The notes under the pieces were generated by a model. That model had not been told where the DNA came from. It made no database searches and saw only the letters and a list, made by a program, of their open reading frames with translations. A DNA stretch of 64,000 nt. It comes from Deefgea salmonis (GTDB lineage Bacteria > Pseudomonadota > Gammaproteobacteria > Burkholderiales > Chitinibacteraceae). Below, one piece after another: positions 1-64,000 of this stretch. The DNA lies in NCBI RefSeq assembly GCF_020531905.1, contig NZ_JAJAWG010000005.1:62001-126000 (forward strand), read 5' to 3'. Numbering within the stretch: position 1 is the first letter of the stretch; the number at the start of each line of letters is the position of its first letter. The position numbers and the translations under genes were made by a program.

Positions 1-691
1 CGCTCAGGGTTTGCTCAATGCCGCTAATGGTGGCGTCGTCGACGGCGCGATCCATTAAATCGTTCATCGCATCCCAAGCAAAGCGCCAGCCCATTTTGCC
101 AACCATCAGGCCCACAATCATCGCGGCGATGGGGTCCAAAAAGTGATAACCGAGCAAATTGCCGCCAATGCCTAGCGCCACCACTAAAGACGATGCGGCA
201 TCCGAGCGGGCGTGCCATGCGTTGGCGACCAACATGCTGGAGCGAACGCGCTCGGCGACGGCGAGCATATAGCGAAACAGCAATTCTTTACTCAAGAGCG
301 CGGCCAGCGCCACCCACAGCGCAATGCTTTTGACTGGGGCGATGGATTCGGGATGCTGGATTTTGCCCAGCGCCGACCACAACATGCCAATGCCCACCAC
401 CAACAGCAAGGTGCCCAGCACCAGCGAGGCGGCATTTTCATAGCGTTGATGGCCGTAATGATGGTCGGCGTCGGCGTCTTTTTGGCTGTGATGATTGGCA
501 AATAGCACCACAAAATCGGCGATTAAGTCCGATAGCGAATGAATCGCGTCGGCGATCAAGGCTTGCGAATGCGCGAATACGCCAGCAAATAGCTGAATGG
601 CGGTGAGCACCACATTCACCACCACGCTAATCCAAGTGCTGCGTTTGGCGGCGGCTTGTTTGTCGGCTGCGGCGATCTGGGTGTTGGGCAT
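1..691 (-). CDS. Cation diffusion facilitator (Zn-type CDF exporter), C-terminus cut by window edge
   Basis: An uninterrupted minus-strand frame of 230 residues starts with MPNTQIAAADKQ and runs off the left edge. The membrane segments show the CDF transport site: H51 and D55 (HSLSD) in the second helix and H160 and D164 (HARSD) in the fifth. In the family, an HD/HD site is typical of zinc-selective exporters, whereas iron-type FieF has DD/HD, so export of zinc from the cytoplasm to the periplasm is inferred. A His/Asp-rich loop (about residues 67-81) follows the second helix. The C-terminal metal-sensing domain lies outside the window. No listed ORF covers the gene because its stop codon is missing here. 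Confidence 0.9.
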   Translation of the reverse strand, partial: MPNTQIAAADKQAAAKRSTWISVVVNVVLTAIQLFAGVFAHSQALIADAIHSLSDLIADFVVLFANHHSQKDADADHHYGHQRYENAASLVLGTLLLVVGIGMLWSALGKIQHPESIAPVKSIALWVALAALLSKELLFRYMLAVAERVRSSMLVANAWHARSDAASSLVVALGIGGNLLGYHFLDPIAAMIVGLMVGKMGWRFAWDAMNDLMDRAVDDATISGIEQTLS

Positions 692-886
692 GGTCGATCC
701 GGTGAGTGCGGCAAAGAGTACTGATTATACGGCTTTACGATCTGGTCAGTCTGTGAGGGGTCAAATTGGGTGATGTTCTTGCATTGTGGCTTTGCAAAGA
801 ATACGGTGGTATGAATCTTTTGCTTGATTGGGCTTTATTTTTCGCCTTCGCCGTAGAAATCCAACTTTTTGATGAAGGACATGCAC

Positions 887-1210
887 ATGCTAGAGGTACA
901 ACTGGCAAGTAATCGTTATCTGGAACGATTTTTTCAGCGCTTTAAGCAGCATGCTGCTGCAGTAAGGCTCAATATTGCGAATGAATTGCCTGAGATTATT
1001 TTGCATCGGCCAGACAAAATCAAAGCCGCATATCACTTAAAGCGATCGGGGCGGCTGATTTATGAATACAAAATTGTGCTGCCAAAAAATATTAATTTTC
1101 GTGCTGCGTATATCCAAAATGAGCACTGTATTTCGGTGTTTTTTATTTCGGATACCTTAATTAAGCATCAATTTGTGCGACAGCTGGCGGCGACGGATTT
1201 GGTGGATTGA
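887..1210 (+). CDS. Hypothetical protein, about 107 aa
   Basis: I do not recognise the family. The frame stays open further upstream (TTG 869, ATG 872, ATG 881), but an AAGGA at 875-879 sits 7 nt before the ATG at 887, so 887 is the best start (MLEVQLASNRY). The product is basic and soluble, without a signal peptide or membrane segment. It has an amphipathic N-terminal helix and then alternating hydrophobic/charged strands (IYEYKIVL, CISVFFISD), loosely like small RelE/ParE-type folds, but no toxin catalytic motif is evident and no antitoxin gene is adjacent. It stands alone between two minus-strand genes; codon use resembles the neighbours. Confidence 0.6.
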   Translation: MLEVQLASNRYLERFFQRFKQHAAAVRLNIANELPEIILHRPDKIKAAYHLKRSGRLIYEYKIVLPKNINFRAAYIQNEHCISVFFISDTLIKHQFVRQLAATDLVD

Positions 1211-1248
1211 CCCGACTCGCGCCTTGGCTCAATGCCATTGGGGTTTGG

Positions 1249-2523
1249 CTAGCGCATGGCAAACACTTCATGGTGAAAGCGCGGTGCGCTGCCAAGCTGG
1301 CTTAAATGCTGGCAAATGGCTTGCCCTAGTCCGGCGGGGCCGCAATACCAGATGTCACTCAGTTGCTCGGCGTTGATTTGGCGAATGTCGAGTCTTTGTC
1401 CTGAATCGCTTTCGATTAAATGCAGCCGAATCTGCTTGCTGGCGCAGGCTTGGCGAACTTCATCGAGTCGTGCGGCGGCGCTGGCGCTGCTGACACAGTA
1501 ATAAAAATCAATCGATTGCTGCTGAAAATCGGCGCTATCGAGCCAAGCCAAAAACGGTGTTACGCCAATGCCACCGGCAATCCACGCTTGCGCGCCAGTG
1601 CCTTGGCCATTAAAGCGACCATACGGGCCTTCCACCGTCATTGCTGCGCCAACCTGAAGTTTTTGCGCTAGCGTCTGGGTATAGTCACCTAGCCCTTTAA
1701 TGATAAAGCGCAGCTCGCCATACCCATGGTCAGCAGCGGCAATGGTATACGGATGAGCGCCCTCGGCGGGGTCAAAACTCACCAGTGCAAACTGGCCAGC
1801 GGTATGCCCGGGCCAAGTATTGAGTTGGCAAGTGACGGCGAGCTGATTGGCGGCCAGTGGTTCGATGGCTTGAATGTGGCCTTGGTGTTGTTGGCGTTGG
1901 CCAATTTGGCCAAATAAGGCATACAGCGCGCACAGCGAGCCCGTCAGCAAGGCGGTCGCCATTAAAGCCCCCACCGGCGTCAGCCAAAATTCGCTCGGCA
2001 TTAAAATCAGGCCATGAAATGCGCCCATTAAAAACAACGGGGCAAACAGCTTATGCACTTTGCGCCAATAGCGATAAGGCACGGCGCGCAGTAGCGCTAA
2101 AATCACCATCGCCAAAATCGCCCATGCCGCCCATTCACCGACGTCTTTGGCCCAATCTAGCAGCGGATCTTTGATTTTTGCGCCGCTGCGAATCCGTGGC
2201 GCGGCCCATTCCATGGCCATGACCAGTTTGGGGGATAACTTAATCAACCAATGCGCGGCGAGCAAAATCCCGGCGGTAATCCCGAGCTGCTTGTGCAGCG
2301 CATACATTTTATCCAGGCCATTGAGGGTGCTTTCTAACCATACCGGACGCACGGCCAACAGCATGGCGGCGGACATCACCGTCATCAATTGCACACCAGT
2401 GAGCAGCACCAGCTCATGCCGCCATTGCCAATAGCTAGCGGGGATGCCGTTTTGTAAGTAAGTGGTTGCGCAGTACAGTAACGTGCTGATGAGCAAAATC
2501 AGCGGAAGGGGCTTGTTATACAT
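1249..2523 (-). CDS. Ferric reductase-like transmembrane flavocytochrome / ferredoxin reductase family
   Basis: The 424-residue protein has about six hydrophobic segments in its first 210 residues with paired histidines in helices (for example HKQLG, HWLIK, HKLFA), as in the haem-binding ferric-reductase domain. A soluble FAD/NAD half follows: the HPYTIAAA FAD-binding motif near residue 260, the pyridine-nucleotide motif GGIGVTPFLAW near residue 318, and a C-terminal WYCGPAGLG. The family moves electrons from NAD(P)H through FAD and haem across the inner membrane; the acceptor cannot be told from sequence. The ATG start has GAGG about 7 nt upstream. A copy of the 47-bp GGTAT/ATACC dyad lies inside the gene at 1678-1724. 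Confidence 0.85.
   Translation of the reverse strand: MYNKPLPLILLISTLLYCATTYLQNGIPASYWQWRHELVLLTGVQLMTVMSAAMLLAVRPVWLESTLNGLDKMYALHKQLGITAGILLAAHWLIKLSPKLVMAMEWAAPRIRSGAKIKDPLLDWAKDVGEWAAWAILAMVILALLRAVPYRYWRKVHKLFAPLFLMGAFHGLILMPSEFWLTPVGALMATALLTGSLCALYALFGQIGQRQQHQGHIQAIEPLAANQLAVTCQLNTWPGHTAGQFALVSFDPAEGAHPYTIAAADHGYGELRFIIKGLGDYTQTLAQKLQVGAAMTVEGPYGRFNGQGTGAQAWIAGGIGVTPFLAWLDSADFQQQSIDFYYCVSSASAAARLDEVRQACASKQIRLHLIESDSGQRLDIRQINAEQLSDIWYCGPAGLGQAICQHLSQLGSAPRFHHEVFAMR
1678..1724. repeat. 47-bp GGTAT-N37-ATACC dyad (exact, inside flavocytochrome gene)
   Basis: GGTAT at 1678-1682 and ATACC at 1720-1724. Its interior shares little with the intergenic copies. See the finding on the dyad family. 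Confidence 0.6.
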
Positions 2524-2997
2524 CTGGCGGTCCTCAAAATACGGTGGCGATCAATGGCTGGACGGCGGCTCGCCAGCCGCAAGGTCGAGACGGCGGCAAA
2601 GCGTGGTCTTGGCGCGAGCGAGTGGCGGGTGGTTGATCTGATGTATTGATGTCATCAGCCAAGGCGTTGCCCCAAGCATGGATTAAGCGCCGTGAAGATG
2701 AAGTGAAACTTAAGCGGCAGACTTTTCTTGCTGCGCAGCGGCGTTTTGCCTGCACCAGCATGACAACATACCGACGAATATCGGCAGTATCTATTGCCCT
2801 ACTGATGGCCCAAATCAGCCGCCAGCGCGCCCAAATCGGGCCCTGATTTTGGGGTTCGCTTCAATAGACGCACTTTAGTGGCTTGGCTGGTACCAATGGA
2901 TGCAATTTGTCATGTGCGGCGGACTAAATTGCCTGCTGTGCAGCCGCTGCGCGGCGTATAATCGGCGCGTTTGTTGCTTTCACCTTACAGGCTCATT
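2524..2997. other. Intergenic region without a convincing gene
   Basis: 474 bp between the flavocytochrome and corA, which are divergently transcribed. Short frames on both strands lack a ribosome site and recognisable composition. The only supported element is a TATAAT at 2957-2962, about 36 bp before corA. Confidence 0.5.
2957..2962 (+). promoter_or_regulatory. Candidate -10 hexamer of the corA promoter
   Basis: A perfect TATAAT lies 35 nt before the corA ATG. No good -35 hexamer is found at 16-18 bp spacing, so this is a suggestion only. Confidence 0.4.
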
Positions 2998-3960
2998 ATG
3001 CTCAACGCCTTTGTACTGTCTGCTGGTCGTTTAATCCAAGTGCCTGCCTTGGTGCCCGAGGATTTATCGCGCCCCGAAGTGTTGTGGGTCGATATGGTCG
3101 ACCCCACTGACGACGAACGCGAATTGGTGCAAAAGGTGTTTAAGCTCGAATTGCCCGAGGACGAAGAAGTCAAAGACTTGGAAGAGTCGGCGCGCTGTTA
3201 TGTTGATGAAAACGGCGTGCACATGAGCTCGTTTTTTCTATCGCACTCCGAAGACGAATACGCCAACGTCACAGTGTCGTTTTTGCTGAATCAAGGGCGC
3301 TTACTGACCATTCGCCAAGACGAGCTGGCGGTGTTTCGACTATTTCGCTTACGCGCGCGGGTTCAACCGGGCTTTGTCTCGACCGCGCAAGAGATTTTGC
3401 TGGCGATTTACGATGCCGCTGTCGAGTACGACGCCGATGTGCTCGAAGCAATCTATACCCAGCTCGATGGCGTAAGTCGCCGAGTGCTCGATCGCAGCGC
3501 CGAAATGACCGATGAAATCATGGGCCAAGCGCTGGCTGAGTTGGCTGGCCACGAAGACATTAACGGTAAAGTGCGCCTCGATTTAATGGACACGCGCCGT
3601 GCGCTGTCGTTTTTGCTGCGTAGCCGCGTGTTGGCCACCGCGCAAGAGGGCGATTTGCGCGAGGTGCTGCGCGATCTGGAGTCATTGAATAACCACAGCG
3701 CGTTTTTGTTCGACAAGATTAACTTCTTGATGGACGCGGTGATGGGTTTGATTAATCTGGCGCAAAATAAAATCATCAAGATTTTCTCGATTGCCAGCGT
3801 GGTGTTTCTACCGCCTACCTTAGTCGCGTCCATCTACGGCATGAATTTCGCCCACATGCCCGAGCTCGCCGAAAACTGGGGCTACCCCGCCGCCTTGGTG
3901 CTGATGGTCTTGTCTGGCATCTCACCGTATTGGTTCTTTAAGCGTAAGGGCTGGCTGTAG
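2998..3960 (+). CDS. corA: CorA-family divalent cation transporter
   Basis: The product is 320 residues from the ATG at 2998 (MLNAFVLSAGRLIQ); an in-frame TTG at 2971 is less likely. The cytoplasmic part is rich in acidic residues and helices, and the C-terminus has two transmembrane segments. The signature YGMNF (GMN) ends the first segment and a basic tail (FKRKGWL) follows the second. The family forms pentameric Mg2+/Co2+/Ni2+ channels in the inner membrane. The first base of a 47-bp GGTAT/ATACC dyad is the last base of the TAG stop. Confidence 0.92.
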   Translation: MLNAFVLSAGRLIQVPALVPEDLSRPEVLWVDMVDPTDDERELVQKVFKLELPEDEEVKDLEESARCYVDENGVHMSSFFLSHSEDEYANVTVSFLLNQGRLLTIRQDELAVFRLFRLRARVQPGFVSTAQEILLAIYDAAVEYDADVLEAIYTQLDGVSRRVLDRSAEMTDEIMGQALAELAGHEDINGKVRLDLMDTRRALSFLLRSRVLATAQEGDLREVLRDLESLNNHSAFLFDKINFLMDAVMGLINLAQNKIIKIFSIASVVFLPPTLVASIYGMNFAHMPELAENWGYPAALVLMVLSGISPYWFFKRKGWL

Positions 3961-4006
3961 GTATATGGCTGCAGCCATTTTTGAATGTTGGCCACAAGCA
4001 AATACC
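3960..4006. repeat. 47-bp GGTAT-N37-ATACC dyad (exact, intergenic)
   Basis: Begins at the G of the corA TAG stop. The interior has the GGCTGCAGCC block typical of intergenic copies and a small CATT/AATG hairpin. It lies just before the inverted-repeat element at 4025. Confidence 0.65.
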
Positions 4007-4024
4007 CATACGATTAAGGCAATG

Positions 4025-4391
4025 TTCAGATTACGTGTTGATGGTTTTAAGTGCCTGCGGCACGGTTGTTTACAGTCGCAGTCCGCGACGGGGACCCTCT
4101 TTTCTTTGTCTCGCCAAAGAAAAGAGGGGAAAAGAAAGGCGACCCGAGCGCGCCTAGCTCCGCTGTGCCCTCGATCGATCGTGAGCCAAACGATAAAGCT
4201 GTTTGTCTCTCTCCTCACTCGGTGCGCTTGGACGGGTGTTTAAGCCCCAGACCGACGAGCGCGGCACGGCATCAAATCTGAAATCACCCGATGATAAAAG
4301 CCAGTTCAACTATGGATGTGCGCCCGTCGCGGACTGCGACTGTAAAACCACCGTGCCGCAGGCACTTAAAACCATCAACCCGTAATCTGAA
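4025..4391. mobile_element. Non-coding element with about 67-bp terminal inverted repeats (hairpin repeat, copy A)
   Basis: The left arm (4025-4092) and right arm (4323-4391) are near-perfect inverted copies (TTCAGATTACG...GTGCCTGCGGCAC...GTCGCAGTCCGCGAC). The core holds a perfect 14-bp hairpin (4095-4108 with 4115-4128, loop TCTCGC), then a block ending near GCTTGGACGGG and AAGCCCCAGACC that recurs at about 20051-20241 and, inverted, at about 20642-20861. It encodes no plausible protein. Long inverted ends suggest a MITE-like origin, but no clear target duplication was found. The right end lies 9 bp from the stop of the TetR-family gene. Confidence 0.7.
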
Positions 4392-4399
4392 ACGCCAGA

Positions 4400-5035
4400 C
4401 TAATCTGCGCTACGTTGTAAATGCGGGGCATTTTTTAGGCTGCTGACGGCATTGCGTAGCAGGCGTTCGCAATCGCTGGCGGCGGCGTTGGGGCGCTCGG
4501 GGTAAAAGTCTTGCAGCAAATCATACAAACCATCAAACACCGTATGCAGATACAGATTACTCAGCCGCAAATCGAGCGTATTGGGTAAGGCTTGCTGCGC
4601 GATGGCGCGGCGTAATAGCCGCAGGCTGTAGTGCATCGAGCGTTTGGTAATCAGATCGCGGTGCCGAATCAGCGGCATATTTTCTGCGCTGCGCTCGCAG
4701 CGGTAATACAAAATGCTAATCACTTTTTGAATCGAATCGGCTTGATTAAATAAATTCAGATAATACATGCCGGTTTGCACCAAGGCTTCCAGCGCGTCAC
4801 TGCTGCTGGGCGTGAACTGCATTGCCGTGTGCGCCAGCATACGCTCGCTCATGGCTTTGCAAACATCGATTTTATTCGGGTAATGCCCATACACTGCGCC
4901 GCGTGATACTTGGGCGGCATTGGCTAGGTCGGCCATGGTGGTTTGGGCGATGCCTTGCTTAAAAAACACGTTTTCGGCGGCGTCTAAAATCGCATCACGG
5001 GTTTTTTGTGCGTCTGCTTTGGTTTTTCTGGCCAT
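4400..5035 (-). CDS. TetR/AcrR-family transcriptional regulator
   Basis: The product has 211 residues starting at MARKTKADAQ, the conserved start of AcrR-like repressors; the frame extends to an upstream TTG (5065) that is less likely. Residues about 10-60 form the helix-turn-helix domain (TRDAILDAAENVFF, then AQVSRGAVYGHYPNK). The variable C-terminal part would bind ligand. It is divergent from a MATE efflux gene, the classic local-repressor arrangement, and AT-rich dyads occupy the shared 128-bp promoter. Repression of the efflux gene and of itself is therefore inferred. Confidence 0.88.
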   Translation of the reverse strand: MARKTKADAQKTRDAILDAAENVFFKQGIAQTTMADLANAAQVSRGAVYGHYPNKIDVCKAMSERMLAHTAMQFTPSSSDALEALVQTGMYYLNLFNQADSIQKVISILYYRCERSAENMPLIRHRDLITKRSMHYSLRLLRRAIAQQALPNTLDLRLSNLYLHTVFDGLYDLLQDFYPERPNAAASDCERLLRNAVSSLKNAPHLQRSAD

Positions 5036-5057
5036 GATGACTCTGAATGAATGCCCC

Positions 5058-5111
5058 TTAATCAATCGGTAATTATTGCATGGATTTAATTAATCGTGGG
5101 TGACTGATTAA
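5058..5111. promoter_or_regulatory. Candidate TetR operator region between regulator and efflux gene
   Basis: The intergenic region holds an almost perfect AT-rich palindrome GATTTAATTAATC (5083-5095), flanked symmetrically by TTAATCA (5058-5064) and TGATTAA (5105-5111). Nested dyads in a TetR/target divergent promoter suit an operator; binding is inferred. Confidence 0.4.
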
Positions 5112-5163
5112 ATGCTACGATGGCGGCTTTATTGACTTTGCACCGTGAGTGCATTGAGATTGT

Positions 5164-6522
5164 ATGTCGTTACAAGCAAGAGCTGATTTGAATCAACTAC
5201 CGGTCAATACGCAATTTTGGCGTTATGTTGTGCCTTCTATCGCGGGCATGTTGGTGGTGAGCTCGAATGTTTTAATCGACGGTATTTTTGTGGGCCGTTA
5301 TGTTGGCGCGCATGCTTTGGCGGCAATTACGTTGGTTTATCCGATTGTGATGTTGCAGATCGGTTTAGGCGCGATGATCAGTATGGGCGCGGCAACGCGG
5401 ATTTCGATTTTGCAAGGCGCGGGGCAAGTTGTGGCCGCCAAGCAAACATTGGCCAATACCTTGATTATGATTGCCCTATTGGGTATTGCTCTGCCCGCCA
5501 TAGGCATCAGCCAGTTGGAGCATATACTGGTACTGCTGAACGCGGATAATGCCGCCGATGTGCTGCACGAAGCACGCGCTTATTTGCGCTTAATGCTGTG
5601 GGGCGGCGTGGTGAATATCGGCCAGATTGCGGCGATTTTTTTGATTCGCAATGATGGTCAGCCTAAATTAGCCACGCTATTGGTGGCGTTCAGTGCGCTG
5701 AGTAATATCGCGTTAAATTATCTATTTTTGGTGCACTTTCAGTTGGGCTTGGCCGGCGCGGCAATGGCCACGCTGCTGGTCGAGGGCTTTATCACGCTGG
5801 CTGGCTTGCTGTATTTTTTTAGCCCGCTGGCGCATTTACGCTTGGCGCTGGCCGATTTACGCGCCGATTGGGCGAGTATGCCGGCGATATTGGGGCTGGG
5901 GTTTTCCAGCTTATTAATGGAAGCCAATCTGGCGCTGTTGATGTTTGCCCATAATTATCAGCTGTTGGAATACGGCAAGGGCAACGATGTGGCGGCGTAT
6001 GCGATTGCGGCTTATACCGAGGCGGTGTTTATTTTGCTAATTCACGGCTTGGCGATGGGAATGCAGCCCTTATTAAGCCATGCCACTGGTGCCAAAGACG
6101 CCGAACGCTTGGTGCAGATTTTGCGCTATGGCTTGCGGGTCAGTGTGGTCATTGGTGTGTGTTTATTGGCAACCGTGCAGTTGTTCCCAGCAACGATTGC
6201 TGCGCTATATGTTGGCAATGATCCAGTGTTAATCGCACTGGCGACAGATGCTTTGCGCTGGCATTTATTTGCCTTGCCGTTTGATGGCATTTTGATTGTG
6301 GGGGTGATTGCTTTGCAAGCGATGGCATTAACGCGCTTGGCGATGGTGGGTACCTTGGGTAAAACGCTACTGTTGATCCCGGCGCTCTGGCTGATGCCGC
6401 AATGGTGGGGCGTTACCGGCATTTATACCGCCTTGCCGCTGGTAAATATGCTGCTGGGTAGCATTATTGGCTTGGTGCTGTGGCAGCAGCTACGTCGGCT
6501 GCGAAAAACCGCGCTGGAATAA
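5164..6522 (+). CDS. MATE-family multidrug efflux transporter
   Basis: This 452-residue polytopic protein has about twelve hydrophobic segments in two homologous halves, the MATE (NorM/DinF-like) layout. It opens with NTQFWRYVVPSIAGMLVVSS and contains the family-typical NVLIDGIFVGRYVG near residue 40. MATE carriers export cationic drugs and dyes in exchange for Na+ or H+; the substrate is unknown. It is divergent from the TetR regulator at 4400-5035, which is its likely repressor. A near-exact 47-bp dyad (GGTAT/ATACT) lies at 5482-5528 within the gene. Confidence 0.88.
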   Translation: MSLQARADLNQLPVNTQFWRYVVPSIAGMLVVSSNVLIDGIFVGRYVGAHALAAITLVYPIVMLQIGLGAMISMGAATRISILQGAGQVVAAKQTLANTLIMIALLGIALPAIGISQLEHILVLLNADNAADVLHEARAYLRLMLWGGVVNIGQIAAIFLIRNDGQPKLATLLVAFSALSNIALNYLFLVHFQLGLAGAAMATLLVEGFITLAGLLYFFSPLAHLRLALADLRADWASMPAILGLGFSSLLMEANLALLMFAHNYQLLEYGKGNDVAAYAIAAYTEAVFILLIHGLAMGMQPLLSHATGAKDAERLVQILRYGLRVSVVIGVCLLATVQLFPATIAALYVGNDPVLIALATDALRWHLFALPFDGILIVGVIALQAMALTRLAMVGTLGKTLLLIPALWLMPQWWGVTGIYTALPLVNMLLGSIIGLVLWQQLRRLRKTALE

Positions 6523-6575
6523 TAAAAACCCGCCAACTGGAAATACAGTCACTTAACGACAAACCCTGAAACCCA

Positions 6576-6761
6576 ACGCAGAGGCGCAGAGACGCGGAGG
6601 AAATTCAGGGTTTTTCGATTGAGCATTAAACCGCAAAAAACCGACGCAGAGGCACAGAGACGCAGAGCAAACCAGCGCAAAACATTAGCTAAAAATAGCC
6701 GTGTTTGCTACCGGCTTGAGTTCTGAATTGGTTTTTCTCTGCGCCTTTGCGTCTCTGCGTC
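6576..6761. repeat. CGCAGAGGC-type inverted repeat cluster (locus 1)
   Basis: Two direct copies of ACGCAGAGGCGCAGAGACGC (6576-6600; variant 6643-6667) are followed by the inverted form TCTCTGCGCCTTTGCGTCTC (6736-6761). The cluster fills the gap between the MATE gene and aroG, which converge, and could fold into a large hairpin. Related copies occur near 15668, 18431 and 35645. Confidence 0.7.
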
Positions 6762-6814
6762 AAAAAATTTTCTGCAGTGACCGGTGGCGATTTTTACGCT
6801 GCAATCAACGTCAA

Positions 6815-7873
6815 TTAAGCCAAAGCACGGCGTTGGGCGACGGCGGCGGCTAGATCGCTGAGTACGGTTTCGGTGCTATCCCAGCCGATACAGGCATCGG
6901 TAATTGATTGACCGTAAGTGAGTTCTTTATCAGCGCCATCGTCTTGGCGACCTTCAACCAGATGACTTTCGATCATCACGCCAAAAATTGCGGCATTGCC
7001 AGCGGCCACTTGGGCGCAAGTGTCGGCGCAGACCACGCTTTGGCGGCGGTAGTCTTTGCTGCTATTGCCGTGGCTAAAGTCGATCATGATTTTAGCCGCT
7101 AAACCGGCTTTGCTGAGCTCTTCTGCTGCGGCGCGTACATGGCTTTCTTCGTAATTGGGCGCTTTACCGCCGCGCAAAATCACGTGGCAATCGGGATTGC
7201 CGCCAGTGCCAACAATCGCGGAATGACCGTATTTGGTGACCGACAAGAAATGATGTGGCTGACCGGCCGATTTAATCGCGTCAAAAGCAATTTTTAGATT
7301 GCCATCGGTGCCGTTTTTAAAGCCCACAGGGCAAGACAAGCCCGATGCCAGTTCGCGATGCACTTGTGATTCAGTGGTGCGTGCGCCAATCGCGCCCCAG
7401 CTCATTAAATCGGCCACGTATTGCGGCGTGATCATGTCGAGAAACTCACCGGCAGTCGGTAGACCGAGGTTGTTTAAATCAACCAATAATTTGCGCGCGA
7501 TGCGTAAGCCTTCGTTGATATTAAAGCTGCCATTGAGAAAAGGATCGTTAATCAACCCTTTCCAGCCAACGGTGGTGCGCGGCTTTTCAAAATAAACGCG
7601 CATCACGATTTCAAGATGGTCTTTATATTGTTCGCGCAGTTTGACTAAGCGCTGACCATATTCAATCGCCGATTGGGTGTCGTGAATCGAGCAAGGGCCG
7701 ACAATCACCAATAGGCGATCATCTTTGCTAGTCAGCATGTGATGAATCGCTTGGCGCGTTTCAAACACAGCGGTAGAAGCTCGCTCATTGACTGGATATT
7801 TTTCAATCACAGCCACTGGCGGTAGTAATTCTTTAATTTCGCGGATACGGACGTCGTCGGTTTGGTATTGCAT
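6815..7873 (-). CDS. aroG: 3-deoxy-7-phosphoheptulonate (DAHP) synthase, class I AroG type
   Basis: The 352-residue enzyme condenses phosphoenolpyruvate and erythrose 4-phosphate, the first step of the shikimate pathway. It matches E. coli AroG closely from the start (MQYQTDDVRIREIKELLPPV) through VIVGPCSIHD, GWKGLINDP, GAIGARTTESQ, SCPVGFKNGTDG and the metal-site region IDFSHGNS. An AGGGA sits about 8 nt before the ATG at 7873, which rules out the 12-codon upstream extension. The N-terminal extension that carries feedback regulation in AroG/F/H is present, so aromatic amino acid inhibition is likely; which one is not clear. Monocistronic. Confidence 0.96.
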   Translation of the reverse strand: MQYQTDDVRIREIKELLPPVAVIEKYPVNERASTAVFETRQAIHHMLTSKDDRLLVIVGPCSIHDTQSAIEYGQRLVKLREQYKDHLEIVMRVYFEKPRTTVGWKGLINDPFLNGSFNINEGLRIARKLLVDLNNLGLPTAGEFLDMITPQYVADLMSWGAIGARTTESQVHRELASGLSCPVGFKNGTDGNLKIAFDAIKSAGQPHHFLSVTKYGHSAIVGTGGNPDCHVILRGGKAPNYEESHVRAAAEELSKAGLAAKIMIDFSHGNSSKDYRRQSVVCADTCAQVAAGNAAIFGVMIESHLVEGRQDDGADKELTYGQSITDACIGWDSTETVLSDLAAAVAQRRALA

Positions 7874-8052
7874 GTGATCTTTCCCTGCCAGCGGCTGCCA
7901 TGACGGCATTTATTCTTAGAAAAGACCTAGATTAAAGACTAATGCTAGTCAGTTCAAGGAAATATCTATTAAAGCCTGCAAAGGTGTTGCTTCATTAATT
8001 AGCCAATGAGCATAAACCATGGGCGGCAGTCGGCGGGGTTAGAGAGAGGGCC

Positions 8053-8466
8053 TTATTTTAAACAGCTGGCGCAGACGCCTTTGACGGTGATTTCAACGGC
8101 CTCGATTAAAAATTGTGGTGGAACAGTGAGGGATAAATCAGTGCTGACGTGCTCAAGGCAGTAAAAGCGTCCGCAGCGGGTGCATTGAAAATGCGCGTGT
8201 TGATGCGGTTTGGATGCGACCGAAAAACGCCAAACGCGATCGTCTCCGGCGAGTTTATGCGCCAAAGCCATATCGGTGAGCCAATCGAGTACGCGGTACA
8301 CCGTGACTCGATCGGCATCGGGCTCGAGCGTGGCGAGTACATCTTGGTGCGACAACGGGCGCTGGGCGGTCAGTAGAACGGCCAAAATATTAACCCGCGC
8401 TGCGGTGACGCGCGCGCGGGTTTGTTTGATCAGTTCGCTCGCTTGCGCTTGCGCTGTCTCGTTCAT
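8053..8466 (-). CDS. Fur-family metalloregulator, Zur-like
   Basis: The product has 137 residues from the ATG at 8466, which lies 1 nt past the dksA stop, so translation is coupled to dksA. The N-terminal winged helix (about 15-80) includes the DNA-contacting DRVTVYRVLDWL. The C-terminal metal domain shows HQHAHFQC, CTRCGRFYCLEH and the final CASC, two CxxC pairs for structural zinc. The short histidine-rich hinge resembles Zur more than Fur, but the family member cannot be fixed without alignment. If Zur-like it would repress zinc uptake; pairing with a dksA of single-cysteine type would fit zinc economy. Confidence 0.85.
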   Translation of the reverse strand: MNETAQAQASELIKQTRARVTAARVNILAVLLTAQRPLSHQDVLATLEPDADRVTVYRVLDWLTDMALAHKLAGDDRVWRFSVASKPHQHAHFQCTRCGRFYCLEHVSTDLSLTVPPQFLIEAVEITVKGVCASCLK

Positions 8467-8467
8467 T

Positions 8468-8884
8468 TTAATCTGCGTATTGCTTTTTCTGACGTTCGCG
8501 GCGTTCTTGCGCTTCAACGGTTAAAGACGCGGTTGGCCGAGCCAAGAGGCGCAATAGGCCAATCGGTTCGCCAGTGTCTTCACAGAAACCGTAGTTGTTG
8601 GCGTCAATATTGCGCAGCGTAGAGTCGATTTTCATGAGCAATTTGCGCTCACGATCACGGGTACGCAATTCAAGTGCGTATTCTTCTTCGAGTGTTGCGC
8701 GATCTGCCGGATCAGGCGTGGCTTCTTGTTCTTGCAAATGATTGGTGGTTTGTGTCGCGTTGGCGACCAATTCATCTTTCATTTGCACCAAACGCTCGCG
8801 GAAAAACTCGAGTTGGTCCGCATTCATATAATCATCTTCTGAACCTTTCCAGTTGATGATGTCTTGTTCTGTGAGCTTGGCCAT
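8468..8884 (-). CDS. dksA: RNA polymerase-binding factor DksA, single-cysteine variant
   Basis: The 138-residue protein has the DksA layout: N-terminal helix, a coiled-coil hairpin with the tip containing DPADRATLEEEYALELRTRDRE (DxxDxA motif), then the globular end. DksA enters the polymerase secondary channel and works with ppGpp in the stringent response. The zinc finger is degenerate: the usual four cysteines are reduced to one (GFCEDTGEPIG, then LTVEAQ in place of the second CxxC). Similar CxxT/TxxA forms are known among alpha- and betaproteobacteria. It is first in a two-gene operon with the Fur-family regulator. Confidence 0.95.
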   Translation of the reverse strand: MAKLTEQDIINWKGSEDDYMNADQLEFFRERLVQMKDELVANATQTTNHLQEQEATPDPADRATLEEEYALELRTRDRERKLLMKIDSTLRNIDANNYGFCEDTGEPIGLLRLLARPTASLTVEAQERRERQKKQYAD

Positions 8885-9035
8885 GTTTCTTTCTCGCTTA
8901 TCTGTAAACCATTACTGAGGTAATCGCTGCTGATCAGCGCTTACATATGATGAAACAGTAAATGGGGAAGCAGCTTAATCAACAACGCTTTGTTATGCAA
9001 TACACCATTTATCACACTTTTGTTAATCCTTTCTC

Positions 9036-9338
9036 TTATTGCGCTAAAACCCAGCGAATGATAGTGCGTAAATCTTTGTCGTCGATTTGCTGGGCAGGCA
9101 TCGGAATCGGTCCCCATTTGCCGCCTGGCAAGCCTTTGCGGACTTCAGCCATTAACATTGCTTCGGCGTCTTTTTGGCCTTTGTACTTGGCCGCGACGTC
9201 TTTATACGACGGGCCAACAATTTTTTTGTCGATAGAATGACACGCTAAACAGTTGTATTTTGCCGCCACTTTTGCGCCATCGTCAGCGGCGAGTACGGGG
9301 GTAGCGAGTAAGGCTGAAATGAATATGATGCGAAACAT
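9036..9338 (-). CDS. Periplasmic class I cytochrome c (c551/c552-like)
   Basis: This 100-residue precursor has a cleavable signal peptide (MFRIIFISALLATPVLA, cut before ADDG). The mature part binds one haem at CLACH near residue 30 and has a likely methionine axial ligand in PIPMPAQ near the C-terminus. Its size and the GPSYKDVAAKY segment match the small c551/c552 electron carriers that deliver electrons to oxidases or nitrite reductase. An AGGAAT lies 8 nt before the ATG. It is monocistronic; its partner is not in the window. Confidence 0.92.
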   Translation of the reverse strand: MFRIIFISALLATPVLAADDGAKVAAKYNCLACHSIDKKIVGPSYKDVAAKYKGQKDAEAMLMAEVRKGLPGGKWGPIPMPAQQIDDKDLRTIIRWVLAQ

Positions 9339-9473
9339 GATTAAATTCCTTATGAAAATAACTGTGCTCTTTATTCTACTCCGCTTCCTCTAAAGCAAGG
9401 GGTCTGCGTAAGCGACGTGTTGGCTGTGCTACACTCGCGCGGTTAAAGCTTGGGTTTAGATTAGGAATAGAAA

Positions 9474-10337
9474 ATGGATCGGCGGGAGCGTTTTATGGCA
9501 ATGGCCATTGGTTTTTCAATCATTGCGCATGCCTTTCCGATTTTTGGCATCCAATTTGTGATGCCCGATCCGCGGCAGTTTTTATCGCAACAGCCCTTGG
9601 ATATTGTGCTGGTGAATCAAAAAACCAAAACTCGGCCAACCAAAACCGACGTTGAAGCGCAAGCCGATCTCGATGGTGGGGGCAATACCGATGCTGCCAA
9701 TCATCGGGTGAAATCACCGTTGCCTGCCGATAGCCGCGTGCCATCGCCGGAGTTAGAGCAAATTGAAGCGCAGCAAAAACAGCTGGAAGCGCGCGCTGAG
9801 CAGCTATTAACCCAGCTAAAAAATAATCCTAGCTTGAGCAATGCCGGTAAAAATAGCCCCGATCAGCAGCAAGGTCAGGGGCAGGCGGCAGAAACGCGTA
9901 AGCAACAAGATCTAAAAATGGCCGGTTTAGCCGCGCAAATTGATAAGCAAAATCACGATTATCAAAGCAAACCGCGCAAGGCGTTTGTCGGCGCGCGCGC
10001 CAGACAAACCAGTGTGGCCATGTATATGGACGATTGGCGGCAAAGAATCGAGAAAGTCGGCACACTGGCTTATCCGGTCGACAGCCATGGCAATAAAATC
10101 TATGGCCAGCTGCGCGTTACCGTCGAAATTGCCGCCGATGGCCGTTTGCTGCACGCCGAGATTGATAAATCATCGGGCAATTCACAATTGGATGCTGCGG
10201 CATTACGGATTTTAAAAATGTCATCGCCGTTTAAAAAACTGCCGCCAGATATGCTCGATGCCGCCGGTAAACCCGCTCAAATTCTCGTGATTACCCGCAC
10301 GTGGACGTTTGAGCGCCAAGCCACGTCGATAAACTAA
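9474..10337 (+). CDS. TonB-like energy transducer family protein
   Basis: This 287-residue protein has one N-terminal membrane anchor (about 10-30), a Gln/Lys-rich extended middle with a coiled-coil stretch ([21 protein letters not shown]), and a C-terminal TonB/TolA fold (about 195-280: [29 protein letters not shown] interrupted by ordinary turns, then [19 protein letters not shown]). Such proteins span the periplasm to transmit proton-motive energy to outer membrane receptors, but no exbBD follows here. Its TAA stop overlaps the ruvC ATG by one base, so the two are coupled. Confidence 0.85.
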
Positions 10338-10858
10338 TGCGTATCCTCGGTATCGACCCCGGTTCGCGCACCACTGGTTTTGGCGTGATTGATGTGGTGG
10401 GACAAAATCGTATTTATGTGGCATCGGGCTGTATCAAAACCCAAGGCGGGCCGCTGCCCGAGCGGATTAAAATTATCCTCGACGGCATCGCCGAAATTAT
10501 CCGCACCTACCAGCCCGATGAATCGGCGGTGGAGCAAGTGTTCGTCAACGTTAACCCTGCCGCCACCTTGATGCTCGGCCAAGCGCGCGGCGCAGCGGTG
10601 GCCGCCTTGGTGTTGGCTAACTTGCCGGTTGCTGACTACACCGCGCTGCAAGTCAAGCAGGCGGTGGTCGGCAATGGCCACGCCGATAAAGAACAAGTGG
10701 GCCTGATGGTGCAGCGGCATTTACGCCTCTCGGGCGTACCACAAGCCGACGCCGCCGACGCGCTCGGCGTCGCCCTCACTCACGCCCAACACAGCGGCGG
10801 CATCGCCAAAAAACTAATGGAACATCAACTTTCAATGAAACGCGGCCGCATGGCGTAG
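10337..10858 (+). CDS. ruvC: Crossover junction endodeoxyribonuclease RuvC
   Basis: The 173-residue nuclease resolves Holliday junctions with RuvAB. Catalytic acidic residues are visible: D7 in [10 protein letters not shown], the glutamate in SAVEQVFV, and the aspartates in [13 protein letters not shown]. Length and motifs match the family. It overlaps the preceding TonB-like gene by one base, while ruvA and ruvB are 2 kb downstream, separated by unrelated membrane-protein genes. A 47-bp dyad begins 5 bp after its stop. Confidence 0.97.
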
Positions 10859-10862
10859 TGTG

Positions 10863-10909
10863 GGTATTGCTCGCTGAGGCATGGCTAATCATCATTGTGT
10901 CTATATACC
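10863..10909. repeat. 47-bp GGTAT-N37-ATACC dyad (exact, intergenic)
   Basis: Begins 5 bp after the ruvC stop and ends before the LysE-family ribosome site. Its first ten bases (GGTATTGCTC) are identical to those of the copies at 5482 and 58154. Confidence 0.65.
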
Positions 10910-10930
10910 TGTGAATTAATTGAGGATTTC

Positions 10931-11557
10931 ATGCTGCTTGCGCCAGAACAATTCATTGCATTTTTGAGTGCCGCATTACTGATTACGCTTTCGCCCGGCC
11001 CAGATAATTTAATGGTACTTAGTATTGGTGCGACGCGAGGTCGATTGCGTGGGATGGCATTTGGCCTTGGTTGTGCGCTGGGTTGTTTAAGTCATACCTT
11101 ACTCGCGGCATTGGGCGTGAGTGCCTTGATTGCGGCTTCGCCGTTTGCATTTACTGCACTCAAAATCGCCGGTGGTGTGTACCTCATTTATTTAGGCTGG
11201 CAGGCACTAAAGCGTCGAGGCGGCTCAAAAATCACAAGCAATCATCATCAAGAGAGTACGCGGACATTATTTATACGCGGTGTCATTGCCAATTCAATCA
11301 ACCCCAAAGTAGTGCTGTTTTTTCTGGCTTTTTTGCCGCAATTTGTGATGACTGCTCGCGGTGATGCCGCATGGCAGATTGTCCAATTAGGGGTGATATT
11401 CACTGTGCAAGCGATGCTGCTATTTGCGGTGCTTGGGTTTTTTGCTGGGCATATTGGGCAATGGTTTAATCGCAATGCCAAAGCGAGTGCGTGGTTAGAC
11501 CGAATTGCGGGGTCGATTTTTATCGCCTTGGGACTCAAACTCATTATTCATCCTTAA
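10931..11557 (+). CDS. LysE/RhtB-family amino acid exporter
   Basis: The product has 208 residues from the ATG at 10931, preceded by TGAGGA. Six hydrophobic segments and the conserved N-terminal LITLSPGPDNLMVLS mark the LysE/RhtB family, which exports amino acids or related metabolites from the cytoplasm. The substrate (for example homoserine, threonine or leucine) cannot be told. The gene for the small membrane protein follows 11 bp downstream, so co-transcription is likely. Confidence 0.9.
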   Translation: MLLAPEQFIAFLSAALLITLSPGPDNLMVLSIGATRGRLRGMAFGLGCALGCLSHTLLAALGVSALIAASPFAFTALKIAGGVYLIYLGWQALKRRGGSKITSNHHQESTRTLFIRGVIANSINPKVVLFFLAFLPQFVMTARGDAAWQIVQLGVIFTVQAMLLFAVLGFFAGHIGQWFNRNAKASAWLDRIAGSIFIALGLKLIIHP

Positions 11558-11568
11558 GGCCAATACCT

Positions 11569-12036
11569 ATGACTATCAATGATTACGCGCTGTGGCGTGG
11601 GCTGCATGTGTTGGGCGTGGTGTTGTGGATTGGTGGCGTGGCCTTTGTGACGACGATTCTGATTCCAGCGCTGCGCCGCAGTGGTAATGATTATGCTTTG
11701 TTTGAGAAGCTCGAACATCGTTTTGGTTTGCAGGCCAAATTCAGTACGCAAATTGTGCTGATTTCGGGCTTGGCGATGTTGTATCTCAGCGATACTTGGT
11801 CGCGCTTGGCCGATACCTGGTGGCTGTGGGCGATGATTGTTACGTGGGGTATCTTCACGTTGATGTTGTTTGTGCTCGAGCCGTGGCTAATCCATCGTTG
11901 GTTAAAGCGCAAAGCGCAGCTTGATCCAGCGGCAACGATGCGCTTGTTGCAGCGATTGCATTACGCTTTACTCGCGCTTAGTTTGCTCACCGTTGGTGCT
12001 GGCGTGGTGGGGGCGCATGGCGGCGCTTGGTTTTAA
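11569..12036 (+). CDS. Small integral membrane protein, CopD-like
   Basis: The 155-residue protein starts at MTINDYALWRGLHVLG and has four hydrophobic helices. The helix with H13 (WRGLHVLGVVLWIGGVAF) and the late LHYALLALS resemble the CopD/DUF2269 type of four-helix membrane proteins that carry helix histidines. Copper uptake or haem binding is possible, but no function is established. It lies 11 bp after the LysE-type gene and before a PAP2 phosphatase gene on the same strand. Confidence 0.7.
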   Translation: MTINDYALWRGLHVLGVVLWIGGVAFVTTILIPALRRSGNDYALFEKLEHRFGLQAKFSTQIVLISGLAMLYLSDTWSRLADTWWLWAMIVTWGIFTLMLFVLEPWLIHRWLKRKAQLDPAATMRLLQRLHYALLALSLLTVGAGVVGAHGGAWF

Positions 12037-12111
12037 GGGCATGACTTATTACCCGTATTGTTATTTTGGCTTCAGCTAAAATCGCGCAAAATTAATTTGG
12101 ATCGAAGAAAA

Positions 12112-12747
12112 ATGCGTTCTTTTAGCTTACGGCAACATCCTCGCACCCAGGTCGTGCGGCGTTTTCAATGGCTGGCGATCGGCGGTATGGCGCTATTGCT
12201 ACTACTGATCTTGTCACTGGACCATTCTTACTTAAATACCCTCGACGTGGCGATGAGCCAAGCGCTGTATAACGGACCCGTTCGCTTAAGCCAAATCTTG
12301 GCTGCGCTGATGAGTTTTAGCGGTTCGCTGGTGTTGGCCGTGGGGCTGGCGGCGTATTTTTGGCGCTCAGATCGGCTGGCCGCCATCGGTTTACCGCTGA
12401 GCGTGGGCGCGTGCTGGGCTTTGGCGGCGGCGATTAAATACACGGTGCAAAGACCCCGACCCGAGATTTTGCATTTGGCGCACGCCAGTTCGCCCTCGTT
12501 TCCCAGTGGCCATTCGATGGCAGCGTGGTCGCTGTCGATGGGGCTGGCGTTTATTTTTGCTCAGCGTTATCCCGAGCGACAAAGCCTTTTTTATTGCTTG
12601 GCGCTGCTTTTCGCCGTGGTGTGTGGTCTATCGCGTGTGGTTTTAGGCGTGCATTATTTTAGCGATGTGCTGGCGGGCTTTGCAGCGGCCACGTTGATTG
12701 TGGCGGTTTTTGTCATGCGCTACGCCAAGTCGCGGCAGGATTTTTAG
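12112..12747 (+). CDS. PAP2-superfamily membrane phosphatase
   Basis: The product has 211 residues from the ATG at 12112 (the frame is open to TTG 12058). Five to six membrane helices carry the three PAP2 phosphatase motifs: KYTVQRPRP (about residue 108), PSFPSGHS (about 133), and SRVVLGVHYFSDVLAG (about 178), with the catalytic histidines of motifs 2 and 3 present. Relatives dephosphorylate undecaprenyl pyrophosphate, phosphatidylglycerophosphate or phosphatidic acid at the periplasmic face; which of these applies is open. Confidence 0.9.
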   Translation: MRSFSLRQHPRTQVVRRFQWLAIGGMALLLLLILSLDHSYLNTLDVAMSQALYNGPVRLSQILAALMSFSGSLVLAVGLAAYFWRSDRLAAIGLPLSVGACWALAAAIKYTVQRPRPEILHLAHASSPSFPSGHSMAAWSLSMGLAFIFAQRYPERQSLFYCLALLFAVVCGLSRVVLGVHYFSDVLAGFAAATLIVAVFVMRYAKSRQDF

Positions 12748-12910
12748 CCCGTAGCGGCTTATTTGCGGTGCGCTGATTTCAAAGTGAACGAACGTCCGGT
12801 ATTCGCTGTTACAATTGAGTGCATTCATGGGTCGGCCGAGACCGACATGTTGTCGATTGTCGTGACGATGAGTCGGCGACTCTTTTGCTCCACTTTAAGG
12901 AAATCAGCGC

Positions 12911-13504
12911 ATGATCGGACGTCTTACTGGCCTTATTCTCGAAAAACAGCCGCCGCATATTGTGATTGACGTGAATGGCGTTGGTTATGAAGTGGATGTG
13001 CCGATGAGCACATTTTATGTGCTGCCGCATTTGGGTGAAAAAACCACGCTGTTTACGCATTTATTGGTGCGCGAAGACGCGCAATTGCTCTACGGTTTTG
13101 CCAGTAAAGACGAGCGCAACAGCTTTCGTACCTTAATTAAAGTCTCGGGCATTGGCGCCAAAATTGCCTTGGCGATTTTATCGGGCATGGGCGCGGACGA
13201 ATTAGCCAGCGCGGTGGCCGCCGAAGACATTAAGCGCCTATCGACTATCCCCGGCATTGGCAAAAAAACTGCTGAGCGTTTGGTGCTCGAATTACGCGGC
13301 AAGTTGGCGACCAGCAGCTTAACCAGTACGCCAGGCGGTCTGCCATTTGCGACCACGCCGGATGATCGAAGTGATATTCTCAACGCCTTGCTGGCCTTGG
13401 GTTACAACGAGCGCGAAGCCAATATGGCGATGAAAACGCTGCCGCTGGATGCCGATGTTTCTACTGGCATTCGCATGGCGCTTAAATCGTTGGCCAAAGG
13501 CTAA
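12911..13504 (+). CDS. ruvA: Holliday junction DNA helicase subunit RuvA
   Basis: The 197-residue protein has the N-terminal OB domain ([20 protein letters not shown]), two helix-hairpin-helix motifs ([20 protein letters not shown] and [19 protein letters not shown]) and a C-terminal domain that contacts RuvB. As a tetramer it binds the four-way junction and recruits RuvB. TAAGGA lies upstream. ruvB follows 120 bp later, with a 47-bp dyad in the gap. Confidence 0.97.
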
Positions 13505-13559
13505 GGCGTTTTGAGTCGCCCGTAGAATCAGTGTGGCGTCGTATACCACTTAGCAGCAT

Positions 13560-13606
13560 GGTATTTAGCTGCAGCCTTTGATTTTCAATGGCTGGGTTCA
13601 GATACC
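13560..13606. repeat. 47-bp GGTAT-N37-ATACC dyad (exact, intergenic)
   Basis: Lies between ruvA and ruvB and ends 19 bp before the ruvB start. The centre could fold as AGCCTTTGA/TCAATGGCT with one mismatch. Confidence 0.65.
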
Positions 13607-13624
13607 CAACTAAAAGTAAAAATC

Positions 13625-14665
13625 ATGATCGAAACTGACTCGCTGTTTTCAGCTCCGCCGCCCGATCGATTGATTGCGGCGCAAAAGATTTCCAGCAATG
13701 AAGACATGCAAGAGCGGGCTTTACGGCCTAAATTGCTCGACGAATACGTCGGGCAAATGAAGGCGCGCGGCCAGCTGGAGATTTTTATTGAAGCGGCGAA
13801 AAAGCGCGGTGAAGCGCTGGATCATGTGCTGTTGTTTGGCCCACCGGGTTTGGGCAAGACCACACTGGCGCATATCATCTCCCGCGAATTGGGGGTGAAT
13901 TTGCGGCAAACGTCGGGTCCGGTGTTGGAACGTGCTGGCGATTTGGCGGCATTGCTGACCAATCTTGAGCCGCACGACGTACTGTTTATTGATGAAATCC
14001 ATCGACTCTCGCCGGTGGTAGAAGAAATTCTCTACCCAGCGCTCGAAGACTTTCAGCTCGATATTATGATTGGTGAAGGCCCTGCGGCGCGCTCAGTCAA
14101 ACTCGATCTGCCACCGTTTACCTTGATTGGTGCGACCACGCGCGCTGGGATGTTGACCAATCCGCTGCGCGATCGTTTTGGCATTGTGGCGCGTTTAGAG
14201 TTTTATACGCCTGAAGAGCTAACCCGCATCGTCACGCGTTCGGCTAGCTTGATGCAGGTGGAGATGGACGAAGCGGGCGCGTTTGAAGTGGCGCGGCGCT
14301 CACGCGGCACGCCGCGGATTGCCAATCGTTTATTGCGGCGAGTGCGCGATTTTGCTGAAGTGAAACACGATGGCAAAGTCACGCGCGAAGTGGCGGATGC
14401 GGCGCTGCAAATGCTCGACGTCGATCATGCCGGTTTGGATGTGATGGATAGAAAAGTATTACGCGCGATTTTGGATAAATTTGCCGGTGGTCCAGTGGGC
14501 TTGGACAATGTGGCGGCGGCGATTGGTGAATCGTCCGATACCATCGAAGAAGTGATTGAGCCGTATTTAATTCAACAAGGCTTTTTGCAGCGCACGCCGC
14601 GTGGCCGCATGGCGACTTTAAGTGCTTATCTACATTTTGGATTAGAAGCACCAAAAACGGAGTGA
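13625..14665 (+). CDS. ruvB: Holliday junction branch migration ATPase RuvB
   Basis: The 346-residue AAA+ ATPase has Walker [10 protein letters not shown] (about residue 72), Walker B LFIDEIHR, sensor 1 IGATTRAG, the arginine finger region in NPLRDRFG, and the C-terminal winged-helix domain ([15 protein letters not shown]). It forms hexamers that pump DNA through the RuvA-bound junction. The length and all motifs are normal. Last gene of the ruv set. Confidence 0.97.
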
Positions 14666-14966
14666 TCGACATCTTCGTGTAAATAATACGCAATTTATGC
14701 CATTCCATTAAAACTTCATCGATTTGCCGATGATAAATCCCGTAAAATAAGTAAACTTTTTGTGGTCTGGCCACTCCAATTGGCAATGTGACCGCGTCCT
14801 ATTGCCGACGCGGCCGTTTGGCCAAATCCATCCGCATGCCAAGTTTGCGCCGTCTGGCAGTATCGCAGCCGCGTTGTACGCTTCGTTGGCGAATCAATTT
14901 TTCTACCTTGAACGCGAAATCGAGCAGTGACTCGAGTTTGCTGAGTCCTATTTGGAGTTTTGCTAC
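14666..14966. other. Intergenic region upstream of tolQ, no assigned gene
   Basis: About 300 bp where ybgC often sits in other proteobacteria. A short open frame of about 55-60 codons ends with TGA at 14928-14930 but has no ribosome site and no family resemblance. No YbgC thioesterase motif is present in any frame. Confidence 0.5.
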
Positions 14967-15644
14967 ATGGCACCTGTTGAAGATATGTCGATTATTAGCT
15001 TGGTTTTGCAAGCGAGCTTGGTCGTTCAGATGGTGATGGTGTTGTTATTGGCGCTGTCGTTCATGTCGTGGTGGCATATTTTTACCAAGCATTTCACTTT
15101 AAGTACCGCCAAAAAACATACCGATGAGTTTGAAGACCGCTTTTGGAGCGGTTCGGATTTGAATGCCTTGTATGAGCAGGTGAAACACAGCCGCAACAAT
15201 ATCGGCATGGAAAAAATCTTTATGGCCGGTTTTAGCGAGTTTTTAAAATTGCGCCAAAAATCGGGCATGGAACTGTCCGATGTGATGGAAGGCACCCGCC
15301 GCGCGATGCGGGCGTCTTGCCAGCGTGAACTGGATTATTTAGATAAGCACACGTCGTTTTTGGCCTCGGTCGGTTCAGTCAGCCCGTATATCGGTTTGTT
15401 TGGTACGGTGTGGGGCATTATGTATGCGTTTAAAGGCTTGGGGAATGTTGGCCAAGCGACGTTAGCCACCGTAGCACCGCATATTGCCGAGGCTTTGGTG
15501 GCTACAGCGATTGGTTTGTTTGCCGCGATTCCTGCCGTGGTGGCGTATAACCGCTTTGCCCATGATGTGGATCGTTTAGCCGGACGTTTTGATACGTTTA
15601 TTGAAGAATTCTCCAATGTATTGCAACGCCAAATTGGGCGCTAA
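14967..15644 (+). CDS. tolQ: Tol-Pal system protein TolQ
   Basis: The product has 225 residues from the ATG at 14967 (GGAG at 14954-14957). Three membrane helices: about 15-40, and a pair near 135-160 and 170-195 with SVSPYIGLFGTVWGIMYAF and IAEALVATAIGLFAAIPAVVAYNRF, the proton-channel helices shared with ExbB and MotA. With TolR it uses proton motive force to energise TolA for outer-membrane constriction at division. First gene of tolQRAB; a CGCAGAGGC repeat separates it from tolR. Confidence 0.95.
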   Translation: MAPVEDMSIISLVLQASLVVQMVMVLLLALSFMSWWHIFTKHFTLSTAKKHTDEFEDRFWSGSDLNALYEQVKHSRNNIGMEKIFMAGFSEFLKLRQKSGMELSDVMEGTRRAMRASCQRELDYLDKHTSFLASVGSVSPYIGLFGTVWGIMYAFKGLGNVGQATLATVAPHIAEALVATAIGLFAAIPAVVAYNRFAHDVDRLAGRFDTFIEEFSNVLQRQIGR

Positions 15645-15667
15645 GTATAAAAAATATTGAACTACAG

Positions 15668-15742
15668 CGGCGCAGAGGCGCAGAGAAAAACAACTTCGAT
15701 TTTGAATTTCTCCGTGCCTCCGTGCCTCGGTGTCTTGGTGGT
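15668..15742. repeat. CGCAGAGGC-type inverted repeat (locus 2), between tolQ and tolR
   Basis: GGCGCAGAGGCGCAGAGA (15668-15686) faces CTCCGTGCCTCCGTGCCTCG (about 15709-15742) across a short AT-rich loop, giving a potential hairpin within the tol operon mRNA. Confidence 0.65.
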
Positions 15743-15788
15743 TTAAGACGTGGCTTTAAATTGCCGCCATATTCTAAGGATTGATCTT

Positions 15789-16202
15789 ATGGCTCGTCGC
15801 CCTCGCCGTGCTAAGAATGAAATTAATGTCGTGCCGTATGTTGATGTGATGTTGGTGTTGTTGGTGATCTTTATGGTCGCCGCACCGGGAATGCCCTCGG
15901 GTTTGGTTGAGCTGCCTTCGGCTGGCAAATCGAGCCAGCAAGTGACCGGCAATCCAATGACGGTGGATATTGATAAAGATGGCGCGATTTCGCTCAAAGA
16001 CGGTCAAGAAGTGACGTCTTATCCCGACGCCAAGGCACTCGCTGCGGCGATTAAAATCAAAGTGGATGCTGCCGCCGGGACTGAGCGTCCTGTGGTAATC
16101 GCTGCAGATAAAAATGTTCGTTATGACGCGGTGATGCAAACCACCGATGCGCTACGCATGGCTGAAATCCCCCGAGTTGCTTTACAGGTCTCACAGCAGT
16201 AA
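15789..16202 (+). CDS. tolR: Tol-Pal system protein TolR
   Basis: The product has 137 residues from the ATG at 15789, with TAAGGA 8 nt upstream. An arginine-rich start (MARRPRRAK) is followed by the single membrane helix containing the essential aspartate (INVVPYVDVMLVLLVIFMV), then a periplasmic ExbD/TolR domain. It is the proton-channel partner of TolQ. Its TAA overlaps the tolA ATG by one base. Confidence 0.94.
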   Translation: MARRPRRAKNEINVVPYVDVMLVLLVIFMVAAPGMPSGLVELPSAGKSSQQVTGNPMTVDIDKDGAISLKDGQEVTSYPDAKALAAAIKIKVDAAAGTERPVVIAADKNVRYDAVMQTTDALRMAEIPRVALQVSQQ

Positions 16203-17113
16203 TGAAGCCAAATCAATCCAATTATCCGTCTGAACATCAAGGCCTGGCGCTGGTTTTAGCCATTGCGATGCATTTGCTGTTGCTCGGATTATTGCTGTTT
16301 TCTGTGCAATGGAAAACCAAGCAGCCTGATCCGGTAGTGGTCGAATTATGGGGCGCGCCGCCGCCAGCACCGGTACGCCAGTCGGTGGTTGAAGCCAAAC
16401 CAGTGCGTAAAGTGGTGGCCAAAGTTGAGCCGCAAATTGACCCAGTCAAAGCGCCGGATGTGGTGACGGAAAAAATCAAAGCTAAGCCAACGCCAACGGT
16501 GAAACCAACGCCGACGCCGACGGCCAAACCGACGCCAACGCCAAGTGCTAAGCCGACCGCTAAACCGAGCGCCAAGCCTACCGTGCAGCCAACCCCAGTG
16601 GCGACGGCTAAGCCAAGCGTGGTGGTTCCGCCGCCAGCGAAAGCCAGCGCTGCGCCGAAAAAAGCCGAAGTGAAAAAACCAAAAAGCGAATTAGAAAGCG
16701 CATTGGGTTTTGATAATTTATTAGGTGCCGATACGCAGAGCAAACCTAATCCGAACGCCAAAGCCGGCGGTAAAGTCGGTGGCACTGGTGACACCGTTGG
16801 TGCTACGGGTGGCGCAGGTAAAGGCAAGGGCTCGGGTGTGGGTGAAGGTTATGCGCGTGGCGTGGGGCAAGATATTAAACAGAAGATTGTTTATACCCCA
16901 GGCAATCAAAATCCACGCGTGACGTATAAGATTCATTTATTGCCCAGCGGTGAGATTCGCCAAATTGAGTTGATCAAAGCCAGTGGCGACCCGAAATGGG
17001 ATGAAGCGGTGAAGCGCGCAATTCAGCTGTATGCGCCATTCCCAAAACCGCCAGCCGGCGCAACATTTAATGATTACCGTGATATTCGCTGGGAATTTGC
17101 CCCCAAAGAGTAA
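16202..17113 (+). CDS. tolA: Tol-Pal system protein TolA
   Basis: The 303-residue protein has an N-terminal membrane anchor (about 15-36), a long periplasmic stalk, and a C-terminal TonB/TolA domain (about 215-300, with PRVTYKIHLLPSGEIRQIEL). The stalk is atypical: instead of the Ala/Lys/Glu helix of E. coli TolA it has degenerate K-P-T-P-T/A-K-P-S/T repeats (residues about 95-135), predicting an extended polyproline-like rod, and then a glycine-rich linker. It links the inner-membrane motor to Pal and TolB. Confidence 0.9.
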   Translation: MKPNQSNYPSEHQGLALVLAIAMHLLLLGLLLFSVQWKTKQPDPVVVELWGAPPPAPVRQSVVEAKPVRKVVAKVEPQIDPVKAPDVVTEKIKAKPTPTVKPTPTPTAKPTPTPSAKPTAKPSAKPTVQPTPVATAKPSVVVPPPAKASAAPKKAEVKKPKSELESALGFDNLLGADTQSKPNPNAKAGGKVGGTGDTVGATGGAGKGKGSGVGEGYARGVGQDIKQKIVYTPGNQNPRVTYKIHLLPSGEIRQIELIKASGDPKWDEAVKRAIQLYAPFPKPPAGATFNDYRDIRWEFAPKE

Positions 17114-17130
17114 TGACTTAGGAGAAGAGT

Positions 17131-18402
17131 GTGCTGCAACGTGTATTCCGTCATTTGGCCTTTTTACTCTTGCTCGCCAGCAGTGTGGCGCAAGCGGACA
17201 TGACCATCGAAGTCGTTGGCGTCGGTAGCCAGCAGTATCCGATTGCGATTTTGCCGTTTCAAAATGAGCAGCTCGATCGCCAGTCGGTCACGCCAGTGAT
17301 TGGCAGTGATTTAAATACCAGTGGGGTGTTTAAGGTGCTGAACTTTAATGATCCTAGCTTGCAGGCCTATACCCCTTCGACGCTGAATTATTCCGCCTTG
17401 CAAGCCGGTGGCGCGCAATATGCGGTGATTGGGCAGTTGCTCAATGATGGCGGGCAGATACTGGTTAAATTTTGGTTGATTGATGTGGCCAGCAAGCAAG
17501 AGCTGATTGCGTTTGAAAAACGCGGTAGCCCGAATCAATTGCGCCGGATTAGTCATCAAATCGCCGATATGATTTACGCCAAAATCACCGGCAACCCAGG
17601 TGCGTTTGCTTCGCGCATTGCGTATGTGTTGAAAAACGGCAAGAGCTATCAATTGCAAGTGGCCGATGCCGATGGCTATGGCGCGCAAACGGTATTGAAA
17701 TCCAGAATGCCGATTATGTCGCCAAAATGGTCACCCGACGGTGGCAAGCTGGCGTATGTGTCGTTTGAATTAGAAAAACCGGTGGTGTATGTGCATGAGT
17801 TGGCGACCGGTAAGCGTTGGACGGCAGCGAATTTTAAAGGCAGTAATTCCGCGCCCGCTTGGTCGCCCGATGGTCGTCAATTGGCGGTGGTGTTGACCAA
17901 AGACGGCGGCAGCCAGATCTTTTTGGTGAATGTTGATGGCAGTAATCCGCGCCGCGTTAGCCAAGGCGGTGAAATTAATACGGAACCGACGTTCACTACC
18001 GATGGTCAGAGCATTCTATTTACTTCGGATCGTGGCGGTAGCCCGCAAATTTATCGTTCTAACCTGAATGGCGGCAACGCCGAGCGGCTGACTTTTTCTG
18101 GCGCTTACAATGCCAGCGCCAAAGTCTCGCCCGATGGTAAATATATGACTTACATTACCCGCGACAACGGGTATCGTGTTGCTGTCATGGATTTGAATAC
18201 GCGGCGTAGCAATAGTCTAACGTCGAGCACGATGGACGACTCTCCGTCGTTTGCGCCCAATAGCGCGATGATTTTGTACGAAACTGATATTGGCCGCCGT
18301 GGCACATTGGCGATTGTATCTAGCGATGGCAAAGTCAAACAACGCTTGAAGTCGCCTAACGGTGAAGTTCGTCAGCCTGCTTGGGGGCCGATGCTGCGCT
18401 AA
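17131..18402 (+). CDS. tolB: Tol-Pal system beta-propeller protein TolB
   Basis: The 423-residue precursor starts at GTG 17131 with AGGAGAAG just upstream. Signal peptide cut after SVAQA. Residues about 25-165 form the TolB N-terminal domain (VGVGSQQYPIAILPFQNE); the rest is a six-bladed propeller with WSPDG repeats (SPKWSPDGGKLAYVSF, APAWSPDGRQLAVVL, KVSPDGKYMTYI). TolB binds Pal in the periplasm. In most genomes pal follows at once; here a MITE-like element and moaA follow, so pal must be elsewhere if present. Confidence 0.95.
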   Translation: MLQRVFRHLAFLLLLASSVAQADMTIEVVGVGSQQYPIAILPFQNEQLDRQSVTPVIGSDLNTSGVFKVLNFNDPSLQAYTPSTLNYSALQAGGAQYAVIGQLLNDGGQILVKFWLIDVASKQELIAFEKRGSPNQLRRISHQIADMIYAKITGNPGAFASRIAYVLKNGKSYQLQVADADGYGAQTVLKSRMPIMSPKWSPDGGKLAYVSFELEKPVVYVHELATGKRWTAANFKGSNSAPAWSPDGRQLAVVLTKDGGSQIFLVNVDGSNPRRVSQGGEINTEPTFTTDGQSILFTSDRGGSPQIYRSNLNGGNAERLTFSGAYNASAKVSPDGKYMTYITRDNGYRVAVMDLNTRRSNSLTSSTMDDSPSFAPNSAMILYETDIGRRGTLAIVSSDGKVKQRLKSPNGEVRQPAWGPMLR

Positions 18403-18430
18403 TATTGTCCACAAGCAGGTCAAAATCGAT

Positions 18431-18452
18431 CACCACAGAGGCGTAGAGACAC
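18431..18452. repeat. CGCAGAGGC-type repeat, single arm (locus 3)
   Basis: CACCACAGAGGCGTAGAGACAC is one arm of the repeat family with no inverted partner; it abuts the TA-flanked element at 18455. Confidence 0.5.
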
Positions 18453-18454
18453 TA

Positions 18455-18720
18455 GGGTCTGTTGACGTTTGGTTTCCCGCCGCGCTGGAGTGCTTTTCGC
18501 GGCGAATCAAGGCGTAGTAAGCGACGCATAGTTATTCTATGTGAGCTTGCTACAACGCTGAGTCGCCGCGAAAAGCGCCCAGCCCGCAGGGTTTGGCGGC
18601 TTTTGGCCTGATGCTGCGTTACAAAGCGCTGGCGTAGAATGACTACGTTGCGCGCTTCGTGCCTTGCCTCAGGCCAAAATCCGCGCAAACGCGGTTGGCA
18701 AACCAAACGTCAACAGACCC
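18455..18720. mobile_element. 266-bp MITE-like element with 21-bp inverted ends and flanking TA
   Basis: Ends are perfect inverted repeats: GGGTCTGTTGACGTTTGGTTT at 18455-18475, mirrored at 18700-18720, with TA on both sides (18453-18454 and 18721-18722). TA target duplication is the habit of IS630/Tc1-like transposases, so this is probably a non-autonomous relative. Inside are two further inverted pairs: CTTTTCGCGGCGA (18493-18505) with its complement at 18563-18575, and TTTTGGCCTGA (18601-18611) with 18669-18679. No transposase is encoded in the window. Confidence 0.75.
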
Positions 18721-18732
18721 TAATCGCCTTAT

Positions 18733-18777
18733 CAATTTTGCTGCCGTCCGATGAAGCCATATACCTCAGCAAAATTG
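18733..18777. promoter_or_regulatory. Perfect 11-bp inverted repeat upstream of moaA
   Basis: CAATTTTGCTG (18733-18743) pairs with CAGCAAAATTG (18767-18777) around a 23-nt loop, about 110 bp before moaA. It could be an operator or leader hairpin; no Moco riboswitch consensus is recognised. Confidence 0.4.
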
Positions 18778-18888
18778 CGCTGTGGATGGCCGTTTTGACT
18801 ACACTGTCAGAACGGTGCTCATGGCTCGACTGAGTCAATATGCTGTGCGATTTACGTGCAATCCCTTGCTGAAGTCAAAAGGAAAAAT

Positions 18889-19893
18889 ATGTCAACGTCC
18901 ACCTTATCGAGTTCGACCGCTTTGCAAGACCGATTTGGCCGTGCCATACGTTATTTGCGGCTATCGGTTACCGATCGCTGCGATTTGCGCTGTAATTACT
19001 GCTTGCCCAAGGGTTTTGACGATTACGAAGAGCCGAAAAACTGGCTCAACTTTGATGAAATGACCCGCTTAGTCGCCATCTTTGCCAAAGCGGGGGTATC
19101 GCGCGTGCGTTTAACCGGCGGCGAGCCCTTATTACGCCGCAATTTGCCAGAATTGGCCGCGCGTTTAGCCGCTTTGCCCGGCGTGGATGATCTGTCTTTA
19201 TCGACCAACGCCACTCAGCTTGGCAAACACGCGGTGGCGCTCAAAGCGGCCGGCGTTAAGCGCATCAATGTTAGTCTGGATTCACTGGATAAAGGCTGTA
19301 TTAATACCATCACTGGTCGGGATAGTTTCGACGCGATTATGGCCGGAATTATGGCAGGCAAGGCCGCAGGCTTTGCGCCGATCAAGCTCAATATGGTCGC
19401 CATGCGCGGTGTGAACGAGCATGAAATTCAGCGTATGGTGGCGTTTTGCCTCGAAAATGGTTTTATTTTGCGCTTAATCGAAGCCATGCCGATGGGCGAC
19501 ACCGGCCGCAATGCGCAATATATGGATTTGAATCCAATCCGTGAGCAATTGGTGTCGCAGTTTGACCTGATTCCTGAAGTGGCTGAATTGGGCGGCGGAC
19601 CAGCACGCTACTGGCAAACGCAAGACGGCACTGGCCGAGTCGGTTTTATCACGCCAATTTCACAGCATTTTTGTGCCACGTGTAATCGAGTGCGTTTGTC
19701 GGTCGACGGCACTTTGTATATGTGTTTGGGGCAGGAAGAAAAATTTGAATTCGCGCCCTTATTGCGCGGTGGCGCGACGGATGAAGAAATCCTCGCCGCC
19801 TTGCAGCATGCGATTGAGTTAAAACCCGAAAAACATGAGTTTAAAGAGCAGCCCGGCAAGATTATCCGCTTTATGTCGCAAACGGGTGGCTAG
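18889..19893 (+). CDS. moaA: GTP 3',8-cyclase MoaA (molybdenum cofactor biosynthesis)
   Basis: The 334-residue radical-SAM enzyme starts at ATG 18889 after AAAAGGA. The N-terminal cluster motif CDLRCNYC (CxxxCxxC in TDRCDLRCNYCLP) binds SAM; the C-terminal cluster uses CATC and a later cysteine (FCATCNRVRLSVDGTLYMC). The protein ends in Gly-Gly, as active MoaA does. With MoaC it converts GTP to cyclic pyranopterin monophosphate. The C-terminal GG is needed for activation in known MoaA proteins. The rest of the pathway is 1-6 kb downstream. A dyad copy begins at the last base of its TAG stop. Confidence 0.96.
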   Translation: MSTSTLSSSTALQDRFGRAIRYLRLSVTDRCDLRCNYCLPKGFDDYEEPKNWLNFDEMTRLVAIFAKAGVSRVRLTGGEPLLRRNLPELAARLAALPGVDDLSLSTNATQLGKHAVALKAAGVKRINVSLDSLDKGCINTITGRDSFDAIMAGIMAGKAAGFAPIKLNMVAMRGVNEHEIQRMVAFCLENGFILRLIEAMPMGDTGRNAQYMDLNPIREQLVSQFDLIPEVAELGGGPARYWQTQDGTGRVGFITPISQHFCATCNRVRLSVDGTLYMCLGQEEKFEFAPLLRGGATDEEILAALQHAIELKPEKHEFKEQPGKIIRFMSQTGG

Positions 19894-19939
19894 GTATTGG
19901 GCTGTGGCCATTGCCAGTCAATGCTTGTATTGATATACG
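19893..19939. repeat. 47-bp dyad, near-exact (GGTAT...ATACG)
   Basis: Begins at the G of the moaA TAG stop. Centre folds as CATTG-CCAGT-CAATG. Confidence 0.5.
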
Positions 19940-20050
19940 CTGGTATGTAGGTCGGATAAGGCGCAGGCCTTGTCCGATTTTTTTGTTTGATGTTTTGAGA
20001 AGTGTGCTTGTTGAATTCAATGTGTAGAGTGTGAGTTGTTTTTTTAGTTT

Positions 20051-20241
20051 ATGTGCCTGCGGCACGGTGGTTTGGGTGCGCGGGCTGCCGCGCGGCAGGT
20101 CTCTTTCTTTTGCTTCTCCAAAAGAAAGAGACGAAAGAAAAGGAGCCCCGAGCGCGCATCGGTCCCCGATGCCCTCGATTGTCGCGAGCCAAACGAAAAA
20201 CCGTTCGTCTCGCTCCGCACTCGGTGCGCTTGGACGGGATG
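20051..20241 (+). repeat. Hairpin repeat element, copy B
   Basis: It shares GTGCCTGCGGCACGG, a central hairpin, and the block ending CTCGGTGCGCTTGGACGGG with copy A (4025-4391). Its hairpin is a perfect 14-bp stem (20099-20112 with 20119-20132, loop CTTCTC), different in sequence from copy A but equally paired. The long terminal inverted repeats of copy A are not seen here. Confidence 0.7.
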
Positions 20242-20302
20242 GAAAACTATGATGCCACCATTAATGTGCTTGGTCGCGTAATGTGCTTGGCATAGCATGG
20301 TT

Positions 20303-20358
20303 GGATTCGGGATTCGGGATTCGGGATTCGGGATTCGGGATTCGGGATTCGGGATTCG
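20303..20358 (+). repeat. Heptanucleotide tandem array, 8 x GGATTCG
   Basis: Eight uninterrupted copies of the 7-bp unit. The G-runs with 4-nt spacers (GGG-ATTC-GGG) are a possible G-quadruplex on the plus strand. A sister array of GGGATTT lies at 24680-24735 on the other strand. Confidence 0.85.
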
Positions 20359-20433
20359 GGATTTAATTTTTAGGTTTTGTTTGGATTTGGTGTTGATATT
20401 TTAAATAGCACGCGTTTAAACAGATCGACTGCA

Positions 20434-20540
20434 GCCCCTTCCCCCTTGATGGGGGAAGGCTGGGATGGGGGTGTTGAGCTTAAAATGCACTTCGTTGTAT
20501 CACCCTCACCCTAGCCCTCTCCCATCAAGGGAGAGGGAAT
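20434..20540. repeat. Imperfect inverted repeat (CCCTTGATGGGGGAAGG type)
   Basis: The left arm 20434-20473 (CCCCTTCCCCCTTGATGGGG...) and right arm 20500-20540 (CACCCTCACCC...TCCCATCAAGGGAGAGGG) are imperfect inverted copies separated by 26 bp, forming a large potential hairpin in gene-free DNA. Confidence 0.65.
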
Positions 20541-20596
20541 GCCGCGAGACTCTAAGCACAATCAACACCAAACCTGAACATTACCAATTTTTATTA

Positions 20597-20643
20597 TGTA
20601 TTTGATTGTAGCCTTTGATCAGCAATGCTTTGCTGGCAATACT
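20597..20643. repeat. 47-bp dyad, degenerate ends (TGTAT...ATACT)
   Basis: The outer base is changed at both ends but the spacing is exact and the interior (GATTGTAGCCTTTGAT, CAATGC) matches the intergenic subfamily. Confidence 0.5.
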
Positions 20644-20861
20644 CATGATTGTTTCGCGCTGCTTGGTCTGGGGCTTAAAGTCCCGTTAAAACGAACACCG
20701 AGCACGAAGCGAGACGAACAGTTTGATCGTTTGGCTCGCGCCACGCGAGGGAACGGCGGAGCCGAGTTCGTCTCGAGTCGCCTTCTTTTGCTTACTTTTC
20801 TTGGCGAAGCAAGAAAAGTGAGTGCCGCGGCGCATAGCCGCTGACGATGCTTGGAAGCAAA
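20642..20861 (-). repeat. Hairpin repeat element, copy C (inverted)
   Basis: Read on the minus strand it aligns with copies A and B: hairpin, then GGCGAC, GAGCCAAACGATCAAACTG, CTCGGTG and TTTAAGCCCCAGACC. The 13-bp stem (20791-20803 with 20810-20822, loop GCGAAG) has one G.T pair. Copies B and C face each other across the heptamer array. Confidence 0.65.
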
Positions 20862-20936
20862 TGAAGTGACTAGGTTAAACTGTCGTTTCTAAGCGCATGG
20901 TGATTATTTTAAATTTAAATACTGAAAGTGAGCGAG

Positions 20937-21446
20937 ATGACCCACATCCTCGGTATTACTGGTTATTCCGGTTCGGGTAAAACCACGTTGATTGAAGCAT
21001 TGCTGCCGGAACTCGCTCAGCTGGGTTGGCGGGTGAATGTGATTAAGCATTCGCACCATGATTTGGAGCTAGAGCCGCCGCGTAAAGATAGCGCGCGGTT
21101 TCGCTCGGCTGGTGCTGGCGAGGTGATGGTGGTGTCGCCGTTTCGCTACGCGATTGTGCACGAACTACGCGGTGCGGCTGAACCTACGCTAGCTGAGCAA
21201 ATTGCGCGGCTGGCGCCGGCGGATTTGACCTTGTTAGAAGGCTTTAAATCGGAAGAAATCCCCAAAATAGAAATCTGGCGCGAGGCCAATGGCAAGCCGC
21301 TGTTGTATCCAGATCATGCCAGTATTGTCGCCATTGCCACAGACAGCCAGCTTGAGCAGGCAATACCCCATCTGAATTTGAACGATGTGCCGGCATTGGC
21401 GCAGTTTATTTATGCTTTTTTTTCAAGCGAATCACGCGGCATTTGA
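20937..21446 (+). CDS. mobB: Molybdopterin-guanine dinucleotide biosynthesis adaptor MobB
   Basis: The product has 169 residues from ATG 20937; an in-frame GTG at 20928 is an alternative. The P-loop [15 protein letters not shown] (about residue 8) and the following IKHSHHDLE are typical of MobB, a GTP-binding helper that assists MobA in attaching GMP to molybdopterin. It heads the moeA-moaD-moaE-mobA/moaC cluster. A near-exact dyad (AGTAT/ATACC) lies inside at 21321-21367. Confidence 0.92.
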
Positions 21447-21608
21447 ATTTAAATTGCGCATCACGAGTGATGCCTCATGGGGCCAAAGCCTTGCACTGTG
21501 TTGATCTCAATGACGCGATTGATGGCGGGCGAAGCGCCGCAGCCGTGGTGGACGTTGACTGCTGAGCGCCAACGCAGTTTTAAAATTTAATACTAATTGG
21601 AGTTTTTT

Positions 21609-22799
21609 ATGCTGGATTTTGCGACTGCCTTGGCGAACTTACTGGCCGCAGCGCGCCGAGTGCGCGAGTTTGAACATCTGGATTTATTAGCGGCCAATGG
21701 CCGAGTTTTGGCGCACGACGTGATTTCGCCGTTGGCGGTGCCCGGCTTTGATAACAGCGCGATGGATGGATATGCGCTTAATATCGCCGATTTTAACTCC
21801 CCGCCAGCCGATTTTTTGCTGAGCCAGCGCATTGCGGCAGGAGAAGTAGGACAGGCACTCGCAGTCGGTGAGGCGGCGCGGATTTTTACCGGAGCACCGA
21901 TTCCGGCTGGTGCTAATGCGGTGGCGATGCAAGAGGTTTGCACGGTGAACGATGGCCGAGTCACGGTGACGATGCCACTGAAAAATGGCGCGAATATTCG
22001 CCGCGCCGGTGAGGATATTGCCGCGCAATCGGTGGTGTTGACGGCCGGAACGCGTTTGGGTGCGGCAGAGATCGGTTTGGCGGCGTCGATTGGTTGGCCG
22101 ACTTTGCCGGTGGTGCAGCCACTCAAAGTGGCGCTTTTGAGTACTGGGGATGAGCTGGTTGAGCCGGGCAAGCCATTGGCGGCGGGGCAGATTTATAACT
22201 CCAACCGCTATGCGCTGCATACTTTGCTGCAAACCTTGGGCTGCGCGGTGACTGATTTTGGCATTGTCGGCGATGATAGCGCGGCGACGATTGAATTACT
22301 CACGATAGCTGCTGAGCAAAACGATGTGGTCATCACGTCTGGTGGGGTATCGGTCGGTGAAGAAGACCATGTAAAAGCTGCAGTTGAATACCTAGGTTCA
22401 CTCGATCTATGGAAAATCGCTATGAAGCCGGGAAAACCATTTGCCCATGGCCGAATTTCTGAGGCTGATTTTATTGGTTTGCCGGGTAATCCAGTGTCGA
22501 GCATGGTGACATTTTTAATGCTGGTGCGTCCGTTCTTATTAGCGCGCCAAGGCGTAACGGCGCTTGATCCGGTGAGTTTGCCGCTGATCGCGGCATTTGA
22601 TTGGAAAAAAGCCGGCGATCGCCGCGAGTTCTTGCGAGTGCGTTTAAATGCGGCTGGGCAAGTCGAGTTATTCCCACGACAAGGATCGGGCGTGTTGACG
22701 TCGATGGTGTGGGGCGATGGTTTGGTGGATTTGGCAGCAGGGCAAACGATTAGCGCCGGTGATATGGTGAAGTACTTGCCGTTGTCGGCCTTGGTTTAA
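21609..22799 (+). CDS. moeA: Molybdopterin molybdenumtransferase MoeA
   Basis: The 396-residue enzyme starts at ATG 21609 after GGAG and inserts molybdate into MPT-AMP. Seen: the N-terminal PGFDNSAMDGYAL, the central ALLSTGDEL and the molybdopterin-binding TSGGVSVGEEDHV with the catalytic-region aspartate, then MKPGKPFAHG and the GLPGNPVSSMV motif. Length is normal. An exact 47-bp dyad (22346-22392) spans the conserved GGVSVGEEDHVK codons, which argues against that dyad being an insertion. Confidence 0.96.
   Translation: MLDFATALANLLAAARRVREFEHLDLLAANGRVLAHDVISPLAVPGFDNSAMDGYALNIADFNSPPADFLLSQRIAAGEVGQALAVGEAARIFTGAPIPAGANAVAMQEVCTVNDGRVTVTMPLKNGANIRRAGEDIAAQSVVLTAGTRLGAAEIGLAASIGWPTLPVVQPLKVALLSTGDELVEPGKPLAAGQIYNSNRYALHTLLQTLGCAVTDFGIVGDDSAATIELLTIAAEQNDVVITSGGVSVGEEDHVKAAVEYLGSLDLWKIAMKPGKPFAHGRISEADFIGLPGNPVSSMVTFLMLVRPFLLARQGVTALDPVSLPLIAAFDWKKAGDRREFLRVRLNAAGQVELFPRQGSGVLTSMVWGDGLVDLAAGQTISAGDMVKYLPLSALV
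22346..22392. repeat. 47-bp GGTAT-N37-ATACC dyad (exact, inside moeA)
   Basis: GGTAT at 22346-22350 and ATACC at 22388-22392, across codons for a conserved MoeA motif. Confidence 0.55.
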
Positions 22800-22810
22800 G
22801 GGGTTTAAAT

Positions 22811-23059
22811 ATGATTAATTTGGTTTATTTTGCTCGTTTAAAAGAAGTTTTTGGGCTCGCTGAAGAAGTATTACCCAGCACGCCCGCCACAGTGGCCGAT
22901 TTAATCGCGCTATTGGCGGCGCGCGGCGGTGTTTGGCACGACGAATTGGCGACTGGCAAAGTGTTTCGCGTGGCAATCAATCAAGAAATGGCGCAATTGA
23001 GCGATGCGATTAGCGATGGCGCTGAGGTGGCGATTTTTCCGCCAGTGACGGGGGGCTGA
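22811..23059 (+). CDS. moaD: Molybdopterin synthase sulfur carrier subunit MoaD
   Basis: The 82-residue ubiquitin-like protein ends in PPVTGG, the C-terminal Gly-Gly that is adenylated and thiocarboxylated to carry sulfur. With MoaE it forms molybdopterin synthase, which converts cPMP to molybdopterin. It lies 11 bp after moeA and 1 bp before moaE. Confidence 0.95.
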   Translation: MINLVYFARLKEVFGLAEEVLPSTPATVADLIALLAARGGVWHDELATGKVFRVAINQEMAQLSDAISDGAEVAIFPPVTGG

Positions 23060-23060
23060 T

Positions 23061-23525
23061 ATGACACAGATGCAGGATGTGATACGCGTGCAAACGCAGG
23101 ATTTTGATGTCGCCGCCGAGTACGCCCGCCTTGCCGGTGATGCCACGGTGGGGGCGGTGGTGATGTTTGTTGGCCGCGTGCGTGATCTGAATCCACAGCC
23201 AGAATTGATTGCTTTAGAGCTAGAGCATTACCCCAAAATGACCGAAAAAGCGCTCAATGCCATTGTGCTCAAGGCGCGTTCCCGTTGGGACTTAGGCGCG
23301 GTGACGGTGATTCATCGCGTAGGGCCGATGCAGCCCGCTGAGCAAATTGTGTTGGTTTTAACGGCCAGCGCACATCGGGATTCAGCCTATATGTCAAATG
23401 CGTATATCATGGATTACTTAAAAACTGAGGCGCCGTTTTGGAAGAAAGAAGTGACTGCCAACCACAGCATTTGGGTTGATGCGCGCGAATCTGACAGCAC
23501 GGCAAAGCAACGTTGGGAAGGGTAA
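23061..23525 (+). CDS. moaE: Molybdopterin synthase catalytic subunit MoaE
   Basis: The 154-residue catalytic subunit contains [14 protein letters not shown] (MoaD contact), [31 protein letters not shown] and the C-terminal catalytic-lysine region APFWKKE. It is coupled to moaD upstream; the next gene starts within a few bases of its stop. Confidence 0.96.
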
Positions 23526-23527
23526 TA

Positions 23528-24643
23528 ATGATGGTTGATGCGGTAATCTTGGCCGGTGGTGAAGGGCGTAGAATGGACGGGCGCGATAAAGGCTTGGTTG
23601 AGCTATCGGGCCGCCCTTTGATCGAATGGTGCTTAGAGGGTTTACAGCGTCAATCGGTATCGGTAGATCATGTGTTGATCTCTGCAAATCGCAATTTGCC
23701 AGATTATGCGCGTTATGGTTATGCGGTGCTGCGCGATGTTTATCCAAGCCATCCCGGGCCTTTGGCTGGGATTCATTCGGCATTTTTGGCATCTCCAGCA
23801 GAGATGATGCTGGTCGTTCCTTGTGATTTGCCGTTTTTACCGTCAGATTTATTACTTAAATTACGTGCAGAAATGGCGCGCTCGGGCGCACCCGCAGTGG
23901 TTGCCAAAACCGCCGATGGCCGCATTCACCCGACGATTTGTTTGCTACGCAAAGGCGTGCTTGCGTCTTTGGTTGAGCATTTATCAAGTAGTCGTTTAAA
24001 GATGTTGGATTGGTTAGAGAGTATTCAGGCAGTGAGTTTAACTTTTGCAGAAGGCAGTTTCCCCAATTTAAATACCCCCGACGATTTGGCTGGCTTGGCC
24101 GCGCGCTTGTCTGGCGTTGAAGCTATCCCAGTGGCCGGTGGTTTAACGCATTTTAATAGCGCGGGCGACGCGCATATGGTCGACGTGGGCAAAAAAGCCG
24201 AAACGCATCGCATTGCCACGGCGCAAGGCGAGATTCGGATGTTGCCCGATACCTTGCGTATTATCGAAGACGGCACGAATAAAAAAGGCGATGTGCTCGG
24301 TGTGGCGCGAATTGCGGCGATTATGGCGGCGAAAAAAACCAGCGATTTAATCCCGCTATGCCATCCTTTACCGCTGACTAAAGTGAGTGTTGATTTTCAT
24401 ATTGATCGACAAAAATCGACGGTGCGCTGCATGGTCACTTGCGAAACCTACGGCAAAACCGGCATCGAAATGGAAGCCTTAACCGCCGTTAACGTAGGCC
24501 TGCTCACGATTTACGATATGTGTAAAGCGGTGGATAAAGGCATGGTGATGAACGATATTCGCCTGCTGGAAAAAATCGGCGGTAAGTCGGGGCATTGGTT
24601 GAGTGAGTCAGGCGACGCTGCGTCAGCAACGCCGCTGATTTAA
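23528..24643 (+). CDS. MobA-MoaC fusion protein (guanylyltransferase plus cPMP synthase)
   Basis: A single 371-residue frame joins two Moco enzymes. Residues about 1-200 are Mob[19 protein letters not shown] at the start, the metal-binding VPCDLPFLP, and [10 protein letters not shown]. After a short linker, residues about 213-365 are Moa[19 protein letters not shown], the catalytic [10 protein letters not shown] histidine, [11 protein letters not shown] glutamates, and [10 protein letters not shown] with the essential Asp and Lys. All key residues are present in both halves. MobA makes the last step (MGD formation) and MoaC the first. Ribosome site GGAAGGG; ATG 23528 or 23531. It closes the Moco cluster. 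Confidence 0.93.
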
Positions 24644-24679
24644 GTCTCTGAACGATTTGGGTAACAGCGTTTACTTTTG

Positions 24680-24735
24680 CCCAAATCCCAAATCCCAAAT
24701 CCCAAATCCCAAATCCCAAATCCCAAATCCCAAAT
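24680..24735 (-). repeat. Heptanucleotide tandem array, 8 x CCCAAAT (GGGATTT on the minus strand)
   Basis: Eight perfect units in the gap between the MobA-MoaC gene and the convergent SirB-like gene. G-rich on the minus strand (GGG-ATTT spacing), so a possible G-quadruplex in either DNA or the minus-strand transcript. Confidence 0.85.
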
Positions 24736-24752
24736 CGGTTTCTCGTTTTGAC

Positions 24753-25136
24753 TTAAGCCCAAATCATCGGATTTTTGCTCACCGCAACAACGATCATATA
24801 CACAAACACCGCGATTGCTGCGATAAAGGCGATGACGCGGGTGCGGTAGGTTTTACCGCGTTTAATCGCAATCGTTCCCAAAATAATATACAGCGCCAAA
24901 GCAATCAGCTTGGCCATTAGCCATGGCTGTTCACCCGGTTTCATGCCGGCCATCAGTGCCAAACTAAAACCGGCAATTAGCAGCCCAGTGTCAATAATAT
25001 GCGGGGTGATGCGTAACACGGGGTGTTGCAACATTGCCGATTGCTTGAGCATTAAAACGCCGCGCAATAAAAACAGCAGGCCAGAAAGGCCAATTAAAGT
25101 CAGGTGCAAGTGCTTAATGCCTAGATAATATTCCAT
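24753..25136 (-). CDS. SirB-family integral membrane protein
   Basis: The 127-residue protein has four hydrophobic helices, with the HLHLTLIGLSGLLFLLRG start and a PHIIDTGLLIAG middle that mark the SirB2 family. Function is unknown; members sit in the inner membrane. It converges on the MobA-MoaC gene and is divergent from the pseudouridine synthase gene. Confidence 0.8.
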   Translation of the reverse strand: MEYYLGIKHLHLTLIGLSGLLFLLRGVLMLKQSAMLQHPVLRITPHIIDTGLLIAGFSLALMAGMKPGEQPWLMAKLIALALYIILGTIAIKRGKTYRTRVIAFIAAIAVFVYMIVVAVSKNPMIWA

Positions 25137-25227
25137 GCTTTTGTCTCGATGTGATGAATAGGTCTTATGCCTAGACGATTAAAACAGTAAAATGTTGCAT
25201 TGTCGGCCTTTATTAGCAGAAAAAATT

Positions 25228-25965
25228 ATGGAAGAACCCCTACGCTTATCCAAACGCATGGCCGAATTGGGCTTATGCTCGCGTCGCGAGGCCGATGAAT
25301 ATATTGCCCGTGGCTGGGTCTTGGTCGATGGCCAAGTGGTCGATGTGCTCGGGACAAAGATTTTACCCAGTCAGCAGATTGAGCTGCATAAATTTGCCGC
25401 TCAAGTACAAGCTGGCCGCGCAACGATTTTGATTAATAAACCGGTAGGTTATGTGTCCGGTCAAGCCGAAGACGGCTACGAGCCAGCGGTGGTGTTATTT
25501 AAGCCAGAAAACCATTGGGTTGGCGACAATAGCGGCATTCCGTTTTCGCCGGTGCATTATCAAGGCCTCGCGCCAGCTGGGCGCTTGGATATTGATTCGG
25601 TTGGACTCTTGGTGTTGACGCAAGACGGCGTGGTGGCTAAAACCTTGATCGGCGAAAACTCTCAAGTTGAAAAAGAATATCTAGTGCGTGTTTCTGGGCA
25701 TTTAAAAGCCGATGGTTTACGTTTACTCAATCACGGCCTTGAGCTCGATGGCGCTAAACTCAAACCGGCGCGGGTTTGGTGGCAAAATACCGATCAATTG
25801 CGCTTTATTTTGCGTGAAGGTAAAAAACGCCAAATTCGCCGGATGTGTGAATTAGTGGGTTTGGAAGTGGTGGGTTTGCAGCGGATTCGGGTTGGCCGGA
25901 TTTTGCTCGGTGATTTACCGCGCGGCCAATGGCGCTATTTAAGCCCAGACGAATCGTTTATTTGA
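25228..25965 (+). CDS. RsuA/RluF-family rRNA pseudouridine synthase
   Basis: The product has 245 residues from ATG 25228. An N-terminal S4 RNA-binding domain ([21 protein letters not shown]) is followed by the catalytic domain with the signature [17 protein letters not shown], whose aspartate is catalytic, and the C-terminal [17 protein letters not shown]. It isomerises a uridine in rRNA; the insert around [11 protein letters not shown] suggests the RluF type (23S rRNA) rather than RsuA (16S), but that is not certain. An intrinsic terminator follows. Confidence 0.9.
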
Positions 25966-26004
25966 TTGGATGGCCAGCGTTTGGCGCTGCGTTTGTTGGC
26001 TGAT

Positions 26005-26029
26005 CGCCCTCTTTTTAGAGGGCGTTTTG
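26005..26029 (+). terminator. Intrinsic terminator after pseudouridine synthase gene
   Basis: Perfect 8-bp stem CGCCCTCT/AGAGGGCG (26005-26012, 26017-26024) with a TTTT loop, followed by TTTTGATT. Confidence 0.75.
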
Positions 26030-26094
26030 ATTGGTAGTGCATCCGTTGTGGCTTCGTTAATCGGCGCGCTGCGGATCTTTTTTTTGGAAGCAAT

Positions 26095-26835
26095 ATGCGT
26101 GCTGATTTATGGCTGCTTGAATTGGGTTTGGCCACGTCGCGCACTGCGGCGCAAACGATGATTTTGGCTGGACGAGTGTGGGTTGATGGTCAGCAGATTC
26201 ATAAGGTGGCGAGCAAGGTCTCTCCCGCGTCTGAAATCAGCGTAACGCCGGATGAGTTGGATCGCTATGTATCACGCGGCGGGCTTAAATTGGCGGGCGC
26301 TTTGGCCACGGCAGGCTTGGAGGTCAGCGGCTGTTTGGCGCTGGATGTCGGCATTTCGACTGGCGGCTTTACTGATTGCTTATTGCAGTCCGGTGCGCGG
26401 CGCGTGGTGGGCATTGAGGTGGGGCATGATCAATTGCATCCGCGCTTGGCCGCTGATGAACGAGTGACGCAGTTTGAAGGCGTCAATGCGCGGCATTTAA
26501 ATTTAGCCATGATTGCCTCTGCGCTTGATGCGCCGCTGGATTTAGTGGTGGGGGATGTGTCGTTTATCTCGCTGAGCTTGGTGTTGCCGGCATTGCGCTC
26601 AGTGTTACCGGTGGGTGGTCGATTATTGTTTTTGGTAAAGCCGCAATTTGAATTAGGCCCACAGGCCTTGGGTAAAGGTGGCATCGTTCGCGATGACAGC
26701 CTGTATCCACAAGTTGAAAGCAAAATTTGCCTCGCCGCAACGGAGAATCAATTTCGCGTGCTCAATTATTTCGCCAGTCCGATTGCCGGTGGTGATGGCA
26801 ATCGAGAATTTTTTATTGATGCGGTGGCGATTTAG
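26095..26835 (+). CDS. tlyA: TlyA-family rRNA 2'-O-methyltransferase
   Basis: The 246-residue protein has an N-terminal S4 domain (MRADLWLLELGLATSRTAAQ), then a Rossmann methyltransferase fold: RGGLKLAGAL, the SAM-binding LALDVGISTGGFTDCLLQ, and LVVGDVSFISLSLVLPAL. TlyA methylates ribose of rRNA, though relatives are also annotated as haemolysins. A GGAAG ribosome site precedes the ATG. A dyad copy begins 11 bp after the stop. Confidence 0.9.
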   Translation: MRADLWLLELGLATSRTAAQTMILAGRVWVDGQQIHKVASKVSPASEISVTPDELDRYVSRGGLKLAGALATAGLEVSGCLALDVGISTGGFTDCLLQSGARRVVGIEVGHDQLHPRLAADERVTQFEGVNARHLNLAMIASALDAPLDLVVGDVSFISLSLVLPALRSVLPVGGRLLFLVKPQFELGPQALGKGGIVRDDSLYPQVESKICLAATENQFRVLNYFASPIAGGDGNREFFIDAVAI

Positions 26836-26846
26836 TATCTTGGCAG

Positions 26847-26893
26847 GGTATAGCTCGCTAGCCCTGATCAATACACTTGATAATGGATATACA
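26847..26893. repeat. 47-bp dyad, near-exact (GGTAT...ATACA)
   Basis: Starts 11 bp after the tlyA stop and overlaps the end of the convergent mannosyltransferase gene. Centre has ATCAA-TACAC-TTGAT. Confidence 0.45.
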
Positions 26894-28145
26894 TCAGTAA
26901 GAAAAATCCCAGCCCGAAGAGCATGATGAGCTCGATGGCTTGATGCCAATAACGATTTTTTTGCATCAACATGCCGGTGGCAATCACTAGCGGAAATAAG
27001 CTCATCAAATAGCGTGGGCCCGATAGTAACCAGCTTGGCGAATACGATACCCATAAATACACCGCCGAGTAGGCTAAATACGGCAGTGGCAGTTGCCGGC
27101 CACAGGTGAGCAGCAGGGCAATCGCAGCAAAGTAACACAGCACGGTGGGCAGCCAAGTGCCTAGCGCGAGGTTTAAATCGCCTTGCAGCAGGTTGCTAAA
27201 GGCGTTGGCAACATTGCTGGGCATAAAGCCAAAGCTTTGTGACCAATTTTGCCGTTGATAAATTAAAAACTGCAGCCAATTGCCGGTCACAACGTGGTTG
27301 ATGGCTAAATAAGCCAATAAACCCAACGGCACCAACGCCAGCCCTAGTAGTGCGCGCCAAGGGCGGTTGAGCTCGCCATTGCGCCAGCGCAATAGGATTT
27401 CAACGGCAAATGGAATCAACAATAAAATTCCTTGATTGCGGGTAAAGCCCGCTAGCGCAGCAAATAAGCCGGCCAGAAGCCAATACCCTCCACGTAAATA
27501 CCAAAATGACAGCAAGGTGAGCAGTAAAAATAAGCTCTCGGTATACGGCATGGCAAAAAAGAACGAGAACGGGAAAATCACTAAGATTTTGCAGCAATCC
27601 CAAGCCAGCTGTGGATTTTGGCTTTCGCGCTCGACTAAACGATAGAGCACGATGGTGGCGGCACAAAAGGCGGCTAATGACGCAATTAAGCTGGCCGCAA
27701 ACAATGGTATGCCACTGAGCCCAATCAGCGCGACCAAGGCTGGGTAGAGTGGATAAAACACCAGATTGAGCTTTTCTGGCATCGCGTCGGTGACATAGCC
27801 ATGCGCCGCAATATTCAGATAATGCACCGCATCCCAGCGCCACCAAATGGTTTTGAGGCTGTCAAAAAAGCCAACCACCTGATTTTCTCGAAAGATAAAC
27901 AATAGCCAAGCCAGCAGCCAAGTCGCTAAGCGCGCACCGAGCACCAGTAACACAATGGCGTAAATTGGATGGCGTTGTTGAGAGGTGCTTAAAGCAAAGG
28001 GGCGCGGCGCAAATAAAGCCATGTGCTCGTCAGCGTTGTCGCCAAGAGATAGGCCAAATTCATAAACGCCGCGTAAGGCGATAGAGGCCAGTAGCAAAAT
28101 AAATGCCAATAGCGCGATGGTGGTGATCAACATTGTCTCATCCAT
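26868..28145 (-). CDS. PIG-V-like (GT76-type) membrane mannosyltransferase
   Basis: The 425-residue protein has about ten hydrophobic helices. The motif WRWDAVHYLNIAAHGY near residue 100 and NLVFYPLYPAL match the conserved luminal loops of PIG-V-type (GT-C fold) mannosyltransferases, and PYTESLFLLL and GFTRNQG are also typical. Bacterial members use polyprenyl-phosphate sugars to modify lipids, glycans or proteins at the outer face of the inner membrane; the acceptor is unknown. It lies close to a PglL-like oligosaccharyltransferase gene, which may suggest protein glycosylation. Confidence 0.8.
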   Translation of the reverse strand: MDETMLITTIALLAFILLLASIALRGVYEFGLSLGDNADEHMALFAPRPFALSTSQQRHPIYAIVLLVLGARLATWLLAWLLFIFRENQVVGFFDSLKTIWWRWDAVHYLNIAAHGYVTDAMPEKLNLVFYPLYPALVALIGLSGIPLFAASLIASLAAFCAATIVLYRLVERESQNPQLAWDCCKILVIFPFSFFFAMPYTESLFLLLTLLSFWYLRGGYWLLAGLFAALAGFTRNQGILLLIPFAVEILLRWRNGELNRPWRALLGLALVPLGLLAYLAINHVVTGNWLQFLIYQRQNWSQSFGFMPSNVANAFSNLLQGDLNLALGTWLPTVLCYFAAIALLLTCGRQLPLPYLAYSAVYLWVSYSPSWLLSGPRYLMSLFPLVIATGMLMQKNRYWHQAIELIMLFGLGFFLLMYIHYQVY

Positions 28146-28278
28146 GATTTAAGTTACGGCCTAGCGTCGATGCGCTATTGCAGTAAATTATGCCGTAAGG
28201 ATGTGGGGCGTTGATGAAATAAACAGCAAGGCGGGCGGTGAAGACTGAAAAGACAACAGATTGCACTGCGGATCACCA

Positions 28279-28376
28279 TAAAAAAGCGGATCTTGTGATC
28301 TGCAGCCAGTCATAAAAAGGGCAGATCTAGCGATCTGCGCTTAGTTAGAAAAAAGGCAGATCTAGCGATCTGCCTT
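28279..28376 (-). terminator. Three tandem intrinsic terminators after the PglL-like gene
   Basis: Read on the minus strand, three hairpins each followed by a T-run: 28353-28376 (AAGGCAGATC/GATCTGCCTT, loop 4 nt), 28321-28338 (GCAGATC/GATCTGC) and 28286-28303 (same stem with one G.T pair). The first two share GCAGATC-GCTA-GATCTGC exactly, so they arose by duplication. Confidence 0.8.
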
Positions 28377-28389
28377 GGACTTCACTCAT

Positions 28390-30174
28390 TTAGTTCAGCA
28401 TTTCGTCTTCGGGGGGCAAGGGGCGCTTTAATTTGAAGTCGAGGTTGTGGTTAAAAAACTCGCGTCCTGCATCGACTTCTTTCACTAAGGCGCGCACGGC
28501 CGGCTCATTAAATTTAAACAACGTCTCGTAGAAATAATCATAGCTTTCTGGGTAAGCAAAAGCCGCTTGGCGCATCAGCTGCTGGGCGAGGGCTTGATTA
28601 CCACTGAGTGCTTCCATCACCGCTTGATCGGTCATTTGCCCTGGATAAGGGCGAATTGCATTGATATTACGTAAGATGCCGAGCTTCCAAGGCATCTCGC
28701 TCTGGCTGGCGACGATGTAATTGGACAAACCAAAGTCAGCATAAAAGTCGATTAACGGATTGCTACGCATCCCTTCTAAAGTTTGAATTCGCGCCGCGTT
28801 GATTTTTTCGTCTTTGGCTGGATCCATAATCGGGTAAATTTTGAGATACAGCTGCGCGCCGAGCACTGAAATCGTCAAGGCCATTGCCGCCCAGATGGTC
28901 CAGCTGATTCGCGTTGCGATCGCTGGCACTTGGCATTGTGGTCCATCGCTGCGCAAAAAGAGCAGGGCGACGGCAAAGGGGCCTAAAAAGTGGAAATACC
29001 ACAGAGGATATTCCACCAAGCTATGCAAAATCGACACAATGGCCAGTGAAGCGCCAAACACGACTACCGGTTGATTCCAGTTGCGCCATAAATTAGCAAA
29101 CGCCCAAGTAATCCCCGCGACGATGATCGCAGTACCAAAAATGCCGGTTTCAGCGAGTAAATTCAGTACTGAATTATGCGCGTGGGTAAATAAAACACTC
29201 TCAGAGACGATGGCAAATTCAGGCCGAACTTGCAGCGCAATACTTTGCGCACCATAAGCGCCCCAACCCAGGCCAAGCCATGGATGCTGTAAAAAGGCTA
29301 ACCCAGCTTTTTCCCATTCCACCAAGCGGCGTGAGCCATTAGAATCAATACGATCCAAGCCCGTTGGCACTTCATTTTTGGCTTTGAGCAGTGCTTGCAG
29401 TAATTCATTCACTAGCGGCGCTAAAAACTGCATCACAATGATTAAAACAGCAGCAATACTCAGTGCTTTACCAAATTGGCGAACGATTTCGCCACCGCGC
29501 CACCATAAGAATAAACCCGCCGGTAGCCATGCAATAGCGTACAAAAATGGCGAACGTGAGCCACAAAATGCCAACGACAACGCCAACCACGGTGCAACAA
29601 TCCAAAACATCCATTTGGGCAGCTCGTTTTTTTGCGTGACTAAATACGCCGCGCTCGCAAGGCCCCAAGCAAGGTAATGCCCGTACATATTTTTTTGGCC
29701 GATATTGCCAAAAATTAGCCGTGGGCCTTCTTGCACCAATTGCATGATTTGTGGGACGGCCAGGCCAGAATTAAAAATCGCACCTGCGAGTAAACCCCAA
29801 GCAAACATGGTGACGATGTCTTTTTGCCCATACACCGCCATGGCGCGTGATAAAGACCACGCCAACATGCCAGCGCCCAGCGCATAAACCAGCGGATAAA
29901 CGACCTCGGTGGCGTAATACGGCTGAATAATGGCCGCTTGCACCCCAATGAAACTGGCAAAAGCCAGCCAAAAGAGACTAGTCCACGGTGGATTGATTTT
30001 TTCTTTGTGATCACTCGGAATAAAAGCACATGTGAGCGTAATCAATACGCATAACACAAAGGCGGCTAACTCAGAAGGGAAAACAGGATTGGGATTCCAG
30101 CGAAAAGGAATCCCACACGGCACAGCGGCAAATAAAAATAACAGGGTCTGCAATAGGCGCAGTTGGATCGGCAT
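28390..30174 (-). CDS. PglL-like O-oligosaccharyltransferase / O-antigen ligase (Wzy_C family)
   Basis: The 594-residue protein has a dozen hydrophobic helices, a large periplasmic loop, and a C-terminal soluble tail (about 440-594). The Wzy_C region reads LQHPWLGLGWGAYG and VLFTHAHNSVLNLLAETG, with the key histidine typical of PglL/PilO ligases that move lipid-linked glycans onto pilins or other proteins. The tail, with the LVEYPLWYFHFLGPF helix before it, is the PglL-type layout rather than WaaL. Start ATG 30174. Last gene of the his-tat unit, 18 bp after tatC; followed by three terminators. Confidence 0.82.
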   Translation of the reverse strand: MPIQLRLLQTLLFLFAAVPCGIPFRWNPNPVFPSELAAFVLCVLITLTCAFIPSDHKEKINPPWTSLFWLAFASFIGVQAAIIQPYYATEVVYPLVYALGAGMLAWSLSRAMAVYGQKDIVTMFAWGLLAGAIFNSGLAVPQIMQLVQEGPRLIFGNIGQKNMYGHYLAWGLASAAYLVTQKNELPKWMFWIVAPWLALSLAFCGSRSPFLYAIAWLPAGLFLWWRGGEIVRQFGKALSIAAVLIIVMQFLAPLVNELLQALLKAKNEVPTGLDRIDSNGSRRLVEWEKAGLAFLQHPWLGLGWGAYGAQSIALQVRPEFAIVSESVLFTHAHNSVLNLLAETGIFGTAIIVAGITWAFANLWRNWNQPVVVFGASLAIVSILHSLVEYPLWYFHFLGPFAVALLFLRSDGPQCQVPAIATRISWTIWAAMALTISVLGAQLYLKIYPIMDPAKDEKINAARIQTLEGMRSNPLIDFYADFGLSNYIVASQSEMPWKLGILRNINAIRPYPGQMTDQAVMEALSGNQALAQQLMRQAAFAYPESYDYFYETLFKFNEPAVRALVKEVDAGREFFNHNLDFKLKRPLPPEDEMLN

Positions 30175-30192
30175 AATCAACTCAGAGAAAAA

Positions 30193-30924
30193 TCAAACGG
30201 CTACGACCGCTTTGGGGCGAAATAACATCGCGGCAATAAACACGCCCAGCTCATAGAGCAAACACAGCGGAATCGCGAGCATCAATTGCGATACCACATC
30301 GGGCGGGGTGACGATTGCAGCAATGACAAAGGCGCCGACAATGACATAAGAGCGGATTTCACGCAATTTTGCGATGGAGACCACGCCCATTTTGACCAAT
30401 ACAATCACTGCAATCGGTACTTCAAAAGTCACGCCAAAAGCCAAAAACATACCAATGGCAAAATCTAGATATTCACCTGAATCCGGTAGCCATTGCATGC
30501 TCGCGGGCACAACCGAGACGATAAACTTAAAGACGACGCCAAATACCAGAAAATAAGCAAAAGACATACCCAGAACAAACAATAAGCTGGAGGCGATAAT
30601 CAAAGGAATAATCAGCTTTTTTTCGTGCTGGTAAAGGCCGGGCGCAACAAAAGCCCAGACTTGAAATAAAGTGTGCGGCAAGGTAATGACAAATGCGACT
30701 AAGGCGGCGATTTTAACCTGCACCATAAATGGCGAGGCAATGCCAATCGTGACCAGCTTTTGGCCGGGGAGTACCGCCGCTAAGGGGGCGACGAGTAAAT
30801 CGTAAAGTTGCGCCGAAAAAGCAAAGGCAACGATAAAGCCAAGTAAAAAAACCAGCACGCCGCGAACTAAGCGGGTGCGTAACTCTAATAAATGGCTAAA
30901 TAAAGGCTGTAGATTATCGATCAT
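30193..30924 (-). CDS. tatC: Sec-independent protein translocase TatC
   Basis: The 243-residue protein has six membrane helices. Seen: the conserved start HLLELRTRLVRG, the first periplasmic loop ending in a conserved FxxF-like segment, APGLYQHEK (the glutamate needed for twin-arginine recognition) and FGVTFEVPI. TatC is the signal-peptide receptor of the Tat system, which exports folded proteins. An upstream in-frame ATG (30990) would add a cysteine-rich 22 residues, which is unlike the family, so 30924 is preferred. Confidence 0.95.
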   Translation of the reverse strand: MIDNLQPLFSHLLELRTRLVRGVLVFLLGFIVAFAFSAQLYDLLVAPLAAVLPGQKLVTIGIASPFMVQVKIAALVAFVITLPHTLFQVWAFVAPGLYQHEKKLIIPLIIASSLLFVLGMSFAYFLVFGVVFKFIVSVVPASMQWLPDSGEYLDFAIGMFLAFGVTFEVPIAVIVLVKMGVVSIAKLREIRSYVIVGAFVIAAIVTPPDVVSQLMLAIPLCLLYELGVFIAAMLFRPKAVVAV

Positions 30925-30999
30925 GTCTTGTTCGCTATCGGCAAGGGGTGGGTCTAATTCACAGCAGCAAGGCGATGAACGATGCGTCATTCATCGCGC

Positions 31000-31386
31000 T
31001 TAGCGCCGATCGCGATAGGCGCTATTGGGGAATGCTGGCGGTGTTTCGATGGCTTGCTCAGGCGTATGGATGGGGGGGCTGTCCTCGTCACTGCCCGTTG
31101 GCGGCATTTGCGCGCCTTCGGCTAGCATGGCGGCAGCATCGGCAAAGGGCTGATGAATTGAATTGCGTAAATCATCGGTCCCTTCGCGCAATTGAGCCTC
31201 TAGCTTGGCCAGCTCACCCATTTGCATTTCTTGGTGGATTTCAGATTTTACATTGGCGATAAAGCGCTGCAAGCGGCCAAGCAGCATGCCGGCCGTTCTT
31301 GCAACTTTAGGCATGCGTTCAGGCCCCACCACGATCAAAGTGACGGCACTAATGACTAATAACTCACCAAAACTCATGTCAAACAC
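31000..31386 (-). CDS. tatB: Sec-independent protein translocase TatB
   Basis: The 128-residue protein starts at GTG 31386, giving MFDMSFGELLVI; the MFD-start is conserved in TatB, which supports GTG over the internal ATG. One membrane helix with the glutamate in FGELL, the VVGPERMPKVAR hinge, then an amphipathic helix and a variable Pro/Glu-rich tail. Works with TatC in recognising twin-arginine substrates. Confidence 0.94.
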   Translation of the reverse strand: MFDMSFGELLVISAVTLIVVGPERMPKVARTAGMLLGRLQRFIANVKSEIHQEMQMGELAKLEAQLREGTDDLRNSIHQPFADAAAMLAEGAQMPPTGSDEDSPPIHTPEQAIETPPAFPNSAYRDRR

Positions 31387-31447
31387 AGGCGTTACCAGAA
31401 AAAAGCAGAGTGAATAAAAAGAGCGAAAACCTGAGTGCTAAGCACGC

Positions 31448-31660
31448 TTAAGGTTTGTCGTTATCAATGACACGACCGACTTCTTTTTCTGCTGGTTTTT
31501 TGGCATCCACTTCAGCTTGTTCGCCTTCTTTTAAGCCGTCTTTAAAGCCTTTGACGGCGGAACCCAAATCTTTGCCGACAGAGCCGAGTTTTTTGGTGCC
31601 AAAAACCAAGATGATAATGACCAGTACCACTAACCAATGCCAAATACTAAATGAACCCAT
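31448..31660 (-). CDS. tatA: Sec-independent protein translocase TatA
   Basis: The 70-residue protein has a short membrane helix ([17 protein letters not shown]), the conserved [20 protein letters not shown] amphipathic region, and a charged tail. TatA oligomerises to form the passage for folded proteins. It is first of tatABC; hinT and hisE lie just upstream on the same strand. Confidence 0.96.
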
Positions 31661-31767
31661 GATATGCCTCGATAAGTAGAGGGCGATTGATCGCCGATAA
31701 ATGCTAAATTTCTGTATTAATACAAGTGGATAGATTGATGCAGGGTAATTAATCTGCGTCTGAGCGT

Positions 31768-32097
31768 CTATGACTCTTCTGGGGTACCCAAGACATGTAA
31801 ATGCAAGTGATACACTTCTTGCCCACCTGCTTCACCGGTATTGATCGCCGTTTTAAAGCCCGCTTGTAGGCCTTGCTCACGCGCGATTTGCGGTACTCGT
31901 GCCAAAAGTTGACCCAATAACACTTGATCTTGCTCGGTACAAGCAAGCAAAGAGTCAATATGCCGCTTGGGAATGACTAAAAAATGCACTGGGGCTGCTG
32001 GGCGAATATCGTTGAAGGCGATGACATCATCGTCTTCAAAAATGATTTTCGCAGGAATCTGTTTGTCAACAATCTTACAAAATAAACAATCGCTCAT
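31768..32097 (-). CDS. hinT: HIT-family purine nucleoside phosphoramidase (HinT-like)
   Basis: The product has 109 residues from ATG 32097 ([16 protein letters not shown]). The histidine triad is HLHLHVLG near the C-terminus; [16 protein letters not shown] is also typical. HinT hydrolyses AMP-lysine and related phosphoramidates. CLFC and the downstream histidines may bind zinc. It sits between hisE and tatA, as in many betaproteobacteria. Confidence 0.94.
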
Positions 32098-32177
32098 TGC
32101 GCTTCCCATTAGACCTAAGTAGATCAGCAAAAGTTTTCGTGCATCGCGGTTTTGTGATCTAACGCTTGCACGAGGAC

Positions 32178-32498
32178 TTATTTGCGTGCCGCTTTTTCAT
32201 CAATCCCCGATATGCCTTCACGTCTAGCTAATTCGGCCAGTACATCTTCATGGCTTAAGCCTTGATGCGCCAGCAAAACCATAGTGTGAAACCATAAATC
32301 AGCCACTTCTCGCACCAAATGCAGTTTGTCGCCATCTTTGGCCGCCATAATGGTTTCGACTGCTTCTTCGCCGATTTTCTTGAGAATTTCATCGGTGCCT
32401 TTGTGATACAGCTTGGCAACGTAAGACGAAGTTGGATCGGCTAAACGACGCTCAGCCAGCGTAGTCGATAAACGTTCAAGAATTTCAGCGGAAACCAT
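32178..32498 (-). CDS. hisE: Phosphoribosyl-ATP pyrophosphatase HisE
   Basis: The product has 106 residues from ATG 32498, with GGAG 8 nt upstream. It has the MazG-like fold of HisE, with [22 protein letters not shown] and [16 protein letters not shown] containing the metal-binding acidic residues. It carries out the second step of histidine synthesis. Separate from hisI here, whereas enterobacteria have a HisIE fusion. Confidence 0.95.
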
Positions 32499-32580
32499 AG
32501 CGAGCTCCAAACAGCAAACATGAGGGATTATATTGCGCTTACGTTACAAGTTCGTGGCAATTGTAACGGTGTGAGATTTT

Positions 32581-32985
32581 TTAATGTTGATGATTCGCAC
32601 CATAAATCGACTTTGGATCTTTTAAAACCGCTTCGGAAACAATCCATTGGCCATTTTGCAAAGTGCGGAAAAAGCAGCTTTCTCGGCCGGTATGGCAGGC
32701 AATGCCGCCTTCTTGGCGAATTTTATAAATTAAGACATCGCCATCGCAATCGAGCTCAATGGCGGATACGTGTTGAAAATGCCCGGATTCTTCGCCTTTG
32801 TGCCATAACTTTTGTCGTGATCGAGTCCAATAATGGGCGGTATGTCGCTCAGCAGTAAGCGCAACGGCCTCTCTATTGGCATATGCAAACATCATGATGC
32901 GTCCAGATGTTTCATCTTGGGCGATGACTGGCACTAGACCTTTGTCATCCCACTGGATTTCATCCAGCCAAAGTGGGTGGCTCAT
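32581..32985 (-). CDS. hisI: Phosphoribosyl-AMP cyclohydrolase HisI
   Basis: The 134-residue protein contains [32 protein letters not shown], the zinc/metal region [16 protein letters not shown] and CHTGRESCF, all typical of HisI. It opens the ring of PR-AMP. Its ATG overlaps the hisF stop by four bases (ATGA). Confidence 0.96.
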
Positions 32986-33749
32986 AAACGCACCTCAATG
33001 CCCGCAGCCTGCATCGCCAGCTTAGCGTCTCGGACTGAATACTCGCCAAAATGGAAGATGCTCGCCGCCAACACGGCATCGGCATGGCCTTGCTTTACGC
33101 CATCGACCAAATGCTGCAAATTACCCACGCCACCTGAGGCGATGACCGGAATATTGACTGCATCGGATACGGCGCGCGTCAGTGGCAGATTAAAACCGAT
33201 CTTGGTGCCATCTCTATCCATGCTGGTGAGTAAAATTTCACCTGCGCCAAGCTGCTGCATTTTCAGCGCCCATTCCACCGCATCAAGCCCAGTTGCGCGG
33301 CGGCCGCCGTGGGTAAAGACTTCCCAACGGCTATTGGTGGCATCGGTGGCTTTAGCATCAATGGCCACCACAATGGCTTGGCTACCAAAACGACTCGCAG
33401 CTTGTTCGACCACTTCGGGATTGGTCACCGCGGTGGTATTGATGCTGACTTTATCGGCGCCGGCGTTAAGTAAACGACGCACGTCGTCAGGTACGCGAAC
33501 GCCACCGCCAACGGTGAGCGGAATAAAAACTTGTGAAGCGACCGCTTCAATCACATGCAAAATTAAATCGCGGTTATCGCTCGAGGCGGTAATGTCGAGA
33601 AAGGTCAGCTCGTCTGCGCCTTGTGCGTCATAACGGCGCGCAATTTCGACAGGGTCTCCGGCATCACGTAGTTCGAGGAAGTTGACACCTTTGACGACAC
33701 GGCCAGCGGTGACATCAAGGCAGGGAATAATACGTTTGGCTAAAGGCAT
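32982..33749 (-). CDS. hisF: Imidazole glycerol phosphate synthase cyclase subunit HisF
   Basis: The 255-residue TIM barrel starts at [21 protein letters not shown]; catalytic D11 lies in PCLDV and the second catalytic aspartate in [10 protein letters not shown]. Phosphate loops PLTVGGGVR and IASGGVGN are present. With HisH it makes IGP and AICAR. The upstream in-frame extension to 33812 is not supported. Confidence 0.97.
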
Positions 33750-33778
33750 TTTATTTCCGTGCGGTGAGGCACCGCAGA

Positions 33779-34117
33779 TTAATCGAGTTGTTGCTGTTTC
33801 CAGTTTTCCCAAATGGCAGCGGCCGCTTCAGCGTATTGGCTGCGGCTGCCAGCAAATTCTGGCGTAAACCATTGGGTGAAAACATTAAAAAGAAGTTGTT
33901 GAACGTCATCGACGTTCAAGCACTGCGGTAGACTGCGCAGAATACTGCCGACTTCTGGGGCGTAACCTTCCGGCTCGCTAATCAGCGAAATTGTCATCGG
34001 GTCATGTTCAAACAAAATCTGGCACATTTGGGCGAACCATTCGGGATTATTCGTGCGTATCCATTCGCCCGTTTTTCTCTCATCGCTTGCCCAATTGAAC
34101 CAGTCTGGTTTTTCCAT
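33779..34117 (-). CDS. Hypothetical protein in the his operon, 112 aa
   Basis: A 112-residue acidic soluble protein beginning [19 protein letters not shown], located between hisA and hisF on the same strand with short gaps (17 and 29 bp), so it is co-transcribed with histidine genes. I do not recognise it with confidence. The segment [24 protein letters not shown]... recalls small DUF1871-like proteins, but this is a weak resemblance. Seven tryptophans in 112 residues is high. A link to histidine metabolism is only implied by position. Confidence 0.7.
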
Positions 34118-34134
34118 GCGCCCTCGCTGATGAT

Positions 34135-34875
34135 TTAGGCGGAAAGCTCATCCGCTAAATCTTGTGCCTTGGCAAAATCGATGGTGCCTTCATAAATGGC
34201 GCGGCCAGTGATGACGCCTTCAATGCCTTCATCAGCGACTTCACATAATTTACGCACATCGTCCAAATTAGTCAGGCCGCCAGAGGCAATCACAGGGATG
34301 GTTAACGCTTGGGCTAATTTGACCGTGGCTTCGATATTCACGCCAGACAACATGCCATCGCGGCCGATATCGGTGTAAATAATGCTTTCAACGCCATAGC
34401 CTTCAAAGCGTTTGGCCAGATCAATCACATTGTGATCGGTGATTTTGGCCCAACCATCGGTGGCCACCATGCCGTCTTTGGCATCTAGACCGACGATGAT
34501 TTGCCCCGGAAAAGCATCACACGCTTCGTGTAAAAACCCCGGTTGTTTGATCGCGGCAGTACCAATAATGACGTAATCAATCCCGGCATCGAGATACATT
34601 TCGATGGTTTCCAGCGAGCGAATACCGCCGCCCAATTGCACTGGCACTTCGCCATTGATTGCCGCGAGGATTTTTTTTACTGCCGCCAAATTTTTTGGCT
34701 TACCCGCAAACGCACCGTTTAAATCGACTAAATGCATCCGACGCGCACCTTGATCGAGCCAATGACTGACGAAGCTTGCTGGATCGTCAGAAAATACGGT
34801 GGCATCGTTCATTTCACCTTGGCGCAGGCGTACGCACTGGCCATCTTTTAAATCAATTGCAGGAATAATCAGCAT
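34135..34875 (-). CDS. hisA: ProFAR isomerase HisA
   Basis: The 246-residue TIM barrel begins [20 protein letters not shown] with catalytic D8; the second catalytic aspartate is in [11 protein letters not shown]. Phosphate motifs QLGGGIR and IASGGL are present. It isomerises ProFAR to PRFAR before HisF/HisH. Confidence 0.97.
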
Positions 34876-34988
34876 GATGTTAGCGTGTAAAAGTAAAAGA
34901 GTCGTTAATAGGTCAAAGCCAAGTAAGCAGTATAGGTTAAAACCAACCGCACTGAGCGAAGCGATTTAAAACAGCAGATCAACTTAGC

Positions 34989-35633
34989 TTATTGCTTACC
35001 ATCCCAATGCACAAAATTTCTTAATAATTGCAGCCCCGCAGTGTGGCTTTTTTCGGGGTGGCATTGGATTGCAAAGATATTGTCTTTGGCGATGGCGACA
35101 GCAAAGCGATTAGGGTAGCCGGTTTCAATGATGGTGTCGTGCGGCTCGGTCGGTGCAAAATGATAGCTGTGAACGAAGTAAAAGCGCTCTTTGTCAGCAA
35201 TGCCAGCCCATAGCGGATGATCTTGCACAATGAATGTTTCATTCCAGCCCATATGCGGCACTTTGAGTTTTTGGCCTTGCTCATCGTGCATGTTTTCGGG
35301 CTTGAACTTAATGACTTGGCCTTTAAATACGCCAAGGCAATCCATATCGCCTTCTTCGCTATGTTCAAACAATAACTGAGCACCCACGCAAATACCTAAA
35401 AAAGGCTTGCTCGCCGCAGCATCCAGTACGGCTTGCTTTAAGCCGCTCGCCTCAAGTTCGCGCAGACAATCGGGCATGGCGCCTTGGCCAGGAAAGACCA
35501 CTTTATCTGCACTGGCCACCACAGCAGGGTCGGCGGTGAGGATGATTTCGGCATCGGCTTGTGCGACAAATTCCAATGCTTTGGTCACCGAATGCAAATT
35601 GCCCATGCCGTAATCTACGATTGCTATTTTCAT
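34989..35633 (-). CDS. hisH: Imidazole glycerol phosphate synthase glutaminase subunit HisH
   Basis: The 214-residue class I amidotransferase starts at ATG 35633 (MKIAIVDYGMGNLHSV). Catalytic triad: Cys in FLGICVGAQLLF, and His/Glu in FAIQCHPEKSH. It supplies ammonia to HisF. The 113-bp gap to hisA holds nothing recognisable; a CACAGAGGC-type inverted repeat lies between it and hisB. Confidence 0.97.
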   Translation of the reverse strand: MKIAIVDYGMGNLHSVTKALEFVAQADAEIILTADPAVVASADKVVFPGQGAMPDCLRELEASGLKQAVLDAAASKPFLGICVGAQLLFEHSEEGDMDCLGVFKGQVIKFKPENMHDEQGQKLKVPHMGWNETFIVQDHPLWAGIADKERFYFVHSYHFAPTEPHDTIIETGYPNRFAVAIAKDNIFAIQCHPEKSHTAGLQLLRNFVHWDGKQ

Positions 35634-35644
35634 TTTAAATATTT

Positions 35645-35748
35645 CACCACAGAGGCACAGAGACACAGAGGGAGTAGTGGAAAAACAAAAACGATTGAGT
35701 GTTCATTGGTCGTCTTGGTTTGTCTCTGCGCCTCTGTGTCTCTGTGGT
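35645..35748. repeat. CACAGAGGC-type inverted repeat (locus 4), between hisB and hisH
   Basis: CACCACAGAGGCACAGAGAC (from 35645) is mirrored by TCTCTGCGCCTCTGTGTCTC (from about 35723), ending near 35748. The two arms could fold into a long hairpin in the his transcript. Confidence 0.75.
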
Positions 35749-35765
35749 TAATGTTTTTAGCCAAA

Positions 35766-36359
35766 TTAGCCGACTAGCGTGCCCTTGGTCGATGGCGTGA
35801 TGCCTGCCATGCGGGGGTCGTGCTCAACGGCCATACGCAAAGCGCGACCCAGTGCTTTGAAAATCGTTTCAGCTTGGTGATGGGCATTTTTGCCCTTGAG
35901 ATTGTCGATGTGTAAGCTGATTGCGGCATGGTTGACAAAACCACGGAAGAATTCACCAAATAAATCGACATCAAAACCGCCAATCATTGCGCGAGTGTAT
36001 TCGCAATCGTATTCCAAACAGGGGCGACCCGATAAATCGACGACCACGCGCGAGAGCGCTTCATCCAGTGGTACATAGCTATGGCCGTAGCGCACAATGC
36101 CTTTTTTATCGCCAACGGCTTGAGCAAAGGCTTGCCCCAAGGTAATACCAACATCTTCAACCGTGTGATGGGCGTCAATATGCAAATCACCAACGGCTTT
36201 GATTTCGATGTCAAATAGGCCGTGGCGAGCGACTTGGTCGAGCATATGCTCAAAAAAAGGCACGCCGGTATCAAATTTGCTGATCCCAGTGCCATCTAAA
36301 TTGAGGGTGATGGTGATTTGAGTTTCTAAGGTATTGCGGCTAACTGTTACTTGGCGCAT
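35766..36359 (-). CDS. hisB: Imidazoleglycerol-phosphate dehydratase HisB (monofunctional)
   Basis: The product has 197 residues from ATG 36359 ([15 protein letters not shown]), which matches the usual start; an in-frame ATG at 36395 is less likely. Metal-binding clusters [10 protein letters not shown] and GKNAHHQAE and the FFEHMLDQ motif are present. The HisB-N phosphatase of the bifunctional enterobacterial enzyme is absent, so a separate histidinol phosphatase is needed. First gene of the hisB-H-A-x-F-I-E unit. Confidence 0.97.
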
Positions 36360-36709
36360 GAATTTGTTCTCGAGATTGGCAATGGACAAGGGCATTGAGC
36401 AGAAATGCGCAGACCAAAATGATGTTGCACTATTCTATCAGAATCCGCCGAATCGTTACTGATGCCACGCGCTTTCTTTCTCATAGTTGGAAAGCGACGG
36501 TTGAAACGCAATACTCAATCTGGCGCGATATTTTATTTTGATGTCATTTATCTTTCGAGCGCGCTCAAGTATTGGGCCATTGATGACGATAGCAAGTCAG
36601 TCATCAATGCGTTCATCACCCGGGAAGTGGGGATTTGTTGATGACGATATTGTCATATCGTGTGCTGCCGATCTGATTTTTCGTTCTAAACAATAGGTGA
36701 GTCCATTCT
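36360..36709. other. Divergent promoter region between hisB and the TPR gene
   Basis: 350 bp with no supported gene. It holds a 12-bp direct repeat TTGATGACGATA (near 36581 and 36637) and a minus-strand GATAGAAT that could be a -10 of the his operon. No his leader peptide or attenuator was seen. Confidence 0.4.
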
Positions 36710-37747
36710 GTGATTGAGCTGCAATTAACTGAGCAAGTGATGCGTCAACAGCGGGTGTTGGCGGTTGCGCAATCGATGTTCCTTGAGCCGGTTGGCGCGC
36801 GCTCGCAGTGCCTGGTTTTGTTGGATGAAGCAAGAGCGGTATTTGATGCGCCTTGTTTGATTGATTGCGCGGTATTGCTCTCACAAATTGAAGACCAGCT
36901 CGGCGACTTAAACCAAGCAATTCGTTGTTTAACAGAGGCGCTGGTGTATGCCGAAGAATTTAAGCAAACGCAGCGCATGCCAGAGATCCTCGAACAAATC
37001 GGCCGTTGCTATTACTCGCAAGCGTGTTATCCCCAGGCGCTGGAACATTGGCAGCAATGCGCTGTTTTATGTGGCAAACAAGCCGCGTTTTTAAAAACGC
37101 GCAGCTTGGCGCTGATTGGTTTGGGGCAGATTTGCGATGCTGGTGGTGACTATGTTTTGGCCGAGCAAATGCAGCGTCTTGCCCATGGCCTATTGGCGGA
37201 CCATGCTGATGTGTTTTTATTGGTGAAGGCTCAAATTAATTGGGCGGTTAGTTTAAAAAAAATCGGTGAAATTGCGGCGGCGACCGCATTATTACGCGAC
37301 GCTTTACATCAGTGTTTACAGCAAAATTTACCGCATTATGCGGCGACAAGCTCATATCGCTTGGCTGAAATTAAACTAGAAACCGGGGATTTAATCACTG
37401 CTGAAGGCTTGATTGCTGATGGTTTAGCCATTGTTGCTAGCACGCCATATCATTGGGCTGAGGCCAATTTATTGGCTTTATCTGCGCAATTAATAGCGAA
37501 AAAAGGGCAGCCTTTATCGGCGCTGGCCATGATTCAGCGTGGCTTGTTGATTGCCAAAACGGATGGTTTACGGCATTTAGAAATGCGTTTAAGCGAACAG
37601 GCTGAGCGTTATGCCCGCAGTACGGGGCAGTTTGAATTGGCCGATGATTTAGCGCGTCGAGTGAATTTTATTTTGCTGCATTTAAATGCGGCGATGGTGC
37701 CGAATATTTCACCCAATTTAAGCGGTCTGAGTGAATTGCTTATTTAG
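36710..37747 (+). CDS. TPR-repeat protein, function unknown
   Basis: A 345-residue all-helical protein made of TPR-like repeats (for example LSQIEDQLGDLNQAIRCLTEAL and QIGRCYYSQACYPQALEHWQ, then several more to about residue 310). No catalytic domain, signal peptide or membrane helix, so it is a cytoplasmic scaffold or sensor. It resembles the TPR half of MalT/GGDEF-type regulators, but the effector domain is missing. The GTG start at 36710 is 8 nt after AGGTGAG. It interrupts the his block on the opposite strand and ends in a strong terminator. Confidence 0.75.
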   Translation: MIELQLTEQVMRQQRVLAVAQSMFLEPVGARSQCLVLLDEARAVFDAPCLIDCAVLLSQIEDQLGDLNQAIRCLTEALVYAEEFKQTQRMPEILEQIGRCYYSQACYPQALEHWQQCAVLCGKQAAFLKTRSLALIGLGQICDAGGDYVLAEQMQRLAHGLLADHADVFLLVKAQINWAVSLKKIGEIAAATALLRDALHQCLQQNLPHYAATSSYRLAEIKLETGDLITAEGLIADGLAIVASTPYHWAEANLLALSAQLIAKKGQPLSALAMIQRGLLIAKTDGLRHLEMRLSEQAERYARSTGQFELADDLARRVNFILLHLNAAMVPNISPNLSGLSELLI

Positions 37748-37794
37748 GGTATATGATTGTAGGCTATGCCTATATTGGTTTACATGGCAATACC
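37748..37794. repeat. 47-bp GGTAT-N37-ATACC dyad (exact, intergenic)
   Basis: Starts at the first base after the TAG stop of the TPR gene; contains a TAGGC-TAT-GCCTA hairpin. The terminator at 37819 follows. Confidence 0.65.
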
Positions 37795-37818
37795 TTGTTG
37801 TTTTATAGTTGCCATACA

Positions 37819-37856
37819 ACAGCCCCGCAATCGTGATTGTGGGGCTGTTTGTTTTA
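37819..37856 (+). terminator. Intrinsic terminator between the TPR gene and hisD
   Basis: Stem ACAGCCCCGCAATC/GATTGTGGGGCTGT (37819-37832, 37835-37848; one G.T pair) with a 2-nt loop as drawn, then TTTGTTTT. It serves the TPR gene; hisD ends inside its T-tract from the other side. Confidence 0.85.
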
Positions 37857-39149
37857 GGCTTTAAAGCGCAGTTCAGCGGCATTGGCATGCGCAGTTAGCC
37901 CTTCACCGTGCGCCAAAACGCTGGCGATTTTGCCGAGTTTTTGGGCGCCAGCTGCAGAGACTTTAATGATCGACGAGCGCTTTTGGAAGTCATACACCCC
38001 GAGTGGGCTGGAAAAACGCGCGCTGCGGGCGGTTGGCAACACATGGTTGGGTCCTGCGCAATAATCGCCCAAGCTTTCTGAAGTGAATTGCCCCATAAAA
38101 ATCGCCCCTGCGTGGCGGATTTTTGGCAATAGCGCATCAGGGTCGGCGACGGATAATTCCAAATGCTCTGGTGCGATGTAATTGCTGATTTCGCAGGCTT
38201 GAGCCAAGTCTTTCACCAAAATCAGCGCGCCGCGATTGGCCAGTGATGCGCTGATAATGTCTTTGCGCGGCTGGTTTGGTAGCAATTTAGCGATGCTGGC
38301 TTCAACTTCGGCCAAGTAAGCAGCGTTGGTACAGAGCAGAATCGATTGCGCGATTTCATCGTGTTCGGCTTGGCTAAACAAATCCATCGCCACCCAATCG
38401 GCAGGCGTTGTGCCGTCGGCAATCACTAAAATTTCGGATGGGCCGGCCACCATATCAATGCCAACGATACCAAATACGGCGCGTTTGGCGGCCGCCACGT
38501 AGGCATTGCCGGGTCCGGTGATTTTGTCGACTTGCGGCACAGTTTGCGTGCCAAATGCCAATGCGCCAACGGCTTGCGCGCCACCAATGGTAAAGGCACG
38601 GCTCACACCGGCCACATACGCCGCACCGAGCACCATATCATTGCGCTCACCACGCGGTGTTGGCACTACCATGATGATTTCTTGAACGCCAGCAACGTGG
38701 GCTGGAATGGCATTCATCAGAACTGAAGATGGATAAGTTGCTTTGCCGCCGGGAACATAAATACCCACGCGATCGAGCGCGGTCACTTGCTGGCCGAGCA
38801 GTGTGCCGTCTTCGTCTTCATACGACCATGATGCCATTTTTTGTTTTTCATGAAAGCTGCGCACGCGCGCGGCAGCGGCTTGTAATGCGGCGGCTTGCTC
38901 TTGTGGCAGGCGTTCAAACGCGGCTTTGAGTTCTTCTTGGCTTAGCTCCAAATCGGCCATCGATTGTGCTGCTGTGCCGTCAAACTGATTGGTGTAGTCA
39001 ATCACTGCGGCGTCGCCACGCTGTTTTACATCGGCCAAAATGGCGGCAACGCGAAGGTCGACTTGCGGGTCTTGCGACGTTTCAAAAGCCAGTAGTGCGG
39101 TGAGCTCGGCGTGGAAATCGTTCGAGGTAGAATCAAAACGGCGAATCAT
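37854..39149 (-). CDS. hisD: Histidinol dehydrogenase HisD
   Basis: The product has 431 residues from ATG 39149 ([16 protein letters not shown]). Family motifs: [48 protein letters not shown] with the zinc-site region, [10 protein letters not shown] and IAPEHLEL with the catalytic Glu-His pair. It catalyses the last two oxidations to histidine. It is separated from hisB by the opposite-strand TPR gene and from hisG by two unrelated membrane-protein genes; hisC is not present. Confidence 0.97.
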
Positions 39150-39309
39150 GGCGTAGACCCAAAGCAAGAAAGAATGGCCTTGATTATACCCTGACTTATC
39201 CTGCTATCGGCAGCGATCCAGCGAATTGTCATGTAAGCGCCAGACTCAATATTGGCGTGATTGAAGGCGCTTTGGCTGTGGTGGTTTGTTTTTGATGCCG
39301 TGCTCGATG

Positions 39310-39354
39310 CCGCATACCCCGCGCCGTCATTGATGGACGACGCGGGGTATGCGG
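39310..39354. other. Strong inverted repeat downstream of the UPF0114 gene
   Basis: CCGCATACCCCGCG (39310-39323) and its perfect complement (39341-39354) form a 14-bp GC-rich stem with further GTC/GAC pairing inside. No U-run follows on either strand, so a plain intrinsic terminator is unlikely; an mRNA 3'-end stabiliser or cruciform is possible. Confidence 0.6.
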
Positions 39355-39362
39355 TGCGGTGT

Positions 39363-39893
39363 TTAGTGCGGGTTAGATACCGAATGCAGCAGTTTATCGG
39401 TGTAAGCGAGCGCCGCAGCAGACACCAGGAAAGACAAATGAATAATCACTTGCCATTTCATCGTGGCCTCTGAGGTTTGTGCCGCGTTGATAAAGGTCTG
39501 CAATAGGTGGATCGACGAAATGCTGATAATCGCCATCGAGAGTTTGACTTTAAGTACCGTGGCATTCACGTGATTTAGCCATTCGGGTTGGTCTGGATCA
39601 CTATCAATATGCAGTCGAGAAACAAAGGTTTCATAGCCGCCAACGGTGACCATGAGCAATAAATTGGCGATCATCACCACGTCGATTAAACCCAATACGG
39701 CGAGCATAATTTGGGTTTCGCTCAATGAGGTTAAATTCATCAGCATATTAAAAAGAGCGGCTAAAAACTTATAGGCATACACGCCCTGTACGATGATCAG
39801 TCCTAAGTAAATCGGCAGTTGTAGCCAGCGGCTATTAAAAATAATTTTGGAAATAAACGGGGTTTTGGTATTGGATGCAGTTGAGGGTTTCAT
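39363..39893 (-). CDS. UPF0114 (YqhA-like) membrane protein
   Basis: The product has 176 residues from ATG 39893; an ATG at 39908 overlaps the stop of the channel gene (ATGA) and is also possible. Three to four hydrophobic helices and [11 protein letters not shown] and [12 protein letters not shown] match E. coli YqhA, a family of unknown function in the inner membrane. The gene is coupled to an ion-channel gene, which suggests a shared role in ion homeostasis (inference). Confidence 0.85.
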
Positions 39894-39904
39894 CTCGCAA
39901 GGCC

Positions 39905-40504
39905 TCATAAATTCGAAGTAGTGGGGTGGTCAGTTTGACTGACCGCGTGATCGTGACTGAGTTCGGTTGTGGGGTCGATTTTGGGCTTACGCGGCGTTTT
40001 GGGTTTGGACTGCGGAAAAATCACCCGACTAAAGATGAGCGTCATAAATACGCCAAAATGCGTGGTTCCAATCAGCGACTCGGCAATAAATAACATTTGT
40101 CCTTGGTCAGAGCACGGCAGTAAATCGCCAAAACCGACGGTAGAAAAAATTTCGGCAGAGAAATAAATCGCTTGCAGTAAAGTTGGCGCTTTGAGGCAGT
40201 GCAGCGGTGGACCAAATACAGCAAAATGATGCCAACCAATCGCAAACACCATGGCCAAAATGATATTGCTTAAGACAAACAACCAAACCGCATGCGCTGG
40301 GGTCACGCCATCGCTTAGGCGCTGCCCTTTGGCAATACTAAAAATAAAGTAAAAATAATTGGCGTAAATGGCAACGATAAAAACAATCAGCCGCTCATTA
40401 ATATGAGTAAAGGTGAAAAGTTGCAATAGCCATGGCCAGCAAAACATCATGGCCAGCGCATAAAATGGCGCTTTGCGCCAACTAATCCAATTTCGCCACG
40501 GCAT
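39905..40504 (-). CDS. Two-helix potassium channel (Ion_trans_2 family)
   Basis: A 199-residue membrane protein with helices around 15-30, 38-58 and 75-95 and a pore region near residue 115-165. The selectivity filter reads [11 protein letters not shown], a TVGFGD variant of the potassium signature TVGYGD. The C-terminal tail (about 170-199) is polar with no RCK domain. Embedded between hisG and the YqhA-like gene, all on the minus strand with tiny gaps, so transcription with hisG is likely. Confidence 0.85.
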
Positions 40505-40509
40505 CGTGC

Positions 40510-41157
40510 TTAGTTTTTCCGGCTATTAACCGTTGTCGTAAACGCGTCGAGCATGGGTTGAATTCGCGCCTGCTTGAGTTTGAGTGCCGATTGATTAATG
40601 ACCAAACGACTTGAAATATCACGAATATGCTCAACCGCTACTAAATCATTGGCTTTGAGCGTACTGCCGGTCGAAACCAGATCGACAATGGCGTCGGCCA
40701 AGCCGACTAAGGGCGCTAATTCCATTGAACCATACAGTTTGATTAAATCGATATGCACGCCTTTGCTGGCAAAATGCTCTTTAGCCTGCTCGGTGTATTT
40801 GGTGGCAATGCGTAAACGCGCGCCTTGTTTCACCGCTTCAGCATAATCAAAGCCATTTTGCACTGCCACCATCAGGCTGCATTTGGCGATTTCTAAATCC
40901 AGTGGCTGATACAAACCTTGGCCGCCATGCTCGATCAACACATCTTTACCGGCAACGCCTAAATCGGCCGCGCCGTATTGCACATAAGTTGGCACATCGG
41001 AAGCACGAACGATAATCAGCTGCACATCGGCTTGGTTGGTGCCGATGATCAGCTTGCGGGTGCTTTCGGGGGCTTCACTGGGCACAATTCCTGCCGCAGC
41101 CAATAGCGGTAGCGTTTCTTCAAAAATACGGCCTTTCGATAGCGCGATCGTAATCAT
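40510..41157 (-). CDS. hisG: ATP phosphoribosyltransferase HisG (short form)
   Basis: The 215-residue catalytic subunit starts [19 protein letters not shown] and has [14 protein letters not shown] and [16 protein letters not shown], the PRPP-binding loop. It lacks the C-terminal regulatory domain, so it is the short HisG that requires HisZ as regulatory subunit; hisZ is not in the window. First committed step of histidine synthesis. Confidence 0.96.
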
Positions 41158-41190
41158 TAGGGTTCCAGCAGTGGCGCAAGCGCCACGGTT

Positions 41191-41594
41191 TTATTTAAAT
41201 AGTTTGAGGCCGGCAGGGTATTTGGCAGGCCAACCGTTCATCGCTTTGGCCGCTTCCCACACCGAAAACAAAGACGCACCAATGGCAACCCACCAAATAA
41301 AAATGGGCGTTTTAAAGAACAAAGTTGCAATCAGCGCCAAGACATAAAAACACGCCATTAGCATTTGAAAATTACACACTTGCACCGCGTGTTGTTCAAC
41401 AAATTCCGAGTGCGCGCGGGCAAATTGCAAACCTAAAAAAGGAATGATCAGTGCCAACACTTGCAGCGGCATAATCGGTAACCAAGATAGCCCGGACAAA
41501 TGCAAAATCACGGCGCTGGTTTTTTCTGCCTGCGTCGGTGGTTTGACTTTGCCGTCGCTGTCTTGTCCTGCCGGCTTGGGGTTGATATTGAACA

Positions 41595-41595
<1 letters not shown>
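41191..41595 (-). CDS. DUF4870-type small membrane protein
   Basis: 134 residues: a polar start (about 25) and then three hydrophobic helices with LHLSGLSWLPIMPLQVLALIIPFL, ARAHSEFVEQHAVQVCNFQ and a final WWVAIGASLFSVWEA. This arrangement matches DUF4870/Tic20-like proteins of unknown function. Its ATG overlaps the murA stop (TAATG), so it is coupled to murA; hisG follows 33 bp later. Confidence 0.75.
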
Positions 41596-42851
<1,256 letters not shown>

Positions 42852-42960
42852 TCAATTCTCTAAAAACGAAATAGGCAATGAAATCCGTCGGCGCATGGCT
42901 TACGCAGCATCGAATGCGAGATCGCATGCTGGCTGGCAGTGGCTTGGCGACGGTGAAGTT

Positions 42961-43146
42961 TTATTTAAACCAAGTCCACCACACCCAAGCAACAATACCC
43001 ATTAGCCATGGCAAATTGCTCAGTGCAACTAAACGGCCCATGCTACGGCGATCTTGGGGTTTTTTGGCGTCGATTTTGGCTTGTTCAATAACGGCTTTGG
43101 CGTCATCAATGGCCGATAAATCAAAACGTTTATCGGGGTTGGCCAT
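42961..43146 (-). CDS. Small single-helix membrane protein, 61 aa
   Basis: This charged protein (MANPDKRFDLSAIDDAKAVI) has one C-terminal membrane helix (LPWLMGIVAWVWWTWF). I do not recognise a family. Its ATG overlaps the TAA of the bolA-type gene by one base, which supports real translation, and the encoded start is preceded by the bolA 3' end. Its role is unknown. Confidence 0.6.
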   Translation of the reverse strand: MANPDKRFDLSAIDDAKAVIEQAKIDAKKPQDRRSMGRLVALSNLPWLMGIVAWVWWTWFK

Positions 43147-43385
43147 TAACGTTTGGCCATTTCAGCCGGTGTGAGGGTCGCGCGCATTGAAATTGCGTGC
43201 AGCTCGCCTGAGTCGATATGGGCTTTTAGGCCGTCGTTGATTAAGCGATGCCGCGCCAATAAACCCAAACCTTCAAAGCGGCTTGAGACAATCGTGGCAT
43301 AAAAATGATGACCATCGCCTTCAACATCGAGCTGTTCGCAAGGTAGGATTTGGGCAATAAGGGCTTGTACTTGTTCTGGCGTCAT
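43146..43385 (-). CDS. ibaG: BolA-family protein (IbaG-like)
   Basis: The 79-residue protein has the BolA fold with VEGDGHHFYATIVSSRFEGLGLLARHRLINDGLK; the histidines and absence of a cysteine are like IbaG, which lies next to murA and the mla operon in E. coli. Works with monothiol glutaredoxins in Fe-S delivery and acid response. The 61-aa protein gene is coupled downstream. Confidence 0.9.
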   Translation of the reverse strand: MTPEQVQALIAQILPCEQLDVEGDGHHFYATIVSSRFEGLGLLARHRLINDGLKAHIDSGELHAISMRATLTPAEMAKR

Positions 43386-43444
43386 GATGCTCTTTAGGGG
43401 GTCAAATCGACTCTAGGCGATGAAATTATCGCTGGAGTAAAAAG

Positions 43445-44200
43445 TTAGCGGCGAATTTTGTATCCCGATTTTATCAAGGAGAAGGCCATTGCGGCGAGAA
43501 TAAGTAAACTAAATCCGACTACGGACAAAGAAAGCCAGGGATTGACATCACTTTGACCAAAAAATCCGTAGCGAAAGCCGTCAATCATATAAAAAACCGG
43601 ATTAAAGTGCGAAACGTGCTGCCAAAATGGCGGCAAGCTATGAATCGAGTAAAACACGCCAGATAAAAAAGTCAGCGGCATAATCAAAAAGTTTTGAAAC
43701 GCGGCCAGCTGATCAAATTTTTCGGCCCAAATCCCAGCAATCATGCCCAATACTGCCATAATGCCGCAGCCTAATAGCGCAAAAGTTAAAATCCATAGGG
43801 GGTATTTAAGGCTAGGCAAGTCAAATATTAGTGCCGTGAGCGATACCCCTAGACCGACTACCAGCCCACGTACAATCGCGGCCAGCGTATAGGCCGAGAA
43901 AAACTCAAAGTGCGACAACGGTGGTAGCAAAACAAACACCATGCTGCCGGTGATTTTGGATTGAATAATACTCGAGCTGGTATTGGCAAAAGCATTTTGC
44001 AGCATGCTCATCATCATTAAACCGGGAATCAAAAACGCGGTATAGCTCACGCCTGCTAAAGGCTGAACGCGATCGGCTAAGACTTGTGAAAACACCAGTA
44101 AATACATCAAGGCCGTTAAAATCGGCGCGGCGACGGTTTGAAAGCCAACCTTCCAAAAACGTAATATTTCTTTATAAAACAGCGTGTAAAAGCCGGTCAT
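43445..44200 (-). CDS. ABC-2 type exporter permease (YadH-like)
   Basis: The 251-residue protein has six hydrophobic helices and matches the ABC-2 permease family from MTGFYTLFYKEILRFWKVGFQTVAAP onwards (only part quoted) to the late FYSIHSLPPFW. It pairs with the ATPase gene just upstream. YadGH-type exporters next to mla genes are common in betaproteobacteria; the substrate is unknown. An exact 47-bp dyad lies within it at 43801-43847. Confidence 0.88.
   Translation of the reverse strand: MTGFYTLFYKEILRFWKVGFQTVAAPILTALMYLLVFSQVLADRVQPLAGVSYTAFLIPGLMMMSMLQNAFANTSSSIIQSKITGSMVFVLLPPLSHFEFFSAYTLAAIVRGLVVGLGVSLTALIFDLPSLKYPLWILTFALLGCGIMAVLGMIAGIWAEKFDQLAAFQNFLIMPLTFLSGVFYSIHSLPPFWQHVSHFNPVFYMIDGFRYGFFGQSDVNPWLSLSVVGFSLLILAAMAFSLIKSGYKIRR
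43801..43847. repeat. 47-bp GGTAT-N37-ATACC dyad (exact, inside ABC permease gene)
   Basis: GGTAT at 43801-43805 and ATACC at 43843-43847. Confidence 0.55.
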
Positions 44201-44244
44201 TGTCGTTGCCTAAGGTGATGCGGTAAGGGGGCGGTGGTGCGCGG

Positions 44245-45138
44245 TTAAGCACTCATCATTTGAACGAAAATGTCTTCTAAATCAGCTTGGGCAATCTCAA
44301 TGTCTTTGAGCGTGAGACCTGCTTGGCGCAAGGTCATTAAAATATGCTCCAGTGCATTGCAGTCCGCCAGTTTGATTTCAAAGCCATTGTCGCGCTCGCG
44401 CAGTAACAGCGACTGCAAAGCCGCCGGCCATTGTCCGGCAGTGAGCTTGATCAGTGCGGTGCGCGCGGCGCCTCGGCTCATGATTTGCTCTTTGTTTTCT
44501 AGGGCCAGTAGGCGGCCTTGCTTGAGCATGGCGATGCGATTGCACAGCGTTTGCGCTTCTTCAAGGTAGTGTGTGGTGAGCACAATGGTGTGGCCAGCTT
44601 GATTCAGGCTGCGAATAAAGGCCCACAATGTTTGCCGTAACTCGACATCGACCCCTGCGGTCGGTTCATCAAGCACGATAACAGGGGGTTTATGCACCAA
44701 GGCTTGAGCTACCATGACGCGGCGCTTCATACCCCCAGATAGGGCGCGCATATTGGCGTCGGCTTTACTCGTTAGGCCGAGGTTTTCGAGAATATCGTCA
44801 ATCCAAGCGTTGTTATTTTTTAAGCCAAAATAACCCGATTGAAATTGCAAGGTTTCGCGCACGGTAAAAAAAGGATCAAACACCAATTCTTGCGGCACGA
44901 TACCGACGGCACGCCGCGCTTGACGGTAATCGCTGCTGACGTCGTAGCCCATGACGCTGGTGTGCCCTTGGCTGGCTTTACTCAGGCCAGCAAGAATAGA
45001 AATCAGCGTGGTTTTGCCCGCGCCATTGGGGCCAAGTAGGGCGAAAAAATCGCCTTCTTCAACGCGAAAACTAATGTCGTTCAGCGCGGTAAAGTCGCCA
45101 AATTGTTTACTGACTCGATCAAAAATAATCGCGCTCAT
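44245..45138 (-). CDS. ABC-2 type exporter ATPase (YadG-like)
   Basis: The 297-residue ATPase has Walker A LLGPNGAGKTT (about residue 34), Q-loop GIVPQEL, signature ALSGGMKRR, Walker B PVIVLDEPTAGVD and the H-loop LTTHYLEEA. A C-terminal extension (about 225-297) matches the YadG/DrrA type. Its ATG overlaps the mlaA stop (ATGA) and the permease follows, so it belongs with the mla transcript. Confidence 0.92.
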   Translation of the reverse strand: MSAIIFDRVSKQFGDFTALNDISFRVEEGDFFALLGPNGAGKTTLISILAGLSKASQGHTSVMGYDVSSDYRQARRAVGIVPQELVFDPFFTVRETLQFQSGYFGLKNNNAWIDDILENLGLTSKADANMRALSGGMKRRVMVAQALVHKPPVIVLDEPTAGVDVELRQTLWAFIRSLNQAGHTIVLTTHYLEEAQTLCNRIAMLKQGRLLALENKEQIMSRGAARTALIKLTAGQWPAALQSLLLRERDNGFEIKLADCNALEHILMTLRQAGLTLKDIEIAQADLEDIFVQMMSA

Positions 45139-45905
45139 GGGGTTTCCGGAGTGACTGCAGTTGGGGCGCTGGCATTCAGTGCTTTTTCAGGGCCTGCATC
45201 AGCGTCTAAGTCGTCCGCAGAGCCCATGGGTAAAGGAAACGGTGGGTTGCCATCGTGAATTTTAAACCAACGGCGCTGTAAATAGCTGTCGCGGATAAAC
45301 GCGTAGGGATCCACTTGCTCGTCGATGATTTTGTCTAAAGGCAAAATTTGCGCGCGGGCGTTGACGATGTAGACGCTGTAATAAGCGATTTGCCCGGCTA
45401 AATCATCGGCGTAGTCAATCGGCCCCCAGATAAAGCGCGACAAAGGCTCTACGCTATCGCGCAAGGTGGTCGGGCCATAAAATGGCACCATCAAATAAGG
45501 CCCAGTAGGCAGACCCCAATAACCGAGGGTTTGGCCTAGATCTTCATTTTGTTTTTCAATCGGTAAATCACTGGCCCAATCAATGAGGCCGCCCAGGCCC
45601 ACGGTTGAATTGACCAAAACGCGGCCAAAGCTTTTCGACGCTGGCGTGGCTTTGCCTTGTAATAGGGCGGCGGGAATGCTGAATAAATCATCGATATTTT
45701 CAAAGAAGTTATCCACGCCTTTACGCAGCGGTGGCGGCACAAAGCGCACATAACCTTTGGCCACTGGGCGCAATACCGCATCGTCTACCGCTTTATTCAT
45801 TTGATAAATGGGGCGATTGATCGGTTCGAGTGGGTCGTAATTATTTTGCGGCGTAGCACAAGCGCCGAGCATCAATAAAGGTACAGCAATCAGGCGGCGT
45901 AGCAT
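45135..45905 (-). CDS. mlaA: Outer-membrane phospholipid-transport lipoprotein MlaA (VacJ)
   Basis: The product has 256 residues from ATG 45905. A lipoprotein signal ends in the lipobox LMLGAC. The MlaA domain contains DPLEPINRPIYQMNKAVD, NFFENIDDLFSIPAALLQG and DLGQTLGYWGLPTGPYLMVPFYGP (only motifs quoted). It removes misplaced phospholipids from the outer leaflet of the outer membrane and hands them to MlaC. It follows mlaB by 66 bp. Confidence 0.95.
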   Translation of the reverse strand: MLRRLIAVPLLMLGACATPQNNYDPLEPINRPIYQMNKAVDDAVLRPVAKGYVRFVPPPLRKGVDNFFENIDDLFSIPAALLQGKATPASKSFGRVLVNSTVGLGGLIDWASDLPIEKQNEDLGQTLGYWGLPTGPYLMVPFYGPTTLRDSVEPLSRFIWGPIDYADDLAGQIAYYSVYIVNARAQILPLDKIIDEQVDPYAFIRDSYLQRRWFKIHDGNPPFPLPMGSADDLDADAGPEKALNASAPTAVTPETP

Positions 45906-45971
45906 GGCAGACTCAAAAAAGCGGGTAGATGGATAAAGTATAGAAGTCATTTTTTTTCAGCCCGATTTGCT

Positions 45972-46244
45972 TTACGTCGCATGATAAAAAAAATGACTTA
46001 AGCCATAAACGGCAATGAGTTGTAGTAGATTTTCAGGTAAATGAATTAGCCGTAATTGGCATTGTGCCGCGTTGGCGCGGCGCTGCCATTCAAGCAGCAA
46101 GGCCACGGCGCTCGAATCGACTTGCGTTACATCGCTAAAATCGAGCGTGAGCTCGGCTTGCGATAGCGAGGCGTCGAGCAGATTGAGCGCGGCAGGGCTA
46201 CTCGCAAAGTTTAATTGAGCGCCGATACGGATTTCGGTCTTCAT
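45972..46244 (-). CDS. mlaB: STAS-domain protein MlaB
   Basis: The 90-residue STAS domain has LTLDFSDVTQVDSSAVALLLEW with the central Asp-Ser. MlaB binds the MlaF ATPase and controls its activity. Its ATG overlaps the mlaC stop (ATGA). Confidence 0.9.
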   Translation of the reverse strand: MKTEIRIGAQLNFASSPAALNLLDASLSQAELTLDFSDVTQVDSSAVALLLEWQRRANAAQCQLRLIHLPENLLQLIAVYGLSHFFYHAT

Positions 46245-46846
46245 TTGCTTTGACGTGAAGTGTTATTTTTTTCGCTGAGCGATTTAATCAAACCATCAAT
46301 GCCATCTTTGCGAATCACTGCGCCAAATTGGTTGCGATGATTATTGATAAAGCTAATGCCCTCAACGCTGATATCAAACACCTTCCATTCGCTGCCAATT
46401 TTTTCAAAGCTAAAATCCAGCGGAATGGGTTTTTGCCCCGGCAAGCTCACTTCGGTACGCACGGTTTGCTCGCTAGCGTCGTTGCCAGCACGCGTACCAC
46501 GCACATTGATTTGTGCGTTTTTATATAAAGTGAGCGCCGACAAATAGGTGCGAATCATCATGGTGCGAAATTCTTTGCTAATCGCGTCTTGCTGCGCGGG
46601 CGTCGCGCTTTTCCAGTAACGACCCACCGCCAGCGACGTCATCCGATTGTAGTCGGCCAATGGCGATAGGCGTTGATCGACTAAATCGCGCATTTTGCTA
46701 TTGTCTTTGTCATTTTTTTTAATGATATCGAGCACGTCTTTGCTGGTGCTACGCACGATTTGTTCTGGGGTGTCGTTAGCAACGCTGACTGCAGTGGTAA
46801 AACTTAATGTGGTAAGAAGTAATAATTTACTCAAAAAAGAATTCAT
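46241..46846 (-). CDS. mlaC: Periplasmic phospholipid-binding protein MlaC
   Basis: 201 residues with an N-terminal signal peptide (cut near VSVANDTPE). The Tol_Tol_Ttg2-type fold is seen in RDLVDQRLSPLADYNRMTSLAVGRYWKSAT (partial quote avoided beyond this) and GISFINNHRNQF. It shuttles phospholipid between MlaA and the MlaFEDB complex. A GGAG site precedes the ATG; 3 bp after mlaD. Confidence 0.93.
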   Translation of the reverse strand: MNSFLSKLLLLTTLSFTTAVSVANDTPEQIVRSTSKDVLDIIKKNDKDNSKMRDLVDQRLSPLADYNRMTSLAVGRYWKSATPAQQDAISKEFRTMMIRTYLSALTLYKNAQINVRGTRAGNDASEQTVRTEVSLPGQKPIPLDFSFEKIGSEWKVFDISVEGISFINNHRNQFGAVIRKDGIDGLIKSLSEKNNTSRQSK

Positions 46847-46849
46847 ACT

Positions 46850-47323
46850 TTATTGCTCCGAGTTGGTGGCTTTGTCGCCTTGGCTAAATAAAAAGCGACT
46901 AATGAGTTGTTCCAGCACAATGGCCGAAGAAGTGACTTTAAAACGATCGCCATTGACGAGGTTTTTCTCGTCTGCGCCTGGGGTGATGCCGATATATTGC
47001 TCGCCCAATAGACCTGAAGTCAGAATCTCTGCCGAGCTGTCTTTACTAAAATGGTAACGGCTATCCATCGCCATTTCGACTTTGGCGACATAGCGCTCGT
47101 TATCAAAGCTAATGCTGCTGACGCGACCAACGACTACCCCGGCGCTTTTAATCGGTGCGCGCGGTTTGAGCCCGCCGATGTTTTCAAAGTCAGCGCTTAA
47201 TTCATAGCTCGATGTCGCGGGTAAACTGCTGGAGCTACTGACTTGTAACGCTAAAAACAACAGGGCGGCAATGCCGGCTGCGGCAAACAAACCCACCCAA
47301 AAATCAATCATGCCTCGTTTCAC
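46850..47323 (-). CDS. mlaD: MCE-domain protein MlaD
   Basis: 157 residues from GTG 47323 (MKRGMIDFWVGLFAAAG), a start conserved in the family and placed 8 nt after GAGGGG. One N-terminal membrane anchor, then a single MCE domain (about 38-115: LSADFENIGGLKPRAPIKSAG, LLGEQYIGITPG). MlaD hexamers form the periplasmic ring of the MlaFEDB transporter. Confidence 0.94.
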   Translation of the reverse strand: MKRGMIDFWVGLFAAAGIAALLFLALQVSSSSSLPATSSYELSADFENIGGLKPRAPIKSAGVVVGRVSSISFDNERYVAKVEMAMDSRYHFSKDSSAEILTSGLLGEQYIGITPGADEKNLVNGDRFKVTSSAIVLEQLISRFLFSQGDKATNSEQ

Positions 47324-47325
47324 TA

Positions 47326-48111
47326 TTAAACCCCTCGGAACATAAACGCGGTCAAAATAAAGTCCAGCGCCAAAATAACTAAAGAACTCGTCACTACCGT
47401 ACGCGTCGTTGCCCGCGACACACCTTCTGCGGTGGGCGGTGCATCGTAGCCTTCAAAAACGGCGATTAAAGAAACGGCAAAACCAAAGAAAATACTTTTG
47501 ATGATGCCATTCATTACATCAAGGCGAAAATCGACCGCCCCTTGCATTTGTGACCAAAAACTACCGTCGTCCAAGCCCAATAAGTGCACGCCGACCAAGT
47601 AACCGCCAAAAATCCCCATGGCGCTAAAGATCGCTGCCAGTAAAGGCATTGAAATCACGCCACCCCAAAAGCGCGGCGCAACTACGCGGGCAATCGGATT
47701 AACCGCCATCATTTCCATGGCTGACAATTGCTCGGTGGTTTTCATTAAACCAATTTCAGCGGTGATGGCACTGCCTGCGCGGCTAGCAAAAAGCAGCGCG
47801 GCAACCACCGGACCCAATTCGCGAACTAAAGATAACGCCACTAAAATTCCGAGTGAGCTCGATGCGCCAAAGCGTTGTAGCGTGTCATAGCCTTGTAACG
47901 CCAACACCATGCCGACAAATAGCCCCGACACCGAAATAATTAATACCGATAACACACCAGCAAACCAAATTTCACGCATCGTCAATTGCGGGCGCAACAG
48001 ACAGCTTGCAGAATGGCGCAAAATCGCGATTAAAAATCGGCAAGCAAAACCTAGCTTAATCAAGACGTTGGTCAGTGGCGCGCCAAGACGACTAAAAAAA
48101 TGAAACAGCAA
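47326..48111 (-). CDS. mlaE: ABC transporter permease MlaE
   Basis: 261 residues with five to six hydrophobic helices and the family segment [21 protein letters not shown] near the C-terminus (FEGY is the typical C-terminal motif), plus [25 protein letters not shown]. The start is TTG at 48111, supported by GGAGG 6 nt upstream and no better ATG. It is the membrane core of the Mla phospholipid transporter. Confidence 0.93.
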
Positions 48112-48158
48112 GCCCTACCTCCTGCCGCCATTGCGCGGCGATTGTGTGTGCGCCGTGA

Positions 48159-48950
48159 TCATGACAAGCCCAGTTGTTCAGCATACGGCGCAGCGGGTTT
48201 ATGAAATGGCAAAGGGCCATCGGGGCGTGCATTGATAAATTGCTGCACAAAGGGATGCGTTGACGCTTTGACTTCTGCTGGTGTGCCTTCGGCCACCACG
48301 CAGCCATCGGCTAAGAAGTACACGTAATCGACAATCGCCAGCGATTCGGCCACATCATGCGTCACCACAATCGACGCCGTACCGAGGGCATCATTGAGTT
48401 CACGAATTAACTTACCCACCGTGGCCAAAGAAATTGGGTCTAAACCGGTAAACGGCTCGTCATACAGCATCACCGCAGGGTCTAAAGCAATGGCGCGCGC
48501 CAAAGCCACGCGTCTGGCCATGCCGCCGGATAATTCATACGGCATTTGCTGCGCCGCGCCGCGTAAACCGACCGCTTCGAGCTTCATCAGCACCAAATCT
48601 TGAATCATCGATTCAGGCAATTGAGTGCGCTCGCGCAGCGGAAAAGCCACGTTATCAAACACCGATAAATCAGTAAATAACGCCCCAAATTGAAACAACA
48701 TGCCTAATTTACGCCGCATTTGATACAGATCGTGCTCGTTCAGTTGGCCAACATTTTGTCCATCGAGCCAGATGGCACCTTTTTGTGCTTGTAATTGGCC
48801 GCCAATTAATTTGAGCAGCGTGGTTTTACCCGAACCCGATCCGCCCATGATCGCCACCAGTTGACCACGGCGTACCGATAAAGAAACGTCGCGCAATATC
48901 TGGTTTTCAGCATAGGAAAAGCTGACATTTTGAAATTCAAGCAGGTTCAT
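48159..48950 (-). CDS. mlaF: ABC transporter ATPase MlaF
   Basis: The 263-residue ATPase has Walker [18 protein letters not shown] (about 35), signature LSGGMARRVALARA, Walker B VMLYDEPFTGLDP and H-loop VTHDVAES. The final residues contact a neighbouring ATPase subunit in known MlaF. First gene of mlaFEDCB; the ordered set with mlaA is complete here. Confidence 0.95.
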   Translation of the reverse strand: MNLLEFQNVSFSYAENQILRDVSLSVRRGQLVAIMGGSGSGKTTLLKLIGGQLQAQKGAIWLDGQNVGQLNEHDLYQMRRKLGMLFQFGALFTDLSVFDNVAFPLRERTQLPESMIQDLVLMKLEAVGLRGAAQQMPYELSGGMARRVALARAIALDPAVMLYDEPFTGLDPISLATVGKLIRELNDALGTASIVVTHDVAESLAIVDYVYFLADGCVVAEGTPAEVKASTHPFVQQFINARPDGPLPFHKPAAPYAEQLGLS

Positions 48951-49304
48951 GGATTTTAACTGAGTGATTGAAAACGGATTTTAGGGCTTTCTAAGTATAC
49001 AGGCTAGAGGTCATTATTGATGCTGCGATGCAGCAAAAGAACTCGCGTCACCGTCATTGCGCTGATGACTGGCTTGTATGATCTTCAATCATAAAGCTCG
49101 ATTATACCGTGTATAAATTTTCTCACACCTGACTAATTGAGGTATCTCTTGCGGCTGCCTGCCCTCAATGCTTGGCAAGTGTTGCTGGCGTAGATTCTTT
49201 CTTTACGAATACTTACAATTTGTTTAAACAAAAGCTATGCTATTTGACAGGCAAGATCTTATTTTTTAGCCGCTGTAATGCGGTTTATGTGATGGGGTTT
49301 CATT
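48951..49304. other. Divergent regulatory region between mlaF and the msh operon
   Basis: 354 bp without a gene. It contains the 13-bp motif AAAAGCTATGCTA (49230-49242), repeated before mshL, and a GGTAT at 49141 whose 47-bp partner is degraded. Confidence 0.45.
49230..49242 (+). promoter_or_regulatory. AAAAGCTATGCTA motif upstream of the msh operon (site 1)
   Basis: This 13-bp motif 63 bp before the mshM-like start recurs exactly at 50668-50680. It may be a -10-type element (TATGCT) or regulator site. Confidence 0.45.
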
Positions 49305-50633
49305 TTGTATCAAACGTATTTTGGTTTGCATAGCCCACCGTTTCGCTTGACCTCGCATCCCGATTTTTTCTTCTTGGGCGCAGGTCGTGGCGACGTACTC
49401 AATACCGTACTGAGTGCCATTGAGGCGGGAGAAGGCTTGATTCAAGTGATCGCTGAAATCGGTGCGGGTAAAACGCTCTTGTGCCGAATGTTGCTCGCAC
49501 GGCTATCGAGCCGGGTTGATGCGATATTTTTGTCCCATCAAGCTGCGCTTGAGCATGAGTTTTTAATCACGATTGCGGCGCAATTACAGATCCACCGCAA
49601 CGCAAGCAGTTGCGATCAAGTCATGGATCAAATCGAAACTGAGCTGATCCGTCGGCATGCCGCCGGTCGACGCGTGGTGTTATTGCTGGATGCGGCGCAT
49701 GCGATGCCGCTTGAATCGTTTGAGCTATTGCGCTTACTGAGTGATTTGGCGGTTAGATCGCGCCCCTTATTACAAATGGTACTGTTTGCGCGGCCAGAGT
49801 TCGAGCAGCAGTCGGTGAATACAGCGTTTAGCTCGCTGCGGCAACGAGTCAGTCACAACTTGGTTTTGCCTTTATTCACGACAGAAGATGTCACTGAATA
49901 TTTGGCTTGTCGATTATCCGCAGCGGGTTATCAAGGGGAAACCTTGTTTAGCGCGGCGGCAGTGCAATTGATTGCTAAGGCGGCGCATGGGCTCAGTCGG
50001 CAGATTAATTTGATTGCAGATCAGGCGCTGCTTGCGGCATGCACCGATCATGCCGTTCGTGTAGAGGCCAAGCATGTGCAAAGCGTATTGCAAGATCCGT
50101 CTGCATCGTGGACTTGCTTTAGCCCGATTTGGCGATGGCTTGCAATACTGTTGATCGGGGCTTTGTCGCTGCTATTTTGGCATTTTTATCCTAATGCATC
50201 GCAAATTAACGCACCACTGCTGTGGCCTACATCGGCAAAGCTCGCTTCGCTCAGTGAAAACGCTGAAATCAAAGCGCGTGTCGCCACCGCACCGGTATTG
50301 CTCAATGAAAGGGTGATGCGTTCAAATAAAAAATTGATCGCTGCGGATGCCAGTAGCGTGACGATTTTGGTTTCAAAAGTGCCGCAAAATCAGTTATTGC
50401 GTTTAGAGCAGTTAGTGAGTGATTTAGAAGTCCATCTGGGCGCTAATCGGGTGTTGGTGTATCCGACTTTACTCAATGGCAGCTTGGCATGGGGCGTTTT
50501 GGCTGGACTTTATCCGGATATAAACAAAGCGCAAGCCATGGCACAGCGGCTTGAACATGCGCATCCGCAGCGTAAAAGTAAAGTCCAAACGATCGGTGTG
50601 TTGCGCGGTGAAATGTTGTTGCTACGCGACTAG
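49305..50633 (+). CDS. mshM: MshM/ExeA-like AAA ATPase of pilus assembly
   Basis: 442 residues from TTG 49305 (MYQTYFGLHSPPFRLTSHPD, the conserved MshM/ExeA start) after a GGGG. AAA domain: Walker A AEIGAGKTLLCR (about 50). The Walker B stretch is VVLLLDAAHAM, so the usual catalytic DE is DA and hydrolysis may be weak. One membrane helix (about 272-292) precedes a periplasmic SPOR-like C-terminal part (about 350-440). ExeA/MshM proteins help insert the secretin through peptidoglycan. First gene of the operon. Confidence 0.85.
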   Translation: MYQTYFGLHSPPFRLTSHPDFFFLGAGRGDVLNTVLSAIEAGEGLIQVIAEIGAGKTLLCRMLLARLSSRVDAIFLSHQAALEHEFLITIAAQLQIHRNASSCDQVMDQIETELIRRHAAGRRVVLLLDAAHAMPLESFELLRLLSDLAVRSRPLLQMVLFARPEFEQQSVNTAFSSLRQRVSHNLVLPLFTTEDVTEYLACRLSAAGYQGETLFSAAAVQLIAKAAHGLSRQINLIADQALLAACTDHAVRVEAKHVQSVLQDPSASWTCFSPIWRWLAILLIGALSLLFWHFYPNASQINAPLLWPTSAKLASLSENAEIKARVATAPVLLNERVMRSNKKLIAADASSVTILVSKVPQNQLLRLEQLVSDLEVHLGANRVLVYPTLLNGSLAWGVLAGLYPDINKAQAMAQRLEHAHPQRKSKVQTIGVLRGEMLLLRD

Positions 50634-50667
50634 ATTGACAAGCCTGCCGCTGAAACTTTCAATTTTT

Positions 50668-50680
50668 AAAAGCTATGCTA
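50668..50680 (+). promoter_or_regulatory. AAAAGCTATGCTA motif upstream of mshL (site 2)
   Basis: Exact copy of the motif at 49230-49242, 31 bp before the mshL start, so mshL may also have its own promoter. Confidence 0.45.
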
Positions 50681-50711
50681 GCTTGAGGTAAGTTAACAAA
50701 AAGAATTGAGT

Positions 50712-52520
50712 ATGAAAAAGGCTTTGTGCATCGCGGGATGTTTCTTGTTATTTGGCAGTGCTTGCTCAACATCCAACGGTTTGCAAACCACTGGGCATAT
50801 CAGTCAAACGAGCCCAGTCGCTTCAGAGCCTATCGCCGCGATTCCGCAGCTGGTGCCATCGATTCCGATTTTGCCCAAGCCCAATGCGCGCCAGCAACTC
50901 GAGGTTTACAGCGTGGTGGTCAGCCAGCTGGGCGTACACGATTTATTGTTTGCCTTAGCGCGAGATGCACGCATCAATATTGACGTGCATCCGGCGGTGA
51001 GTGGCGTGGTGACGTTGAATGCGATTAATCAAACGCTGCCACAAATCTTAGAGCGAATTGCCGCGCAAACCGATATTCGGTGGAGCATGGTCAATGGTGT
51101 GCTCACCGTTGTTCCTGATACGCCAACGCTGCGAATTTATCAGCTCGATTACTTTAATTTGCAGCGGAGTATGCGCTCGAGTTTAAATATTTTAAATTCA
51201 GTGAAATCGGTTTCAGACGCCAGCAACGCCAGCAATAGCACCGGTAGTACCTCGTTTTCGGCGATTGATAGCGAGTCGAAAAATCTCTTTTGGCAGCGCT
51301 TAGAAAGTAATTTAAAAGAAATTCTCGACATTAAAATTGAGCCAACGCCAACTGGTGCAGTAAGCAAACTCAGTCAATACGCCGCCCAGCAAGCGGTGCT
51401 CCCTGCTCAGGCGCAAACTGCCGCCATCGAGCACAGCGCCAAGCTAGAAAAAACGCTGGCGCAAATCGATAAAATCCAAGCCGAAACCCTCGCCATCCAG
51501 CAGCAAACCGTGCAGGCGGCTTCATCCGTTGCGGCAGTGTCCAATTTGGTAGTCATTCATCCTGAAACCGGCACCATTAGCATTCGGGCAACGCAAAAAT
51601 CACAGCAAAAAGTCGCCGAATATCTGGCCAAAATTCAAGCCTCAGCGCAGCGGCAAGTCTTGATTGAAGCCACGATTGTTGAAGTGGTGCTCAGTGACCA
51701 ATATCAGGCCGGCATTGATTGGGCGCAAATCGCTTCAGGTGCGGGCTGGAGTTTTGGCCAAAGCGTATTGGCCAATAATCTGGCGACTGCGCCGGTGAGT
51801 TTATTGGCTTACAAGAGTAATAACTTTAATGCCACGGTGAAATTACTCGAGCAATTTGGCAAAACCCGGGTGCTCTCTAGCCCTAAAATTACCGCGCTGA
51901 ATAATCAGCCGGCGGTGATGAAAGTGGTAGAAGAACTGGTTTATTTCACCATGACCGTCACGCCCGCCACATCCGACACCAATGGCGTTATTACGCCAGC
52001 GGCGTATGAGAGCGTGCTGCATACCGTGCCAGTGGGCTTGGTGATGCAAGTGACGCCGCAGATTGCTGAGTCGGGGGCGATTTCGATGAATGTGCGGCCG
52101 ACCATTACCAATGTTAGCGGCTATGTCGAAGATCCAGCGGTGGCGATTATTGCATCGACCACCAAGATGGCCTTAAAAAGCTTGGTGCCGGAATTACAGG
52201 TGCGTGAGTTTGATTCGACGCTCAAAATTGCCAGCGGCCAAATCGCGGTGTTGGGTGGCTTAATTCAAGACAAACAAGTCAATTTACGCCAAGGCGTGCC
52301 GGGTTTGTCGCGTTTGCCGTGGATTGGGGATGCGTTTAGTTATCGTGACGACAAAGTCAGCAAAATCGAATTGGTGGTGTTTTTGCGGCCGATCATGATT
52401 AAAGATCAAGGCGTTGATCAGCGTATTTTGCCAAGCGCCGATTTTTTTGAGCCAAAATCAGCGCAAGAATTATCCGCATTTCACAGTGGACTGATCCCTT
52501 GGACGGGGCAGTCGCAATGA
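50712..52520 (+). CDS. mshL: MSHA-type secretin MshL
   Basis: 602 residues from ATG 50712. Lipoprotein signal (LLFGSAC). Domains in order: linker, STN/N0-like domain (about 70-140), coiled-coil middle rich in Gln/Ala (about 200-270), and the secretin domain (about 310-585: VLIEATIVEVVLSDQYQAGI, LSSPKITALNNQPAVMKV, KIASGQIAVLGGLIQDK). It forms the outer-membrane pore for pilus passage. Its TGA overlaps the next ATG. Confidence 0.92.
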   Translation: MKKALCIAGCFLLFGSACSTSNGLQTTGHISQTSPVASEPIAAIPQLVPSIPILPKPNARQQLEVYSVVVSQLGVHDLLFALARDARINIDVHPAVSGVVTLNAINQTLPQILERIAAQTDIRWSMVNGVLTVVPDTPTLRIYQLDYFNLQRSMRSSLNILNSVKSVSDASNASNSTGSTSFSAIDSESKNLFWQRLESNLKEILDIKIEPTPTGAVSKLSQYAAQQAVLPAQAQTAAIEHSAKLEKTLAQIDKIQAETLAIQQQTVQAASSVAAVSNLVVIHPETGTISIRATQKSQQKVAEYLAKIQASAQRQVLIEATIVEVVLSDQYQAGIDWAQIASGAGWSFGQSVLANNLATAPVSLLAYKSNNFNATVKLLEQFGKTRVLSSPKITALNNQPAVMKVVEELVYFTMTVTPATSDTNGVITPAAYESVLHTVPVGLVMQVTPQIAESGAISMNVRPTITNVSGYVEDPAVAIIASTTKMALKSLVPELQVREFDSTLKIASGQIAVLGGLIQDKQVNLRQGVPGLSRLPWIGDAFSYRDDKVSKIELVVFLRPIMIKDQGVDQRILPSADFFEPKSAQELSAFHSGLIPWTGQSQ

Positions 52521-53680
52521 GTTTGCCAAGTTTAGATTACGCCAAGGACGAGGCCGTCTCCGAGCGACAGGACGAGGCCGCAGTGCCGCATTGGGATGCC
52601 GCGCACCGTGCATCACCGAAGGCGGCGACGGATTCAAGCGCGCTCAATCAGGTCGCTACGATGATCAATTCGGCGGAAAAAGACCGTGTCAGCCAAATTA
52701 AGCGTGCGCTGGCGACAAGCTTGCCGTGGCTGATTGTCGGTGGCGGCATCTTGTTTGGCTTGGCGCTGGCGGTGGTGTTTTTGCCGTATCAAATCTCAGC
52801 AACACCGATGATGGCGAGCGCATCGCTGCCCCGTGAATCCGCCTTGAGTGAATCGGTCTCTAGTCAAGCGATCCCCAGTGCCTCCGTCGTCACGATGGCG
52901 GCATTGCCATTGGACACTCAATTAGCTGGGTATATGGATGCAGCATCATCAAGCAAAGCCATGGATGCCAATACCCCTCCAGTTAAATCGCCAGCAGCAG
53001 CGATTGGTCTTACTCGTTCAGCGTCTCAAACACAATTTAACGCCCGCGTGCAGCCAGTTCGGGCAATCGGGTCGCCGCGCCGCGTCATGCAGATTGAACG
53101 GATGCCGGTGAACACGATGGATCCATTACAGCAAGCATGGCAAGCCTACCAACGGGGGGAATTTACCCAGGCCGAGCAGTATTACCAGCAAGCCATGCAG
53201 CAAAACCCGCGACAGCGCGATGCCGCTTTGGGTTTGGCGGCTATCGCGCAAATTCGCGGTGATGCAACGCGCGCGCACAGCTTGTATCGCCATATTTTGC
53301 AGCAGCACCCTGACGATGCCGCTGCCAAACAGGCGTTGTTGGCTTTGCCGCAAGCGGTGACTGAGCAAGATATTTTGCAATTGGAACAAAGCGGCCAAGC
53401 CGACCCACAGATTTTGGCGCAATTTTATGCCAGCGAGCAGCGCTGGAGCCAAGCGCAGGCGCAGTTTTTTATCGTCTATAGCCAATACCCTAGCGCTACG
53501 GCGGCATTTAATTTAGCGGTGAGTTTGGATCATTTGCAGCAGCCCACATTGGCGCTGCAATACTATCGACAAGCCTTACAAGGGGTCGGGGCGTTTGATC
53601 GTTCGGCGGTGCAGCAACGGATTGCGGCATTAAGCGCGCAGCCCTTGTCGAGTGAGGCGCAACATGCCGCACAGCACTAA
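52517..53680 (+). CDS. mshN: MshN-like inner-membrane TPR protein
   Basis: 387 residues. One membrane helix at about 69-90, a disordered Ala/Ser-rich stretch, then TPR repeats (about 200-380: AWQAYQRGEFTQAEQYYQQA, AALGLAAIAQIRGDATRAHSL). This is the MshN layout; the TPRs would sit in the periplasm and tie the secretin to the platform. The ATG overlaps the mshL stop (ATGA) and the gene overlaps mshE by 17 bp. An exact 47-bp dyad lies at 52929-52975. Confidence 0.82.
   Translation: MSLPSLDYAKDEAVSERQDEAAVPHWDAAHRASPKAATDSSALNQVATMINSAEKDRVSQIKRALATSLPWLIVGGGILFGLALAVVFLPYQISATPMMASASLPRESALSESVSSQAIPSASVVTMAALPLDTQLAGYMDAASSSKAMDANTPPVKSPAAAIGLTRSASQTQFNARVQPVRAIGSPRRVMQIERMPVNTMDPLQQAWQAYQRGEFTQAEQYYQQAMQQNPRQRDAALGLAAIAQIRGDATRAHSLYRHILQQHPDDAAAKQALLALPQAVTEQDILQLEQSGQADPQILAQFYASEQRWSQAQAQFFIVYSQYPSATAAFNLAVSLDHLQQPTLALQYYRQALQGVGAFDRSAVQQRIAALSAQPLSSEAQHAAQH
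52929..52975. repeat. 47-bp GGTAT-N37-ATACC dyad (exact, inside mshN-like gene)
   Basis: The interior shares TATGGATGCAGC with the intergenic subfamily (TATGGCTGCAGC at 3960), unlike other coding copies. Confidence 0.6.
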
Positions 53681-55361
53681 ACGGCGCTTGGGCGAACAAT
53701 TAATCGATAAAGGCTTGATTTCTGATGATCAACTGCGCATCGCTTTACTTGAGCAGCGGCAATCAGGATTGTTGTTGGGTAAGATTTTGGTGGATTTGGG
53801 GTTTTTATCCGACCACGTTTTGCGCGAAGCACTGTCTGAAAATCTAGGTCAAGTCAGTATTGATTTAAATCGGGTGATTTGCGATGCGCGAGCGATTGCT
53901 TTGCTCCCGAAGGTGATGGCCAAGCGCTTATTGATTTTGCCGATCGGCTTAAATCCAGCGCAAACCAAACTGACTGTCGCCATGGCCAATCCCAATCATT
54001 TATTACAAATTGATCAGCTGCGGTTACATACGCAAGGCCAATTTGAGATCGAAGTGGTGTTGGCCGCCGAATCCGATTTAATCCGCGCCATTGATCAATA
54101 TTATGGTTTTGAGTTGTCGATTGACGGTATTTTGCGCGAAATCGAAACCGGTGAAATTGATTACAGCAGCTTAAATCACACGCAATTTGAATACTCGCAA
54201 CCGGTGGTGCGCTTAATGGACGCTTTATTGGCCGACGCTGTGCGCTGCGGCGCGTCGGATATTCATTTTGAGCCGGAGTCGTCTTTTGTCCGAATTCGCT
54301 ATCGAATTGACGGCGTCTTGCGGCAAATTCGGGCGCTGCACAAAACCTATTGGCCGGCGATGGTGGTGCGGCTAAAAGTGCTGGCGCAAATGAATATTGC
54401 CGAAACACGCGCCGCGCAAGATGGACGAATTTCGCTGACTTTGGCTGGGCGAGCCATTGATTTTCGGGTTTCGGCCCAGCCAACCCGTTGGGGCGAAAAT
54501 CTGGTGCTGCGGATTTTAGATCGTCAGCAAGGCTTGCTCAGCTTGCTGGAGCTGGGTTTAAGTGCCGCCAATTTAGCCCTCTTACAGCAAATGATCCGCC
54601 GGCCAGCCGGAATGATTTTACTCACCGGCCCCACCGGATCGGGCAAAACCACCACCTTGTATTCGATTTTGAATCACATCAATTCAGTCGCGCTCAATAT
54701 CATGACGCTGGAAGATCCGGTTGAATATCCCTTGCCGCTGATTCGGCAAACGTCGATTAGCGACGCGTCCAAAATGGATTTTGCCAACGGCATTCGCTCG
54801 ATGATGCGGCAAGACCCCGACGTGATCTTAGTGGGTGAAATTCGCGATCATGAGACCGCCGAAATGGCGTTTCAGGCGGCGATGACCGGGCATTTGGTGT
54901 ATTCAACCTTGCACAGTAATTCAGCCATTGGCGCTTTACCGCGCTTACTGGATATTGGCGTGCTGCCCGATATTCTTTCGGGCAATATGCTGGCGATTAT
55001 TGCGCAGCGGCTAGTTCGTACGCTGTGTATGGCTTGTCGTGAGGGGTATAGCCCCGATGACGATGAACGGCGGTTATTGCAGATTGATACCCCTGATATG
55101 CAGCTTTATCGGGCCGTCGGTTGTGCGGCGTGTGCACAGCAAGGTTATCGAGGCCGCAGTACGGTGAGTGAGATTTTAAAACTCGACGCCGATTTAGACG
55201 AGCTGATCGCTCGCCGCGCCACGCTAAAAGAAATTCGCCAGTTGGCCATCAGTAAGGGCTTTACCAGTTTGGCCGATGATGCTTGCCGCCGCGTTCGCGA
55301 AGGGCTGTCGACGCTGGACGAAATTAGCCGAGTGGTGGACTTGAGCGAGCGCTTACGCTGA
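53664..55361 (+). CDS. mshE: MshE-like pilus extension ATPase with predicted c-di-GMP-binding N-domain
   Basis: 565 residues from ATG 53664. The N-terminus carries two tandem MshEN motifs, RRLGEQLIDKGLISDDQL then LLLGKILVDLGFLSDHVL, the form that binds cyclic di-GMP in Vibrio MshE. The GspE/PilB ATPase follows: Walker A LTGPTGSGKTTTLYS, Asp box, Walker B ILVGEIRDHETAE, His box TGHLVYSTLHSN, and a zinc tetra-cysteine module (LCMAC ... CAAC). It powers pilus assembly. An exact dyad lies at 55045-55091. Confidence 0.93.
   Translation: MPHSTKRRLGEQLIDKGLISDDQLRIALLEQRQSGLLLGKILVDLGFLSDHVLREALSENLGQVSIDLNRVICDARAIALLPKVMAKRLLILPIGLNPAQTKLTVAMANPNHLLQIDQLRLHTQGQFEIEVVLAAESDLIRAIDQYYGFELSIDGILREIETGEIDYSSLNHTQFEYSQPVVRLMDALLADAVRCGASDIHFEPESSFVRIRYRIDGVLRQIRALHKTYWPAMVVRLKVLAQMNIAETRAAQDGRISLTLAGRAIDFRVSAQPTRWGENLVLRILDRQQGLLSLLELGLSAANLALLQQMIRRPAGMILLTGPTGSGKTTTLYSILNHINSVALNIMTLEDPVEYPLPLIRQTSISDASKMDFANGIRSMMRQDPDVILVGEIRDHETAEMAFQAAMTGHLVYSTLHSNSAIGALPRLLDIGVLPDILSGNMLAIIAQRLVRTLCMACREGYSPDDDERRLLQIDTPDMQLYRAVGCAACAQQGYRGRSTVSEILKLDADLDELIARRATLKEIRQLAISKGFTSLADDACRRVREGLSTLDEISRVVDLSERLR
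55045..55091. repeat. 47-bp GGTAT-N37-ATACC dyad (exact, inside mshE-like gene)
   Basis: GGTAT at 55045-55049 and ATACC at 55087-55091, within the zinc-module codons. Confidence 0.55.
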
Positions 55362-56560
55362 TGCAGTTTGAATATCGTGCTGCGAATGAGCAAGGGCATA
55401 TCGAGCGTGGCGCGATGGATGCGGCCAATTTGGCCGAGATTGAAGCGCGTTTGTCGCGTCTGGGCTTAACGCTGATCGACGCGAAAACCCGCGCCGCCCG
55501 CCGCCGACCTTGGCGGCGAGATCGGATTAGTCGTCGTGATTTAATGCTGTTTACTTTTCATCTTGAGCAACTACTCGGCGCGGGTGTGCCCTTGCTGACC
55601 GGTTTAATTGATTTACGCGATAGCCTAGATCAGCCTCGATTTCGTGAAGTGCTCGCGACTCTGATCGAAGATATTGAAGGGGGTCGTTTATTGTCGCAAG
55701 CCTTGGCGGCGCATCCTTTGGTGTTTGATGCGGTGTTTGTGCAATTGATTCACGCTGGCGAAGTGAGCGGGCAATTGGTGACGGTATTAAACGGCTTAAG
55801 CGCGTCGATTCAGTGGCAAGATGAATTGCTCGAACACAGTCAGAAAATCATGCTGTACCCGATCTTTGTCGCTGGTTTGATTTTGGCGGTAGGGGTGTTT
55901 TTATTACTGTATTTAGTCCCGCAATTACTCGGATTTTTGCAAGCGATGCAGCAAAAAATTCCTTGGCATACGCAGCTACTATTGGCGCTGGCGGATTTTT
56001 TGCAGCATTTTTGGTGGCTGCTGCTGTTGATTGCCGCTGCGGTGTATGGCGGATTGGTATGGTTGCTGCGCCATGACTCGCTTTGGGCCGATCGGTTTGC
56101 GGCTTGGCAATTGCAAATACCGGTGCTGGGGCCGATTCAACAAAAAATCATTTTGGCGCGGTTTGCGAGTTGTTTTGCATTGCTGTATCGCGCGGGAATT
56201 CCAATTTTGGATTGCCTGCGAATTTGCCAAGGCGTGGTGGGCCATCGGGTGATGGCTGAGGCATTAAAGCGGATTACACAATCGATGAGCGAGGGGCAAG
56301 GGCTCGCCGCTAGCTTTGCTCAGCGGCGGTTTTTCCCGCCGCTGGTGCTGCGCATGCTGCATATTGGCGAAACCACGGGGCAGCTCGATCAAGCCTTAAA
56401 TAATGTGGCGTATTTTTATCAGCGCGATATTAAATTGGCCGTCGCGCAAGCGCAAACGCTGCTCGAGCCGATGCTAACGGTGATTTTAGGCTTGCTGCTG
56501 GCATGGATGATGTCGGCGATCTTGTTGCCGATTTTTGATTCCTTGAGTCAAATCCGATGA
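55361..56560 (+). CDS. mshG: MshG-like inner-membrane platform protein (GspF/PilC family)
   Basis: 399 residues with two T2SSF domains: the first around residues 60-185 (LMLFTFHLEQLLGAGVPLL), the second around 265-390 (FASCFALLYRAGIPILDCL, LRMLHIGETTGQLDQAL), and three membrane helices. It anchors the assembly ATPase. Its ATG overlaps the mshE stop. Confidence 0.93.
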   Translation: MQFEYRAANEQGHIERGAMDAANLAEIEARLSRLGLTLIDAKTRAARRRPWRRDRISRRDLMLFTFHLEQLLGAGVPLLTGLIDLRDSLDQPRFREVLATLIEDIEGGRLLSQALAAHPLVFDAVFVQLIHAGEVSGQLVTVLNGLSASIQWQDELLEHSQKIMLYPIFVAGLILAVGVFLLLYLVPQLLGFLQAMQQKIPWHTQLLLALADFLQHFWWLLLLIAAAVYGGLVWLLRHDSLWADRFAAWQLQIPVLGPIQQKIILARFASCFALLYRAGIPILDCLRICQGVVGHRVMAEALKRITQSMSEGQGLAASFAQRRFFPPLVLRMLHIGETTGQLDQALNNVAYFYQRDIKLAVAQAQTLLEPMLTVILGLLLAWMMSAILLPIFDSLSQIR

Positions 56561-58077
56561 AACGCATTGTGTTACTTTTAACGCCAACCCACACCGCCGC
56601 GCTGTGCGCTTCAAACCAAGGCGTTCGGCCCTTAGCGCATTTTAATCATGACGCCGCAGGCCGGGCGAGCTTGGCGCAATTTTCGCTGGCGCAGCAGCAC
56701 GGTTTATTTTATGTGTTGACTGATTTGGGCGAGGAAGATTTTCAGCAAGAAGTCATTCCGCATTTGACGCGTCAAGATCAGCAGCGCTTGATTGCGCGTA
56801 AATTAGAGCAACGCTATCGCGGTACGACGTATCGCTATGGGCGGGTCTTGCAACAAGCGGGTCAGCAAGATCAACTGCAGCTATCGGCTTTATTAAATGA
56901 AGCGCCGCTCGATGCTTTAATCAGCACTTTACTGACGGCAAACTGCGCGATTGCCGGCGTGTATTCCGTGGCGCTGTTGACAGAAAACCTATTAAAAAAA
57001 TTACGCTTGGATCGTCCGCATTTATTAATTATGTCGCGTTCAACACCCGAGACGTTGCGGCAAAGCTATTTTGTCGACAGCACCTTGCAGTTCTCTCGTT
57101 TGGGTCATCTGGATGTAACGCCGAATTTATTGGCGCAAGCGCAGGGCATTATTGAACAGGCGCATCGCGCTCGGCAGTATTTAACGACAATGCGCGTCTT
57201 GGCGCGTGACGAAGTATTGCCCGTTTGGGCCTTGTTTGACGTCAGCATGAGCCAAGCGTTACGGCAAATTGCCGCCAATAGCGACGTTGGCGGTGACGAG
57301 TTAACGCTCGATTTGCAAGTGGATTTGGCTTTTTTGCAGCAAAAACTGCAATTACCCAGCGGCGGTTTAAGTTGGCTGGATGTGCTGCTGGCGGCTTTAT
57401 TGCAGCTCAATGTGCCGAACCAATATGCGCCACCTGCGGTGCTGCGTTTAGCGCGCTCAAGGCAGTTGGCAAGACGTATTAAGTTCTGCGCCTTTGCCAT
57501 TGTGGCTTTGGCGGCAATACTGCTGGGTTTGGCGCTATGGCAAGGTCAAAAAATACAAGCGCAATGGCCGAGTTTACAGCAGCAAATTGAGCATGAAACC
57601 CAGCAATTGGCCGCGCTGCAGCCCTTGAGTCAGCGCATTGATCCTGTGCATATGCAAGCTGCGGTACAGCTGTATCAGCGAGACCTTGCCAATTGGCCGA
57701 GTGCAACAGAGGCCGCACAGCGTTTTAGTCAGGTGTTGACGCCGTTTTCGCAGCTGCAATTAATTAATTTTCAGTGGCAAACCGGCACGGCGGGCTTGCT
57801 CGCCAGCACGGACCCAACGTTGCCGCTGCGTGCGCAGCAGATCAAAGTGACTTTGCGCGCCAGCCCTTTGGCGACGGAGCAGCAAGCGTGGCAGCAAATT
57901 GAGCAATTACTCGCCCAATTGCAGCGCTGGCCCAATGCCAAAGTGGCGCTGATGCCCAGCCCAACTGAAGCGCGCACGAGCGCCAGCGCGGATGACGCTG
58001 CTGAATCTGCTGCGCCTTGGCCGATGGATTTTGTCTTGCAATTGACCTTGGCCAATCCGCCGCCGGAGGCGCAATGA
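56557..58077 (+). CDS. mshI: MshI-like assembly protein (GspL/PilM-N type)
   Basis: 506 residues: an N-terminal half (about 1-290) that resembles the degenerate actin-like cytoplasmic domain of MshI/GspL, one membrane helix (about 308-328, AFAIVALAAILLGLALW), and a periplasmic coiled-coil/ferredoxin-like part rich in Gln. In MSHA systems MshI recruits the ATPase to the membrane. In the canonical order mshI begins the operon; here it follows mshG. Overlaps both neighbours by ATGA. Confidence 0.82.
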   Translation: MKRIVLLLTPTHTAALCASNQGVRPLAHFNHDAAGRASLAQFSLAQQHGLFYVLTDLGEEDFQQEVIPHLTRQDQQRLIARKLEQRYRGTTYRYGRVLQQAGQQDQLQLSALLNEAPLDALISTLLTANCAIAGVYSVALLTENLLKKLRLDRPHLLIMSRSTPETLRQSYFVDSTLQFSRLGHLDVTPNLLAQAQGIIEQAHRARQYLTTMRVLARDEVLPVWALFDVSMSQALRQIAANSDVGGDELTLDLQVDLAFLQQKLQLPSGGLSWLDVLLAALLQLNVPNQYAPPAVLRLARSRQLARRIKFCAFAIVALAAILLGLALWQGQKIQAQWPSLQQQIEHETQQLAALQPLSQRIDPVHMQAAVQLYQRDLANWPSATEAAQRFSQVLTPFSQLQLINFQWQTGTAGLLASTDPTLPLRAQQIKVTLRASPLATEQQAWQQIEQLLAQLQRWPNAKVALMPSPTEARTSASADDAAESAAPWPMDFVLQLTLANPPPEAQ

Positions 58078-58658
58078 AGCGGGTGCTCTGGCCGTTGGAA
58101 AAATCGCTGCGCTTGGCCGTATGCTGCTTGTTTGCTGCGCTGCTGGTAGCTGGGGTATTGCTCTGGGGCGCTCAGCGGTATTGGTATTGGAGCCAATACC
58201 AGCAAGATCGCTTGCAGCAGACTTTAGATCAGCGGCGTCAGCAAGTGCAGCAACGCCAGCAGGCGTGGCAAACTATTGCGCAATATCAAGCGCCATTTAA
58301 TCGTCTGCTGGCCCAGCAAATAATCGGTACTGAGCAGCAAGCTGAGCATTTGCAGGCATTGGCGCGGTATCGACAACAGCATCCACAACAGCAATTACAG
58401 TATCAATTACACGCGCCACAGCCTTGGCTCGCGGCCGCGCCGATCGCGAACTTACAAACTTTTGCCAGTCCGCTCAATATTGAATTGCGATTGCGCGATG
58501 AAGACGCGCTGTCGAGTTTTTCGCTGTGGCTTGAGCAGCAGCCGGGCTTGATTGCACCGGCGCGCTGCGAAATGCGCTTGGCCCAGCCCAGTGGCATTGT
58601 GCTGAACTGTGAGTATCTGTGGTTAACGCTTCAGCCAAGCCCAGCGGAGTTGCGATGA
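58074..58658 (+). CDS. mshJ: MshJ-like assembly protein (PilO/GspM type)
   Basis: 194 residues with one N-terminal membrane helix (about 15-40), a Gln-rich coiled coil, then a small periplasmic domain. Size, layout and place between MshI- and MshK-like genes fit MshJ. The codons for RYWYWSQYQ contain GGTATTGG/CCAATACC and the right end of a dyad (58154-58200). Confidence 0.75.
   Translation: MKRVLWPLEKSLRLAVCCLFAALLVAGVLLWGAQRYWYWSQYQQDRLQQTLDQRRQQVQQRQQAWQTIAQYQAPFNRLLAQQIIGTEQQAEHLQALARYRQQHPQQQLQYQLHAPQPWLAAAPIANLQTFASPLNIELRLRDEDALSSFSLWLEQQPGLIAPARCEMRLAQPSGIVLNCEYLWLTLQPSPAELR
58154..58200. repeat. 47-bp GGTAT-N37-ATACC dyad (exact, inside mshJ-like gene)
   Basis: Starts with GGTATTGCTC as at 5482 and 10863; the ends extend to GGTATTG/CAATACC. 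Confidence 0.6.
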
Positions 58659-58915
58659 AATACCTTCGATTTTTATTACTGGTTTGCTGGGCAATCCCGG
58701 TACAGGCTGAATGGGGACGCTTATTTTATACGCCAGAACAGCGGCAACAGTTGCAATCGAGTGCGCCGGTCGCATCGATGCCAGCGGCGCGTCAACTGCG
58801 CCGTTTTAACGGCGAATTGATCGGCCCGCGCGGTAAAGTGCAGTGGTTAGATGGGCAGATTGCATCTGTGCCAGCTGGGGTTAAGCCCGGCTCGGTAATC
58901 AATGTCAGAAAATAA
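58655..58915 (+). CDS. mshK: MshK-like small periplasmic protein
   Basis: 86 residues from ATG 58655, which overlaps the mshJ stop. Signal peptide (cut near PVQAEWG). A short domain with FNGELIGPRGKVQWLDGQIA is typical of MshK/PilP-like proteins that link the platform to the secretin. It is the last gene of the operon; no pilin or prepilin peptidase follows. Confidence 0.75.
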   Translation: MKYLRFLLLVCWAIPVQAEWGRLFYTPEQRQQLQSSAPVASMPAARQLRRFNGELIGPRGKVQWLDGQIASVPAGVKPGSVINVRK

Positions 58916-59000
58916 TTATAGTAATGTCATATGTATTTCAGCTTGGTAGTGCTTGAATAAGACAAGCATCGTTTTGATGTGCTGTTTAACGGGAAGGTCG

Positions 59001-60647
59001 ATGAAAAATATTAAGCCTTTATTGATCACGTTCATTGCCATTGTCATCAGCACCGCGCTCTTGCAAATCGTGTTGCTGTTTGTTTTTTTAAATCAATTAC
59101 AAGCTTTACGGCAGTACGAGCATCGGGTCATTGATCGCTTGGTCGAGCATTTGGTGCAAGTAAAATATGATGTGGTGCAAATTCAGCAATTTATTACCGA
59201 CGCCTCGGCAACTCAAGAAAATGACGGTATTGATGATGCTAAAAAATCACTCGTCAGCGCCGAAAAAAACATTGCCCAAATGCGTCAATTGGCCCCAGAC
59301 ATGTCAATTCAGGGCGATTTACTGCAGCAACAAGCGCAGCGCTTGTATGCAACAGGGCTGCAAATGGTCGCCGCTTATGGGCAAGACCGAGCAGCGGGTA
59401 ATGGCTTGATGAAAGCGCCGCAAACCGGCTTTGATGCGCAATCGGAAGCGGCGCAAGCGCTGATTGATCAATTGCAGCTCAAAGTAAGCGCTGTGCAAAC
59501 TGCAACGGTTAAGACGGTTGACGCCAAAATCGCAGCTATTTTTTGGCTGGGTTTAAGCACCAGTTTGCTCTTGGTTGTGATTATAAGCCTTGGGGGTATA
59601 TACCTGTATCGCTTTATTATGAAAGCTTTGGGTGGAGAACCCTCGGTAGGTAATGAGGCGGCACGGTATTTAGAGCAGGGTGATTTAACCTATGTTGTCC
59701 CAGTTAAAGCTGGTGATCAAACCAGCTTACTGGCGACTTTATCGCGAATGCGCGGGCGTTGGACGGATGTGATTTCTAGCTTGAACGGGCAAACGACGGT
59801 GTTACTTAGCAGTGCCGAGCAATTAAGCGAGCAAGCCCAGCATCTATCACGCTCGAGCGAGGCGCAAAGCCAAAATGCCAAGCAAATTGCCGGTAATGTT
59901 GAAGAACTCGCCAGCACCATGGCCAGTATGGCCAAACAAGCGACTGAGGCGTTTGGCCAAGTCGCCGCAACCGGCGAGGCGGCGATGAAAACCACGCGAG
60001 TATTGCAAGAGGTGACGCATGAGGTATTAAGCGTCGAGCAAAGCGTCACGATGTCGGCACAACATATTGGCCAGCTGCATGTGCAAATGAGTGAAATTAA
60101 TTTAATTGTCACCACGATTCGCGAAGTCGCCGATCAAACTAATTTATTGGCGTTAAATGCGGCGATTGAGGCGGCGCGTGCCGGTGAAGCCGGGCGCGGG
60201 TTTGCGGTGGTGGCCGATGAAGTGCGTAAACTGGCTGATCGCACTACCGGTTCGGCGCGCTCGATTGGCGAGATGATTGCCGGTATTGGCAAAATGACCG
60301 ATGAAATGATGAAAACCATCCAGCAAAGCGTCGATCGCGTTGGTTCTGGTGTAAGTTTGATTGGCGTAGCGCAATCGGAAATGCAGCAGGTTTTAACTGC
60401 CTCGATTACCGCCAGTAAAGACATGGCGCAAATTCACGATGCTTTAGAAGAAATTAGCCGCAATACCGACGATATTGCCGATTCAGTCGAAAAAATCTCG
60501 CATTCGAGTCAAGATCATTCAACGGCGGCGCAATCGGTGTTGCTCACCAGTAATAATATCAAGCAAGTGGCCGAAGCTTTACGCGGCGATACGGCGTATT
60601 TTAAAGTCGGTAATGGCAGTGATAGCGATGATATGACTTTGTTTTAG
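59001..60647 (+). CDS. Methyl-accepting chemotaxis protein
   Basis: 548 residues from ATG 59001 (GGGAAGG upstream). Membrane helices at about 6-28 and 192-215 flank a periplasmic four-helix-type ligand domain. A HAMP region follows and then the long cytoplasmic coiled coil with the conserved hairpin tip [20 protein letters not shown]. It signals to CheA/CheW; the ligand is unknown. No C-terminal NWETF-type pentapeptide is present. It follows the pilus operon; a role in pilus control is possible but unproven. Confidence 0.92.
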
Positions 60648-60668
60648 GGTTGGATTATTTGCGCAGTT

Positions 60669-60704
60669 AAAACGCTGTAAACATGGTGTTACAGCGTTTT
60701 TTTA
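60669..60704 (+). terminator. Intrinsic terminator after the chemoreceptor gene
   Basis: Perfect 12-bp stem AAAACGCTGTAA/TTACAGCGTTTT (60669-60680, 60689-60700) with 8-nt loop, then TTTAT. Confidence 0.85.
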
Positions 60705-60766
60705 TGGCTAGCGTAAAATGCGGACATTGATTGCGTTTGAGCGCGATAGCGGCGAAGGGGTAGTGA

Positions 60767-62068
60767 GTGTTTGATACGCGTTTGCGTTCTAATATTATGG
60801 CCTTGTACTTGGTACAGGGCCTTAATTATGTGGTGTCTTTTGTTACCTTCCCGTTTTTATTGGTGCAATTAGGCACCGAAGGCTTTGGCGTAATGAATTA
60901 CGCCTTTGCGGCGATTCAGTACGGCGTTTTGCTGACCGATTTTGGTTTTAATTTATCCGCCGTGCGCGATGTGGCGCAAGTGCGTGATGACCCGAAGGCC
61001 GCGGCGCGGATTTTTTGGCGCGTTACTTGGGCTAAGCTCGGGCTAATGCTGGTGTCGAGCCTGATTTTATTGCTGCTGACCTTTACTTTGGGCAGCTGGC
61101 AAGCGCACGCTGAGGTTTTCTTGTGGAGCCAGCTATATATTCTCAGCTCGGTATTGTTCCCTATTTGGTATTTCCAAGGCTTTGAAAAGCTGCAGCTCGC
61201 TTCGGGCTTAATGGTGGTGGCGCGTGCGCTGACTTTGGGCTTTTTATTGCTGTGGGTCAGCGGCCCCAATGACATCGTGTTGGCGGTGATTTTACAAGCG
61301 ACACCGCAAATTTTGGCCGGTGTGGTTTGGTGGTTTACTGGTTGGGGTGTGGCCAAACCTGCGTGGGTGCGGATTCATTATTCCGAGCTGAAAACCGCGC
61401 TTAGAGCCAGCTGGCCGTTTTTCCTCTCGGCGATTTCAACCAGTCTTTACACCACATCAACCACGGTATTGCTGGGTTTGTTTTCGACTCCAGTGCAAGT
61501 GGGCTTGTTTGCAGCGGCCAGTAAGCTGGTGTATATCGCCCAAGGTTTAATCGGCCCTTTGGTGCAAGCGACTTATCCCCGGATTGCCCAATTGGCGGCC
61601 ACCGATCAGCCCGCAGCCGTGCGTTTAATTCGCAAAGCGTTTTTGATTCAAGGCGCAGTGGGTTTAAGCATGGCTTTGATGTTGGCGCTGTTTTTGCCGC
61701 TACTGACGCCGATCAGCGTGGCGTGGTTTGGCGCGGATTTTTCTTTATCTAAGGCTTTTTTGGCGTTAAGCGATTCACAAACGGTAATGCTGTGGTTTGC
61801 CCCAGTGATTTTGCTCGGTGCTTTGTCTTTGGTGTATGGGCAGCAAACGTTGCTGGTGTTTGGCCATGAAGGTTATTTCAGCCGCGTGTTGGTGGTCGCT
61901 GGGATACTGAATGTGATCTTGATGTGCTGGTGGGTGCCCGGTTCGGCGCACGGCGGCGTGCGTGCGGCGCAAAGTGTGCTGTGTGTGGAATTGTTTATCG
62001 TGCTGGCTTTTTGGTGGCGCGCGCGACCGATTTTTCGCCAAGCGGCAGCAATAGGGACAAATCATTGA
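60767..62068 (+). CDS. Wzx/RfbX-family polysaccharide flippase
   Basis: 433 residues from GTG 60767, 6 nt after AAGGGG. About twelve membrane helices and the family-typical start (NIMALYLVQGLNYVVSFVTF) and LGTEGFGVMNYAFA. Wzx flips undecaprenyl-linked glycans across the inner membrane for O-antigen, capsule or protein glycosylation. It opens a glycan cluster; its TGA overlaps the next ATG. Confidence 0.9.
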   Translation: MFDTRLRSNIMALYLVQGLNYVVSFVTFPFLLVQLGTEGFGVMNYAFAAIQYGVLLTDFGFNLSAVRDVAQVRDDPKAAARIFWRVTWAKLGLMLVSSLILLLLTFTLGSWQAHAEVFLWSQLYILSSVLFPIWYFQGFEKLQLASGLMVVARALTLGFLLLWVSGPNDIVLAVILQATPQILAGVVWWFTGWGVAKPAWVRIHYSELKTALRASWPFFLSAISTSLYTTSTTVLLGLFSTPVQVGLFAAASKLVYIAQGLIGPLVQATYPRIAQLAATDQPAAVRLIRKAFLIQGAVGLSMALMLALFLPLLTPISVAWFGADFSLSKAFLALSDSQTVMLWFAPVILLGALSLVYGQQTLLVFGHEGYFSRVLVVAGILNVILMCWWVPGSAHGGVRAAQSVLCVELFIVLAFWWRARPIFRQAAAIGTNH

Positions 62069-63078
62069 TGAGTTTGGTTTCTTTTCTTTTGCCTTGTTTT
62101 AATTCCGAGGCGTATCTGCAGCAAACCCTTGATTCAATTGCCGCTCAAACTCATACCCAATGGGAATGTATTGCGATTGATGATGGCTCAACAGATGGCA
62201 CTTGGGCTTTATTGCAGCAAGCTGCGGCCAATGATTCGCGTTTTAAGGTGATCAGCCGCGAAAATCGCGGTTTGATTGCCACGCTCAATGAAGCGATTGC
62301 TTTGGCGCAAGGGCAATGGCTGGCACGCATCGACGCCGATGATATTTGCTGGCCACAGCGATTGGCAATGCAGTTGGCGCGCTTGGCAGAAACCGGCGCC
62401 GATGTTTGCGGCACTTGGGTGCGCTTTATTGGCGATCGCTCGGGAGAATGGCAAACGCAAAGTACCGATGCCAGCATTAAAACTGGCTTACTGTTTAATT
62501 CTACCCTCGCCCATCCCACGGTGATGATGCGCGCCAGTTTAGTCAAAGGCGCCGGTTACGACGCCAGTGCGATTCACGCCGAAGACTATGCGCTATGGTG
62601 CCGTTTGGCTTTGCAAGGCGCGCTGTTTACTGGCGTGCCTGCCGTGCTGCTCGATTATCGCTGTCACGCCGGACAGATTACGCAGGCCAAAAAACAGCAA
62701 CTTCGCGCCACCGCGCAGAAAATTCGTCTCGATTACGCCAGGCAAGCGCTACCTTTGCCCTTGCAAGCCGTAGCGACCGAATGGGCTGAGCTGCTAGAAC
62801 CGGCTCGCGTGTTGACGGTGAGCGAATGCCGCAGCGTGTTTGCGATGTTATTGCAAATCGCGCAGTTCTCTGCAGCGAGCCAACCGGCGCTGGCCGAGGC
62901 TTGGTTAGATGCATTGCAGCGCACGCAAGGCGTGAGTCTGGGTATGTGCTTTGACGCTTTTTCTATCAAGGCTAAGCTACCCATACCCCAGTCAGAAGCG
63001 AAAAAATGGCATAAACAAATATTTCGTATGCTGATCAGTGATCGTGTGTGGCAAATCATCAAACGAGTGCAAGCATGA
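62068..63078 (+). CDS. Family 2 glycosyltransferase
   Basis: 336 residues from ATG 62068, overlapping the flippase stop. GT-A fold with SFLLPCFNSEAYLQQTLDSI, IAIDDGSTDGTWALLQ, the metal-binding RIDADDICWPQRL, and HAEDYALWCRLALQG. It probably adds a sugar to the lipid-linked glycan at the cytoplasmic face; donor and acceptor unknown. Dyads lie within it (62111-62157 near-exact, 62941-62987 exact). Confidence 0.9.
   Translation: MSLVSFLLPCFNSEAYLQQTLDSIAAQTHTQWECIAIDDGSTDGTWALLQQAAANDSRFKVISRENRGLIATLNEAIALAQGQWLARIDADDICWPQRLAMQLARLAETGADVCGTWVRFIGDRSGEWQTQSTDASIKTGLLFNSTLAHPTVMMRASLVKGAGYDASAIHAEDYALWCRLALQGALFTGVPAVLLDYRCHAGQITQAKKQQLRATAQKIRLDYARQALPLPLQAVATEWAELLEPARVLTVSECRSVFAMLLQIAQFSAASQPALAEAWLDALQRTQGVSLGMCFDAFSIKAKLPIPQSEAKKWHKQIFRMLISDRVWQIIKRVQA
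62941..62987. repeat. 47-bp GGTAT-N37-ATACC dyad (exact, inside glycosyltransferase gene)
   Basis: GGTAT at 62941-62945 and ATACC at 62983-62987, in the poorly conserved 3' end. Confidence 0.55.
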
Positions 63079-64000
63079 AAATCGCCATTTTCTTACGTGA
63101 TTTGGGTTTGGGTGGCGTTGAGCGCTGTGCGGTCTTGGTCGGTGAAGCGTTAGCAGCACGCGGTTTCACGGTGACGCTGGTGCTGCTGGGTGGCAATCGC
63201 AATTTATGGACGTCGCGCATTCAGCGGGTGCAAGTCGTTGATCTGGCTAGTGTGTGGCAGCCACTCAAACCATGGACCTGGCTGGCCGGTTGGCGCGCCG
63301 CGCGCCGCGTGGCGCGTGAGCACGATGTGGTGATTGCCGGGACATTTTTACTGCCGCTGTATATGACCTATGCAGCAACGCTGGGTTTAAATAAACGGGT
63401 GATGGCTTGGGTGCATGGGCCGTTTTTTGAGCTTGATCAGTTTGCCAAAATGAACCCCGTGCATCGCGGTGCATGCCAATTTGTGTATCGGCAGCTGGAC
63501 GAATTGGTCTTTGTTTCCAATCACGCCAAAGATTCAATGGCGCGCTGGTTGGGTTGTACAGCGAAACCAAGTTGGCAAGTATTGCCCAATTTTGTCGATG
63601 CCGCGCAAGCACTACCTAGCGCCGTGCCACGCGCTGACCCTGCGCCATTGCGCTTGGTGTTTATTGGCCGGATCGCGACCGAAAAGCAGCCGCACCTGTG
63701 GCTGGATACGCTGGCGGCGCTCAATGCCAAAAACGTCGCCGCGCATCTAACGGTTGTTGGCGATGGCCCGCTGCAGACTTGGCTACTCGCCGTCGCTGCC
63801 GAGCGGCGTTTGAGTGGGCAAATTACCTTGGTTGGACGGCAAGACCATGTCAGCGATTATCTGGCGAACGCCGATGTGTTATTGCTCACGTCGGGCTTTG
63901 AAGGCTGCCCCTTGGTGGTGTTGGAGGCCATGCCGATGGGCGTGTTGTTGGCGAGCACCAATGCCGGTGGGGTGTATGAGCTGTTTGCCGAACGGCGTGA
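63075..64000 (+). CDS. Family 4 glycosyltransferase, C-terminus cut by window edge
   Basis: The frame from ATG 63075 (ATGA overlap with the previous gene) is open to the right edge, 308 codons. It starts MKIAIFLRDLGLGGVERCAV, the GT-B N-terminal glycine loop, and has LRLVFIGRIATEKQP, LTVVGDGPLQTWL and the donor-binding SGFEGCPLVVLEAMPMG. A retaining GT4 enzyme of glycan synthesis; sugar specificity is unknown. It continues the cluster begun by the flippase. Confidence 0.9.
   Translation, partial: MKIAIFLRDLGLGGVERCAVLVGEALAARGFTVTLVLLGGNRNLWTSRIQRVQVVDLASVWQPLKPWTWLAGWRAARRVAREHDVVIAGTFLLPLYMTYAATLGLNKRVMAWVHGPFFELDQFAKMNPVHRGACQFVYRQLDELVFVSNHAKDSMARWLGCTAKPSWQVLPNFVDAAQALPSAVPRADPAPLRLVFIGRIATEKQPHLWLDTLAALNAKNVAAHLTVVGDGPLQTWLLAVAAERRLSGQITLVGRQDHVSDYLANADVLLLTSGFEGCPLVVLEAMPMGVLLASTNAGGVYELFAERR

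Follow-up and report, generated by a model that had tools for sequence, protein, structure and literature searches.

A strictly spaced 47-bp dyad recurs along the chromosomes of Deefgea, Chitinibacter and Chitinilyticum and is probably a site for a DNA-binding protein

Results

Copies of the dyad in the window

The window, that is, the whole stretch of 64,000 nucleotides of Deefgea salmonis DNA analysed here, holds moaA, moeA, ruvB, hisD and a series of other genes, and a 47-bp dyad recurs through it both within and between them (Table 1). The first-pass annotation had listed 11 exact and six core-only copies, and all of these are present at the starts it gave. An 18th GTAT-N37-ATAC copy, missing from that list, lies at 57475.

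Table 1. Dyads in the window, listed without strand (.). Exact, GGTAT-N37-ATACC; core, GTAT-N37-ATAC.
Feature	Position	Strand	Location	Site in other genomes compared
exact dyad	1678..1724	.	within ferric-reductase-like gene 1249-2523 (-)	
exact dyad	3960..4006	.	between convergent genes; starts on final stop-codon base of ORF 2971-3960	
core dyad	5482..5528	.	within MatE gene 5164-6522 (+); outermost right base changed	
exact dyad	10863..10909	.	intergenic by the second gene call, flanked by tandem genes; gene edge by the first	
exact dyad	13560..13606	.	directly upstream of ruvB (13625-14665)	
core dyad	19893..19939	.	starts on final moaA stop-codon base (ORF 18856-19893)	G001 and G002 score at the mapped site too; unmapped in other three
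core dyad	20597..20643	.	intergenic; interior close to L028 copies	scores in G001; unmapped in other four
core dyad	21321..21367	.	within ORF 20928-21446 (+)	
exact dyad	22346..22392	.	within moeA (21597-22799)	
core dyad	26847..26893	.	gene edge, after FtsJ/S4 gene 26095-26835	scoring site in G001 and G002 but none in G003
exact dyad	37748..37794	.	between convergent genes (TPR protein / hisD)	scoring site in G001, G002 and G003, none in G006
exact dyad	43801..43847	.	within ABC-2 permease gene 43445-44200 (-)	
exact dyad	52929..52975	.	within ORF 52499-53680 (+)	
exact dyad	55045..55091	.	within GspE/PilB-like ATPase gene 53652-55361 (+)	
core dyad	57475..57521	.	within ORF 56557-58077 (+)	
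exact dyad	58154..58200	.	within ORF 58017-58658 (+)	
core dyad	62111..62157	.	within glycosyltransferase gene 61924-63078 (+)	scores in G001, G002 and G004, with low scores in G006 and G003
exact dyad	62941..62987	.	within glycosyltransferase gene 61924-63078 (+)	scores at its mapped position in each of the five other Deefgea genomes

Copy number

When spacers of 0-119 were scanned in the window, N37 was the only one with more than one exact copy (11) and more than three core copies (18). The scan of all spacers from 0 to 199 covered 302 kb of the genome, where N37 gave 39 exact and 82 core copies; the remaining spacers averaged 0.28 and 2.8, respectively. The whole-genome count compared N37 with the same pattern read backwards, and yielded 387 exact copies against 2 for this control. 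Twenty runs of first-order Markov sequences yielded 0.10 exact copies and 2.0 core copies, and 100 rounds of synonymous codon shuffling within genes reduced 15 exact copies to 0.48 (maximum 3) and 37 core copies to 3.86 (maximum 8). The first-pass annotation had named two outcomes that would reduce the signal to chance or codon bias, namely a spacing of 37 no commoner than its neighbours and shuffled sequences with equal counts; the signal survived both, the spacer scan being that of 302 kb. Nothing was found in favour of such an origin, which is refuted by the control pattern, both kinds of shuffle and the spacer scans, and we regard its probability as negligible.

Motif architecture

Each half-site is bipartite, with a strict GTAT located 19-22 bp from the dyad centre and a weaker inner A-G-n-C-n-T-T at 4-10 bp, and the symmetric motif is flanked by AT-rich DNA. 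The spacer is strict in five genomes of three genera. For half-sites that carry the inner motif, pairing with ATAC was counted 82 times at N37, 3 times each at N38 and N43, and never at the other spacers between 30 and 44, in agreement with the earlier description of half-sites fixed 42 bp apart. The logos were drawn from sites selected by their core, and so the strictness of GTAT rests on counts of one-mismatch cores; these are at or only slightly above background, exceeding expectation a little in each of five genomes (the largest being 39 against 28.6 expected, sd 5.9), and the core is nearly all-or-none. Counts of contiguous words do not reveal the dyad. The view that the interiors are mostly unrelated needs qualifying on two counts, as a weak inner dyad is common to them and some copies, which sit behind a longer repeat, have near-identical interiors.

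These repeat-associated copies would suit an element that works through a hairpin in RNA or in single-stranded DNA, such as a REP-like sequence, a terminator or a MITE, and so would the arms of intergenic sites, which covary beyond the consensus (9.13 against 8.09 when shuffled, sd 0.31, at 39 intergenic core sites of the G000 sample; 6.86 against 5.99, sd 0.10, pooled over five genomes). The arms of coding sites, however, do not covary (5.51 against 5.29, sd 0.35), so that a hairpin is not needed there, and quasi-palindrome correction could account for the matching of non-coding arms. The 22 tandem intergenic sites taken from the first gene call show no T-run asymmetry such as would follow a terminator hairpin (79 T upstream, 81 downstream), an Rfam scan of the window returned no match, a Y1 transposase match is absent from 5 of the 15 motif-bearing genomes, and the site at 43801 evolved in place without a gap (see below). 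A hairpin element is therefore highly improbable; like chance, it and the terminator fail or fit poorly.

Placement and spacing along the chromosome

In the G000 sample 37 of 82 core sites lie within genes. Core sites are nevertheless enriched between genes, and are placed at gene ends and between convergent genes; the figures for gene ends, flanks and T-runs rest on the first gene call, which missed genes such as 61924-63078. Only 1 of the 38 intergenic core sites to which a context was assigned falls between divergent genes, although such pairs hold 12.0 of the 47.0 kb of intergenic DNA. Enrichment between genes and a dyad of bipartite half-sites would be expected of the operator of a large regulon, read by a global transcription factor that controls hundreds of targets. 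The single site between divergent genes, the many sites inside genes and the want of a clear excess of one-mismatch sites all count against it, and make an operator very unlikely.

Close neighbours are avoided. Gaps of less than 500 bp numbered 11 against 45 expected, a comparison in which orthologous regions from six genomes are present among the Deefgea pieces, whose gaps are thus non-independent; in the two Chitinibacter-like genomes alone there were none against 11 expected. In G016 alone the exclusion was not significant (2 gaps below 1 kb against 5.3, with 59 of 1000 placements as low). The dyad, with 416 sites, has 49 gaps below 1 kb, and five hexamers with at least 380 sites each, thinned to 380, have 77-105; three rarer control words (222, 284 and 361 sites) have 37, 54 and 90. 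By extrapolation there are 640-900 sites per genome, or one per 3.7-5.6 kb.

A segregation mark had been suggested for the dyad. One like matS or KOPS is not borne out by 24 stretches of 20 kb from the complete G001 chromosome, in which there are 1-8 core sites each and no trend with ori or ter; being a palindrome, the dyad cannot be polar. Two counts bear on recently acquired DNA, in which an uptake sequence would be scarcer. In the three stretches of lowest GC, together 60 kb, 6 core sites were counted; the 110 in 480 kb would predict about 14. In the window, 13 core sites lie in 45.6 kb of aligned DNA and 5 in 18.4 kb of unaligned DNA, which is thus not depleted but falls largely outside the synteny that was fetched.

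Which bacteria carry the dyad

Among 43 genomes of the family Chitinibacteraceae, 15 from three genera carry 259-542 exact copies and 28 carry 0-8. The motif-bearing genera are Deefgea, Chitinibacter and Chitinilyticum, as assigned from named loci, from which the genera of genome groups g6 and g11 were also inferred. They form one clade in the tree, sister to Iodobacter; all 15 of their genomes examined have the dyad and Iodobacter lacks it. No other genome in draws from the order and the phylum exceeded 12 exact copies. With a first weight matrix there were three hits in a locus of a Neisseria MAG (L097) and one in each of three other loci; with a pooled matrix, and with L121 left out of the set, other Neisseriales gave no hit above the cut-offs used.

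An ancestral inner dyad without GTAT was sought in Iodobacter and other Neisseriales, where the excess over the reversed control was about 2-3 fold at the highest cut-off; it occurred in all sets without the motif and was read as composition rather than sites. A scan for 5-mer dyads with spacers of 0-99 in independent stretches (40-60 kb each) of seven other family genomes found one of comparable strength, the short GGGTC-N2-GACCC of G010, and the same scan of pooled orthologous loci from Iodobacter, Vogesella and Neisseria gave several strong hits that are non-independent. Among viral contigs, 54 had one match each to a 15-base pattern, which is near chance by an estimate made without a control, and a 9-kb piece had no match among plasmids.

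Conservation and origin of sites

Third codon positions in the coding cores are conserved at 24/24 in both G001 and G002 (flanks, 203/286 and 217/286), at 11/11 in G006 (57/127) and G004 (64/128), and at 9/11 in G003 (59/126); 9 of 11 coding sites could be aligned in G001 and G002, and 4 of 11 in G006, G004 and G003. These comparisons of sequence support selection that acts on the DNA itself. At least one gene has a tyrosine at the site; in the other family genera this residue is mostly histidine.

At 43801 the 7 sequences aligned from the three genera each have all eight core bases; 9 sequences from other genera of the family, aligned without gaps, have 4-5 of them. This supports the view that the site, common to three genera, arose in place without insertion. 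The earlier statement that the dyad is not simply an inserted element thus holds at 43801, the sole site where it could be put to the test; elsewhere alignments to other genera are missing or gapped, so that some copies may be insertions, and the in-place origin refers to this site only. Sites also turn over. One at 59595 has been lost in G001 and G002, and at named loci 4 of 5 sites are common to D. rivuli and D. chitinilytica, but only 1 of 3 alignable sites to D. rivuli and a Deefgea MAG.

Candidate readers

Searches with single families (RAYT, large serine recombinase, ParB and HU/IHF) found none that tracks the dyad in the 43 genomes. A recombinase had been among the readings first offered, and neither of the two kinds follows the motif. 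Y1/REP transposases (PF01797) match in 26 of the 43 genomes, with no match in motif-bearing G002, G003, G011, G045 and G016. Large serine recombinases (PF07508), examined because two-domain binding fits an inner-plus-outer dyad, match in 13 of 43 and in only 3 of the 15 motif-bearing genomes.

HU/IHF proteins (PF00216) have 4-5 matches in all 15 motif-bearing genomes, but at least four also in 13 of the 28 others, including all nine of genus g8; the remaining 15 have three. An extra DNABII paralog was read in G000, G042 and G016, one genome per genus, and in two of these three loci its neighbours are lysS and a gene for an MFS transporter; a fragment of the same type is present in G013, which is without the motif. 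ParB (PF02195) offers no clade-specific extra copy, a single ParB_N match being found in 10 of 15 motif-bearing and 21 of 28 motif-less genomes. ComEC (PF03772), the one competence gene searched for, is present in 43/43 genomes and, being equally present in the 28 without the motif, is uninformative.

Discussion

The dyad is very probably a site at which a protein meets double-stranded DNA. Our fuller proposal, which we hold tentatively and at somewhat less than even confidence, is that it is the recognition site of a putative clade-specific protein of two-fold symmetry that serves as an architectural anchor. Each subunit would read one bipartite half-site, the strict GTAT together with the looser A-G-n-C-n-T-T, through contacts on about one face of the DNA across four helical turns, and the AT-rich flanks may allow some 65 bp to be bent or wrapped. 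Sites covering the chromosome would act as anchors in nucleoid organisation or of loops, and would be largely kept out of divergent promoter regions. We count in favour of a protein site the strict N37, the symmetric motif, the constraint on codons, the conserved core at 43801, the spacing, the even spread with respect to ori and ter in G001, the unpaired behaviour of coding arms, the confinement to one clade and the scarcity of sites between divergent genes. Against it, the nearly all-or-none core is sharper than is usual for proteins of graded affinity, a dimer site does not need covarying intergenic arms, some sites turn over, and the reader families examined do not fit. The architectural role, taken by itself, is similarly tentative, and the exclusion zone and placement at gene ends suit an uptake signal equally well.

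Such a signal, putatively a new one that would mark self-DNA in natural transformation, be kept by molecular drive and be read by a receptor at the surface or in the periplasm, is a serious but unlikely alternative. The avoidance of close neighbours, the placement at gene ends and between convergent genes and the restriction to one clade of Neisseriales are all consistent with it, and the presence of ComEC does not discriminate. The nearly all-or-none core, loose flanks and AT-rich tracts resemble the USS inner core as described in passages of PMC7811141. Passages of PMC2397512 tie DUS spacing to the length of conversion fragments, and describe DUS as often forming closely spaced inverted pairs, with a mean separation of about 1.1-1.5 kb. 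The dyads, unlike DUS, are rarely close and lie about 4 kb apart; moreover, uptake signals measure 9-12 bp and differ from a 47-bp dyad whose spacer is held at 37 bp, and the DNA sampled from the three genera lacks the canonical DUS.

The nearly all-or-none core, even coverage and local redundancy could also belong to an intracellular signal for recombination, repair or discrimination of host from foreign DNA, similar to Chi but free of orientation. Chi and KOPS are short, contiguous and directional, which counts against this reading, as does the failure to find a reader among the families searched, and we consider it quite improbable.

Taken more broadly, and with somewhat better than even confidence, we envisage an ancient and hitherto undescribed chromosome-wide system, in which a symmetric protein makes a near-digital readout of 47 bp at an extrapolated 640-900 sites that are seldom less than 0.5 kb apart, under selection that would fix the choice of codons and even, in one gene or more, a tyrosine. 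A long, symmetric and nearly all-or-none mark is a ready bait for isolating the putative reader, and Iodobacter set against Chitinibacter and Deefgea offers a natural before-and-after comparison for how a genome acquires such a system.

Comparison with known systems

The att sites of large serine recombinases are 40-50 bp dyads with inner and outer contacts in each half, a form much like the present one, but that family is matched in few dyad-bearing genomes. The sites of matS/MatP, KOPS/FtsK, SlmA, Noc and Chi are, like the dyad, spread over the chromosome and each is read by one protein; they are short, and polar or regional, whereas the dyad is long, symmetric and, in G001, distributed without regard to ori or ter. 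Nor do the 43 family genomes contain the additional clade ParB-like protein expected of a ParB/Noc system, or a clade-specific DNABII paralog that tracks the motif. REP/BIME elements with RAYT are palindromic, often intergenic and clade-specific, as is the dyad, which differs in its many coding sites, its occurrence in genomes without Y1 transposases and the lack of a purely extragenic hairpin. A transposon or MITE would appear as inserted DNA beside empty orthologues, and at 43801 the nine sequences align without a gap. HIP1, a highly iterated cyanobacterial palindrome, likewise has an uncertain function and occurs in genes, but it consists of 8 contiguous bases and has no spacer of 37 bp.

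Neisseriaceae, which use DUS, belong to the same NCBI order as the three dyad genera. DUS and USS share with the dyad a limitation to certain clades and many copies in genes and non-coding DNA, hundreds of them with a strict core, and USS also its looser flanks and AT tracts; they differ in being contiguous words of 9-12 bp. None of the four sets sampled from the three genera contained the DUS 10-mer, the USS 9-mer occurred 0-3 times per set, and no 10-mer of DUS strength was found there; in seven Neisseria loci, the positive control, DUS was counted 147 times in 139 kb. To our knowledge no family of chromosomal marks has the form of the dyad, and searches of open-licence PubMed Central papers agree with the same remark in the first-pass annotation. 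Few chromosome-wide DNA marks are known, and several of them have led to a central process, be it transformation, recombination, segregation or division.

Results

Abundance and spacing of the dyad

All 11 exact copies of GGTAT-N37-ATACC (47 bp) and all six copies keeping only the GTAT-N37-ATAC core that the first-pass annotation had counted in the window were recovered where it had placed them, together with an eighteenth core copy (see table). Spacers of 0-119 were scanned in the window, and more than one exact copy occurred at N37 alone, which bears out the single spacing. In a 302-kb sample of the same Deefgea salmonis genome (the window plus 12 fetched stretches), exact copies numbered 39 at N37 versus a mean of 0.28 at the other spacers from 0 to 199, and core copies 82 versus 2.8; spacers besides N37 are almost unused. 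Markov sequences matching this sample gave 0.10 exact copies. Over the genome as a whole (26 contigs totalling 3.26 Mb), 387 were counted, versus 2 for the pattern read backwards. Codon bias, named at the outset as a possible source of the signal, does not account for it, as shuffling of synonymous codons within genes left 0.48 exact and 3.86 core copies versus 15 and 37 observed.

Structure of the site

The half-sites start 42 bp apart, four helical turns, in the fixed geometry first described. Symmetrised and aligned on the core, the half-site reads roughly r-G-G-T-A-T-n5-T-n2-A-G-n-C-n-T-T, with AT-rich tracts about 5-12 bp outside; this consensus is broadly alike in Deefgea, the Chitinibacter-like genome G042 and the Chitinilyticum-like genome G016 (60% GC), its inner part being sharpest in G016. 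Perfect eight-base cores were 23- to 39-fold over expectation in five genomes, and one-mismatch cores in the same five lay at background or slightly above it (in the D. salmonis sample, 82 perfect cores versus 3.3 expected and 89 one-mismatch cores versus 76.5, sd 11.6). None of the core positions is clearly tolerant, and the core is nearly all-or-none. By extrapolation, these five genomes each carry about 640-900 core sites above chance, one per 3.7-5.6 kb.

Beyond the consensus, the arms matched at 6.86 versus 5.99 with sites pooled over five genomes; intergenic sites gave 9.13 of 18 versus 8.09, and coding sites showed no excess (5.51 versus 5.29). The dyad can thus do without a hairpin, which copies outside genes nevertheless tend to form, and quasi-palindrome correction may have caused the matching of their arms. 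There was no Rfam match within the window, and terminators were rejected because the sites have no T-run asymmetry. By eye, the free positions of listed sites look rich in A/C in genome G011 and in G/T in G042, a pattern that strand-biased mutation might produce.

Taxonomic distribution

A MurA search of named genomes assigns the window to Deefgea, its top match being a Deefgea metagenome-assembled genome at 99% identity; Deefgea is classified in the Chitinibacteraceae, Neisseriales. Among 80 named loci of at most 21 kb each (80 retained out of 379 relatives from this search), at least two exact copies were found in seven, from Deefgea (3), Chitinibacter (2) and Chitinilyticum (2); a metagenome-assembled genome grouping with Iodobacter had one copy and the remaining 72 loci none. 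Three genera carried the motif among 43 family genomes, each in every member (7/7 with 259-453 exact copies, 6/6 with 376-542, 2/2 with 276 and 298), and the other 28 genomes, from eight genera, had 0-8. Outside the three genera, the maximum was 8 copies in a draw of 399 genomes from the order and 12 in a draw of 397 from the phylum, where the control for the genome with 12 gave 11 and the next highest had 10 versus 2. A tree of five concatenated proteins unites Deefgea, Chitinibacter and Chitinilyticum (support 0.989); their sister is the Iodobacter group (0.963). The simplest reading is that the dyad arose once, after the split from Iodobacter.

Conservation of the sites

Of 23 scored sites in the window, 16 mapped to the complete chromosome G001, where 15 still score, and 15 to genome G002, where 13 do; in the more distant genomes G006, G004 and G003, 4/6, 5/5 and 5/8 of the mapped sites still score. 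Third codon positions within the core were identical at 24/24 in both G001 and G002, where 9 of the 11 coding sites could be aligned; in G006, G004 and G003, where 4 of the 11 could, they were identical at 11/11, 11/11 and 9/11. Outside the core, in the flanks of the same genes, third positions were identical at 203/286, 217/286, 57/127, 64/128 and 59/126 in G001, G002, G006, G004 and G003. Turnover occurs within Deefgea, as D. rivuli shares 4/5 sites with D. chitinilytica and 1/3 alignable sites with a Deefgea metagenome-assembled genome.

The site in the ABC-2 permease gene is the clearest case. It was spanned by 16 of 17 sequences (one Chitinilyticum locus did not align), and all seven from the three motif genera have 8/8 core bases; in the nine that come from seven other genera of the family, 4-5 of 8 are present, ungapped. 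The core spells a tyrosine codon there, and the other genera have histidine (8/9) or asparagine (1/9). This site was therefore most likely built by in-place substitution before the three genera diverged and then retained, which agrees at this locus with the earlier view that the dyad is not simply an inserted element. For most of the remaining sites of the named loci, sequences from different genera did not align; one further pair has an 8/8 core match between genera.

Coordinates of individual sites and neighbouring features (positions without prefix are those of the window)
Feature	Location	Remark
Eighteenth core copy	57475	
Dyad at gene end	3960	starts on final stop-codon base, overlaps gene end
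Dyad at gene end	19893	starts on final stop-codon base, overlaps gene end
Dyad in ABC-2 permease gene	43801	
Between-genus pair	L046:15051 / L058:11897	
AAA ATPase, secretin, GspE/PilB-like ATPase and GspF-like genes	49305-58658	resemble an MSHA-type pilus or type II secretion operon
Repeat block	L028:15380-19370 (G000:C22 ~57.4-61.4 kb)	several forms by eye
Dyads directly behind repeat block	L028: 15464, 16068, 19321	
Degraded dyad	L028: 17411	
HU-like paralog	L277:1501-1818	adjoins lysS
HU-like paralog	L276:1480-1782	adjoins lysS
HU-like paralog	L278:1501-1800	

Placement along genes and chromosome

Coding DNA makes up 83% of the D. salmonis sample; by the second gene call, genes contain 37 of its 82 core sites, 39 are intergenic and the remaining 6 fall on gene edges. 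The 38 intergenic sites assigned to a context comprise 14 in convergent (8.7 kb), 23 in tandem (26.3 kb) and 1 in divergent intergenic DNA (12.0 kb). For the intergenic sites of the first gene call, the median distance was 56 bp to a gene 3' end versus 160 bp to a 5' end. A segregation mark was one of the original suggestions; position relative to ori/ter speaks against one of the matS or KOPS kind, as 24 stretches of the G001 chromosome held 1-8 core sites each with no trend.

Neighbouring sites avoid one another. Gaps of less than 500 bp numbered 11 overall versus 45 expected, and 0 versus 11 in two Chitinibacter-like genomes. When sites were placed at random 1000 times, the count of gaps below 1 kb never fell to that observed in the full, Deefgea or Chitinibacter-like sets; for G016 alone (39 sites) it did so 59 times. 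With exact sites only, spacing was more regular than random over the listed part of G042 (CV 0.80, a value reached or undercut in 1.3% of simulations) and not so over that of G011 (CV 1.06). Local redundancy, with a single site sufficing per stretch, is the natural reading of this avoidance.

Candidate readers and associated repeats

Across the family genomes, the distribution of the motif is matched by none of RAYT (Y1/REP) transposases, large serine recombinases, ParB and HU/IHF; a recombinase had been among the first suggestions. A fourth HU-like (DNABII) paralog was seen in one genome of each motif genus, and a fragment of the same type in G013 (L279), a genome without the motif.

Behind the D. 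salmonis repeat block the dyads differ little in their interiors, which suggests that a repeat may carry some sites with it as it spreads; a strict pattern for the repeat-block core gave 2 copies in the 302-kb sample and 0 in the other sets. A different short dyad, GGGTC-N2-GACCC, occurs in loci L132-L134 of a genome of the same family (8 copies in 60 kb versus 0.03 expected).

Discussion

A symmetric protein would contact one face of about four helical turns at these sites, probably bending or wrapping the DNA. Tentatively, we favour a role in chromosome architecture, since the sites are dyads, are widely spread and largely avoid divergent promoter regions, as would suit a cytosolic dimer. 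The first-pass annotation knew of no such family, and our search of open-licence PubMed Central literature on these genera, half-site words and dyad motifs, judged by listings and the openings of abstracts, likewise did not find the motif. No contiguous 10-mer stands out in the sampled DNA, and because word counts miss a motif of this kind, it may have been overlooked.

A signal for uptake of self-DNA is the second standing reading, to us somewhat less likely than architecture. The strict core, loose flanks and AT tracts of the dyad resemble the USS of Haemophilus influenzae, whose inner core has to match perfectly (PMC7811141), and dialects of the DNA uptake sequence (DUS) occur in the Neisseriaceae (PMC3630211). 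However, the script that counted 147 DUS in 139 kb of Neisseria found none in the sampled DNA of the three genera, and DUS are short words, often closely paired, whereas the dyad sites avoid their neighbours.
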